Positions 1 through 64,000 of a stretch of 64,000 bases of DNA are shown in pieces. The stretch comes from Thuidium tamariscinum (Eukaryota; Streptophyta; Bryopsida; Hypnales; Thuidiaceae). Location: NCBI GenBank assembly GCA_947034885.2, contig OX344758.2, forward strand, positions 18,689,067-18,753,066, given 5' to 3'. Within the stretch, counting starts at the first letter, position 1. Every line of letters starts with the position of its first letter. The translations under genes and the position numbers were made by a program. The notes under the pieces were generated by a model. The model was not told where the DNA came from and did no database searches. It was given only the letters and a program-made list of their open reading frames with translations.

Positions 1-560
1 GCATAGAAAAATTCTCTAAGTAGGAGAACTAGAAAAGTGCTCAATTCCGTGAAAATTGTAACTTTCACAGTTTCACTATAGTTTCACATTTTAATTTGTA
101 AAAAATAGGGAAAATAATTTTTCTTAAAATTAAAAATTGGCAATTTGGGAAGACCTTATGGTAAAGTTATTTCACCAATATAATGATCCGAAAACTATCC
201 TGATTGTCAAAAATGTGCACGGAAGGGAAGTCTGTTAGCACACATGTAGAGGAAAGAGAATAATGATTTTTTAAATTTACTTAGGTGGAAACATGCCTAC
301 TTAGTGTAGGAATAGACCCTAGAAATCTCAGCTCTAAATTATTAATTTAAAGTACTTCCCAATACTAAAAATCCCTAAACCACAAAGTGTGACAAATTAG
401 AGGAATTAGAATTTAAATATAAAATGATTTTTGAAAATTTCTGAAAAATAAAGGTTTTGATAACTATCAAGTCATCCATCTTCAATAAAAATTTCAAGTT
501 CAAAGAGTTAATGCTTCAAACGTTATGGCTCATGACAACTCCGTCACTCAAAGTGTGACG
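1..560 (+). repeat. Partial copy of the GGGTGATTGCAAGAAAC repeat family, cut by the window edge
   Basis: The first 40 bases (ATAGAAAAATTCTCTAAG and what follows) recur almost unchanged at about 32430-32470, some 160 bp inside the mariner-like element that starts at 32271. Further in, the stretch around 370-520 (GTGTGAC..., AATAAAAATTTCAAG) resembles 60550-60665 inside the MITE at 59950-60754. The window therefore opens inside another member of the same family. No coding sequence is visible, and its right border is not clear. Confidence 0.55.
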
Positions 561-945
561 CCAAATAGTACAAGTCTTTCTTGCATTCACCCTTTGTTAG
601 CATTTGTCGGGACATGTCTTGACAAGGTCAGACCGTGATGCAATGCTGACGTTTCTAAAATTTATTTATTTATTTATTTTTGACTAAATGGTTGTCAATG
701 ACCTGTTTGTCATCGATCTGGATGGTCCGTCAACATTCTAGACGTTCCATCTACAGTGGACAGCTAGACCGTCAAGGCATTGTCAAGGCAAAACAAAATT
801 ATTATTTTAATCCTAACGGACGTTGCAATTGGATCTTGATGTTTCGTCCCTCAACGAGTCAACGGTCTATCTAGATGTGATGTGATGGGTGCAACCGTGA
901 TAATAGTCACATAGCATTGTCAATGGGAATCATTATTGTACCTCA

Positions 946-946
946 C

Positions 947-992
<46 letters not shown>
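946..992. repeat. (AT)n(GT)n compound microsatellite
   Basis: About 13 AT units run directly into about 10 GT units. Such alternating purine-pyrimidine tracts are typical neutral, length-variable simple repeats. Apparent reading frames across it are artefacts of the repeat. Confidence 0.97.
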
Positions 993-2074
993 AGGAAGTT
1001 TCAAAATATCTATATTTTTCATTAATACATATATACAATATTTGAACATGATAAGCTTTAAATATTAAAAATGACATCCAAATGAAAGATGCAAATGCCA
1101 AATTAATATTAGAGAACAAAAAGACAGGTTTTGAAATAATTTGCCAGGAATTGGTAGCTTTGAACAACCAAATTCTTGGAGCCTCCATAAGTCCATATGG
1201 AAGGAAAAAAAACATGGCCATAAATCAGAATTACACTTATACAAGAATCTTCCTAAAGCATGATCTGCCAAGTAGTTCAATAATGTTATCATTAATGGAT
1301 TCTTCCACTAAACAGTAAACATCAATCCTGAGCGTCAAATCGACAGAATTCCATGAGGTTGGCAATCATCACGGCTCATGGCTTGCCGGGATCAAAAATC
1401 TCCACATACCCTTCTAATGACTGCCGTTTGTGCAAATGCAGGTTACAAATTAATGAAATTAGGAACCCAAATTTTCCAAATTAAATTGATGATACCACCA
1501 TCTCCTGTCCATCATCTATTATATGAAGTACACTTCATCTCGACCCATTCTCACATGCTTATCCACAGAGGGTCACGTGCTCATCTTTACAAATTGCCAG
1601 CCAAATTTTGGAAGTGCTCTTCAGTTTAGATCCCAATTCGGGAAAACTGAAATGAATGTTGAATTTTCTAATATTGTACAAAAGAATGCTGTTGCAAATG
1701 TTGCAACAATTGTGTGCTACTAATTTACACAGAAGCCAGCACCTGATTTCTTCCCAAAGGATGAGATTCCGGCCGGCTAATTGCTTCAAAAATGTCCTTT
1801 CCCTCTGATCAACTACAATGCCCACACTAAATCACCGCGGCACGAGTGCACGTCCATTCCCCCATGTCAAAATTAACAGAGGCTTGTCAACAAGTTTCCC
1901 AAGTTTCGAGCTTGGCATGCGAAGGCTGAGGGGAACTCGGGTTGCTAGTCGATCTCGCTTTCAGTCGGTGAGCTCTTCGCAGGAATCGATCTTCACAGGG
2001 AAATTTACAAGTAAATGATATTACACTAAATCACTGCTGCACGTTCGCAACTGTACACGACAGAGGCTTCTCGC
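993..2074. other. Intergenic, no gene seen
   Basis: AT-rich DNA grades into more mixed composition towards 1800. Only short frames occur, with no recognisable domain. The last few hundred bases lie downstream of the minus-strand LRAT gene and should hold its 3' UTR. I could not pick a poly(A) signal with confidence. Confidence 0.6.
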
Positions 2075-2767
2075 TCAACGATCGAGACTTCCAAGTTTCT
2101 TAAGCTTGAGTTCACGCCGTCTCCTTGTTACTGTCAGCGACACATACAGCAACGAGCTTCCCACAACGTTAACTCCAACCAACACCTCCGCCCTCGTCAC
2201 CTGCTTGCTCCCCAGCTTCCCGATCTTGCACCATCTCGCGAAGTCCTCACAGTTGCAAGACATCAATTCGTATTTCCCGAACTGATCGTGCTCGTAGAAC
2301 CACTTGGCCACTCTCACGATCTGTTCCCCGGAGCGATTGCACACTCGCGTGCTCCGACTCCCCGTCTCCCTCCAGAGAAGTCCTGCGATTGATGCCTCGT
2401 ATTCACAGCGGTAAACGTTCTTCCCGTGGGAGAAGCAACTGAGGCAGTTGAAACGAACGCCAGTGGATGGTAGCCCAGCTTTTTCGCGCTGGTTGAGCAT
2501 GGATGAGCAGGTTAGGCAGTTTTGGTAGATGTAGTAGCGGTCGACTTTGTATTGGTCGTTTTCGTCAACTTCGACTGTGTCGTAGTGGTAGACGCCAGTG
2601 CCGTCGAAGATTCCGTGGTGTTGGATGGCGGTCTTGTAGCCGCGGGCGTGGCACCAGACGTGATCGCCTTTCCGAAGATTTTCGAGAGAATTCGACTCGC
2701 TGGTCCAGACAGGCTGCTGCATATGCAGGAATGTCGACACTCTCACGCTATAGCTGGTGCCTGCCAT
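2075..2767 (-). CDS. LRAT/NC-domain protein (plant type)
   Basis: A 230-residue, single-exon protein with the LRAT fold of the NlpC/P60 superfamily. Motif GDHVW is at residues 34-38. The catalytic histidine lies in IQHHGIFDG (H50/H51), and the nucleophilic cysteine lies in NCEDFARWC (C173), where animal relatives read NCEHF. A hydrophobic segment at about 195-214 followed by four arginines suggests a C-terminal membrane anchor with a basic cytosolic tail. Animal relatives are lecithin:retinol acyltransferase and HRAS-like phospholipid acyltransferases; plant members are mostly uncharacterised, so the substrate is unknown. Length matches plant NC-domain proteins. The ATG at 2767 is the first in frame and sits about 250 bp downstream of a TATA box. 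All catalytic residues are present, so the gene looks functional. Confidence 0.85.
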   Translation of the reverse strand: MAGTSYSVRVSTFLHMQQPVWTSESNSLENLRKGDHVWCHARGYKTAIQHHGIFDGTGVYHYDTVEVDENDQYKVDRYYIYQNCLTCSSMLNQREKAGLPSTGVRFNCLSCFSHGKNVYRCEYEASIAGLLWRETGSRSTRVCNRSGEQIVRVAKWFYEHDQFGKYELMSCNCEDFARWCKIGKLGSKQVTRAEVLVGVNVVGSSLLYVSLTVTRRRRELKLKKLGSLDR

Positions 2768-3019
2768 TCGATCAATCTAGCTAGCCACTCAGTCGTCTAG
2801 CTGCAACGGCGAATTTCAATCGCTTGTCTCGATCAGCTCGTACCAAGTTGAACCCAGTTGGATCTCTCTGAAGGAGCTAGCGCAGTTCCAACTGATGGAA
2901 AGAGTACGTGGGTTCCAATTATTATTTAGTTCCAATTTCAAGCAGAGTGCGTTTCAGCAGTTGGTACTGTCATCATGTTGGTGGTGGCTTGTTGATCTTA
3001 CAGTTGTGTCAGAACGTCG

Positions 3020-3027
3020 TTTATATA
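3020..3027 (-). promoter_or_regulatory. Candidate TATA box of the LRAT gene
   Basis: TATATAAA read on the minus strand, about 253 bp upstream of the LRAT start codon. A transcription start about 30 bp further on would give a 5' leader of about 220 nt. The assignment rests on motif and position only. Confidence 0.45.
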
Positions 3028-3270
3028 CGCACTGCATGCATATGCGAAGTGGAAGTGTTCCGCTTGCGCATGGAAGTCAAAGTTGAAGTTCCCGCCCAGT
3101 TCAACACGGTACTCTCGATCCCCAGGGGTCCGGCGAGTCGGTAGAGTAGAGTCAGTTGAACAAGACCGGGAAGTCTACGAATCCTGTCGTTCAACGCTGG
3201 TACAGTAACTGACCTGTTTGATTTTTCAACGCAGAACTTTCGTAAAGTTCCTATGTTCCCGGACTGCAGG

Positions 3271-3278
3271 TGACGTCA
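3271..3278. promoter_or_regulatory. TGACGTCA palindrome (bZIP/CRE-type site)
   Basis: A perfect 8-bp TGACGTCA palindrome, the classic binding site of TGA/bZIP factors, about 500 bp upstream of the LRAT start codon and about 245 bp upstream of its putative TATA box. A chance 8-mer cannot be excluded. Confidence 0.3.
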
Positions 3279-3498
3279 TCCCTGGATGCCGGAGTGGTAG
3301 GGTTCTAGCCTATTGGAATGTCCGAAGAGGACCACTCATTCAGCAAATAATGTTTTCATGATTGGTTTTCCATCATGAAACATAAAAAACAGCTCATGTA
3401 CAGTACATGTTTTTTTACTTTTGTTTTGTTTTAGTAATGAAGTGCCAAAGGTTCAATATAAAATGTTATAGTGGTGCTCTCAACATAGTTTGAGTTTG

Positions 3499-3523
3499 GG
3501 GTGATTGTAAGAAACACTTGTAT
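3499..3523 (+). repeat. Terminal motif of the GGGTGATTGCAAGAAAC family
   Basis: GGGTGATTGTAAGAAACACT followed by TGTATTATTTGTTG matches the motif at 32271 and the reversed motifs at 31650 and 60754. It is probably the left end of a copy. Its partner is unresolved, but the reversed end at 31650 is flanked by the same TTTGGGG context and is a candidate. Confidence 0.6.
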
Positions 3524-3809
3524 TATTTGTTGTATTTTTTATTTCTATCATTTTTGTACTTTTTGTATTATGAATCATCTTCAGTACTATTTGGAGTATA
3601 GAATATGACATCCAGATAGTTGATTGCATTTCAAATTTACTATTTAAACAACTTGTAATGTTCAATAGTAAATGGCAAGGATAAATGGTAGCACAGTAGC
3701 ACTTAATTTTTCCATACAAAAAGTTTTCATGAATGAATTGAAGGCATTATAGGTCCCTAGTAGTATTATTGAATCTATTTGTATACCTTAAAATACTATT
3801 TCTAACCAC

Positions 3810-4281
3810 GGGTGATTGCAAGAAACATTTGGTCTTTTTTTTGTCCCCTTGACTTTTACTAGGTAGTTTTTTGTTCATAACTTTTTCATCTTTTGTTTGT
3901 TTGACTTGAATTTGGAATGAAGGTGCACACAAAAGTTTTACATAATATGTAATTTTTTGAATGTAAAAAAAATTATTTTACTATTTTTAAATTGCCCCTG
4001 ATTGGATGTCTACCTTGGTCATTTTGGGGGCAATTTTCAAGAAGTTACACAAGTTCAAAAGATATTTTTTGAAAATATTATATTGTCCAACTTCCACATG
4101 TGCTCAAAGTGCATTGCCTTTGTGTAAGTGTGGAGAATACAATTTATTTTTCCCAAAGATGAAAATTGTTGGAAAGGAGCATCTTTAGGTAAGAAAATTT
4201 TTGAATTTTTGAATTTTTTTATTAATTTTAAATAATCAAAGAAAAAAGTGTCTATTTTCATTGTATTTTTCATTGTCCTTT
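3810..4281 (+). mobile_element. Left part of a MITE-like element split by the CACTA insertion
   Basis: It begins with GGGTGATTGCAAGAAACATT. The matching reversed end lies at 31650, beyond the CACTA transposon. Without the 27.2-kb insert the two parts would make an element of about 666 bp, similar in size to the family members at 36140-36860 and 59950-60754. The outer flanks CCAC and CCAA are close to a 4-bp duplication. The alternative left end at 3499 leaves the pairing uncertain. There is no coding sequence. Confidence 0.45.
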
Positions 4282-5885
4282 CACTAGAAGAAAATCACGT
4301 TTGAATCCATGTTCAAGTTACGTTGGTCTGTGTTGGAGGACCACTTGTACATGGTTGCAAGGGCTGAATAACGCTCTCTTGTTCACATGCATGTTGAAAT
4401 AAACAAAGCATGTTAGTTGGCATTCAATTTACAACATGACGTTCTCCCATCTTCGTGCTCCTGTCTAGTGAAACATGGACTATGTTCATCTGAACATGAG
4501 TGGACAACAGTGCCACGTGTTATGAGAGTGCATTGTGGGAACTCACATGGTTTAGGATGTGAACACTGTTCTTCCGCGTTTAGAAGGAATGAAGATGTCT
4601 GAAATTGGCTAGCGCATTCATTCTTATGACTTGCTGTCAGTGCCTGGCATTTGTCATCACTGCAAGTTGAGAGAGCTTTCTAAACAGAAGTTTTTGCCAT
4701 TTTCCAAAATAATTATAATTGCTCATTTGCAGCGACACTACTTGGGTGGTATATGTCATTCGAAAACGTGATGAAGGTACAGACTGTCACATTTTCTTTT
4801 CACTTATTTTCTTGTTGAGACGTTCATAGATACATGTAATGTGTGCACTTCCGGAATTCAAGATTTGAAGCATTTCATTATTTTCTTAAAATCTACAATG
4901 ACAGCAATGAGTACCTCGACATGTACAAGAAGTTGCTTAATTATTCTATGCATTGACCAAGTTTCTTTTTGTAGTTCTTGGTCTTCACCTACAGCAAATG
5001 AAACATTATTTTGTCATGACTTGTTGGGAAGAAAGACATTGGTCACATTCAGCCTACAGTGCACAAAAACGTAAATGACTTCGTTGAACTTCATCAGTGA
5101 ATGTATACTTCACTGTTTCAGCAATTCCATTCGGGAACTTCATAGGGAAAATGATGAACTTAGGATGCTCATGCATGCTTTGTGAATTCCTTGAAATCCT
5201 CCCCAACAATATATAAACACATCATATATATAAGAAGTCTTGGAATGCTGGTTACAATCATCCCAGTGTACTTGCAATTCTTTTGTACATATTCCTTACT
5301 TAACCTCAAATAAAGAGTTCGAATACTACTTTGTGATCAAGAATCTTCATTTCTGCAAATGTGAACAAAGACATCCAGAGGTGAATGACTTCTACAATTC
5401 ACAATCATTTAGAGCATATGAACAAAGAGAATTGAGGAAGCCCTCACCTAATTAGCGACTTCACCTGTCTTCAATGCAACACTCATACAATACATGATGA
5501 GAATTTTGGAAAGTGATTTGTTTCTCTGTTGCAGCTCATACCTTACAGACGTGTACCACATCTCAGCTTACAAACATATATTTTGTGCTGCTTTGTCATA
5601 TAACAGGAGCTTTCTTCTTGCTAATGCTTGAACTTCAGCTCAAAGTACGTTGTCCACTGCAGCAGCTCTCCATTTCCTTGCATGCTTGAATTGCCTTTAC
5701 ACAATGTGTACCTTCAAAAGTACTCAGGTCTTGGCCTATACATTGAGAGACGTGACTTCAGCATTGTCATCAAAAAGCTGTACATGACTTTTAGGTAGTA
5801 CTTTTTGAATTTATATTGGTCCTAACATATATATATAGTAGTTCATGCTTCCATTCGGAGTACCTGGTCATTGCTATTGTGAAGG
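4282..5885. other. Left non-coding region of the CACTA element
   Basis: No gene is seen. ACGT-containing words (CACGTTTGAA, CCACGTGTT) occur within 300 bp of the end; similar words (CCACGTTCC, CCACGTGTAG) occur within 300 bp of the other end when reversed. Further in, ACTTC words become frequent. These fit the subterminal binding-site arrays of CACTA elements. Confidence 0.5.
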
Positions 5886-8800
5886 CTACATTCGAAGAGC
5901 ATAGAAGTCTTCATCTCTTCCTGGTGCAAGAAAGCTTATCATAGGTCTGTCCATTTCAATATCCCCATGTCGGCCCCTCACTTTTGTTCCACAGACAACT
6001 TTCCAGTCTCCTCTAGTACTGTTTGCTTTTTCGACATCATCCGAGAAAAACACTTGTTCGCATTGTGTTGGAAATGCAAAGGACTGACAACCTAATGGCA
6101 ATGGACTTGAGAAGTTTGCAACTGTGAACCCATACTTATCACGAACTACCTTGGCATTCAGTGCACCTACTTGAGCCTCCACCCATGAGCAAACTAGAAC
6201 CACACAACAATGGCTACGGTAATTGAGTTCTAATATTTCATGAATCCACCCTACATACTCAGCACTTTCCCAACAGTCTCCTTCATTTACTGACCTCCTT
6301 CTTTTCAGACGCAAAATGGATGCTGCTATGCCACTATCAGAAGTTAGTTTATCTTCTTCTGCACTCACAACCCGCAGATGCATTCCATGAGCATACATCG
6401 CTCTATAGGATGTTGCCACTTTCTCTGGCAACTTTGAGGCCTCTATAACATCAGTACAGGGCTTCTTCAGTCCATTGACAGCGTTCTGCACTTCCACACG
6501 TAGCCACTCTGCAAATTTCGGTAGAGACAATAAGTCTTCTGGGTATTGCATACCAGAATGTCGACCGAATCGTTTCACATATTGCTTCTTGTAATCATTT
6601 CGGGCTGCAACCCTTTCATGCACTGCACTGTTGTATTGCCTAGCCAACAGAACATAGAATTAGTAAACACAGGAATATGCACATCAATAAGAACGTGAAA
6701 CGCGTCTCTATATTCTTCATTAAGAACAGGACTAAGAAGTAATTCTACATCACAGCACATGCGGCTTGAACCTCCTGTTCATGAGGACATTGTATTTCTT
6801 CAATCATTTCTGCTTCAAAGTACTTTTGCTTGACATGAACACTGAACAGGACATGACCATCTCATACAATTCAATAGCATTCCCAAAATTCGTTAGCATT
6901 CTAGAAATGCTGACTGATACTAATTCCTGAAGATGCTGTTCTTCAATGCAAATTAAGCTTTTCTGAAATTCCGAAGAAGCACATGTTCTAATCACAGTAT
7001 TCTGTACACTTCGATTATGTTTGCAATGCATGACTGTGTGTAATGAACATTATTTGAAACAGAAAAAACTTACAATTTCCAATCTTCCAAGTCCACGGAG
7101 TTACATAGCACAAAATCATGGGCCCACTGTACAAATTCCTCTGACATTGGACGAGCCCAACCACTTCCTTGAACAACTTCGTCGTTCATTCGCTGTTCCT
7201 CTCTGTCATCCCAAACTCGTCGACTTGTTCCCTGAAAACGTTGCATATATTCTGTGCAATATCCTAGTGTTTCCGACATAGCATAGCCTTCGGCCATGCT
7301 TGCTTCAGGACGGGCATATGTTCGTACATACTCTTTCAAAGTCTTCATATACCTCTCGATTGGATACATCCAACGGCAATGCACAGGTCCGCAAATGTAC
7401 AGTTCCTCCACTAAATGGATCATCAAGTGCGACATGATGTCCATAAAAGTGGGTGGAAACTCTTTTTCCAACATGCAAAGGGCATCGGCTGCATCAATTA
7501 AATCTGCATCTCTGTCAGCAATTTTTATTTCTCGAGCGCATAGTCTTTGAAAAACACGACTGACCTTCATAACGGCTTTCCGACAGTCTTCGCTGAGAAC
7601 ATTTCGCAATGCCAACGGCAGTACCTACACAAGCAAATACAGTGAGCTTCACAGGCTTCAACACAGACATGACTTCATCTTCATTTTAACAGAAGTCATA
7701 ACTGCTTCACGTTCTCTATACGAAGCTTCCTAACTTCACTCTACTCATTCAAAATTCACATTCAACTAATTAGCTCTATTATGTCGTAATGAACATGCTC
7801 AGTCTGCATTACGCAATGGAATAAGAAACATTCAATTCTTTAGCACATTAAACACCCTCAGAAGTGTTTTTGAACGTGCACCTGTTGCATGAGTACATGG
7901 AAGTCATGCGACTTCAAATACCGCAACTTCCCCTCATCCAAATACTTGTGGATGGCGCCAACATAATTCGATGGAGTTCTTAAACCCTTCAAAATTTCCA
8001 TAACTCTTGTCTTCTCAGTGGAGTTCAATATATATGGAGCTCTGGGTAGGTGGAACTCTTCATTTCCGCTCTCACTTGGTTGGACCCACAATTCTTCTCG
8101 AACTCTCATAGCCTCCATGTCCTGCCGACTACCAATGGAATCCTTTCCTCCAAGTATTGTCTTCATTATATTCTCTGAAATATTCTTCTCACAATGCATT
8201 GGATCTAGCAAATGACGGATGAGAAGTTTCTGTACAAGTACAAATACAGTTTCAATTGCTACTTCCTCATTCCAATACTTTCCCATGGTAAAGAAAACAG
8301 ACTTTCTCGTCCCTCAATGGTATAGGCAGTAGGCTCTTGAAGAATTCTCTCTTCGATTGCGCACAGACCTAACTACTTGCCCTCCCACTAAATACCATAT
8401 TCACATGACACATTCTGTTCTTCCGTTGAATACTTCCCTTCATGCAGACGTTCCTCACGTTATTCCATTGCCCTTTGCATGCCTTCACGACAGTCTTAGA
8501 GTTGAAAGCAATGGCTCTTGTTCTTCATGAGCACTGACCATTCTGGAACTCACTCGAACACTGTTTTTTTCAGATGTCCAACGTAAGTTACATGAACTCA
8601 CTCATTTCTCAGCATGCTATTGACTTTGAAGTAGCCCTACACAAAACAGAAGACATGCCAACAGAAATTGGCATGTTTCGTTCTGTGTGCACGTTACTAT
8701 TGACTTCTATGATACACAGGTCCTATTATTTAGCAAAAACTAAGTGCCCCCCCTTAAACATGGCCCACTAGACTACCACGTTAGTATACTTGCGTTCCTT

Positions 8801-10713
8801 TGGCTTCACAGGAGTGTTCCATGCGGGATTGTCCTATATCACCCTTGTTCAACTTTCAAAGTACCTTTTACAACTACATATGCATGCTCACTCTATGAAT
8901 CTCTTCAAACATACTTCAAGAACAAGAGAATGTGACTTCTCATGGCATAGTCATAATTCTTTTCTCGTTGAACTGAACAAGCTTCCTTGCACTTCATTAT
9001 TCTGAAATTCATGCTCACCGTCCAATATGGCAGGTCGTACAATGCACTTCTACGCTTCACTCCATGCTCATGAACGGGGTCAGTTTCAGCTCCCTTTCTA
9101 CCTCCACTTGATACATACAGTTCCCGTTGCAGACCAGAATGTCTTGTTTCCTCTGCAGACATCCTTGTTGGTGTTCCTCTGTAGTCTACCTTCCCATCAA
9201 AATGGAGACTCCTTCGATAGGGATGGTTCAATTTTGTCCACCTTCGACTACCACCATATACTATTTTCCTTCCTTTTGCATTCTTCTGAGCATCCATTTT
9301 ATTACCTGACTTTGCCGACCTAGCTTCTGTTGCTGGTCCACAAACTGTGCAGCCTTTATAGCCATGTGTGCACAAACCGGATATGAGACCATAACCTGGA
9401 TAATCTAATATTGTCCACATCAATATACCTCTCAATGTGAAACGCCGTGATGTTGGTGGCTTCGAGAAATCTTGGGCAGGTACTCCTTCCCAAATTTCTT
9501 GTAATTCTTCTATGAGTGGTCGAATGAAAACATCAATGTTTTCGTTTGTTGGTGACATTTTGCCTGATATAAGAATGGTCAACTGTATGAAGAAGTTCTT
9601 GGTCACCAAGTACGGAGGTAAATTGTATATTAGCAATAACACTGGCCATGTAGAGTGAGCAGTACTATTGTGTGCAAACGGATTGACACCATCCAGAGAT
9701 AGTCCAAATCTCAAATTCCGAATTTCGTCCTTAAAAGATGGATCAACGTCTGTGTCCACATGCTTCCACGCTGGACTATCAGCCACAGACTTCATGACAC
9801 TGTCATCAGTATTTGGATGATCATAATGGTAACGTAACATCTCTGCAATAGCTGGAGATCGAAACATGCGCTGCAACCTGGGAATAAGAGGAAAGTGGTG
9901 AATTACTCTTGCTGGAATGACTTCTGAATCCCTTAAGAATCTTGACTTCCCACACTCTGGACATTCTTTCAAGTTCTCATTCTCCCCACGATACAATATG
10001 CATCCCTCAGGACAAGCATGAATTACGTTGTAATTCAACCCCAATTTCCTAATCAATTTCTTTGCTTCATAGTGACTAACAGGGAGCACGTTGCTTGCTG
10101 GCAATAATACAGTTGACAAATACTTCATCAACTCATCCACATAAGCATTGCTCACGCCATGTATGACAGCCATGTTTATAAGAACAATTGTGGCAGAAAT
10201 GACACTCACATTTACCCCCCCGTAAACAGGACGTGTTGCTTGCTCATATAAAATGTCAAAAGAGTCGTCTGGATCTGTAGGACTGTCAACATCAACGTCT
10301 TGTTCTTGAACATGTGGAGTATCCTCTCGTTAATGATCCCCTGCATCAAAAGCATCAAACATTTGACGTTGGATGTCATGGTATGGATCCATATTCTCTG
10401 CATAGTTCGTTCTCATGGGCTCATCATCAAAAACATTTGGTGTTGGCAACTTCTCCCCCATGGAGTTCACCCACACGCCTTCTGTGGGATAACCCCCTTC
10501 AGGGTCACCACCTAACATGGATCGCATGAGATAAGGATCACGTTTGTTCAATAACAAGTGTTCTCGTATGACCTTCAGGTTGTAGCGACGTCCACCATGA
10601 CATTTTGTACAAGGGCATTTGTAAGAATTTGTACGTTGCTCCTTTGTGACCCTCATCTCTGTTTCCAATATCAATTCTTCCATTGGTATATGTAAGCCCT
10701 GACTTGATGTCAT
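5886..10713 (-). pseudogene. TNP2-type CACTA transposase, four exons, one internal stop
   Basis: Exons 10713-9019, 8229-7882, 7624-7074 and 6639-5886 join in phase across clear GT/AG borders and give about 1,115 codons. Domains in order: an N-terminal transposase-associated zinc region (CPCTKC, residues 33-38); a second Cys4 knuckle (Cys 234, 238, 251, 254); and the tnp2 catalytic domain with FGLSLDGVNPF (D341) and NIDVF (D394). LPYW joins LLIRHLLDPMHCEKN across the first intron, followed by DUF4218 (exon 3) and DUF4216 (exon 4, KYGFTVANF). This is the canonical layout of plant En/Spm TNP2 proteins, which cut and join the element ends. The only lesion is a TAA at 10332-10330 (codon 128), in the linker between the zinc region and the catalytic domain. 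An upstream 5' exon is possible because an AG acceptor precedes the chosen ATG. Confidence 0.88.
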
Positions 10714-13700
10714 TCTGCAAGTACTTTCACAACAGAGAAGTTGCACTTCTCAAGAATTCTATTCAGTAACAACGTCTATACTTGCCAGAATTACGAATGT
10801 TGTATTTCCTTGAACACTTTTCTTCAGTCAACGCTGACGTGCTCAAACACAGTGAAATAGGAAGCACGCATGCAGAAGACATTCCACGATGCAGGAAAAT
10901 TTGAAATCAGGATTACTGGTTCGCCGTCTTCATGAACTGTGCATGATTCATGAGGCCCTGTACAATACGTAAACATATGTCAACTAACACACTTGAATGT
11001 AGGCATGCACGCACGAAATATTGAACTTCAAGCATAAACCATTCTACAGTCCACATTGAAACATATTGTTCACAGCGCATGAAGAGTACAAGTTAATGAA
11101 CATAAATGCCAAGCTCCGCATTCCTGGCATATACGATAAATGTAATGTATACATGTGCAACATCTCCAACACTTCTTTGTAGGAGAACATATTGAAGGCC
11201 TCCCTAAGTTCCCTGTACATAGTTCGCCTCTTTCCAATCGAAAATTAGGCACTTCCTATTTTTTTGACGCCAAGTTAGTATGAACATACTAAACAAAATT
11301 TCTACTTGCCAGACTTCCTCCTTCTCTATACAATGATGTCATGATTAAATCACTTTCAACACGCTCTGCACTGACGGACGTCACAATACTAGACAGTTCC
11401 TGGCGACCTACAGAACGATATGCCTTTCTTCCTTCATGAAACTGCGCTTTTGATACACATGGCCTATAATCAATGAAGGTGACACTATGAAACAAGGTTG
11501 AACTAAATATCAATCGTCATGACCACATACAGTTCGGTCAGACTCCATCTTTACAGTCTTGTGAGTCCTCTGTGGATGAACTACTTTCAAGAACTCTTCA
11601 GAAGATTTTGTTCTCTTATTAAAGTAAACTGTACTACGGTCGTTAATCATTTCATTATGGGAATCCTTCTGTAAACTGTTTCTCACTTGCACTAAACACG
11701 TTCCACTGTCATTGTCAGACCTGAACTGTGGAAACCGCTCTTCCCCTACCACTTCGTCAATGACTTTCCGCTTACGAATGCCTGTCTTCTGTGCCCGTGA
11801 CACACATGACAATTGCGGTCGCAATAGTTTGACCTCTTCGGACTAGCAAACACTCCCTCATTGCCTGTCATATTTCACGGGTAGCCAGTCTTCCTCATCT
11901 GAAACTGCCCGTGAAATACTTGTCCACTTGCCCTCAACTCCGCAAGGACGGCTGGGTTTGTAGGATTCCACATCATCCATGGATATCAGCAATGTTTAAT
12001 CAACTAGATCAGCAACAATATCCAATATGTAAGCACACACATAACCTCGTTGAAGGAAACACCATAACGTAGATCGACTAAACGTCTACAGTTCCTTACT
12101 TTTGTGTTGTCATGAAGCAGTACATTCGGCCTACCACTCCGCATCTTTGTAATGCTTATCAATCCGCACAAGATTCCAGTAAGCATGAAGTACTACATCT
12201 TCAACAGACGCTGACATGGTGAACATACTCTAACAGACTAACACGTAGCGCAATTAGAATTTGCAAGAACGAAACCAACAATGCACTACCACTTCAATGC
12301 TCCTGAATTTCGCACTGTGTTGCCTCAGGAAACACTAGAAATGAACTTCCTTGTTCAATGACTGCCGATTTAGACTGTTATACAATGTTCTAATATGACT
12401 GCAATACCTGCATATACTTCATAGAAAGCATCCACTTTCACATTTTCGACGTCGAGAACTCCTCCCTTCTTATAATGCTCACTAGTAATAACCTTCATTC
12501 TTTGAAGAAGAATGCTTGCACACTTTCTTCAGTAGAAGTATTTCAGGAATGCATATTCTTAGAAACAGTGCTTCGGAAAACACAATGTCCTCACTCTTAC
12601 TTCCAAATTGACGTATATAGCTGTGTATCACCGAATTTCGAAACGTGTTCCCTTCAATTTCCCTTTGTAATGCTCTCTTCTCAATCACAGAAACTGCATT
12701 CTTGAAGGCACACATCATTACTGCCGACCTCTTTTTCAATTTCTAAACCACTGAACTTCTTGAATCACATGAAGGAATTCGTAACTTACTAGCATCTACA
12801 ATGGATGACTTCAGGTACTGCTAATATGATGTGCTGCTGAAGGAACCTGAACACATTTCCTGAAAGGGCCCTTGACAGAAATCATGGACATTCCCTAGAA
12901 TACATACGTGTACGATAAATTCGGCATTCACTATGAGTTCTGTAAGAGTTACTGTGCACTGTATACAATTCTAATTTGCCAATGCATGCACTCCTCAGAC
13001 TTGTATGACACATGCACACACTTCTGCAGTCATGTGCTCCTACTTTCTTTTGCAGGGCTATGGAACATGTGCCATACTATTTTCGTGCCAACTTTAAGAA
13101 GAACAGAGAAGCAAAAGGTAGCTTCTGCTAGAATTACAGCCATTAAAAAATAGGCTTCGAACTACGGGAACCTTTCTCATGGTTTTCCCTTACACATTAC
13201 AGGATGAACAGAACCATAGTATTACACCTCCATTTCACTCTTCTGCATTTTTGTAAGTTCTGTGGATTGAAATGTACTGAGAATTTGTTTTCTATCCATT
13301 CTCGAAATCTTCTGGAAGTACTAAAATAGCTCATACTGAATTACCCATTCCAATATGTAGTTAGCGCAATGTGTAATTGCTTCACGCCACAATGTCTAAA
13401 GAGCAACACCACAAAGTGAAGACTCTGTTTGGGAATACGGGATATTTTTGGAATTCCTTCATTACTAAGAATGTGACGGTCGCATCTTGATGTACAGTAC
13501 TTTCTTAATGTCATTGAATAAATCCTCACACAATTTGCCATGGAGACACTATGATTTGAACATGTCATCAACAAAATATGTAAGTCCTGAGCATGAAGAA
13601 GACATCGTCCACGATGGGCACGCAGACATCCTCTTCTTCACAACCAGTTCATTTGAACCCCACTTTCACAAGCACTTCACTGATCCCCTTTTCAAAACAC

Positions 13701-14791
13701 ATGCATGTACACTTGAGCTTCACTTTTGAGACTCCTGAACAGGACAAGATGAGTACGTCACGTACATCGACCCTACTACCAATGCTTCTACAAAATCGTC
13801 ATCACTTCAGCAGTTCTCACTCATGAAAAAGGTTTATTCTGTGCGACATGTTCACTTCCACAATACTTTTGAATTGCGCATTCATAGTTCGGTTCGCTTT
13901 CATTCCATTGAATAGTTCAACGTTGTGCTCACAAGTACGTTCACAAGTGAGTATTGTGAAGTTCAATTCAACGAAACAAATGTGTTTCCCCAAGAATGCA
14001 CTTCACTATCCAACATGATGAAGGCCTTCCAGTCTTCTACACTGGTTTACTGACTTTCTAAACAAATTTCGATGCCTCTAGCACTCTTATTCTGTTTCTG
14101 CCACGAAGGATGGTCAAATTCATGTTGAACACCCCTTCTAGTAGGAAGACCCCTCTTAATCATCCGGCTTTCAAAATCAAAGACAACTGTTGTTGATTTT
14201 CGCGAATCCTAAGGGCAATGCATGCTGCAATTGGAATTTTGATTGCAGGCATCTTGTGGAGACATTTCCAACTCCCTACCATACCGTTCCTCGTCTGCTC
14301 TATCCTCTGCATTTTTGGTATTTTCTCTCTTGAATTCAAATGTCTGCCACGTCGTTCTTTCAGCTGAAACATGAGCACGTAGGCTTCCAAGACGAAGTCA
14401 GGTTTCCACGGAAGTTCCCATTGTGTAACGGATTTTGCAAATTCGCACTAACATCATGGACACATTCAGTTCCAACTCAATGAAATCTAGGCACTTCAAG
14501 AAGCAATGGCTACCACTCGGTGTAATCACACACGACACACAGTGGAACACCGTTATGAAAAAGAAGGACCAGAATTTCTTCAGTACGGAGAACGTCACTC
14601 TTGACAACCTACCGTAGGACCTCTACGTACTTCATCGTCTGTTTTGCAGCACTGTACAACGCACATTGACACGTGGCGAGGCTGCAAAGACGTTGCGAGC
14701 AGTACTTTTGATCACACTGATTAATTGAACAGATTTGTATCTCCCAAGGTTTTGAACACCTGCTTTGCAATCACTTGTCCCGCCGTCAAGG
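10714..14791. other. CACTA interior without a recognised gene
   Basis: This is the region between the two divergent transposon genes, and it should contain both promoters and 5' leaders. Only short frames occur and I recognise none. ACTTC words dominate on the plus strand: a by-eye count in 12000-13500 gives about seven ACTTC and two GAAGT. Confidence 0.5.
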
Positions 14792-15115
14792 ATGGACGAC
14801 TCATTAACAGACAACGTCCACTTGAGCGTTGAGATCACGGAGTATGAACAGGAACGGAATAGGAGAAAGAAGTGCTTACATGACGCTGTAGAACGGAACT
14901 TAATTGCGGCTGGTTTGAGTGAAGTGGCTGCTCTGAGGTCTGCCTTCGTAGGGGGCGCAACTACTGCAGCTGCTGTTTCCGTTCGTAAGCAAGTGCGCCG
15001 GAAGAAGGTGCTCGCGGTTGGAAGTGCAGTCACAGTAAGGAGGAGTGGACGGCAGCGAACGCAAGCCCAGCTCAATTTTCCCCTTGTCACAACAGCTCCA
15101 CGTCAAGGAAAATGG
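14792..15115 (+). CDS. Probable first exon of the second CACTA gene
   Basis: 108 codons from ATG to a good donor (AATGG/GTAAG), ending in phase 0. It begins MDDSLTDNVHLSVEITEYEQ and has a basic helix (ERNRRKKCLHDAVERN). It ends with the basic motif RRSGRQRTQ, a form common near the N terminus of plant transposon proteins (RRSSR-type). It lies in the same direction as the Transposase_24-like exons 2.5 kb downstream, so it may be the start of that gene. The connecting exons could not be traced, so a separate small gene is also possible. Confidence 0.4.
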
Positions 15116-17594
15116 GTAAGATGGAACCGCATACAGAAGTTCGTCGCAGTTGTTTGTGTCTTCGTCTCTTTCGTTTTCCTACATTCACAGGCATTGGGTT
15201 GCTGAATTAATGATGTTGGCGGCTGTTCATGCATCCCTTCCTATTTGGTTGTCCCTACGCACTGAGTCCATAATGAACTTTCTCGAAGCAGTACGTCCAC
15301 GTGGGCGAACTTGGTGTCTGCAATCAGGGCATCCACTTCTCTTCTTAGATGTCTACTGCAGACTCGCTTGGGCACCTACTCGCGGCTGTAGGTTACACTT
15401 CAAATTGTCGCCCATGAAGACACTTCTCAACGTCCTTACTGAACATGGCAGGGCAGTAGTTGGACTGGCATGCACGAAAGGGTTTCGGATTCTTTGCTAA
15501 CCACTATCTCAGGTTTCATAACGGTGTTCGCGTTCGCGTAAATAAGTAGCTGCGTTCCGTCATTACCGTTGTCACGTTCTGTGAACGTTTTCCTCTTGCT
15601 TAGTAATTCGTTCTCTTCATTCAATGGAACAACAGTGAAGGACGTGTGCTTATATGCATTCACCGACATGTCCGACTGCCACTACAGAAGTGAATTACAC
15701 GAAAGCTTGGAAGCCCTAGATCGGGGACTTCCGACAGCGAGTGCCAAGGCCTACTCTGTTACGATCAGCAGTGCTTGCGCTGGATGCCTGCACAACAATG
15801 TCGAATTGAGAGTACGAGGTACAGCGCTGTTTCTGCTTCGTGTTCTTCTTGATTTTTTGGTCAGTTTCTCCGCAGCACGATCCCTCCAACTCGATGTAAC
15901 AATGTTTTTGACAATTCTAGTACATCAGTTCTGCGATGCACTGTCTTCTATATGTCTCTGTTGCTGGACTTCAACGCGTTGACATGCATTGCATCTGCAA
16001 CATGATGCTTTTAGCGGTTCAGAAATTTGCTATGCCTCGGCCTTGCATATTGTCATTGACCCCCGTATACTCTTCAAATCTTTTGGGGAAATGGGTGTAA
16101 TTGCATGCTTCATAGAATTGAATACATGAGCTTGTCGAATTAGTTGCTGCATAGCACTACTATGTGTGGGTGCACAGAAATTTAGGTCTGCTGGGAAGGG
16201 TTACCATTAATGAACAAGTTCCTTCACTCTTGCTTTGTAGGAAGTTCAGCGTGTCAATCGTGCCTGGTTTGCTCCGACTGTCTCCGAATGACAAACACCC
16301 TGTCTTGAACGACTTGAACTCCATTAAAGCAGTGCTTCACGATGACCAGATGTCGAGATTAGGGTTCTGCAATGTAGTCGTTCATTGGGAATTGCACATT
16401 GTACGCAAAGCTTGTGTACATCATGTACTATTCCCATTCGTTGAATGCGTGTGCCCATTCTCAATGCAGAGGGAATTCCTCACTTGAAATTGGTCCGACC
16501 TTCCGCTGTACCAGTTTGCGTGACCCTATTCTGGAAGTGCCACTTCTCTTATGAGCTTCTCTTTTTTTTAGCCACTTGTCATCTAACTTCTTCTTCTCTA
16601 AACTTCTTCAGCATCAATGTAGGTCAATTCGGGTCACGGAGATTCCAGAAGAGAAAGCTATTACTGCTCGTTCTCAATGGAGAGTTCTACTCTGTAACGA
16701 GTCATCTTGTTCTTGCTAACCCATACTGCTATATATGAAGTACTCCTGTGAAGTGAGGGAAACAATTACAGAAGTGCTACGTGTAAGGAAACTCTTCTAT
16801 TTTTGCATGACTGCAGCTTGCGCACTATGACAACGTCAACACCGGGATGCTTCTTCAGCAGTTGTGTGAAGACAGGAAAGAGACGTGTGAGGCATGGCAT
16901 GACAAGGTTTCAATTGAACTGAAACTGCGGCTTGTAGTCCATGTCTGCACTAGAGGTTCTCCTTAGACTCAAGCTCCTCTGCTTTTATGAGCAAGTACAT
17001 GTGCTTCTGGTTAACTGACAGAGCGCCATTGTCGTTCAGGCTCTTATTACTAATTGAGGTCAGTCATGAATAAGTAGTCCGTATGTGGGAGGTGGACACT
17101 GCGTTACAGAACGCAGTCTTTGATGTCATGTGGGTTTCAGTGGGCACTGAGAAGCGCATCCAGCAATGTCGAACTTTACATTGGAGGCCAACAATTCGGC
17201 GACAAAGTATTGCGGACGTCAGTAATGCATGATTGCGTTCTCAGGAGACAACGTCCTCATTGTCACTGACACTGCTTGTCTGCTCTCAGGGTCGGGCATA
17301 GATGCATGTCACTGCTCAGTGAATGCGCATCAATTTGTGTACATGAAGTGAGAGTACCGTAGCTATTACAGAAGGCGTGTAAGGAACATGTGTTCGAGAA
17401 TAGTGTAGAAGGGCACTGCTGTTCTTTCTCATTTCTCGAATAGAAACGCTCTATGCTACTCTGTTCAAATTCTCCACTGCATTATTCATGGTTTTCCCTG
17501 TATGAAGTGTTACGTCCGTGTACTTTGAAGGCCCTGAATCCGTTGGAGGACTTAATGCTCCTGTCCTGTTGTAAGAAGCAATGGTTTTTTAACC
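15116..17594 (+). other. Probable introns or small exons of the second CACTA gene
   Basis: No confident gene. Possible exons with AG/GT borders lie at about 15650-15826 (includes ELHESLEALDRGLP) and about 16819-16911 (LAHYDNVNTGMLLQQLCEDR). I cannot join them in phase with certainty and recognise no domain. Confidence 0.3.
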
Positions 17595-20500
17595 TTGTTC
17601 ACTGACTTTGCTAATCAGAGTGATGAGCAATTCCAGTCGTGGCCAGGGAGAGAAAAGAAAAGAAGCATGAATAAAGGAATGAAGAAGAGGCTGCCGACAA
17701 CGAAGAAACAGGTGTCGTTGGCCAACGTGGTGGATGCAGATCGTGAACATTCCGTCTGCACCGCACCTACAAACGGTGACATTGAATTGCAGCCACACTC
17801 AACTTCAGAGCAGCAGCGAACTTCAGGTGTTGAAGGCGAATTGCTTGAGATGCCACAACCTTTGCGAAGACGGGAAATTGACTTCCCGCAGCGTCCGGGT
17901 GAATCTGGATATCCTATTCAGCAGGCAGAACGGAGACATGCCTCTGAATGGTCATCTGATCTCCCTGTGGGACAGGCTCGGAGCTGCAATGCTCCCTATA
18001 GAGGCTCTTTCAGGAGACCTTGGTCACCAGTTCCGTATGCACTTGGAAGGGAGTATGCAGGACGTGTTGGAGATTACGGTGGACGAGGAGGACCATACGA
18101 GGGACGCATGGATTTCCACCATCACCGAGGTATTGTTCTCTTCCCATGCATTCGCTAACTGCCGTCACTACTTCCAGAAGTTGTCGTCATAGCACATGCA
18201 TATGGCGATTGACATACTGAACATATGAGTTCATGTACTACAGAGTGCCTTCAAGTTCGAGAAATGAGGCCTTCTCATTCTGCCTGTCTTAGTGCTCATG
18301 TGGTTGTAGCAAACTTCAGTATTTTGGTATTCAAAATAGAAGGGAAGTTCTCCACATAGGATTGTACACGAGGTTCCCAGGTAGCTCACAGTACAGTTCA
18401 CAACTGCAAATGACTGCATGGGCTTCTGTTAGAAGTTCAATTCCATGTTACAGTGTCTTTCAAGTCTACATCTCGCATGTCACTCATTGTCCGCTTCAGC
18501 TGCTGGAGTGTCCCTTATGTCTTTTAAATGATTCAAGCATGTCAACACCTGCTTGATGAGAGGTAAAGAAGAAGTATGCATGGCATGTTAGTACAAGTCA
18601 AGCAGTGGAGGAATTGTGAATTACTTTAAAAACGAAGTACATTGCCAATGACAAAGGTAGTCACAGCAGAACGTGTATACTACTTCTGCTGAGTCGGTGT
18701 TGCCTGTACTTCAAAGAGTTCATGGATTTCTTAGGGAAACGGTACAGACTTTGCATGTGTGTTTCGATGCAGAGCAGGGAAGGAAGCTCCACAGTGAGAC
18801 GTCAAGAATATTGGTATTTCGCATGTTCTTCAGTAGGGATTGTGGAGCAGTCCCACTGTACCATAATGATGCCCTCATGTTGTCAGTATTTCGAAGCAGA
18901 GGTCGTAGGGCACATAGCTTTGTCATGTAGGACCTTTAATCACAAGGTTCTATCATATTAGACATTCGTCTTTGAATTCCTTGTTGATGCAATGTGTTTG
19001 GGAATACCTTGTAGGATAGTTCGTCCAAGTTTCGGTACAAGGCTTTCAGGATTTCCTCATGTGTCATTAATGTGCATGTAGCATGCACATTACGTTTCAA
19101 GCATTCATGCATGGAGAACTTCAGAAATTTCTTACAAGCATCTCGTATACAGGTCAAGCATTGTAGACTTCCATTCTTCGTGGTGCACAACACGAAAGAA
19201 TGTTGTTCTGTACATTCTCTTATTTCATTCTGTGTGCTGTCATTGCAGACCCTTATTATGACGCCTTCGATAGGGACTACCACTAAGGGGCAAGGGGATA
19301 TGACAGTCGGGCAGTGTATGAAGACCAGAGATTCCCACAGGTGTCAGAGCATCATTCTAACGTGAATGCACAAGACTTAGGAGCACTTGGAACAACCCCA
19401 TACGGACATCTTGGCAGGAGGGGCAACAGTCCCCCTCCATCTTCTTCTGCAGTCCTTCCAAACGAGGTGAGATCCGAAGTGCCCACCAAGCGTCCGCTTA
19501 AACTGAACTCCTTGGGATGGCCACAAGGGCAAATGGCCACACTTCTGCACGGTGACATTGGGTCCTTCGTCAAGGACATGGACCCCACGAAGGGGTGGGA
19601 TGGACAGAGCAAGGACGGTAGAGACCGACTACGTGATCGAATCAATCACGACTACCATTTCTATGGGGATTGCAGTACTCTCAGTGAGAAGTACTTGAGG
19701 AAAGTGGCAGGAGCAGCCCTCATACAATTCCGTTACTCTCTTAACCAGTTGATTGATGGGGATGCAGCAAGACCTTCAGATGTTGATGAAATTTATTGGA
19801 AGGCTTTGCAGGAGATAAGGAAAACTGCAGAGTCACAGGAGAAGTCACAGAAGATGGCAGCAATAGCTAGAGGTCATGGATCAAAAAATACGTCCAAGAA
19901 AGCAGTGGAGCGTACTGTATTGAGCCGGATGGTAAGGAATTTCTTCTGAAGTGTTCAAAGCGTTCTTGGAAATGAGTGTTGTAGGACAGTTCAGTTTTAA
20001 CCCTGTTAAATGACACTTCTCATGTTACAGCTGCCACGTTTAGATGCAACCTTCATGTTGAAAATAGGTTAATAAGATTGCTCTGTCAAGAACTTCATTC
20101 ACTACGGCATGTCAGCTATACACAGGAAAATTAAACTGAAGAAGTGCAGAATAGTTCATTGCTGTGTGTACCAAACACGGAAGAGGATAAGGTGTAGCAC
20201 ATGTGATTCTCTTATGCATGTGTTGGTATGGAATGCAGACGTTGGATTTGGGCCGTGAGCCGTACCCTAGTGAATTTGAGAAGGAATTTGAGAAAGAGTG
20301 GGCTGTGCTTCAAGAGGCCCAGGCAGACCGGAGAAGGCAACGGAAACTAGCGAACGCTAGCAATGCAGCCACGCAAGCTACGAAGGACTTTGACATGCGT
20401 TTGAAGATATTAGAAGCATTTACAAAGAAGTGGGAGCCAGAGCTAAATGAGTGGAGTAAAACGTGGAATGACGAAGAAGGTGTGCAGTACCGTCAAAGTA

Positions 20501-21430
20501 AGAGCACGGAAGGAGACATGCAGAAGGAATTAGTGCTGGCAGCGGTGGACGATGACAAAGAGACAACCAAGGCAGCTGAAAGCGACGAGAATTTGCAAAT
20601 CAGCGACACGGACTCCCATACGGAGGACTCGCAGTCTGATGATGATGATGATGATAGCGAATCAGAGCAGGATGCAAATGCTGAGGAAGACAGTTCTCTC
20701 CAATCACATGCTGTCAATGTGGTGGAGCCGGACACTGCTTGTGTGGAAAAAGTAGCACCAAAAAGCTTAAATGCTACGACTGTAAAGAACTTTGTTAGTA
20801 AGGTTGCAGTGTCGAAGACCACAGACACGAAAAGTGGAGGAGGTGCATTCAGTAGTACTGCAATGCCTGAAGTGGAGCAGAACAAAGCAAATGGCCGCCT
20901 AGGAAAAGATTGTATGGGTAAAGGGAAGCAGGTACAGTTTTGATGACACTATTGTTGCTTCATGTTATTTATGTTGTAGTATGTTATATGTCATGATCTA
21001 CAAGGCGACGGTGTCCACGAATTAATGTGCAAGTACGTCCTCGCTTTCTGTGTCATTGTAGTGTATTGGAACAGTAGGATGCCCGTGAAGATGTGAAAAG
21101 CAAAGGAGGACTTCAACGAATTCTGATGAAGCACTCACCAAATCGAAGCATTAGAATGCATTGAATCATTAGCGTATTGATGTTCTAAGAGAGAAGTTCA
21201 ACTGAAAGAGATGAAGTGTTGTGTTGTTAGTATAGGTGAATTTTAGGTTGAGGCTCCATTTTCAACTGTTGCATTTTGAATTGTAGGTTGCGGTCAGTGG
21301 CGAAGAGAAACAGAAGGACCCGGACTGCAGAGCATCGAAGCGCCAAAAACTTGGCTTCAACTCAGTGGAAACTCCAGTGGTACTCGACGAAGGGCCTTCT
21401 TTACAGGAAGCTTCTCAGAAAGGCATTTGA
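17595..21430 (+). pseudogene. Transposase_24 (Ptta/En/Spm)-like gene with an internal stop
   Basis: Exons about 17595-18129, 19249-19931, 20239-20931 and 21287-21430 join in phase at GT/AG borders; the true 5' start is uncertain. The first part is basic and R/G/Y-rich. The third quarter carries GWPQGQMATL, then YLRKVAGAALIQFRYSLNQL and SQEKSQKMAAIARGHGSKN. This resembles the W...N..NR...H..GSKSF region of the plant Transposase_24 family, the second protein of many CACTA elements. Next come a coiled-coil-like charged stretch, an acidic run with six aspartates and a possible nuclear signal (SKRQKLGF). A TAA at 19284-19286, right after RDYH, breaks the frame in the R/G/Y region and is probably an old CAA. 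In En/Spm the partner protein binds subterminal repeats; that role here is inferred. Confidence 0.6.
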
Positions 21431-24400
21431 GGGAAGGCCCAGAAACTTACTCGGAAGAGTCGGAAACGCAGTCACCAGGAAGGGCAGGGCAAAGCACTAA
21501 AGGTATGATTGAGACCTTGCTAGTGATGCCATTCCTCAAATGCTGAGGTACATGACATTGCGTTTCAATTGATCAAGGATGAGCAGTACGACCATGTGTC
21601 CAATTTTTTGCTTACAGAGACTAAAAAGATTAACAAAGAACGTCTGTTTCAGATGAACAGAGGTTTGATATACTGTACATGTTTTACCTGTTCAGTAGCG
21701 CGTGCTTTCAATATTTCCAATGGTATTACAGTACTTTGCTTCATCATAGAGAATAGTTGTCAATCCGTAGGTCAAGTGCATTATATGCAGAAATTGAATT
21801 CACTGTGAACGGAACATCACTCTTGTGAACAATTCGAAGGTTTCCTTAATGACACAGAACAAAAGAAATGTCTCTTCCATGCACTGACTGTATGGTGGCC
21901 ATGTCTTAGAAGGGGAAGTGAAGTGCGGACCTGCCTCACTGCCTGACGAAATGCAAACAAAAAGTGTAAGTGACTGTTGAGACTATCCATGTAGCCTTCA
22001 TGAGTTGAAAGCTGATATGTAGTTTTTATTATTACAAAGTGCATATGTTAAATGCGGAATGAAGTGGAGCACTCATGTTGTGTATTCTTGGCAGGTGGAT
22101 ACCATTTTGGACGAACATATTCTATTATCCAAAGAAATGGGGCTTGCAGCATGAGTGCTGTGAGCTGCGGAATTAGTGTATGACTTTCAGGACAAGTACC
22201 AGAGCATTCTCAGTAGTACAGAAATGGAATGACATAGTTTGCATGTGAGAAGTGCACAAAGATGTCATGTTCGTGCAAGTAGAGTAAGGAAGAAGTGAAG
22301 TGCAACAGCATGGCACGTTTTGTATGGAATAGTAGTCCTCTGAGGTCACGACTTGCCTTCAGAATTATTGGTGAAGTGCTAATACGAGCATCCATATTTA
22401 ATGCTCAGTTTTGAATGTGCGATGTTGTCTTGTGACGTACCCATGTGCTGCCTTGCCCTACAAGAAAGAAGTGGAGAATAGCTGACATTCAGGTTCCGTT
22501 TCGTTTTTCTATTTTAGTCATGTGTAGTGCTTCAGTGATTAGTGGACGTTGAATTGCAGCTCAGGACACGTCTGAGCACTGCTTAGTTATTAGGAACGCA
22601 GGTTCGGACGACATTTGTATACACTTTTTTGAAGTACTGCTGAAGTTGTTAGTGTTTACATACCTTTATGTAGAGAAGTGTTCTTTCACTATAGAAAGTG
22701 ACAGGGGGATGTTGATATTGTTATTAACATTTTGACAGTGGCTGCGGGAGCTTGCATAATGAAGCTGCGTAGAGTGGATGAAGATTAAGTTGTTCATGCA
22801 AAACGAGATTTCCAAGCAACACTTTATTGTGGACGTGTAAGGGACTGCTGGAGTAGTGGGAGGTACATGTATTTCTTTATCTTCTTCTTCAATGAGGTCA
22901 ACGAAACCTCATTACTGTGCAGTCCTACAGTGTTCTCCAACTGTTTCAGAGTACTGCTTATAGAGGAGGGTAACCAAGGTACTGTATGCCTGTTGTGTGG
23001 CTGGGAGAAGTGAGTGCAAGGAATTTCGTAAATTCCTGTTTTGTCGTTGAAGGTGCCTTATATGTTGTCGTTGTTGCATGCGAAGCACGCAATGAAGATG
23101 TTCGTGTCAGAAAAGGAGGTGGCTGCTGCAGTGTGCCACTATGACTGTGCGCGAAGGGATGTCATTCTAGTCCTTTTTTTTTAGCAAGTTTGCTAACGTT
23201 AGCCTGTACGTGAATGTGAAGAACAGTTTACAGTCGGAGCGTTGGTTGTCTTCCTTGAAGTTGGACTGCATTGAAGGAGGGAATAGTGCACCTCGCAGCA
23301 TCTCATATAGTCAGCGTAGTCTATAGAGAAGGTGAAATGAAGAGTCAACATCTGATGGTCAGTACAATTCATGTGCAGGAAGTGGTAGCATTATTGGAAA
23401 AGGTATGTAATGGTCGTTGTTGTCGCTATGTTTTCTAGGGATGCCTAACTTGAGACACTGTTTATAATTTCCCAACAAATTGTCAAATCACGGTGCTAGT
23501 GTTCCCAGTGTGCACAAGCCGTTTGCAAGCATGGAAGCTATATATTGAGTGTGTGGTAAGTAGTGAGCTCCTGTGCTAACAAGTGAAACAAAAAAATTCC
23601 ATGGAAGCACTCATTGGAGTACGAACATGTAGTCTTTCAGAATGGCATGTGCACATTCTTTTCGGAATTGGGCACACAGATGGCGTGCAGGAGACAGTGT
23701 CAGGAAGTCCGTCTGTACCGTAGTGTTTGAGGTACCAGTTAGTATGTACCGAGTTCTTGTAATTCGAGTGGGCACTGACGTTTTCATTTGAAGATGCAAC
23801 ATTATGAGGTAGATGTCATGAAAGAAATTCGGCATGGATGAGTGCGGTTGCGTTCATAATGCAAAGAAGAAGGTCTCTGCGGCACACCTGCACTCCGAAT
23901 TGGTCACAAGATATTCACAATATTAAAAGCAACGCTTAGCATTACTGTAAGAGGCAGGTATGTTTGAAGGCAATATTCTTGACAAAATCCCCATTACTTT
24001 GTGCATGTTTCTGTTGTAGTTGAAAAGCATCCACAGAAATCTACTTCTGTGAATATGAAAATCTAATGCACCTTGTGAGTATCATGTAGTGTTAGTGGAA
24101 GTCGAACTTGCTGCTGTTCAGGATGGCGTAATAGTTGTGCACGGACATTGTTGTAGTAGTTCCTCTGCTGCGGAAATGAGGTTCGTTTCTTTAGTCTTTC
24201 ATTTCCTTAGAAAAATAAGTGAATTTCATGAGCGGTGGACACTTGTTTTTCGATTGAGAGGTAATCAATGGTGAAGCAGGCTTCCATGAAATTGATGCAA
24301 GTAGGCAAAGTCAATGCACCACTGTCATCTTGGAAATGGCGCACATGTTATGCACTTCCTTCATGGTGAGTATAAATGTGTACAGGACGTCATTGCTACC

Positions 24401-27400
24401 AGCAACGTCAGATCATTCAGAAGCATTGCAGTTGTAGGACAGTACTGTAGAATGTGAAAGACATTGCACTTCTCGTCTGTCAGTCCGTCAGGCAGTCTGA
24501 AATGGTGATTCAGGAAAGGAGAATTTATAGTATGGTGCATGACAATGTTTTTCAGTGGAATGTGAAAGACGTGTGGCATTGCATTCTTTAAGGAATGTAT
24601 GGAAATCCTACTGAAGCAGTACAGCAATTAGTAGCAATTCACAGAGGTCAGGGTCAGTGATAGGACATGTCGTCTCTGTGAATAGTTGAGAAGTCACAAA
24701 GTAGGATAGTATGGATACGTGGCGAAAGTCATGCAGTACAAGAACTTAGTGATTGCCTCAATAAATACCTGAAGTATATTTTGTTGAGGCAGACGGTACT
24801 CTCTTCTAATGATGCTAGCAGTAGGACAGGAAGTTCCTGTAGTGCGCAATGTCTACAATAGAAGGTTTTCATAGAATTCGAAGAAGAACATGTTGTACAT
24901 ATATTTCCATTCTTCAGGATCCCAGTAGGAGTGTACGTGCAAGTGCAGCAGAGCAGACAATGTGTTTCGTTGTGTGCTCTGCATCTTGAAGAATACAATA
25001 TATGTACTTGGATGTCATGTCCTATAGAATTTTTTCATGTCTTCCACGGGTTGGTGAAAATCAGTGCTTTTGGGGTACTGACAACTATCGGATATGCCTC
25101 GCAGTCATCATTTCATGGAACTGTGCAGAGCACAATGTGAATCATTGGATATTGTAGTCAGAAGTGGGCTACGGAGGACCGTGGAAGCTGATGCTGAGGA
25201 TGTTTTTCAATTTTCCAAGACTATGCGTCCTATAGACGTTTAAATTCTGTTCTGCAGTCTTCTGATGTCTATGATGGCGAGGAAGTTCTGCAAAGCAAGT
25301 AAGTAATAACTGTCTTGTCCTTGTACAGTGAACTGTTTTGTAGACGGTGTTTGAAACTGTAGTTCTCAGTGATGGGAGGATGATGAGTTCACGTGAACAA
25401 TGTCTGCAGAAGTGAAGAGCTGCATTTCAGTTGCGTCATTTCGTGCAGTACGAGGCTCGTCTTCAGTATGCTTTCTGTGCTGTTTTCCATATGAGGTTTT
25501 TGCCAGATTAATGAGTCACAGAGGGGAATAATGTGGTCAATGAAGTTTCACCTGGTCAGTGTAGTACTTGCAGTAGAAACTGTTAGAGCGAAACAAATTG
25601 TGGTTGAAAGTCTTGTGAAGGTTTTCTGTGTCTTGAACGCTTCACCTGTCACAATCTAGAGCTGAGGACTACTATATGTTCTGAGGACAATATTCATAGG
25701 TAGAGGTGGGTAGTCCTGCTGTTGCACTGAAGGGGAGTTCTACAGTGTTCTACATGAACTCATTCTAAACGCGTTGGCACATTTGAAAGCGCCAATCATT
25801 GATATAGTGTGTAGCACTGTATGTCTTGTGCTCATGCTATCCACTGTCTTGCACATTGCTCTTCTCAAGTGAAATCATTTTGCTGTAAAGCATGTAGCAT
25901 AGCATTTGGATAGCGGATGCAGAAGTAATCAATGGTCCAAGTATGTTTGTATAAGCGACCTCTATAGTGAAGACTGAAGAGACATGCTTGATTCCGGAAA
26001 GGCATTCGCGAAGTACTTTGCGCTTGGAGGGGACATGCCGTATTCAGTATACGTACGTGAGTTCTGCATGAGCTAACTGGACAAGGAGAATGAAAGACAT
26101 ATAAGTGGGGTTCAGCTTGTATGATTCCAGAAGTCCAACGACAGAGTGCAAGCATGTGCAGGCATCCTGCATCTGACTTCAATGTCATCCATGTGTCTAA
26201 TGAAAGTACAGGCATAGTGTTTTGCGTTGCTTGCATACAAGCTCTGAACTAGTTTGCTTGATGGAAAGCAACTGAGCTTCATTGTTTCATGCAGAGCACG
26301 TTCGTGGAGTATGTAAGCTTTCCGGGAGATCGGAACTGAATTGCAGTTCAGTAACAGAGTAGTGGTAGGTACGTAGGCAGTTGGAAGTGCATTTGGAAGT
26401 GTTCATGACGTAATAGTGTTGTAGTTCTTTAAGTCAATCATGCGTGCTGGACACAGTGATAGGCTTTGTTGATTCATGACTAAGAGAACAGCAAGTGGGC
26501 TCCTCTTTCTGCACGGAAGTGATTATTGCTTTCTCTGCTGTAGACATATGTAATACGTTTGAAGAAGTGCATCCACAGGAAATGCTAGTGCTCTTGGGTG
26601 CCATGACAGGAAATGCAAGACAGAGAGGATACCCAATTTCTTAAGAGTTGCTTTTGTTTGCAAGGACATCAGAAACTGAAATCGGTCTTGAAGGACAAAG
26701 CCTCTTTGGTCTTCGACATGCCGCTGTCTGTGTGATACATATGGTGTGTTACATCTTCTGTGCAAGACAGACCGGACGTGTGTATTGACACGAAGCATTC
26801 CAAACTCGGTTGCTCTTGCAGTGTATGGAGAAAGCGATGTCAATGACGGGGATTTCGCAGACGCTAGTGACAGTGCAGGGAAGCTGGCAATGTCACATCC
26901 TTGTAGGTACGTACCCACATTTCACATTTTCGAGGACACTTGTACGATTTTATATTTTTATAGGAAGACCGTAATCTTCATGTTGAAGCAGATGAGGAAA
27001 TGAAGTACTGTGGAGATGTTCGGAATTGTCCGAAGCTGTCTTCTCAGTTTGGCAATTGTAGAAGTTGCTTGTGCTTAAGAGGGCCGTAGAAATTGATGTT
27101 CAGATTTGTGGGCCAGGACCTACTATGGCCTCATGCAGAATTCGGTTGAAAACGTGCATTTTTTGGAAATTGCGTAAGGTCTTCTACAATGAAAATTGTA
27201 TAGAAGTTCAAGAATTCGAAATAGCTTAAGTGAGCACGTTCAGGATAGACCCATTATTGAAAGAACAATATACATCAACGATGTTGCCAGGATTATGTTA
27301 TGAAGCAACGACGTGTTACAATGAATTTGAGAAAGCCTTGTAATTGATGCAAGTGTCAGTGTGCAAAATTTCTTTTTCTTCTTCTTACAGACGTCCTATA

Positions 27401-27939
27401 ATTTGAAGATCTGAAGATGAGGTAAGCGTGAGTGGTACATGTTTCACATGTATAGAATCTGCGAATTCAGGGTAACATTTCTAGAGGACAGTTCTAGAAA
27501 GAAGTAGCGAAGAACATGTAGGTGGTTTTGAGAGCACTCTATGCTCATGGAGTCCTTAGTGGTATTCTAATTAAGGAAGCTAAATTATTGTATAATTGAT
27601 GTTGCAGAGCGTGTTGTACAAGAGCAGATGGATGGATTGAAGAGGTAATCGCTCATGTTCCAGGAGAGCGGGACTTAAACAGGAATTGCCTCATGGAATT
27701 TAATATAATTGTCCATCATGCCAAGTCATAGAGGTAGTCGTCATATGTGTGCTCCGTTTGCTGAGCTTCAACAACCACTTACTGTATTGTAGTTTGTCCC
27801 ACTTAGACACTACTATATAGCAAGAAGTGCAAGCCTCATATTCATTTACGTGTTTTTTCATTTGAATTGCAATGTGGGAGAGGAAGTGGAGGTCTACCAT
27901 CGTCAACTGCATTTGCAAATGTCAGCATTGTAGATTCTT
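21431..27939. other. Long non-coding right arm of the CACTA element
   Basis: No gene is seen in 6.5 kb. GAAGT words dominate on the plus strand, the reverse complement of the ACTTC words of the left arm: a by-eye count in 21000-22500 gives about ten GAAGT and one or two ACTTC. Words such as AGAAGTGAAGTGC recur (around 21905 and 22290). Confidence 0.55.
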
Positions 27940-28135
27940 CACTAGAAGAAAACCGTGTAAGAATGGTGTGAAACGTGTCACCTTGTTTGTGTTGAAAACC
28001 ACGTTTGGAACAGAAGAAAACGCAGGAAAATGTAGAAAAACATATTTTCCATCATTTTCTTCCGTAGCAAAGACGCTTTTCAACATAAAGAAGGTGACGC
28101 TTTCTACACCATTCTTACACAGTTTTCTTCTAGTG
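27940..28135. mobile_element. Nested 196-bp palindromic mini-CACTA (MITE)
   Basis: It starts CACTAGAAGAAAACCGTG and ends, reversed, CACTAGAAGAAAACTGTG. The bases outside are CTT on both sides, a clean 3-bp target duplication. The whole element is a near-perfect inverted repeat: the first 30 bp of the arms differ at one position, and arms of about 95 bp are roughly four-fifths identical by eye. There is no coding capacity. Its ends match the 13-bp ends of the host CACTA, so it could be moved by the same transposase. Its transcript would fold into a long hairpin. Confidence 0.93.
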
Positions 28136-30029
28136 CTTACTACTAAAATGAACATGAAATTCGAGAACGTCATGTTTGACGTTTGTAAATTCAGTTGTAG
28201 ACAAATTCTTTGTTCAGGACATTAGGACAACATCAATACGACCGTTGAAACCTTCCATGTTGTAGACTTGTCTTCATGTTGTTTTTAGCAAGTATACGCA
28301 CAGTTATTGTTCTTTAGAGGCCATCTTAGAAGCAAGCAATGTAACTTACTAATACCGGTGTTGCTTACTGGAGAAATTGCAGACTGCCATGGAATCCAGG
28401 GATTTGTCCCACGAAAATGTACTTTCCAAACATGGTATGCATCCTCAAGTGGAGAGGTACGTGTTTCCAATCTCAGTGGACGGTGCCCAAGGACAGGTCA
28501 GGTAGCACCTGCCAGACATGGTAATAAGAAACCATGAGCTACCAAGTGAAGATTCCAACGTGTTCACTGCTCGTTAAGTATTGTACGCAGGTTGTGCCTT
28601 CTCTGTCATGCGGGTGGAATCTCATCGGAAGTCAAGTTAGTAGTTCCCTTCTCTGTTGTCTTTCATCAAAATAGCAGAATAATGAGGAGCACCATTTGTA
28701 ATGAATATGGCTTCCTAGAACCACAGTTACTGGATTCCACATTCACATGGGAGTGAAATTGTTGGTACGGTTCTTTCTTCAATGGAACTTGAAGCTTAGT
28801 TGTGTATATGATTCTGGAGATAGAAGATCTCAGATTCCATGATTATTGTGAAGCAAGGTTCTGTCAAGTGAGTGACTCCTTTTTAGTGGCTCCTTCTGTT
28901 CTTTGCTGAAGTAAATCCCAACGTTTCCACTAATCTTCTATGATGGGTTTTCTAGAAAAGAATGACAATGCGTTGGAGCTATTGAGTACACGTTCTGCAA
29001 ACTTCAGTGGGGCCTTCATCATGTGCTTCTGGAAGCTTTCATATGGCACTGAGGTCTTGGTTTGGCGATGAACTCTTCACTGCAGGCACTAACAGAGTAC
29101 CAGCCTCTACCTTCAAGGAAGCGGAAAATGACATGCACAACTAAACCTTTTGAATATAGGAAATTCCGGACAAGTCTACCTTCATACCTGAAGACCTTTT
29201 TTCTGTACTCCCTATTCCTTCACGTGGAACCAAACATGTAGGGAAGATGTAGGGTTTCCAATATTCAGTATTGAGGGTTTAGGTAAGTAAATGATGCAAG
29301 TCAATTCGAATGATACAGAGAACAATTGAAAGAGATGTCAGATTGGGGAGACGATGTATTGAAGACTGAATTTGGGTTTGCTGTTTTTGTGCAGGGTATT
29401 TTGGTAGGACATCAGTGAATGCTTCGTAAGGAGGAGGTACTGCAGGCATCCATGTTGCAGCTGCCGCTGTTATGATTGCGATGATGGAGTGGCTATTGTT
29501 CTTCTTCTGTGGACATCGTTACCCTCCATCATACGTCATCGCAAGAATGGAACGCTGTGAGTTCTTACTGTGGACATTCTTTTTCTGTTGTTTCCTCCGT
29601 TTTCTTATTGTGTTTCATGAATACATAATGAAACGCTTCGGAAATGACATTTCCCAAAGCGAAAGCATCGTGAAACGAGGATGTCATCAAATTTTTGACA
29701 TTCATACACTCTTGTCCATTGAAACTTCTAATTCACCAAGAAACATCAAAGAATTCATCTTTGTTCAGCGGGTATTCCTGTTCAACACCTTTTCTTGATT
29801 TTCTAGGTAAGACCTGCAACTGCAAGTACTCAGACATTGTAATCATGTGTAAGATTTATAATTCTTATCACACATTAAAAACTGAAATCCATGCTCAGAA
29901 TTCCCAGTGTAATGCACTCCTTCAATCATAGTTATAAAGCACTTTGATCCAACCATTGTGAATGGCTTCACAAGTAATTTTCTATCATGCTTCTGTTGCG
30001 AGCGGCTGTGAAACTTCCCTTTCAATCAA
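28136..30029. other. CACTA right arm, no confident gene
   Basis: Short frames only. The segment 28371-28577 reads as 68 codons with one stop and looks vaguely protein-like, but I recognise no family. Confidence 0.4.
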
Positions 30030-30032
30030 CCA

Positions 30033-30320
30033 CAAAAGAAGAGAGCACTGGAAGTGGCCAAACGAAACGTCTTCAAATACGAGGACTGCACTCATGCAAC
30101 AGTGAACTTCATTGATGAGAAGCAAATCAAGCAAGGAAACTATGCCTAGATGTGCTTGGGCACCTTGAACGACGGCAACAAGGAAGTGGCGATGCAGCAG
30201 CCAAAGCTGGGGTCGTATGAAGTCGCCCATGGTTTCTACACTGACATTAAACTCTTGTCAACAATGCTTCACTGCAATCTTGTCATGCTGCATGCCTACG
30301 GTGACGACGACATTCACCAG
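30033..30320 (+). pseudogene. Captured receptor-like kinase fragment inside the CACTA element
   Basis: The reading frame gives a juxtamembrane and kinase N-lobe segment. KRALEVAKRNVFKYEDCTHA and a degenerate glycine loop (IKQGNYA, stop, MCLGTLNDG) lead to KEVAMQQPK, where the catalytic lysine of AVK is lost. Then follow a helix C region (VAHGFYTDIKLLSTM) and CNLVMLHAYG, matching HRNLVxLxG of plant receptor-like kinases. It ends at CACCAG/GTATGC, a plausible original exon end. Lesions are a TAG at 30147-30149 and the missing lysine. It lies 1.1 kb from the right end of the transposon, the usual place for gene fragments picked up by CACTA elements. It cannot encode an active kinase. Confidence 0.75.
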
Positions 30321-31456
30321 GTATGCAGAATGTTTCTGTCTCATTCTGATGGTCTTGAAAAATTCTAACCCTACTTATAGAGAAAGGCAAGGTGCATGGA
30401 CTGTGACCTCTCTGAAGCATGCTACCGTTAACCGCAACTATCTTCAGTCTCAGAATTGTATAGAACATAATGCCTCTAGTATTTGGTATTCATGGAAATA
30501 GAACTTGGATTCCTTATAGAGGCATGCAAGGTCTATAAGTTCTGTGACATCAGCAGCAATGCAAATGCATTACTGTAATTCTTCAATGTACTTTTCAAGT
30601 ACTTCGCTTTTTCAACAATTTGGGAGTTCCATTACTTTCTTATAGTTTTGATGATTAGGTTTTTTCATATGTTTGAAGAGTAGTACCCAAGAAATGCGGT
30701 CCTCTTTGCAATGAAGACATGAGTTCAATTCATTATTTTTGTAGTATGAATATTGATGACATGCAACTTCACTTCCCATTCACATATTGGTCACTGTGTA
30801 CTCCACTTGCATGCATGACTGCATGTTCTGCATGGAATTATGCCGAGGGCTACCTAGCCATTTTGAAAATTCTTATGTTCAAAGAAGCACACTATTGTTG
30901 ACGTACACAAGCATGACTTTCTTTGTGCCTATGTTTATCATTCGAAAAACACGTTCACTGGAACATGCATGTCATGAATGCACATTCACTGCAACGCCCT
31001 AAAAAGCACTTCCGTTTTTGAAGACGTTCCTTCAAATGCGGAGATCGGAAGTCTAACATGTTATTACACAGTCTACAATACAAGAACACGTTCCCAAAAA
31101 TATAAGGACAGCAGAACAAGAAGACACATGTCAGTAGCACCTTCTTCTCAGAAATACTGGCACAAGTCAGAAACGATAGGACACGTGTTGCGCTTAGAAA
31201 GCGAAATTGAAATTCTTTAAATAACCATTCAAACCTACACGTGGCAAAGCATTTGGCACCCACCATATGTTTCCACAAACACGGTGAACAGTATAATAAA
31301 CATGAAAGGTTTGATAGAGAAGACGTTGCATTCTCTGTGTTGACAACGTGACTCTCAACACAATCTACTTGACGCAGTCCGTTTTCACTCGGCATTTCAA
31401 GGAACGTGGTTTTCCTGTTACAGAATTGTTGTTATCAACAGGTTTTTCTTCTAGTG
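30321..31456. other. Right terminal region of the CACTA element
   Basis: No gene is seen. Near the end, read from the right, ACGT words recur (CCACGTTCC, GTCACGTTGTC, CCACGTGTAG, ACACGTGTCC), echoing the left end and suggesting subterminal protein-binding sites. Confidence 0.5.
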
Positions 31457-31650
31457 TTTTTTTGTGCATAACTTTTAGAAGTAAGTTTTCTTAGATCTGA
31501 ATTTTAAGAGACATAATATTTTCATTACTCTTCAAATTATCCATATTTCATTTTATTTTTAAAAAATTATTCCAAAAGTCACAAGATTCATGGAAAATTG
31601 AAAATAGGCCATTTTGAAACAAAATCAATAAGTGTTTCTTGCAATTACCC
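31457..31650 (-). mobile_element. Right part of the MITE split by the CACTA insertion
   Basis: It runs from the CACTA right border to a reversed family end (AAGTGTTTCTTGCAATTACCC). It contains GTGCATAACTTTTAGAAG, similar to GTTCATAACTTTTTCATC in the left part at about 3872. Together with 3810-4281 it would reconstitute one element of about 666 bp. Confidence 0.45.
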
Positions 31651-32270
31651 CCAAATCCTACAATTTATATTAGAAAATGAGACTTTTGCAAATCTATTTT
31701 TAAATATTTTAAAATTATTTTAAAAAAGGGCCATTATTATCAACTAAGGACAAAGATAGAATATCAAAGCCAAAACTACAAAAAAAGTTTAATTCAACAT
31801 AAATTTGACCTAAATGATGCACACTTTAACCCAATATAAGACACAATTGGAACATGATTTTGGAAATTGTTCTCTTGATAAACTATATTTTCTATTAAAA
31901 GACCTTACCTACCAAATTTCACAATGTTATTCTTCTAAAAAGTTATTTAATAGTACTAAAAACCACCCAAATTGCATGTGTGACATATGTTTAAAATTCA
32001 ACATTTCCTATTTTATCATCCTTGAAAGATTTGAAAAAATTCAAGTAAAATATTTCATGCTTGAGGAAGCTTCATTCCAAATTTCACATTCATTCAATCA
32101 TTTTTGCAATACTTATGGCAAAAAACAACTTCCGCATCCAACCTATGATACCACGGTTGTTAGTATGTGAGTATAGAAGTGTGAGCTTATGAGCCTCAAA
32201 GATGATGCACTTATACTATAGGTGCTTACACTACAGAAACCTTCTATGATAAAAGTATATTTTTACTATA

Positions 32271-34033
32271 GGGTGATTGCAAGAAACACTTGTCCTATTT
32301 GTTGCGTTTTACTATAATACTTGTGACTTTTTCTGGAGTACTTTAAAATTAGAAAATTAATTTGAAAAAAATTTGAAAAATATGAATAATATATACACCT
32401 CTAAGATGAAGGTTTTCACCAAAGGAAATTGATAGAAAAATTCTCTAAGTAGGAGAACTTAAAAAGTGCCAAACCTCAAGAAAATACATACCTTCATGTT
32501 TTAATTTGGGAAAATTAGTAAGAATAAGTAAATACAAAAAATAAAAAGTTCTATAAGAACTCTTATAAGAAATTTCTAGACTTTTTGACTTCATTTTTTT
32601 TTGGTTTCATTGTTGTTTTGTGATTTATTGAATCCATACTAAATCTAAAGGCAAGTGTTTAATTCTAATTACCATTTCATATAGTCTCTTGCAAGGATGG
32701 AGGGTGAAGGACAACCTAGAGTTGTAGTGCCAATCAAAAAGGCGAATATGACTGAGGCAGAACGACGATCTTGCTATGAATTTTTATTAGCTCAAAGTAA
32801 CAATGGATCCTTGAAGAGAGGATCCATTACAATTGCGGCAAATCGATTTGGATTTACTACTCGTACAATCAGTAGTTTGTAGGCAAGGGTCAAGCATCCA
32901 TATCAAATGGAAATGACTTTGCAGATGTTTCTTCTCGTATTCAAGGAAAATCGGGACGAAAGAGGAAAGAGATTGACATGTCTATAGTCAAAGAGATTCC
33001 GTTGAGACAACGGAAGAACATTCGATCCTTGGCATTTGTCATGAATGTCTCTAAGTCAACATTGCATCGACTTATAAAAGAAGGGAAGCTCTACCGCCAT
33101 TCAAGTGCGCTCAAACCATTCCTCACTGAAGCAAATAAGAAATCCCGCCTGCAATATACATTGTCAATGATCGAACCATCAACCCTCAATACAGAGTCGC
33201 CAACATTCAAGGGTTCATTTGATTGCGTTCATATTGACGAGAAATGGTTTTATCTCACCGAAGAAAGTGGTAGCTTTTATTTGGTGCCAGCTAAAGAAGA
33301 GCCTCAACGTACTACAAAAAGCAAACGTTTTATTCTCAAGGTGATGTTTCTTGCTGTCGTTGCTCGTCCTCGCTTTGATTACTTAAGGAATAAATTTTTC
33401 AATGGTAAAATTGGAATATATCCTTTTATTTTCCAAGAACCTGCAAAACGATCAAGCAAAAATCGTCCGGTTGGTACAATGGAGACAAAGCCAATTGTAG
33501 CAATCACAAAGGAAGTGACAAGAACTTTTTTGATTGAGAGGGTATTTCCAAACATCAGACTAGTGTGGCCACGAACCTCAGAAGCAACACCTATTGAAGT
33601 CTTTGTGCAACAAGATAATGCAAAGCCACAGCCTAGTCCAAATGATCCCATTTTCATTGAAGAGGGCAACAAGGATGGATTCAAGATTCGCTTAGTTTGT
33701 CAACCTCCAAATAGTCCAGATACAAATGTACTGGACCTTGGATTTTTTCGGGCCATCCAATCATTGCAACATCAAAAGGCTCCTAATGTGATTGATGAAC
33801 TAGTCAGTGCAGTTGTTGCCTCATTCAATGAGATGGAGAAGGAAAAATTGAATGATGTCTTCCTATCTCTTCAAAACTGCCTCATTAGCATAATGAAAGT
33901 CAATGGGGGCAACAATTACAAGCTCCCTCACATGGGAAAAGCAAGATTGGCAAGATTAGGCCGTCTTCCTATAAATCTACAATGTCGTGTAGACATATTA
34001 CAAGGTGCCTTAGATGCAATTCGTGACATGTAG
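32271..34033 (+). mobile_element. Mariner-like element (plant DD39D type), right end unresolved
   Basis: The left end is TA followed by GGGTGATTGCAAGAAACACT and TGTCCTATTTGTTG. TA is the mariner target duplication. The transposase starts 426 bp inside. No equally good reversed end was found downstream. A weaker match, GGGTCATTGCAAAAAAGGTG reversed at 36860 and followed by TA, would give 4.59 kb, but it pairs better with 36140. The nearby non-coding copies share this terminal sequence and may be its deletion derivatives. Confidence 0.6.
32697..34033 (+). pseudogene. Mariner-like transposase, DD39D, two lesions
   Basis: The N-terminal helix-turn-helix region (TEAERRSCYEFLLAQS... FGFTTRTISSL) is followed by a TAG at 32880-32882 where the family has tryptophan. 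A one-base deletion near 32904 then shifts the frame; the rest is open from 32906 to the stop at 34033. Catalytic aspartates are intact: VHIDEKWF, VQQDNAKPQ and NVLDLGFF, with 39 residues between the second and third. This spacing defines plant mariner-like transposases. The last third shows the family signature GFFRAIQSLQ. Two simple lesions in an otherwise conserved frame mean fairly recent inactivation. Confidence 0.85.
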
Positions 34034-36139
34034 ATCATTGGAGTGAAAAAATAATGGCACAATAAGCTAGAATATTAGTTTAGTGGAGACAAAGCCCACT
34101 ACTACCACAAATACTTGAAATAAATATTTCTTAAATTTGTATCTTACTAGTTTCAGTTTTATTTATATGAAAAATCTTTGGTTCATTCTATTTGGATTAG
34201 TGATGTGAAATTGTTGACAATCTTCTTGATGGGAAACCTATAGAATTGTTTTTTATTTCAAGTTCTTTAATTTTTTTTAATTCAAGAGTTATAGTACTTT
34301 AAATAAAAATCTCACTTATTGGATTTTGTATCTTTCTTACTTTCAATTCTATATTGGAACTACTAACAATTCACGTTTTCTTTCTATTTTGAATCTACTT
34401 CTACTTAACAAATTTTAGTAGGTGAGAATTTAGTTTGTCTTTAATTAAATATTCTTGTAGATTTTGAATTCAATTATTGAAAATATACCAAAAGAAATTC
34501 AAAATTAGTAGAGGAAAAAATTGGAGTCCAAAAATGTAGTCAAGAAAGGTTCAAAAATAGAATTGGATACTTTAATTCAAAATATTCTATAATGTATTCA
34601 ATACATATTTTTGCACTTCCCTCCTTATATTCTTACAATATTGTAATTCCATGTTCAATGGTCAAATATGCTAAAAAGGTAGTTTTAAAATCATCTTTAT
34701 TCTTTGCAATAAAATTGGCATTTTCTATGGGTTTTGATGGAAAGAAGACCTTGGAATTTTGGAAAGTAACTTCTAAAGTCCTCAAGTCCTTCCAGGGAAC
34801 TTTTTAGATTTCTATTAGTGTTTTTTACCTCCATTTTGTGTCATCTTCTTAAGCCATTTTTTAAACATACAAATTGAAATTAGAGTTTAGAGAGTATAAT
34901 TTTTTTCTCAATCTTTGACTTAAAACAAAAAGTTAAACCACCCTATGTCCAAAAGACAATTTAAGGGACAACACTCCAGAATCAACAAAATATGAAGTTT
35001 TTAAAGTTTTAAATTTTCTCATGAAGAAAATTGTGAATTATGTAAGTTATATTGGAAGTAGATTTTCCAACTCAAAATTATTTCAAAATATTTTGGAAGT
35101 GTCTAGGCTTCTTGGTATTTTAGTCTTACCATTTGAAAGGGTTCACTAAAAAGTGGAAAACAAACCAAGAGGTAGAAGCCTTTGGAGCACATGAAACATT
35201 TTTGTTATGAATATGTAGGGTCATTACAATATATCTATAATTTCATATAGTAGACCTAAAAAATGATTAAAATAAAGGAATTGTAAAAATGAAACATCAA
35301 ACGTTCCAACTTAGAGTTAATTAATTAATTTTAAATAACATAAAACAATAATGAAAATGACACACAAGCAAATTATTGGAAAACCATTTTTTTAGCACAC
35401 TCACAATTTCATGTGCAAGTACTTATGAATAAATTTCAAAAGGATCCAAGGTAAAACAACAATAGAAATTGTTGTATAATTAACAATGATATGTGGAAGT
35501 CATTGTGTTGCTATAATAATGGTTTTGTAATTTTGTAATTCATTAAATCTTTGTAATTCAATAATTCTCACATTGTAGTGTAAAAGGTTCTATTTTAGAA
35601 AAAAAAATACATGCACAAAAAAATGCACAAGCTTTGTTTTGTGGCATTAGGAAATCAGTATCTAATGTGAAAATTAGATCTATTACAGAATAAAATCTTA
35701 TTTATTTATTTATTTAATTCCTAAAAATATCTCCCTTTCATATTATATATCTAAAGGTCACAAACCTAGTACCAATAAAAAGTTATATGCATGAAATAGC
35801 ACCAAGCTTTATTTTACATCGATTCATTAATTATATGATATGAAAATTATGTTTTTATTTATATAAAGATATTTTCATTCAAATTTTTTATTTATAAAAG
35901 CTTTGAAATTCAATAACTAGCACACTATACGTTCATTACGTTGGAATGCCATGTAAAAAAGTCATGCATCCCTTCATACAAAGAGCTTACCGATGATACT
36001 AAGATTGCAAACATAAGAAACTATTGGTTTCATAGATCTCAATACATTAAAAAAATTGATTAAAAAAACAAACTAATTTCAATTATACATGTATCATATG
36101 GAGTAGTACAAAACTAACATCTAAATATTCATTTCTAAA
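34034..36139. other. AT-rich non-coding stretch
   Basis: No gene is seen. A lone end-like motif, TAGGGTCATTACAATATATC, sits at about 35217 without a recognisable partner. Part of this stretch may be the tail of the mariner-like element. Confidence 0.45.
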
Positions 36140-36860
36140 GGGTCATTACAATAAAAGGTGGTAGAGTCTATCTCATCTTCACTAAATTTTGAAGCACAAG
36201 TCCAATGACGAATATGATTTTTTTTAACATGCCTCACTTTATTGTAAGAAGGTCCATTATTTATTAAAGCAAAGAAAAATAATAATTTATATTTAAATTG
36301 TTTTTATTAATTTTTTGCATATAGAATTCTACAATATTAAGAGTCTCAAAATTTGATGATTTACAGTTGAAATTTTCATAGGCTATTTTTATTTTTATAG
36401 TAAGAAAATCATGTATCTAAAAAGAAATATGTGAAAAAACATTATTTTGTGTCCTCCATACGAGTACAAATAGCACTTCCATTATGTGCAATTTTTTAAC
36501 ATTGAAGGTGGTTTTGGAAAAAATGTCATCACTATCAACTCCTTCCAAATAACCAATTTTAAATTAAAATTTTCAATTGGTTTTCCTATTTTTTATGAAT
36601 TAAAATATGAAATTGTAGTGAAAGGAACTATGGATTATTTTTTTAAGAGATTCTGGACTTCTATAGTTCACCTACATAGAAAAATTTTCTATGCTATTCC
36701 TTCCAAGGGTATTATCTTTTTTTAAATGTGTAGTTCAAATATTTTTTTGACTTGTTATTGAAATTTTTTGTCTAATTATAAAGTAATCTGTACTTCATGA
36801 AATAAAAATGATTACTATACTAAACACTATGTTCTTTGGGCACCTTTTTTGCAATGACCC
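36140..36860. mobile_element. 721-bp MITE with GGGTCATT ends and TAAA duplication
   Basis: The left end is GGGTCATTACAATAAAAGGT; the reversed right end is GGGTCATTGCAAAAAAGGTG. One substitution and one indel region separate the two about 20-bp ends. TAAA precedes the left end (36136-36139) and follows the right end (36861-36864), a 4-bp or TA-containing duplication. There is no transposase inside. Confidence 0.7.
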
Positions 36861-38223
36861 TAAAACATACACCTCATAAACATCAAGGTGTAAGGTGAAT
36901 TTTAGAAACATGTGGGATTGAGATGGAGTACATTAGAAGTTTTTATTTTATTTAGACATTGTGAGAAAACACATATGAAGTACAGAGTGTAATACACTAG
37001 GAGAGTCTTGAAATCCCTACCAAGAAGACTTAATTGAAACAAAGACGATTTACTATAGAGTAAAAAAAATTGTGCTTACATGCTAATGGGGGCAATCTTA
37101 TGTATATATATAGTAACTATTGTCCACCAATTCATTACAATTTTTCTAGTAGTATGGACAATGTCCACCTTAAAATGAAACAAAATAAAATTCATCAAAT
37201 CCTCATTGTCTTCATCCATCGATCACTTATTTTTTCAAGCATGATGTATTAAAAAACCGAATATCATTCTGAAAAATTTACATCATATGTAAAATTTGAT
37301 GAAATTAATGAATTTTAGAATATAAAATGGATGAAAATTTAAGAGGAAAAATGGGATGAATTTTCTACAAGACAAGATGTCCACAAAAAAAATTCTAATA
37401 GAATTTCATTATTCTTTACCATGTTTTCAAAGTACTTCTTCTTCCTCTTCTTCCTAAGTTTAGAATTTGTGTGACCCTTGAAGGATACCAAGGATGAAAA
37501 GTGTCCAATGGATGACTTTATTGTTCAATGTAGAAACTTTAAATGCACCTATTGGTCCAATAATAAAAGCATTTTGGTGACTACATTGGTCATATGAAGT
37601 TATGATTTTTGATGGTAAATCAAAGTACAACTTAGATTGAAAGTGACCTATTGATTAGTTTTGAGTTTTTTGTACCTTGTCGACTTTCACTTTTTTTGGC
37701 CTTACATATGAGGCCATCTACATTGGTGGAAAGCCCTCCTTCAAGTCATTGAATGGGTTGAAATGAATTGGGTCCCTTGTTAGACCCCTCTAAGTCATTC
37801 CAAGGGTGCAAGTAAAAAAAACGTCCCCTATTTTGTGCTTGATTAAATGACCTTTTACACCCCTCCTAGCTAATTTGGGACCTTCAATTACAAATATGAA
37901 TTAAAAATCTGAAAATTTCATCATGTGTGAAAAATTACAAAATTTATTGTATTCCCAACGGACTACCTAGTTCACCCCGGCCATTGAATGCAATTGTGTT
38001 CTTGCACATCAGATGATTGCAAATGAAATGACTTAAGGGAGGAGGTCCATAAACCGACCATCTAAGGGCTGGAACAGAATTTTGGACAGGTCAAACATCT
38101 TGAAATATTTTTTTAGAAAATTGTCCTTGAAAGATAGCTTGAATAGGCATCTAACCCAAGTTGTTTCATATTTTTTGGAGCTCTCTAGAATTAGTTATCA
38201 AATTCTGAAGTTGAAAGAACATA

Positions 38224-38340
38224 CGGCTCTAAAATGGTGCCCTAGCTAAAATGTACACTGTCAGTACACTGCTGAAGGCTATGAAAACGCAACATGTACA
38301 AGTACTGTACATTTAAGATAGGGCACCATTTTAGAACCCG
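38224..38340. repeat. Fold-back element or hairpin, 117 bp
   Basis: TCTAAAATGGTGCCCTA in the left arm and the same sequence reversed in the right arm lie within arms of about 34 bp (CGG...AAATGTAC) around a loop of about 50 bp. Three or four mismatches were counted by eye. Such a structure is either a small fold-back MITE or a small-RNA precursor. Confidence 0.7.
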
Positions 38341-38805
38341 CTCCATTCAAGAGCCTCCTCCTATACTCAATACAATAATCAACATGTAGTGGGTTTTACC
38401 CATTTGTTAAATAAATAAATAAAAAATACAGTAAGCAACCAATGGTTGCATTATTTTTATTTATTTATACACAGGTGGCATGGAGTGTGGCCTAGAGTGG
38501 CAAAACAAGTGTAACTTAACTTAGTTCACAGGAGTTGTTTTGAAGTATGATAAGTACTGAAAGTGCAAGGCAGGAAGCATGACCCCACTCCTCCCACACG
38601 AAGCTGCTATGAAGGTGCCACTTGCTAAAATACTCCTCCTCTTCAATTGATTATCTGGGCCCGCTATCCCTCGTTGTCAGATGGTTGCACTGACAGAAAG
38701 GCACCACGATATTGTTTTTATGTGGGGAATTCATTTCCCGGGCTATTTTTCCACGTCATACAAGAAAGTCATTTTGGGACAAGGAAATAAGGCTAATAGG
38801 AAGAT

Positions 38806-38826
38806 CATTTCGGGACGGAGGGAGTA
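38806..38826 (-). repeat. Stowaway/mariner-type end sequence
   Basis: Read on the minus strand it gives TA then CTCCCTCCGTCCCGAAATG, the well-known terminal consensus of plant Stowaway MITEs and mariner-like elements. A degenerate partner (TATCCCTCGTTGTC, at about 38669) would make a 158-bp element, but that match is weak. Confidence 0.5.
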
Positions 38827-39077
38827 TATGTTAAAAGAAGAATCCTATTTGGTGTATGTTAAAGAAGATTTCAATTTAGTGTATGTTTTAGAAGAATTTA
38901 GTATTCCATAAAGATTGGGATTGGCAATACAAGGTCTTAGAAGAGGACCCATTATATCCAATCTATACTAGAAACTCTAAAAATGTGCACATACTTATAG
39001 TGTTTTATGGGTCTAAGTATAGATAATTACAAAATACATTTGTTAATTTCAATTAGGAAGGGTGTTAAATTTCAATG

Positions 39078-39318
39078 AGGTTGAAAAATGATGGCATTCC
39101 AAAAAAAAGGGGGCCTAAAAAGAAAAAGGGGTTGGGAAAAAAAGGGGTGTTGAAAAGAAAAAGGGATAGGAAAAAAAATGGAGTTGGAAAAAGAAATGGA
39201 ATTGAAAAAAAAAGGGGTTGGAAAAAGGAATGGAGTTGGAAAAGAAAATGGGGTTGGACAAGAAAATGGGGTTGGAAAAAAAATGGGGTGGGAAAGAAAA
39301 TATAGTAGAAAAAAAAAT
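39078..39318. repeat. Polypurine minisatellite-like tract
   Basis: From about 39116 the plus strand has a single C in some 200 bases and is built from variants of GGGGTTGGAAAAAGAAAATG. Four GGGG runs recur at short spacing. The frames open across it on both strands are low-complexity artefacts (KKKG or FFFPTP repeats), not genes. Confidence 0.9.
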
Positions 39319-39598
39319 TCATTGTAAGATAGTATATGATATATTCGTGGCATTTGGAAATTATAATTATTGTATGCCCCCTTTTAATGATCCAAATAAG
39401 AAAATTATATAATCATAGAGTGCCAAAAAAATTGTAGACAAAAAATAATACCCCCTTATAAATTAGTGGGTGTTCGCACGTGTATCCTTATTTTTTATAT
39501 GGACTGCACCCCTCGAGAACAGGCATCACCAGTTGGGTCCATTCGACTTGAACATGAGAATGCTCTGTTTACAATGAGAAAAATTCTATGACATATAG

Positions 39599-40523
39599 AT
39601 TCAAGTCGAGTCTACTTGAATGTATTCAAAATTAAACCTGTAATATGTGATTTAACGATTAGTATTGAAGTCAACGTGATTTGAATATAAGGATAATGTA
39701 AATAATTCTATGACATGTAGATTCAAGTCGATTCTACTTGAATGTCTACAAATGTAGCCTGTAAGTTCTGATTCACCTATTCCCGCTTCTGTTCTTTCAC
39801 TATCCTTGCAATGGATAGTACATTCACCTAAATGTTTTAATAGAGTTCCCTTATTGTATTTGCCACATGTGCAATTGTAATGTAATTGAAGGACAGAGAA
39901 TATAATCTGGTAGGTTGAGATTTGATTTTCAGAAGGTTCAGTTTTGGGGCCATAAAGGACGGTTTCACAGGTCTACTAGGCCAACACTTAGGAAAGATCT
40001 GGAGTTGCATACTATATCTGAAAAATTATTTTTCTTAATATTCATGATTTTCACTCAGTAATACTCCAAGAATATCATTTATTGAAAACGCTACCTCCTA
40101 CTATGCTGAATTATTGATGTTGACAACTTTGGATGTTTCCACTTTATTGTGTCTAAAAGAGACACCACTGAAGTTGATGCAACTAAAATGTGATCATAAT
40201 TATTTACGTGGTTATAATTTTTGGAAATTGTAGTACTAAATTCACTTCTTCTTGACAAAATACTTAGAATATTTAGATCTGTGTCATTGGGGATACAATA
40301 TCAAGTCGATGCGACTTAATTGTATGAGTGAGTGAATGACTCCATGGGAAACATGGTTCATGATGTCTTATTCTCCAAAGAATTTTTGGGATGATGGTAA
40401 TAGAAATTTGAGATAGCACATGCAATCAATGAGCATGAGTAAAAGCTTTGAGGTTTTTAATTCTAAAATATTTGATTAGTTTTTTATTCTTTAATTACAT
40501 AATCAAGTAGAATCTACTTGAAT
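39599..40523. repeat. Cluster of palindromic TTCAAGT...ACTTGAA sites
   Basis: Near-perfect 23-24-bp palindromes occur at 39599-39622 (ATTCAAGTCGAGTCTACTTG...), 39721-39743 and 40501-40523, with degenerate versions at 39542 and 40301. The first two sit in a direct duplication with a period of about 121 bp that shares AATTCTATGACAT. They lie 0.2-1.2 kb upstream of the DUF7869-type gene and may be its promoter or transposon subterminal sites. Confidence 0.65.
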
Positions 40524-40747
40524 TGCCAATTAGTCATCTTCATGAATTCTCTTGATTTTAGAGATTTGTCGAGATAGATCATGCAGTGGTTTTGGAATAA
40601 TTTCCTTGGTGCATTAGCCCTCCATGCTCATTTCGGTATTTTTTTATCTTGAGTCAACATTTTTTACTTTCAATATTTGGACCATGCTTAGATATATAAC
40701 TACATCATAAAATAATTCTCAGGTGCTCTGTGTATATTTTAGGCACC

Positions 40748-42691
40748 ATGGCGGTGACAAATGCACCCATCCAAGATCACTCTTCTGATGAAGAGGAGGT
40801 TGCGAATTTACCTACACCAGTGATTGACATTCCTGATTGCGAAGGCATTCCACGTTGACTTTGGAGTACTCAAGTGGTTGTCCTCTACAGTTCGAGTGGT
40901 GTGCCTGTGGCTGAGGCACTTTGTCACAGCGTCAACTCCGACCTTGTTCTCGACTGTAATGGTCCCTTGGGTGATTCCCTGGTGGCAGTTCACATTTCAA
41001 AGTCGTTGGATACCAATCATGTACCAGAGGACTGGAAGTACTCTCTTCGGGCTTGGCCCATCGAACAAGTTTACTTGGATGGAGCGAGCTTTCGTGATCA
41101 TGAAGTACGATTTCAACATGATCTTGAAGAAGCTACTCATGGTCGGATTAGAACTTCTTACAAAAGACCCTATACAAGCACTGTTCGAAATCCTCCTCCT
41201 CAAACGTGCTTGAAAGCCAAGAATCTGCTAACGCTAGAATCGATCAACTGTGTATCGAGCAAGACTTGTTGCTCGGAGAATTGTATTCAACTGTTTCCAA
41301 GGGAAAAGATCCGGGCATTTTGAGAACGTATGTATCATAAAACAACATTCGAATTTCGTTATCACATGAAGTTAGACGTGCATCGGCAAGTCCATCGTGA
41401 TGCTCATGGGAAGAGGAAGGTTACCATTGAGGGGATAGATGTTTGCTTGGCCGCCTGGAGGCTTATTGCGGGAGTTTCTGAGACAAGCTTTCATCTCTTC
41501 CAAGGATACACTACAAAGGGAGAACAAGCTCAACCGCATGGCAATTTGGGCATGCGTAAGCCTCGAAACCATACATCTCAAGCGATGGCAACATTGAAGT
41601 CCATGCTTGAGAAGCAAGCAGACCATATGCCTCATCGGTCGCACACCCTTCCTTTTGGAGAGAAAGTCGTGTCCATGGTTTTGCCAGCCACCTTCACATG
41701 GAAGGAGACCATTCCCGAAGTCAATGCTGCAAATGCAGTGTTTGGTTTGAAAGATGTGTCTCCTTCAAACATTAGCAAGATTCGGAAGCAGAACTTTCCG
41801 CAGTACAATGCAAAGAAGCCAGGAGACAATTTCGCACGTTGTGGTAAATGTGACAGACTGCAAACTCTTAGAAGAGGAGCTTGTACTGGCTTGCAACGAA
41901 AGTGGACACATCTCATAGAGAAGCATTTGGCTACTGCACGTGCACATCGAGATCAATATTATGCAAATCGCTACAGGTCAAGTCACTTGACAATCATGCA
42001 TGACAAAATGGATCATGCTAAAACAGCATCACCAGTGTTTTCACACAAGAGCAAAAATTTGGATGGACTCATGAAACTACCTCTCTCAGTGACTGGTATG
42101 ATTGCTCACGGGCATGGTGATGTCCGCTATGCGCATTACGGTTTGGATATCTTCCTTCATGATTCAAACTACACTATTGGGTCGTTTGCAAAGCTCTTGC
42201 GGGACCTTGAACTACCTCCAAAGTATTTGTCTCGAGATTTGTTTGTTGGATCAAGATCAACTCCATTATTTTGTGTGGTCCTACAAAGGGCAGAAATGTG
42301 CAAATCATCCCTTCAGCCAACACCTGAAGTCCCTATTTCAGCGGCTCCTCGTCTTCCAGTTCTTAACGTACAAATGGACAATGCTATAGGAGACAACAAG
42401 AATAGATTCGTGTTTGTATTTTGGTCTCTCCTTGTAGCAAAGAAGATTTTTCGAGAGGTATATGTTAGTTTCATGTTGGTCGATCACACACATGATGACA
42501 TTGATGCTTTGTTCGAAAGATGGAGCATGCAGTTGAAGAAAGAGAGCTTTCCCACTATCCCCTCACTCATGAAGTCTTTTATGGATGTGGATTCTGTACC
42601 TACAGTTCCTCATCTCATTGAAGAAGTCCTAGACTTCAAAAGCTTCATTGAGGGTTCAATTGGCCACCGTCCGCAAAGAACAATAGGCTAG
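40748..42691 (+). pseudogene. DUF7869-type protein, probably transposon-derived, two in-frame TGA codons
   Basis: One frame of 647 codons runs from a good start (CACCATGG) to TAG at 42691, broken only by TGA at 40856-40858 and 41321-41323. The N terminus is acidic (HSSDEEEV). The middle has a cysteine cluster (CGKCDRLQTLRRGAC) likely to bind zinc. The C-terminal part shows the DUF7869 hallmarks MDNAIGDNKN (from residue 543) and VDHTHDDIDALF (from residue 578). The family is abundant in mosses and some animals; repeated copies and conserved acidic residues suggest a transposase, but this is unproven. Both stops could come from CGA by C-to-T change, as expected of a methylated repeat. The C terminus stops abruptly after FIEGSIGHRP, where relatives continue, so it is also truncated. 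Confidence 0.7.
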
Positions 42692-45654
42692 GGTACTGGG
42701 CATACAGCCGCTCGCGAATATGAACCATTTCACTAAGTCTAGATACCTCGATTTCCGTGTAGGAATCCTGACATAAAAGTACACACTTGTAACCTGTCTT
42801 CACCTTGCACAATAGAAGGACGTTACGGGAGTAGTGTCTAGTCAAAAAGAACGCCAGATACACCATGAAAGCAAACTTGCCCACTCCAGGTGACCCAGCA
42901 ATTGCAAACTTCTGTACGTTGTTGCTGTTTTTCTTATAGCTCTTCCATATTATATCGAACACCATACGTACTTCGTTCCGTACATAATACTGAGCCGGAA
43001 AGCCAGCGAAGCTCTTCATGACTTCGTTCATGCCGGTCGTTTCCACCACGCCACTCTTCCAATCGCGCATGTCGCACTCTTTCGCATCAAAAACCATTTG
43101 TATTTTCTTCCCCATGAAGTCCTCTGAATGAAGAGAGACACTACGTTAACACCACAAGCACTGCCCTACTTCACCTAGCACATCTCACGGATGCATGTCA
43201 CAGCTGATCCAAGAACAGCTTTCACCTCGCAAAGCAGAAGCACTCGTGCATCCCACACTACAGCTAGAAAGACGGCAAGAGAAAGAAACAACTGCTACGT
43301 GACCTGCACCTCAACCAGGAACCTGGGATGAGATATACAGGCATCTCATTCCAGAAGAAAAATTGGATAAACCAAAACAAACCTGAAGTATCGACAACTG
43401 AACAAGTCCCAACAAAGAACGACAACCCCCGAGAGCACACCATAGACCCTGCCGAAAATGCACAAAACTATCTCGGACCTGTTCATCAACTTTCTTAAAT
43501 GAATTGCAATCTCGTACTCTAACCATCATCCCATGTTGTTGAACTACATCTATCATCTAGTGCACAACCAGAATTCCACATATGCATCACAAATAACCAT
43601 GTCTGTGGAAGGACTCTCCTCATATTTTACTTGTAAACATGGCTTAACCAAATGAATAAACAAGAATACAACAGCAACAACGAAAGAGTAAACATTACCC
43701 AGACCACCTAGTTCAGCAACAGAGAACCAGCTCTAGAACAATCGGAACGGAAGGCTAGGTAACACACTAAATTGTACCTGCAGGGGTCCTCGATCTCTTC
43801 GTAGATGGCTCCCCCCCTGCAAACATGACAGATTTTCAGAGTACCAAGATTAGCAAGAGCAACCGCCGGACCAGGTTTAGGTCAAAGCAAGAGCAACAAC
43901 TACTGCCCATGATACCCATCCAGTCATATTAGCTGAGTAAATCCCAGGGTCAAGTTACGGATGCAAAATATCCAAGAGAGCTCGAGAGACACGAAGTCAT
44001 GTCGCAAAAAAAAATCATACCGCATGATGTCCTACCAGAGTATTAGTCAATATGAAAGAATCTAGTCTGAAATTCCGGGAAGGGCAATCAACAGCAGCAA
44101 TTCGGATGATTTTTGTTTGGACTCCCTAGTAGAATCATAGAATTTGTTGTACGAGATTACTAATGTAGATTGTGCTTACTGGGAGTGTCCCCTTTGCAAC
44201 AGAAACGGGAGCTGCAAGCAAGGGCGGGGCAAGGCAGGCTCCCAGGAACCTGGGATGAGCATCAGAATCATCTGAGAGCATCAAAATGCATCCCTCATGT
44301 AGCACAATAGCCAAGGAGGTGCTAACCCTATACCAACCCTAATTTCAGAACCATGAACTAAGTCCTTGCCCAAGAATATGAACCGGACGAGATACTGATA
44401 GGTAACTACAAACGTAACTCACTTTCTCACAAGCCGGAAGTACTTCAACCATCAAACCAGTCCAACCATTATCCCATTTTGAGCATCCCCGTTTAGACAT
44501 AGCGGTGCACGTTACCTTCCTGGAGTAGCGTGGGAAATAAGGAGCCGATTTTACAAAGTACGAGAGGAAGGCCAGCCTTTCGAAAAAATCAACTAGTAAC
44601 CCTAAATGGACATAAACACAGCTTCAAACAAAAATGATTGAATTGTAAATGAAAGCCAAAACCCCAACAAGGCACAACTCAGATCACCGCAACCCAACCC
44701 ATCACACAAGTTAAGGGGTGGATTGGGAAACGCTCCAGTACTTAGATTTAAAGATCAAGGTGTGAAACCCTTGATCAAGACGCTACAGACCACTGGCGAA
44801 CCCTTCATGTGGAAACATGCCCTCCAAATGTCTCTATGAGCCGTGTCACAACACAAAAAATTAGACAAGAGATTACGCCCCTCTCTTCTAAAGAAAGCCT
44901 CCAAAGAGGAGTCCAAAAATCCAGGGGAACGAGTATCTTGGGGATAGCTGGCTGTCTAATGAATCTGGTCCCTGGACAAAGCACAACACTTATGCTGGTC
45001 TTTATGTTTAGTGACATGTCTTCTTTCAATAGTCCAAACCGAATCGATGAACAAGTAAACACCAGCAACAGCACCCTAAACTAGGCGAAAGCACAGATTA
45101 AACGCTAAACCCTAAACTAAACCCTAAACTTGTGGAAAAACCTAATTGTTCGAAACCCTTCCATAAGGCAAACGATACTATGCATATTAGCATGATCAAT
45201 AATGCAAAGCAAGATCAGACAGAACACCGACAGCTATCAAAACCCCGACACCAGAGTCCTCAGCGTCCACATCCGTGAAAACCAATCTCTCACCAAGCCT
45301 TTAGCATCTCAAACATAAACAGACTCTACTCTTGAGGGATACATATCCAATGCGCGAGGGAAACGTACATGTGTCTACATAAATTGCAGGCGTACCACTG
45401 ACAACAACAGGATCTTCTTGCGTTCCGACAGCTTTTCCCTTCCCTGTGAAGTACTTCTTGATCTCTTCCCAATTACTTCGTGACTCCAATGGTGCGACTA
45501 CTATCATAGGAACTCCAACTCCATTCAATTCAATAGACGTTGGATCCAACCTGAATTTTACACCAAGTCCAGAGAAATCAATCCTTCCATCAGAGGTACA
45601 GACAAACTGAACAGGTCTAGATGATGCATCCATCTTGAAGTAGACATCCTCCAT
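42645..45654 (-). CDS. Crinkler/RHS-like P-loop protein, three exons
   Basis: Exons 45654-45369, 43816-43778 (39 nt) and 43123-42645 join in phase at GT/AG borders into 267 codons. The N-terminal part ends in VPMIVVAPLESR, recalling the header end of Crinkler proteins. The micro-exon supplies a possible nuclear signal (STKRSRTP). The C-terminal part has FPAQYYVRNEV and then a Walker A-like loop, AGSPGVGKF (185-192), followed by the hydrophobic run typical of Crinkler/RHS NTPases. Phenylalanine replaces the expected Ser/Thr, so ATP binding may be lost. The frame ends soon after SLLFFADG, within the antisense tail of the neighbouring DUF7869 gene, so the protein is short and probably truncated. 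It may be a decayed gene. The start sits in a good context (ACAATGG). Confidence 0.55.
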
Positions 45655-45849
45655 TGTGAAAACCTGCATCCACGTCAGAGTCAGCACCTAATTATTTAAA
45701 AGCCTAATCAACACCCTACAAACCGCCACACCGCCACAGCAAACATCCGAAGTTCAAAACCCTAGAGCGACAGCAAGAACATGACAATTAAGGCGCAGCT
45801 GCGAGGGCGACGTTGTGCGGGACTATGCTGCACCCGGCGCCCCCGGGGG

Positions 45850-46394
45850 AAAATTGAGAGTGGCAAGCTGGGCGCAGCCGCGGCAGGCCACAGGCAGACA
45901 TTGTGCACTTCTCACAATCCATAGCAACACATGACAAGCAGAGCAAGTGGCAGCATGGTATAATAATGGGTAGCCTGCACCACATCCGGCATCTGCAAAC
46001 GGAAAAAAATAAGAAACCCATCAAGTACTGATAGCAGTGTCTACAGGAGGATGTAATTATCACCATGTCAAACATGCTGAGGTAAGAGGCTAAGGCTTCA
46101 CCCACCTATCACAATTGTCTCCATGAATCAGAGCGTTCTTAATCTTGAAAAACAATTCTGATGCACGGGTCAAACCATAATCCGACACGAGAAGGTCCAT
46201 TGTCTCATGAACATCTTCACCGGACATGCCAACCTTGATATGACCTGCTACACAACACGACAATCGTGTATTCCGCAAAGTCGTGCTTCTGAATTTCCAC
46301 TGCTTGGGGTTGAGAAGGGACTCCACATGAGAAGGATCCCTCCAATCCGCGAGCAGAATGTTCCTTTGAACTGTCACTACCAGTTCATTATTGA
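45850..46394 (-). pseudogene. Relic of the plant F-box/SNF2/RING helicase (AT3G54460-like)
   Basis: Two exons, 46394-46106 and 45992 to about 45870, join in phase (GAT AG/A). The first reads RNILLADWRDPSHVESLLNP, KQWKFRSTTLRN and RLSCCVAGHIKVG, which I recognise from the segment between the SNF2 halves of Arabidopsis AT3G54460-type proteins. The second completes a RING finger: CDRCRMWCRLP, then PCCHLLCLSCVAMDCEKCTM and C. The helicase lobes and F-box are absent from the window; after the last RING cysteine the sequence turns into unrelated GC-rich DNA. It is therefore a gene fragment, apparently placed just upstream of the Crinkler-like gene. Splice sites are intact, which suggests a DNA-level duplication rather than a retrocopy. 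Confidence 0.75.
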
Positions 46395-47164
46395 CTACCA
46401 GCAAATTCTGACTAATGTACAACATTACACAAACCCCCTAATAATGTGGTGTCGGCTCATCCACACATAACTTTCGTCAACTCTGAACCACCACAGAACT
46501 TATACACAAACCCCTAATAATTTTGGAGTCTGAATTCAAGGCTCACACATTCTCCTCGAGATGTAAACCCCTAAAAGCACATTGCATTCAACAAGCTCTT
46601 TCGATTCCTCGGACACAGACTTCGATCGGAACTCAGCATTATTCCAATAAGAATAGCACCTAATTAGGGTTTCCAACCGCACATTAATAGAATACATTTT
46701 AAGCCACCTCGATGTTGTGTGATCAACCAATTCGCACTTAAGAAAGAGCATAACCAAAAATACTGTCAATAACCTGAAAGTCAAGAACAAACATTCCACG
46801 ATCAAAATTTCGAAATCAGGCTCTCTTCCAAATTTCAAAATCATTGGGATCCATCTTCACCGCAACAACTGCCCGCATTGCAAATCTTTCTCTCTGTACT
46901 CAATTGATATCATCGAAGACAGATCCTCAAAAATCATCCGATCGAGACCACTGCAAATTCTAAGGATATCAAACAACAAAGCTTAAACTGAAACGCTCGG
47001 ATCGCCAATCAATGCTCACGTTCCTCTTGTTCATCTGGTAATGACACATGCCATAACTTCGGCAGACTCTTGCAAATCGTATTTGAAATTGAGAGAAATT
47101 GAAAACTCAAAACTCAAAAAATTCTAATTCCTATCGGTTCCACCGCCGAGGTTTTTATGCCTCT

Positions 47165-47278
47165 GGTTCGATGTACTGTTTCTCTGTATCAATGTACTTC
47201 AAAAAAAAGAAAAAGAAATTGGGTTCGATGTACTGTTTCTCTGTATCAATGTATTTCAAAAAAAAGAAAAAGAAATTG
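47165..47278. repeat. 57-bp tandem duplication
   Basis: Two adjacent 57-bp units begin with GGTTCGATGTACTGTTTCTC and end in an A/G-rich tail. They differ at one visible position (C versus T in the word AATGTACTTC). Such identity indicates a recent duplication. Confidence 0.95.
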
Positions 47279-47418
47279 AAAGAAACTGGCTGCCTGCTCT
47301 CAAAAAAAACTTGGCAATTGCTTCAGTCTGAGCTTGAAGACAAGACAAGAGAGGACTATTCTACTATACAATGCGGTAGCACTCTAACTGGAATTCGTGG
47401 AATCTTGACTCCGTAGTT

Positions 47419-47775
47419 TCAACAGGCACCGTTTCCATTAGTCAGATCCGCCGTGATCAAAGTCAACCACCGCTCCGATGCCACCCCTAGCCCATAGTTG
47501 TAGCCGCTCGCCACCTTATCTTGAATGACACTCAGGTCAACTGCTGAGAGTTTTCGGTGGATGAGAACGTTGGCTTGCAGATAGCCAGCCATCAAATCCA
47601 CCAACCCTTGCCCTCCGGGCAGACTGGCAACACCGTCAATTGCAATCAAGATCCTGTGGAGCTTCTCTTCATCGTGGTGTTGAATGCACGTTTTGATGTC
47701 TCTGAGTCAGCGTTCCCAGAACAGCTTTCCTGACTTCGCAGGGGTGGCTATGGCCGTGACAAAGGTTCGCTATAA
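47419..47775 (-). pseudogene. Unidentified protein fragment with one stop
   Basis: The frame reads TFVTAIATPAKSGKLFWER, a TGA (where tryptophan is likely), then LRDIKTCIQHHDEEKLHRIL, IAIDGVASLPGGQGLVDLMA, GYLQANVLIHRKLSAVDLSV and on to ERWLTLITADLTNGNGAC and a stop. It looks like real, formerly constrained coding sequence: balanced composition, amphipathic patterning, and a single point change restores the frame. I do not recognise the family. No clear acceptor was found upstream. Confidence 0.45.
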
Positions 47776-48564
47776 CCGCGACTGGTATTTTTTTTTGTGG
47801 AAACAGGTAACTAAAATATGAGTTAAAAAGGGGCAATTGAACTCCCCATTTTTTTTTTATAGAAGGAAATTTGCGAACTTTGAAATAGTTTAGGGTTTAA
47901 CATCTGGCTCTTGTTGAGCTTCTCAAGTGATTGAAAATGCGAACCAGACATTTTGGAATTGTCTTCCGGCTATATTTTTGATCTGGAAGTTTTATGTAAT
48001 CAAACAGATGGATTTTGATTTTGATTTCGGTGTGGTTAACTGCTGCCACTGCTGCGACACCAACACTGAGAGAGAACTTATGCAAATGTAAAATGATTTG
48101 AATGTTAAAGTATTCCTTTGGAAAATTGTTTATTGTTTGGACCCTGGAATGATTTCACTGGCAAGGGAGTTGAACCCTTCTTGCACAAAGCAAGACTGCC
48201 CAATTGCAGTGCCAGTGTTCTGCACACAAGAAAACAAGCCACATTAGTAGGGTTAGTTTCAAAAAACCAGATCCTTCACAGCTACAGCTCCACGGTCGCC
48301 CACCGTCAGCTTCCACAAAAAACAACCTTCTTCACCGAACGTCCACTTGCGGCAGCTCCCAGCTTGCACCGAACGACCTCCCAGCTTGCAATCGATGGAG
48401 TGCAGGTGTTTTTGGAAGTTAAGGGATATAACAATACCCACAAAATGCCAGACCGCCACCCCAACACCGATGGATTGAACAGCAAAGCCAGCTCATCTCA
48501 TGAAAACTAAGGAAACTCAAATCCAGGAACACTGAGAAAAGGATACTAAACCTTTGTCAACTAT
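47776..48564. other. Intergenic, no gene seen
   Basis: Short overlapping frames on both strands only. It lies just downstream of the hAT transposase gene and may hold its 3' flank. Confidence 0.5.
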
Positions 48565-51562
48565 TCACAGATCTCCTTGCCTCCCAACCTTCACGGCACT
48601 TCTCCAGGAATTGATACATTCCTTGTAAGGAAAAGTCTCCAGAGAAAAGTATTTCTGCCCAAACATCCGCACAACCAACGGCAGGTGCTTCCCCAGCCTG
48701 TTTCTATGACATGATTTCAAAAACTTCAAAGTTGAGAAACATCTCTCATCCTCTACAGAACCCAGAACCATACAGCAGCCTATCTCAGCAAGTTTGAAAT
48801 ACTCTGAGATAAGTTTGCACAAATGACGTGATTGAGAGAGCCTGCGCCACAGTTTAATCACGGGATTAATATCCAAAGGCTGAGAACATGCGGCCTCACA
48901 GTTTGCCCGCATTGTAACCTTGAACAAACCTTGTTGCAAGTCCAAGTTAGAAGCAGACAGGATTTCAGAGGCTGTATGAGGATGGCCGCCTTCATACAAA
49001 GGCTGCCCTCCATTCACCAACCGAGCATGACAGTAAAAATCCTTGAGAACCGCCAAATGCTTGGGAAAGCTTGCCTCAGCCCCATCTTGCATCCAGTACT
49101 GGGGATAGATTATCCCAAACGCATCTAACAGCTCTTGCTGCGGAAATCTGCGTTCTAGCTCTGTGCACAAAGACTGAGCTATATCTGTGCCATCAAAAGG
49201 CAAACACACACGGAAATTCAGCAAGTGAGTTTCACATGGCCAGATCAGCTGCAAGCAACGATGCAAATTTCAAAGTCAGTTTCGATAGTCTGTACAAAGC
49301 CACGAGAGCAGGTCAATAACTCTTCAATTCAGTAGACATTCAAGGCTTGTGCGGACACTCAGGTGCAGCAACTGCAGAAAGCAAATCAACTCGACAAAAA
49401 AAATGGGGATCTTAAAGAATTGGCCTAAGTACCAAACAAGCAACCGCCATTTCATTTAAAGCAACCAGCCCAGAGCCCCAGACATGTAAAGCAAATCTAA
49501 AGCCAACACAGAAATGAAACAAGAACCAGGCCATGTCAACATCTGAAAAAACTCAAAAGCCAGCATACAAATCAAAGCATAGGATCAAAACAAGAAATAA
49601 ACCGAAGGAAAAAGAATTACCTCCGAACTGGCGCTGGATCGTGTCCTGGACACGATAGAAGTCCTGTTGGGTGACGAAAATCTTTTCACCCGTCTGCTTA
49701 TCGAAGCAGCGTGCATAAACACCAGTGGAGCCCAGATTGAAGCACAAATGTGCTATGCCCGAATCGCCAGGACAAAACTTCCAGTGCATGGGTATCTCAT
49801 TGCATTGCAATGAAATGAGTTCATTGTATGTCAAGAAGTCCTCTTTGCTGAAAGCGCTGGAGGGATCAATGAACAACCGAGCCAAATCACTTTGGCAAAC
49901 TTTGATTGCCTGCATAAAATCGCAGATGAATATGTCTCTGCTCTGTGAGAGCTTCATGAGACAATGCACTGCATTGACCAGCGGCACAAAGCAGGTTAAG
50001 GACAGGAGCACTTCGATATCACACAACAGATCAAAGTTATCTCCAGCGGCATTGCAAGGTTTCACGCCAGGCCCTCCGGTCATGTCCAAGCCCATCTTCA
50101 AGAGAAGAGTGTGGTATTCAGAAACAATGCGTTGTGCTGGACTCCTCATGGATATCCAGCGTGTCTCAACGTTCCTCAACATTTTCAAACCCTTAGTTTC
50201 CATGAGATTCGCCAGCTTCTGCAGCTCAGTGTGTCGCTTATTGCTGCGACAGAAATAGGAATAGACCATCTGAAACAGTCCCTCTAAGCGAGAGACCATC
50301 GGATACTTCGAAAGTGTCTCAACGACCAAATTGAGTCTGTGACTCACACAACTGGCGCCCAAAGAGAATGGGGCCCATTTTGCTCGAATTTGAGCTGTGA
50401 CACCCGTTTTAGGCCCTTGGAACGTACTTACCCCATCGGCCCCAAAGCATATCAGTTTTGAAGCGATCTGCTCATGGGAAAGACCTCCCTCATGTAACAA
50501 AGCACACATTATCACGTTAGTAAGCTGATCGGCAGTGCCACCTTCTGTGACACAGGACAAGTGCAACAAGTGAGGTTTTCGTTCCCAGTTTTCCATGGCA
50601 TAAACATGGACACCAACCCAAGAAGTATTGTCAACAGCAGTAACTTCATCAGCACTTAGAGAAATATACTTTGCAGACTGCACAACATCTCTCAAAGCAG
50701 AAAGAATGGATTCATGGACATGTTCACTCATCTCCCAGCCAGTGCTCTCGGACCAGTGTTTTCTAGGCAAATTCTTAACCTTCAAATGCCGCAATAAGTG
50801 TTGCTCTCTCTCGTAGTCACACATCAGACGACCATGAGTTAGAATTTGGAAAAGGGCAGAAAATTGTACTCCCTTTCTTTTCAACTCACCCTCCAGCCCC
50901 GCAGCGAGCTGCTCAGCGACAGTGACGCTCTTCTTACCAGCCCAAAGTTTGGAGAGCTTACGGTGCTTGCAGTCCATCTTCACAAAAGTATCGCCTTTCT
51001 TCAAATGTGGCAACGGCACACCATCCTCCTGGCATGTACGCTTGCCCTCATGCTTCTCGAGATTGTCTAATTTCGGGACCATCACCTTTCTTCTTCCCGT
51101 CACTGAGGTGCAACTCTGGCAAACAACGCCGCACAAGTCGCCGTTCAAGTCGAATTGCCCGTCAGCCCATGGGAAGCGACATGCCCAGACTTCTTGCCAT
51201 CTGCGAGTGATCGTGGCTGGCGCAGTCTTCCGCCTCTTGCGCAAATTTGCAGGCTGCCCTCCATTCTTCCTCTTCTCGGTTGCATCGCCATCGCCATCGC
51301 TAAGTGACGCAAGTGCCGGATCGGAACCTCCAGGAGAGAAAACGGTGTCTTCAGAGGGAGGATCGCGATCAACAGGTCGAGGAAGCGACTGGGACAGCCG
51401 AGTTTCCGAAATGTGGGTCACCTCGCGCCCAGACTCATCGATTGGCACATCATCGTACGAGTGGGGCTTGGGCGGTAAGTAAACTCCGACTCCATTGTTG
51501 TTGCGGCTTGATCCGAAGCAGCGCACCTTAAAGTTGTCTGGAAGCTTCAACCGTGGAGCCAT
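48565..51562 (-). CDS. hAT-type transposase (ZNF862-like)
   Basis: Exon 51562-49621 encodes about 647 residues and exon 49248-48565 about 227. The N terminus is charged and then has a BED-like zinc finger region (CQSC, later H and C). The RNase H-like core contains SLSADEVTAVDNTSW, DGVSTFQGPKTGV, SCVSHRLNLVVE and NVETRW, features of the hAT group related to animal ZNF862. The second exon carries the hAT dimerisation domain (GSVEDERCFSTLKFLKSCHR). Donor GGAG/GTAATT leaves phase 1 while acceptor GCAG/CTGATC needs phase 0. A micro-exon, another splice choice or a frameshift must lie between; I could not resolve it. An acceptor just upstream of the ATG suggests a 5' UTR intron. Terminal repeats were not found, so a domesticated gene is possible. 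Confidence 0.75.
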
Positions 51563-52206
51563 CAGAAGATCGGGACCTGCACAGCACCAACAAGTACAAA
51601 ACTCAAGACCAGAAGACTCCACTGATTCCAATGACCAAGAAACAAATTGCAATGACGAAAATGCCAATACATTGAAAGCACTAATGCACAAGAAGGATAG
51701 AAACAATAGCAAGACAAGGAAAACGGACAATTGAAATCGGAGGACGAAGGAGCGCGCAATGAATCACAAAATACGCTGGAAGCACACAAGCACAAAATAC
51801 TCCCGAGGCACACAAGCACAAGTGCAAGACAAGAGTGAAGCAAATTGGAAACAGGTGGTTTGGGGAGGGCAGGAAGGACATCCTTATATCCCACGCCCGC
51901 TTGCAAAATCCTCCCGCCTCTCACTCCCTCCGCGGCTCCGCCAAGGCGCCAACGGCTCTCTCCAATTCGCCAGACACTCAGAGTCTCAGACAGCCCAGTA
52001 GCCCAGTCGCCCACCAATTCGAGATTGCAGTGAATGCAAGAAGGAGATGCACGCCTCCAAATCTCCAATTCTCCACAATTCACAACAACCGAGAACCAGT
52101 GCAATGGCGCCCTAGAATTCAAAACTCAAGCGCGGAATCAACAATTCAATGCGTGGAATGAATCCGAGAATCAGCATTCAAGACGGAGGCATCGGAGCTG
52201 CAGGAG

Positions 52207-52971
52207 TTAATGCGAAATTGACAGAAACTCAAGAGCAGGAGCAGCGAATGGCAGGAAGGAGAAGGAGAAGCCCTCCCAAAACCCTCGTGCGACTTGGACG
52301 GCTCTGATTGCATCGCTCGCGTACAAGGCAACGGCGGAGATCGCGCCAATGCCACTGGCGAACCAGGAGGGAGCACGTGTCAGCTCCTGCGGCACCGAAG
52401 GCATACGAAGATTTGCGAATTCCCAGAGACATTCCTGTGCAATTCGACTCAAATCTTGTTTTTGAAACAAAAATTCACAATGTACATTTCGCGCACCAAT
52501 TATTTTGGTAGATACGCAGCGCAAATTAGCCAGTTTTAATTTCGCTGCTCTGAGTATGTTCCCACTCTTAGTAATGTTGTTCATCACCCTCAACGCCTCT
52601 TTCCCCTCCCTGCTCTTCTCCCAAGCGTCTACCAAGCACCTGATTGTCCTTACATTTGTGAGTAGCTTCAACGTGTCAATGTCTTGAGCGTCCAGGAAGT
52701 TGTGCATCTCTTTTTTCAACTCCGTCTTGGCTTCTGCAATAGCTCCTGCTATAGCTCGCTGAATTCCGTCCCTCGCATGATCCTCCAAAACTCTTGCAAA
52801 CCTAGGATCATTGAGCACCACGTGATCTCCCCTCTTCTCCACTGAAGAAAACAGCCGTCTAACAGCAATCTGACCGTCCTTAAGCTCGGATAGCTTTCTG
52901 GGCTTCGGACTGATACGGTACCCTTCGCCAGGCCCTGCATGCATCGGTGGAGGACTTCCTCTCATCGCCAC
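52207..52971 (-). CDS. Orphan 254-residue protein
   Basis: An intact single-exon frame starts ATGGCGATGAG. The N-terminal quarter is basic and proline-containing (RISPKPRKLSELKDGQ). The middle is helical and charged (AEAKTELKKEMHNFLDAQDI, ...DAWEKSREGKEALRVM). Near the C terminus is a hydrophobic segment (SWFASGIGAISAVALYA, about 207-224) that may span a membrane, then FSFSFLPFAAPALEFL. No family is recognised. It lies about 0.6 kb upstream of the hAT transposase on the same strand and could be part of that element or an unrelated host gene. Codon-like composition and an uninterrupted 254 codons favour a real gene. Confidence 0.5.
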   Translation of the reverse strand: MAMRGSPPPMHAGPGEGYRISPKPRKLSELKDGQIAVRRLFSSVEKRGDHVVLNDPRFARVLEDHARDGIQRAIAGAIAEAKTELKKEMHNFLDAQDIDTLKLLTNVRTIRCLVDAWEKSREGKEALRVMNNITKSGNILRAAKLKLANLRCVSTKIIGARNVHCEFLFQKQDLSRIAQECLWEFANLRMPSVPQELTRAPSWFASGIGAISAVALYASDAIRAVQVARGFWEGFSFSFLPFAAPALEFLSISH

Positions 52972-54780
52972 TTGAGAGCTAGGGTTGGGGGGACTACTGG
53001 AAATCCCAGCAAAAGCAGAATTGTAGAGTAAAAAATAAAAACTCTCGTCGTTTGTGATAAGTAGGTCTTGTTCAAGGACGCCTGAATTTACTCAATAAGG
53101 ACAGCGAGCGACTAGAGATTAGGTACAGTACCGAATGCACCGTACTATCCAAATTATCAACAACTACTTGAAACTAGTAAATGAATCAGTACATACCAGT
53201 AAGCCAAAAAAATTAGAACCGATTTCAAAACACTCCGAGAAGTATAGTCACACCCTCCTGATAGACTAAAATTATTAGGGGTAGATATACGCTAAACACT
53301 CCTGCACGATAGAGTAGCACGCATTAACCTACAAATACAAAGCGCTGTGAAGAAAAAGTAAGCTGTAGGCACGCGCTTATATACAAAGCGCCTTCAAGAT
53401 CAAAGTAAAAGCGCCTTCAAGAACAAAGTAAAAGCAGCCGTGAAGAAAGCTCGTCCGTACACGAGACAAGGGGGCCACGACGAAGCAGCGATGGCGCAGG
53501 TGGGATTTGCTAGGGTTTCAAGCGCTCAGTGCTGGCTATGGCATGGCATGGGCTCGGGTTTGGCTGTTGCATCAACAACCCCAACCCCCGCCCACGGCTC
53601 CCACACACTAAACCCTAGGGTGGAGAGAACATAAAACGAAAACCAGGCAAGAGAATAGTAGAGAAGTATACAGAGATTTGAAGGAGCGGTGAGTGAGTGC
53701 GAACGTACTTACGTGAGCGGAGAGGAGTGAGTGCAGCGCAGAGGGAGCTCTAATCGATGGAGCTACGAGGGCGCGAAACTCACCACCCACCAACCCCTAG
53801 TCACCGAGACCCCAAAAATGATTACGACTATGCCAACAGCACCACAACCCTGGAATCATAAGAATATTGGAAAGTTGATTAGAAATCACCAATCACTAAC
53901 ATCGAGCTCCTAAAGCAGGAGATACACATCAAGGAAAAAATCTGCCTGTTCCGAAACCGTACCAGAATCTATGCTGCCGCAAATCAGGTCCCTCCTGCCA
54001 CTTTCCAAGTGCTTCCCTACAGGGAACAACTCCAAAGTAAATGACAAGCACACAGGTGACAACAGCATTTAGATTTTAGATTCTCGATTACCAAACCCAA
54101 ACCCTCACTGCAGCTAACGCCTGTTCCCCTTCTCCGATTTCCCCGGAACCAGAGTCGTAAACGACAACAGAAGAACCAGAAGAGTAGAGCATTGTCGCAG
54201 AGAGGCACACCTGACTCGTGGATAGAGGAAGGCTTCTCGTCAAAATCGCAGATGACAAGTACTAAGCGCTTGAAGATGTTGGCAGCGGCACTCCTGCACT
54301 CAAAGCAGAATCGCGGAATGGAATTGAGACGACAGCTTCACAACCACAACGATTAAACTGGTGGAACACAAGCCTGACGAACTGAAGAAACCCCGAGACC
54401 TAAAAAGATTCTCAAACAATGTAACGGGCCACATCTTCTTACCGCGGTCACTTCTCCTAAACCAAATCATTCTCCAGTAACGAAGCTCACCTCCACACAC
54501 AGAAGCTCGGCGCCACTGATGCACAGCACCCGGACACACAGCTCTCGCGAATAAGAGATCGATAGAGAAGGCAGAAGAGAGATAGAAGAACAGCAAGTAT
54601 CCCCAAGCCCTAAATCGCCCACAGCCATAGGATCCCCCGACTCGATCTAGGCCATCTGTAATTATAACTGTCAGATCAGCTGAAGGACTCCAAGTCGTCC
54701 ATCGCTCTAATTTCCACATCCGTAGGTCATGCATTACTTTTACTTTTCTTTTTCTTTACTTTCTTGTAGAAACATAAACT
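52972..54780. other. Intergenic, no gene seen
   Basis: Only short frames on both strands. A small direct repeat (AAAGCGCCTTCAAGA, about 53389 and 53408) and single AAACCCTA words (around 53608) are present; the latter are common in plant promoters. Confidence 0.45.
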
Positions 54781-57700
54781 GTTCTTTCCTCACTAAAAAC
54801 CAATTCAAGCACCCCTTTCTACCTTAGAAGAAAGGATGAAATGTGGAACCCTTAAGTTTGATTCTTTTTAGTCCAAATCCCATTTGGATACTCCTTCTCA
54901 AATCCTTGTTTCTATCGAACCTTAAGAGTGGTGAACCTAGGTATTGGACCATCGCTATTTTTGGTCTTTGCATCTCAACATGTCCAGCGTAAGGTAGAAC
55001 CACCTATTCCCGACCAGCACCCCATAGCCAATTTGTAGATTGATGTATTTCCAACCAAGGCTAGAATGTGTTTTTTTCTCCTTTTCAAAGTTTCGACTAA
55101 AGGTTCATGACCCATGTTCCAAAGTAGTGTGCAAAAAAGTAAGAAGCGATGAGTGGGAAGGTAGTTTTTTGAATGATCGGAATTAGAAGAGTTCAAAGAT
55201 TGGCTATGGATAGGACATACTTTCTGTCTTTCAAAATTCATAGTACTTTCAATTCATGAAATAAAATTACCAGAGTTCTTGCAATCCTCATCAATTCTAT
55301 CATTGCACCTCTGAAAATGTTTCTCAACTTCAAATTGAAGAATCCCCCTTGAGTTTGTTCCTAACCAAAGTATTAAGTGTTGGTGTGTTTTCTAACAATT
55401 CCCTCCGAGCTTTTTGGAGTGGAATCTTACATCTTTAGTGTTGCAAATCCCCCCTAGAGCCTTGATGTTGGAATTTGTGGTCCAAGTGGTGATTTTGTTG
55501 TCAATTAAGAGAAGTTGAATGAAATTCAACTCTCTAAGTGTTGTACTATCTAATGTTGTCAGAAATTGTCCAAAAATTTGGGGGTTAACCTCCTATACAG
55601 CAAAGCTTTGTCCATGGATATAATTTTTTCCTTGGTTCTTTTTTGTTTTATATTTTAAAATTTGGGGTTAACCCCCCTGACGATGAAGCTTCACTCCTAG
55701 TTAGAATTTTTTCTACCTTGTTTTGTATTGGAAGGTCCCCACACAGAGACCCAAGGTTTGGTTTTAAGAGACCAAAAAATTGGCATGCAACTGTCAAGGA
55801 TTGAATCATTCAAGGTCTAGTTAATCATAATTCAAACGTCTAGCAAAGGGAGAACCAACTAGAGCCCAGTCCCTGGACCAGCTAGAAGGCAGAGGCTCCA
55901 ACTCAACAGATCAGAAGGAGGCCCTATCGCATAGTCAAGTCTAGTACCGAGCTACACTAGTTGATACCTATCAGTCCATACAGAGACATACTGATCGATA
56001 CGGTACAACTAGTTCTAGGATCTCAGTTAAGGAATTAGTCCGTTTGAGGAGTTGGATTCTTTATTTGTTCCTCTAATTTTTTGATGAGAGTTTGGACCAC
56101 TTTGGACATGTACATATATGTGCCAAAGACTGAAATTTAATAGACAACCTAGAGAGGTGATTAATGTCCAGAATTCAAATATTTGGAACACCAAGCTTGG
56201 CTTTGTCTCTTATTTTACTTGAGATCTTCACTTGTACTCTCTGGTTTGACAATAGGGTGTTTGAAATCCTAAGTTTGGGGAGTCCAAACTAAAACTACTG
56301 CTCAAGTTTGGAATATCTTCTATCCCAAAGAAAAAAAATCAGATGTTACATACACAAAGGCCTAATTGAAGAAGCCAGATTAGTGAGTAAGCATCCAAGC
56401 TAGACAAGAAAAAAGGGGGATTGGAAGCCACCAAATCAACCTTTCAAAGTCAACCTAGAGGTGATTGGAGGGCGATTCACTAGAAACCAGTTTGTACATT
56501 TGTAATTTGTGGAGCCAAATCAAAAGAGTGACTCAACTCATAGTATTGGACTTTGCAATTGCAATTGAAGTACAACTTTGGTTTACAGATCCCAAGTTTT
56601 GGAGTGTAGATTCAACTTCAAGACTCATAGAATGAATTTGCATTAGGACAAGTGAAGTTTAAACTTTGAAAGCAAAGAAGTCTAGGATGAAGGTTAGGCT
56701 AACCATTGGAGATTTGACTTTTGCGTTTGTATTTTAGTACCAATTAGAAGATGAAATAGAAAAGACAATAAAGAATAGTTTGACTTTGGAGGGATTCTAG
56801 AGGTTAGCTAAAATTAAAGAAAGGTTAGAGAAGCTTAGTTGGAAGGGGCTTGACTTTAGAGCCATTTAGCAATTAATTTGCAAATTAGATTATAGTGGAT
56901 TTTTATATATTTTGACTTAAAAACCCATTGTAAAAGAAAAAGAAGAATTTGAATCATTGAGTGTGCCTTGTTTTGATGAAGGCTACTCAAGTCTTTTTTA
57001 AGTTTCATTGCTTGGAGGGCAATGAACATGAGGGGGGATATTTCAAATGCCCTTGACATGGAGTCCTAACACATGTGAGCTCCATGAACATGGAGCGTGT
57101 CATTTCATGAGTACAAGCTCTAAACATCACCTCCCCAATATCATTAGCATGTCACAAGTTGTATTTTTCTGAGAAAGGAAGACATAATTGAATGTACAAA
57201 TTAGAAGTATACACATGTCTTCAAAAATGTTCATGAGCATGAAATGACATGTAGAGTTGCATATGATAGTAATTGCTGAGGTTCATAAAAAAAATTTGAA
57301 CATCTTCTACATCCAACTATGCAAGAACTCTCTACTTTGTAGCCCAAGTGTAACTACACAATATCCTCCCAAGGCCCCTCAACCCACCTTTGTCTTTTAG
57401 GAAAATACAAATACTAGGTTCCTTAGATGTCGCCCTTTGAAATTGCTGCCAAGAGGGTTTGGGCAATAAGAAGTATTCGTCATAATTCATTTGCTAAGCC
57501 TTTTGCCTCATGCCACAGCCATGGATGTTGCATGAATGGAAAGCTTTTCGATCTGGCTTCCAATGCCAATACCCAAACCCAACATTTGTATTGGGAAAGC
57601 ACTAGGTATTACCAAGGCATTGCGTGGATGACAAGAGAGTTACAAATGTTGGTCCGTTATCAATCTTCAACATTGAGAGACAAATGAGGATAAAAGTTGT

Positions 57701-59949
57701 TCACTAACACTCTCCCAACGTGGAATTGAAGAAATTTAACAACCTTCACAAAGGTGGTTGAATAATAGCTTCATGGATGATTTGGTGACATGTTCCAAGT
57801 CATAACTTCTACATATGCGTAGAAAGCTTTGAATTCTTCTATTTTGATTAATAAAGTGAAAACTAAAGGAGGAGTATTTGGCCACTGGTTATAGATTCTT
57901 TGCTAAAAAATAAACTATCAAGTTTTTAACTAAACTTCTGAAATGGAGAGGCCCTGTAGCGATGCCAAAATCAAAATGAGTATAAAAGTAGTTTTCAAAT
58001 TTGTTTAATTCATAAAAATAACCAAAAGAAACATGTGTCATGTACCATTGCCAAAGTCAAGATGAAAAAAATAATAATTCATCCCTAACTCAACTTATAA
58101 AATTCAATAAGATTTATAGTAAAAGGTCTTATATATGAAAATTTTGAACCAGTTGACACTATTAATTATTTTGAGCACATGTTGAAGAAAAGACACATTT
58201 TAAAAATTTACTATTGTTATTTTGGAAAGTGCAACATACAGATGACCATGAGATAACATTGGTGTTTTCAAATCTACATCTACATTTTTAAGAAATAGAC
58301 TGAGAGTCATTGATATTTCAAAGACTTCTTTGTTGATTTTCAACCACTTCATTTTTTGTAGACAAGACGATTCTTCCTCTAAAGTATTTTTCATGGCCTT
58401 GACAAGTATATTTTGTACATCACTATAAATTTATTGAGTGAAACCACTATACTTGGACCAATCACTAATTGTTTGGATAGAAAGATGCTACCATGCAAAT
58501 CAAATGGAGCTTGACTCCACTTTCAAGTAAATTCCTAAAAAACAATTTATTCCAAAAATGATAATTATTTTTGAAAAAAATAGATGCATTTTTTTAAATA
58601 AAAAATCCTTCAAATCCTCTTTAATCATCAATTCACAAAAACCCCATCAGGAATCCAATACCATCGTTTAAAGTAAAATTAAAACACAAATATCTATCAA
58701 AAATTAAATACCAATCACCCCGTTGGTCCAAAAGACAAGTAGAAGTATTTTTCATAATATTTTAATTTGATAAAAACTTTGAAACCCAATAACTTCTACA
58801 CCGCATGTACAAACACCACCAAACAGAGTCCATGTACCCTTACTTTTTCAAGAGCTTTCATATGGTACCAAGAACGTGGCCATGGAACACTTGGTCTATA
58901 AAATCTCTACGTGACAAACCGACAAACAAAACAAAACAAAACAAACAACTTGTATCAAAGTATTGGTTTAAATGACTACATTTCCACCAATACACTCGAA
59001 AGTTGCCATTTTGTAGTACAATCATCAAATTTTAGGAAAAAAAGTATTTGGACATATTTAATTGTAGGATCTTATAGTACATTGATTTGAAAAAACATGA
59101 ATTTTTTTAAAAATATTTTTACCATGTAAATTGGAAGATATTAGTATTTAGATTAACATCTATCTTTTTTTTGGCCTTGGAAAAAATCAAGTACATTTAA
59201 TAGGAATTTTATTAAAATGGCAATATTCCATATGCCATTTTTCAAACTGCATAGTTTGAACTAAGTACTAATACATAGGATAAGTATAGAATTTGAACAT
59301 CTAAGTTGCATATAAATTTCAAATCTTGATCTATGGAAAATTTAAATTTTAGACTATGCGGTTTGAAACATCTTGGACAAGTTAAGATTCCAAACATCTA
59401 TGACTCATATACAACACATTAAAAATCTATGACAAGTTTAAATTCCAAACCGCATGGTTCCAACTATAAAAAATATCAAATGGAATATCATCAATTTAAT
59501 GAAATTTGCCATACTTTGAATTTTTTTTAAATAAGTTTTAAAAATTCACTTATTTTTTCTAAACTTACTACAAAATAAATGGTATTTATTCCCCAAATTC
59601 CAAAAGTCAATGGAGACCACACCTACATATGCTATTAATAGTATATAACATTGTACAACCTTTTTGACATTCTTATTTTGTTTCATATTCAAATTTTTGA
59701 CCAAAAAATATTCACATCAAGCTTCTAATATCTTTCATGATTAATCTTTGTCAAATCAGTTTTAAAACACATAACTTTTGCGCCTACATATAAGTGAATA
59801 CACAATTGCACATAGATTGTATAAATAAACTACTAAATTCTTGTAGGATTTTAGTAGAAGTCAACATAATACTCTAAAATCTCCTAAAATGCCATTTTTT
59901 TTTAAAAATATGAATAAATCATGGATTTTCACAATGTTAATTAATTAGT
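54781..59949. other. AT-rich intergenic, no gene seen
   Basis: No recognisable coding sequence. Around 55575-55700 a segment with TTTGGGGGTTAACC occurs twice about 88 bp apart; the second copy holds the palindrome GGGGTTAACCCC. The frame at 57427-57687 is not recognised and is probably chance. Confidence 0.45.
59196..59525. repeat. Imperfect inverted repeat, about 330 bp
   Basis: The left arm contains ATTCCATATGCCATTTTTC and AAACTGCATAGTTTGAAC. The right arm carries the reversed counterparts around ATCAAATGGAATATCATC and AAACCGCATGGTTCC. Arms are about 50-60 bp and roughly 75 percent alike by eye. The GCATAGTTTGAA/GCGGTTTGAA word also occurs in the centre (about 59356). Confidence 0.4.
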
Positions 59950-60754
59950 GGGTGGTTGTAAGAAACACTATTCACTTTTTGTAACATTTTACTGGGGACT
60001 GCAGTAAACCCTAAAACCGCATAGTATTGCCAATACTACAAGTACTATCAGCAAACTGCCAATGTACTATGCTTTTGACATGTGTACTAGAGTCAAGAGT
60101 CAATGCAGCCATTGAATGACATTATCTTACATATTGTTTGATAAGTGGGCAAATATGGGATTAGAGTCAGATGTGGGAGTACTATGTCCACGTAGCAATA
60201 CTTAGGAGCAGAAGACTACAGTTTTTTTCAAAAAATACAGTGATCCAATTTTAATTCATAATAAATCAAAAGTGATTTATTTATTTGTTTTTAATTATGA
60301 AAATTTTTTCAAAACTCCTTATCATCACTTTCATCCAAAAAAATTAGAGTCACAATATTTTTAGAATTTGTAAATGTGCGCGCCATTGAGCTATATTATA
60401 TAACATATACATCATCCAAAAATAACTAAAAATTATATTCCAAACTATACTCATAAGTTTATTAGGTAGAGGATCACACCACCAAAATATCAATTCAAAA
60501 GCATTCATTTTGATTATTATGAACGTAGTGAATCCTTATTCACCTAATGTGTGACGAGTGGACAAAATTAATTTATAAATACAAAAAGTATTTTCCAAAA
60601 TTTGAAAAAAATACAGAATCCTTAAGCTTGAAGCTAATTATATCCAATAAAAATTTCAAGGTCAAAGCTTTTTGGACTCAAAATTTATACTACAAGAAAA
60701 GAATGTCGTTTTCATTGTGACAACAAATAGGACTGGTGTTTCTTGCAATGACCC
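59950..60754. mobile_element. 805-bp MITE with GGGT...AAGAAACAC ends and TAGT duplication
   Basis: The left end is GGGTGGTTGTAAGAAACACT; the reversed right end is GGGTCATTGCAAGAAACACC followed by AGTCCTATTTGTTG, as in the mariner-like element at 32271. TAGT precedes the left end (59946-59949) and follows the right end (60755-60758). The interior is AT-rich without a gene and resembles the fragment at 1-560. Confidence 0.72.
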
Positions 60755-62503
60755 TAGTGTTCTTACAACAATATTGTACATATGAGATAGGAATTTGTAA
60801 AGACTATCACTTTAAGAAAGAAATTACAAATGGATTCACTTACTCAAATAGAAAATTTTCCACTGCCAAGATTATACAATTCTCAACACTTTTCAAAGTT
60901 GTTCACAAAAAAATGAAGAGGCTAATGCTTAAGTGAAAACACAAGAATTGTGCTCAAAGTTGAATTCCAAACTTCATTTGGACATAGTATAATAGCTTCC
61001 TTCAAAAAAAAATTGAACTAGAAGAAGTGGGAGAAGCAAGCTAAAAATTGGCTTGAGATATTGAAGCCTCATGTAAGAGCTATAAACAAATTTCAAAGGG
61101 GAGATAGAAAGGACATTTTTTTTTAACATTTTCAAATACCTAAGTATTTGAAATTTGTCCATAACTTTTATGTTGAGTATTGAAATCTCAAACGGATTTT
61201 TGTAGATGAAAGTTTACTTGATTCCCCAACTTTTCTTAGTTTGAAGTATTTTGAAAAATTATAGTCTATTATGTCTAAATGAGGTCTAAAATTTGACTTT
61301 TATCACAATTCCTACGTTTCCACTTTTCCATGAGTGGAGGAGTTCTTTTTTGTCCTAATTCATATATCTCACATGGTTTGTTTCATCCATCACTACCCCA
61401 TTAGTATAAAGAGCTTCTCTCCTCTCCTACTTCAACACAAAATTGGCAAAAAGACTCCAAAGAGTTTGTGTCACAAAAAATGACATATGTGGCACAAAAG
61501 CCACATCATTGGTTTAACTTTTTCATTGAAAATTTTGTGCACTTTTGCATTCTATTATACTTTGATGGAAAAATCAAATTTAAACTAAAATGAAATCAAA
61601 TTGCAAGATCTTCACAAGCTGTGGAGCAACCTTCTACCGGCAAGCAATTTTCTCTAATCTGCCCACATCCCAACCCTGCCCACGAAAGAGGCTATGTAGG
61701 ACAATGTGCCAAACACACCCCCTGTAATGACACCAAAATTAAAACTAAGAGCAAGTGAGAATAGCCCCTAAATTGCATAAGTAGAAATAGAAATAGTTAT
61801 TTTGTCAAGTACAGTGATATGACATCAAGCACTGGACATCTATTTTTTTATTTTTGCCCTAAACTTTTTTATCCTCAACACTCGACACCAATGTCATAAA
61901 ATTCTATCTATCAATGATCGTGACAAAATTGACCTTTTGTTGTTGCATTATCTAATGTATCATTATTGACCTTGAAAGATTTCTAAAGCCCATTTGTGGT
62001 GACAACATGGTATTTTTGGTGTATTTGACATGGAAGGTGTATAAACTGAAGTGTACAATAGACAAGTGACAAAAGTTTGTCGGTGAGTCAAATCCCATGA
62101 CACATTACACTTTCAATTTGGATCATTATTGTACTCTCCACATCTAAGAAACTTCAAAATTTTCAGTGGTATGTGCAGTACTAGTGCATAATAATGTTGA
62201 AATGTTGAAATGATATCCAATTGAAAGATGCAAAATTTAAAATTAATATTACAAAACAAATGATAAATATTAACATAATTTTCTGTGGCATAAAGAATTC
62301 CTTATAAACTTTCAAAGGCAGAGGTTCAAGATTGTAGGAGGCTATATAGAGTATATCCTATGTGAATCTAAAATCCATCGAAGCATGCTACAAAGATGTT
62401 AAGAGTATCAAACCAAAGCCCAAACAAGATAAAATTGAAGGAAACTGTACCCAAACTTGTCCCTTCGCAAAGTTCCTTCTTCCCTCAACTTGTGGCGGAT
62501 CAG
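60755..62503. other. AT-rich intergenic, no gene seen
   Basis: This is the region downstream of the minus-strand IFT56 gene. No coding sequence is recognised. The word TTGTCCATAACTTTTA (about 61156) resembles the interior of the split MITE (about 3872 and 31462), so a decayed family copy may be present. Confidence 0.45.
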
Positions 62504-63655
62504 TCACAAGGAAATGCACTCCTTGGCCCATTTCTTGATAGTCCGCACAATGTACTCAGCCTTCAATGCACAATGTACACACACAAATACTAAGGTAAGA
62601 GTCCATAAACCCTAAAAACCCTAAACCCTAAACCCGTAAAAAAAAACTATTCCTATCTGCACAAGTGAAATTTTTTGAAGATGAATGCATGCGCACCTCA
62701 GACTTGTTTGAATTTTGAAGAAGGGCGAGAACATCCAAGAGAGTTTCTTTGGGCTCTTCGCCTGAGACGACATTCTGAAAAACTCCAATTAAGGCTCCCC
62801 TTTTGCCTTCCCAAAATTCAGAGGAGTCGTCCATTCTTCCGAGTAGATCAAATGCCTTTGCAGCATATAAATACTGTCCCGTTTTGTAGCACTCGTTGGC
62901 AATTAGCAGCAACAAACTGTAGTCACAAGAAAACATATTCAACAGTTAATTAGTTCTCAAATATTTATCAAGTTCTGTTTCATTCAGGTGGGAACATACA
63001 CCCATATCCATCAATTTACTTGAATTTTCTCCTAAAGAATAATGAGACTGATTAAAAAGTGACGTGAATGGTCCCTTGTAAAGATTCTCCACAAAAGAAA
63101 AACCTAATATTCAGCGATGGTTCAATGTACTGTACAATAGAATATGGAAATTGGCCTAGAGCTCTAGGTGACAAAGATGGAGAGCCCTACTCAATTCTAC
63201 CTTTGAAAATTTGCAGAAAACCATATGTTTCATATTCTCCAACTTTCTGAGTTTCCATTCGCTTAATGAGGAAAATGAAATTCCCAACAACTCCATACCT
63301 CCACATATGCTGAAGTAACTAGAGTGATGGAAATGGGTGTTCCCACCTGAGGACTTGACCACCTTATTCCAAGAGATTCTGATCAAATTACAGTTGGCAG
63401 AAGACACATGGTCTGCAACCTGAGGGATGCACTGGAAGCCTCTGTGCTCAAATACAGCTCCCAAGCAAGGCCGGCTTTGTCTGTTGCAATGTAACAATAG
63501 CAAAGGCATGCTTGGTAATGGTAGTCGCTACGAAAATTTTCATTGCTAATCTGCAGCAAGGCATCCTCCGCCTCCTGATAACTCCCTGACGCAGCTAGTG
63601 CCATTCCATAGTTCCAGTTAAATTCATCCTGCCCTTCCGAATAATCTTTTATGGA
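62504..63655 (-). CDS. IFT56: Intraflagellar transport protein 56 (IFT56/TTC26/DYF-13), C-terminal part
   Basis: The last three exons, 63655-63420, 62916-62697 and 62560-62504, join in phase at GT/AG borders and end at a normal stop. They encode about 171 residues with tetratricopeptide-like helices: FNWNYGMALAASGSYQEAED, LAWELYLSTE, LIANECYKTGQYLYAAKAFD, then EFWEGKRGALIGVFQ and the conserved end AEYIVRTIKKWAKE. These match the C-terminal third of animal and algal IFT56 residue by residue in many places. IFT56 is a peripheral subunit of IFT complex B that loads motility proteins into cilia; in a land plant its only expected role is building sperm flagella. The 5' exons lie beyond the window. 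The acceptor at 63655 is the best one, though the frame stays open to 63682. No lesion is seen. Confidence 0.92.
62607..62635. repeat. Short telomere-like CCCTAAA tract in an IFT56 intron or junction
   Basis: Four CCCTAAA-type units occur, some with extra A bases, between the last two IFT56 exons. It is the plant telomere repeat (TTTAGGG) on the minus strand and is common as telo-box or interstitial sequence. Confidence 0.8.
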
Positions 63656-63817
63656 CTGCCACACACGCGACCAGTGGACCATGTCAAATATTCAACGAAA
63701 GCAACAGATCACTTCCCAATTGATCTTCTTATCTGCAGAAATAGTGATCACACGATAGAGGATACTAAAACCATCGAATCCTTTTGACTGACCTCTATTT
63801 CCAGCCACAATTCACCT

Positions 63818-64000
63818 CTTCCAACCAACAATGGGTAGGCATTGATTTAGCAAGTTGGGTTTATGCATGACTCGGATAATAGTGTCTGTTGCCACTGATC
63901 TTGAAATGGAAATAAATCTCTCTACTATTTCTTCAATAGTGGTCCACAACTTCCCACTTTGAATGATTGCATACGAAATCATCTGATATTCAAGGTATGA
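63818..64000 (-). other. Open frame running off the right edge
   Basis: From the window end the minus strand is open for about 59 codons to a TGA near 63820 (includes LWTTIEEIVERFISISRSVA). It does not match IFT56 and has no recognised domain. It could be an exon of an unknown gene or chance. Confidence 0.2.

Follow-up and report, generated by a model that had tools for sequence, protein, structure and literature searches.

The window (a 64,000-nucleotide stretch of Thuidium tamariscinum DNA) contains, at positions 4282-31456, a 27,175-bp CACTA (En/Spm) DNA transposon. Our reading, in which we have very high confidence, is that this is a cut-and-paste element of an old and apparently low-copy family whose basic unit measures about 27-30 kb. 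The class of transposon is already known; the family is unusually large, and this size is mostly a family trait and not the outcome of growth in the 27-kb copy.

Borders of the element

The left end carries a 13-bp terminal inverted repeat, CACTAGAAGAAAA (4282-4294, plus strand), and the right end its exact reverse complement (31444-31456, minus strand), so that the two ends match at 13 of 13 positions and both repeats open with CACTA. They are flanked by a TTT target-site duplication (4279-4281 and 31457-31459). The left repeat is the same in all eight aligned left ends (a ninth, the truncated end E, was left out of the alignment), while the right repeat is matched at all 13 positions in seven of nine aligned right ends, with one substitution in copies D and F. 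Taken singly, a 13-bp inverted pair or a TTT duplication is weak evidence, because chance alone would yield about 30 exact 13-bp inverted pairs in 64 kb (assuming equal base frequencies) and TTT makes up 11% of the 3-mers in the AT-rich flanks. What places the borders beyond chance is that the repeat opens with CACTA, that a tnp2 transposase is encoded in the interior, and that the same pair of ends occurs at seven other places. The CACTA structure and both borders given in a preliminary description of this DNA are thereby upheld.

When the joined flanks were used as an empty-site query against part of the genome, with the element's own flanks excluded, the bridging matches were AT-rich and 54-60% identical. 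Counts of k-mers revealed no clear subterminal repeat unit of 10-20 bp, the size range given in the available part of one report (PMC8978399). The motif ACGT, which was picked post hoc, occurs four times in the left and five times in the right terminal 300 bp, versus 1.29 times per 300 bp inside.

A 196-bp foldback element (27940-28135; fold z-score -14) is nested within the transposon; it shares the transposon's 13-bp ends and is flanked by a CTT/CTT duplication of its own. It is missing from the preliminary description and is the sole nested insertion that we recognised in the 27-kb copy. The window thus has two forward and two reverse 13-bp ends, and the additional pair inside the element could suggest two true units, 4282-28135 and 27940-31456, with the outer ends derived from two separate insertions. 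We consider this extremely improbable, since the duplications fit only the outer (TTT/TTT) and inner (CTT/CTT) pairs, and copies A and B align through 27940-28135 as far as the outer right end that they have in common with the 27-kb copy. Pairing the four ends crosswise, which gives TTT/CTT and CTT/TTT, was dropped because of this mismatch.

Relatives in the genome

With the borders at 4282 and 31456, the left and right 200 bp of the element each match at least nine places in the genome. The preliminary description had proposed searching for these ends as pairs, and among the matches listed, eight of nine left and eight of nine right matches do pair, in order and on one strand, at distances of 14.4-46.5 kb. 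Seven of the eight pairs are flanked by matching 3-bp duplications (TTT, AAC, ATT, ATA, TTT, ATA and TAC), and dispersed copies with differing duplications are therefore present; in copy D, which has the 46.5-kb span, the ends pair but the flanks differ (TAA/AGT). Among the matches listed, the left end at C11:12218693 and the right end at C11:4509839 lack a partner.

Colinear chains cover 91.4% of the element in copy B, 72.8% in F, 67.5% in G, 58.8% in D and 34.2% in A, compared with 0-1% in controls. Copy B spans 29.8 kb, and its colinearity with the 27-kb copy takes in the non-coding arms. If matches to six copies are pooled, and not restricted to colinear ones, every base of the 27-kb copy lies in some plus-strand match.

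The preliminary description had presented the 27-kb copy as a case of element growth, and a recent enlargement by repeated capture or nested insertion could draw on the 196-bp element in this copy, a hAT transposase gene in F and a second CACTA transposase in D. The 91.4% colinearity with copy B contradicts this idea, and the pooled matches that reach every base also speak against it; we regard it as very unlikely for the 27-kb copy, though accretion may still fit the family's distant past. Since relatives of similar or greater span occur elsewhere in the genome, large size is better attributed to the family. The bulk of it is ancestral non-coding DNA. The hAT gene in copy F (46.0 kb) lies in about 16.7 kb of extra DNA, and other transposons within D and F accompany their greater spans; the recognised insertion in the 27-kb copy amounts to just 196 bp.

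Transposase gene

A TNPD-type transposase gene occupies 5886-10749 on the minus strand, with coding stretches at approximately 10749-9021, 8229-7881, 7618-7073 and 6638-5886, whose intron borders are approximate and based on homology only. In Pfam, the gene matches Transposase_21, which is tnp2-type (E 6.7e-59; 199.1 bits against a cutoff of 28.6), and DUF4218 (E 7e-32). Two of the four domain matches, Transpos_assoc (E 0.0012) and DUF4216 (E 8.9e-6), are under the Pfam cutoff. Between copies, the transposase stretches have dN/dS values of 0.06-0.34 at about 0.3-0.8 synonymous substitutions per site.

An in-frame stop codon at 10330-10332 (minus strand), between the Transpos_assoc and tnp2 stretches, is found in the 27-kb copy alone among five compared, the four relatives having a sense codon there. 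This stop is absent from the preliminary description, which called the element complete; that term has to be qualified in view of the interrupted transposase frame. We also considered that the stop might be spliced out, and rejected this because the frame is open on either side and the codon is a sense codon in the four relatives. In view of this nonsense codon, the 27-kb copy probably now depends on transposase supplied by another copy.

Second gene and gene arrangement

A second conserved gene, a candidate TNPA-like helper, lies on the plus strand at 17556-21427. Its coding stretches are approximately 17556-18155, 19287-19946, 20191-20940 and probably 21287-21427. The first three have dN/dS values of 0.21-0.36 against B, D, F and G, whereas the wrong-frame open reading frames 17683-18189 and 21280-21543 have values of 1.2-2.1. 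The fourth stretch has a pN/pS of 0.33 and is open in four of four copies, but so is the antisense frame 21265-21414 (0.40). Similarly, a possible first exon at 14756-15202 (dN/dS 0.28-0.42) is assigned to the plus strand ambiguously, being rivalled by the antisense frame 14635-15102 (0.29-0.49). As several wrong-strand open reading frames also have low values, dN/dS alone does not prove each exon. Stops in the relatives number three in B, one in D, none in F and two in G for the 17556 stretch; one in B and none in D, F and G for the 19287 stretch; and two in B, two in D, one in F and two in G for the 20191 stretch. Some of these stops precede the likely exon start.

Pfam searches at E values up to 10 with the second-gene stretches of the 27-kb copy, F, D and G returned only weak matches with unrelated names, and a single-sequence structure model of one exon (mean pLDDT 41.9) was too poor for a structure search. 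Pfam gave no match at E 0.1 to frames read through the interior, three of them on the plus strand (14001-28900) and one on the minus strand (10751-25648); the remainder of the element was scanned with Pfam as the given open reading frames.

The two genes are divergent, as had been described, running from 10.7 to 5.9 kb on the minus strand and from 17.6 (perhaps 14.8) to 21.4 kb on the plus strand. Their summed coding length is about 5.5 kb; counting the doubtful stretch at 14.8 kb raises it to 5.9 kb. Nearly four fifths of the 27.2 kb thus gives no sign of coding; the preliminary description had put this at about three quarters.

The right arm

The right arm (21428-31456) is about 10 kb long and has no convincing coding signal. 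G exceeds C on its plus strand up to about 28 kb, and this outward skew is seen wherever compared: in the 27-kb copy, B, F, G and parts of D and A. Seven right-arm blocks are 55-71% identical between copies, versus 63-69% for fourfold sites of the transposase, so the arm has diverged about as much as these sites, or beyond them, and yet the aligned blocks have nearly equal lengths. We tentatively raise the idea, which we think improbable, that, in a family which passes on a 27-30 kb body as its unit, the arms are under selection for their length, or for long transcripts running outward, and not for sequence. We do not claim that indels are rare in the arms, because the count shifts with gap penalties: substitutions per gap were 38-54 in the seven blocks by global alignment versus 11.9 by BLAST. 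For control repeats lying outside the elements the figure was 6.6, but AT-rich and self matches had inflated this set; two larger repeat pairs gave about 25 and 41. A family that keeps a 27-30 kb body across the divergence of its transposase lends itself to the question of how gene-poor bulk of this size benefits or burdens a DNA transposon.

Mechanism and activity

By analogy with the superfamily, the tnp2 transposase would cut at the 13-bp ends and insert with a 3-bp stagger, and the second protein would be a helper that binds the end regions. It is conceivable, although we lean against it, that the family is a dead relic whose genes are inactive in the 27-kb copy and its relatives alike. 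Beside the nonsense codon of the 27-kb copy, B, F and G have one different stop each within the 562-codon transposase stretch, G has one further stop in the last stretch, and the copies are 60-72% alike in the blocks that they share with B. However, copy D has no stop in five compared transposase stretches, the ends and duplication of the 27-kb copy are perfect, and low dN/dS between copies shows that selection acted on the genes for much of the time over which the family diverged.

Comparison with known elements

Large CACTAs include Candystripe1 of sorghum, at 23 kb. Maize En/Spm is about 8 kb long and makes both products from one strand, whereas the present element is 27 kb long and its two genes are transcribed away from each other. 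What the two share, according to the available part of a published account of the superfamily, is CACTA ends, a 3-bp duplication, and a transposase gene with a second open reading frame (PMC4158355). In the accessible portions of the literature on a CACTA ORF2 in opposite orientation, the match concerned Mutator-like elements only; larger or divergent CACTAs may be published.

The element was earlier described as well above the usual size, and it does exceed the large CACTAs of 20.5, 16-20 and 16.5 kb in the excerpts available to us. The 20.5-kb soybean Tgmt* resembles it in its 13-bp CACTA ends (imperfect in Tgmt*), 3-bp duplication and very large size, and is putatively autonomous; it differs in having a single large gene that carries both tnp2 and TNP1 domains, and subterminal repeats, which are not clear here (PMC2613891). 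In the red alga Chondrus crispus, En/Spm families enlarged to 16-20 kb are likewise well over the usual size, but have 4-5 open reading frames, whereas our element is mostly non-coding (PMC6431247). A quinoa element of 16,523 bp is another large CACTA that owes its extra length to non-coding DNA; there, a captured satellite array accounts for 5.5 kb (PMC8978399), while within the 27-kb element we found no tandem array longer than 150 bp.

Borders and family of the element

The 13-base sequence CACTAGAAGAAAA starts at window position 4282 and its exact reverse complement ends at 31456, and TTT adjoins both outer sides. We searched the genome (363 Mb, 19 contigs) with the left and right 200 bp, a paired-end search that the preliminary description had called for, and found at least nine matching places for each end. 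Among the matches listed, eight end pairs share a contig and strand and lie in the correct order: this copy (span 27,175 bp; TTT on both sides) and its relatives A (27,662 bp; AAC), B (29,757 bp; ATT), C (14,428 bp; ATA), D (46,531 bp), F (45,993 bp; TTT), G (32,009 bp; ATA) and H (35,794 bp; TAC). The flanking 3-mers, several of them different between copies, agree in seven of the eight pairs, the exception being D, which has TAA and AGT. A truncated left end, E (C11:12218693), and a right end at C11:4509839 are without a partner among the matches listed, and the 13-bp reverse end was not found within 30 kb of E. The stretch 4282-31456 is thus a genuine, very large CACTA element, in whose family few full pairs were found.

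The interior of this element contains a second pair of these 13-bp ends: the forward copy starts at 27940, the reverse copy ends at 28135, and CTT lies on the outer side of each. Since the 3-bp duplications agree for the outer pair and for the inner pair, and disagree for the crossed pairs, 27940-28135 is a short (196 bp) non-autonomous CACTA-type element nested within the large one. It forms a foldback with 82% arm complementarity and a fold z-score of -14. The outer borders in the preliminary description therefore stand, with exact ends and fitting duplications; the nested element had been overlooked. One extra reverse 13-bp end is also present inside each of A, B and G, and in A and B it is located at a 300-370 bp sequence that F has too.

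The eight left ends align well, as do the nine right ends. Common to left and right ends are the 13 bases and scattered words containing ACGT, which occurs four times in the left and five times in the right terminal 300 bp of this copy; the interior averages 1.29 per 300 bp, with four or more in 3.5% of windows. Six other left ends have 3-5 occurrences, H has 2 within 154 bases, and the other eight right ends have 3-8. As this motif was selected after we had inspected the ends, it offers a lead, and no more, to a candidate binding site for a helper protein.

The element looks as if it were set within another repeat of roughly 660 bp. Inverted copies resembling GGGTGATTGCAAGAAACA flank it at 3810-3842 and 31618-31650, with others at 3499, 32271 and 60721-60756, and the repeat is found again in the left flank of D (79% over 219 bp). 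To the left, a 233-aa minus-strand frame with an LRAT domain (2075-2776) is a possible host gene. Plus-strand frames elsewhere in the window comprise one of 385 aa (32876-34033), possibly a Tc1/mariner-like transposase given its sub-cutoff HTH_Tnp_Tc3_2 match, and one of 455 aa with DUF7869 (41324-42691). A 736-aa minus-strand frame (49553-51763) has no Pfam match at E 0.01.

Two divergent genes

The two genes point apart, as previously described, with the transposase on the minus strand and the second gene on the plus strand. Four minus-strand ORFs, running from 10.7 to 5.9 kb, match in order the Pfam families Transpos_assoc (E 0.0012, sub-cutoff), Transposase_21 (E 6.7e-59), DUF4218 (E 7e-32) and DUF4216 (E 8.9e-6, sub-cutoff). 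In this copy a stop at 10330-10332 breaks the frame between the Transpos_assoc and Transposase_21 ORFs; all four relatives compared (B, D, F and G) have a sense codon there. Over the 562-codon transposase stretch compared, B, F and G have one other stop each and D has none, and G has an additional stop in the last transposase stretch. The transposase stretches have dN/dS values of 0.06-0.34, so the family's genes stayed functional through much of its divergence.

For the second gene, the plus-strand stretches 17556-18155, 19287-19946 and 20191-20940 give dN/dS of 0.21-0.36 against the same four relatives. Stops are found in the first stretch (three in B, one in D, two in G), the second (one in B) and the third (two each in B, D and G, one in F), part of them 5′ of the likely exon start. 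The plus-strand frame at 21287-21427 is open in four of four (pN/pS 0.33), as is its antisense frame (0.40), and 14756-15202 is conserved with an antisense frame of similar score. Because these stretches have no convincing match to any Pfam family, we call the gene a candidate TNPA-like gene from its position and the usual layout of the superfamily.

Origin of the size

The preliminary description took this copy as a case of element growth, a reading that its relatives do not bear out. The colinear chain with B takes in 91.4% of this copy, its blocks being 60-72% identical; coverage is 72.8% for F, 34.2% for A, and at least 67.5% for G and 58.8% for D, the last two being floors because the sequence compared stops short of their right ends. 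As controls, a 27-kb segment taken from the window's other side had no match to B and 1% to F, and the reversed element had none to B. These chains, with near-empty controls, indicate that the non-coding DNA of this copy was for the most part inherited along with the element.

Other members differ in content. F owes its greater size mainly to a stretch of about 16.7 kb, at roughly 27.7-44.4 kb of F, that matches neither this copy nor B. In it lie a 1061-aa frame (L043:2217-5399) containing DUF659 together with a hAT dimerisation domain, and an 802-aa frame (L042:5981-8386) with RING-finger matches just below cutoff; we infer one nested insertion. Within the 46.5-kb span of D, between its non-matching outer duplications, lies a second, distant tnp2 transposase (L030:49-894, minus strand; 41% protein identity). 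C, covering 12% of this copy, is a short form in which the two ends and a portion of the last transposase stretch remain; in A the two ends and the whole of that stretch remain, but the middle is mostly unrelated. H was compared by its ends only. In its middle, A (L009-L011; AAC duplication) includes a stretch resembling the DUF7869 region of the window, and A also has inverted repeats, 1.1 kb long and 99.6% identical to each other.

In the right arm, seven non-coding blocks (21581-31456; three against B, three against F, one against G) have 55-71% identity (shuffled control 46%). Transposase fourfold sites are 63-69% identical when this copy is compared with B, D, F and G, so the arm shows little sign of sequence constraint. 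Block lengths are nearly equal in relatives (e.g. 3478 and 3473, 2136 and 2135 bp), in blocks chosen from alignable chains, a choice biased towards equal lengths. GC skew, taken in steps of 2 kb and compared in this copy and A, B, D, F and G, is about -0.15 to -0.23 over 2-10 kb and about +0.15 to +0.25 over 16-24 kb of the element in this copy, B, F and G; it is seen in D as far as 20 kb and in A over 20-24 kb. The skew would be explained if both arms were transcribed outward.

The element belongs to a known kind, and its interest lies in its size class and in the retained gene-poor body.
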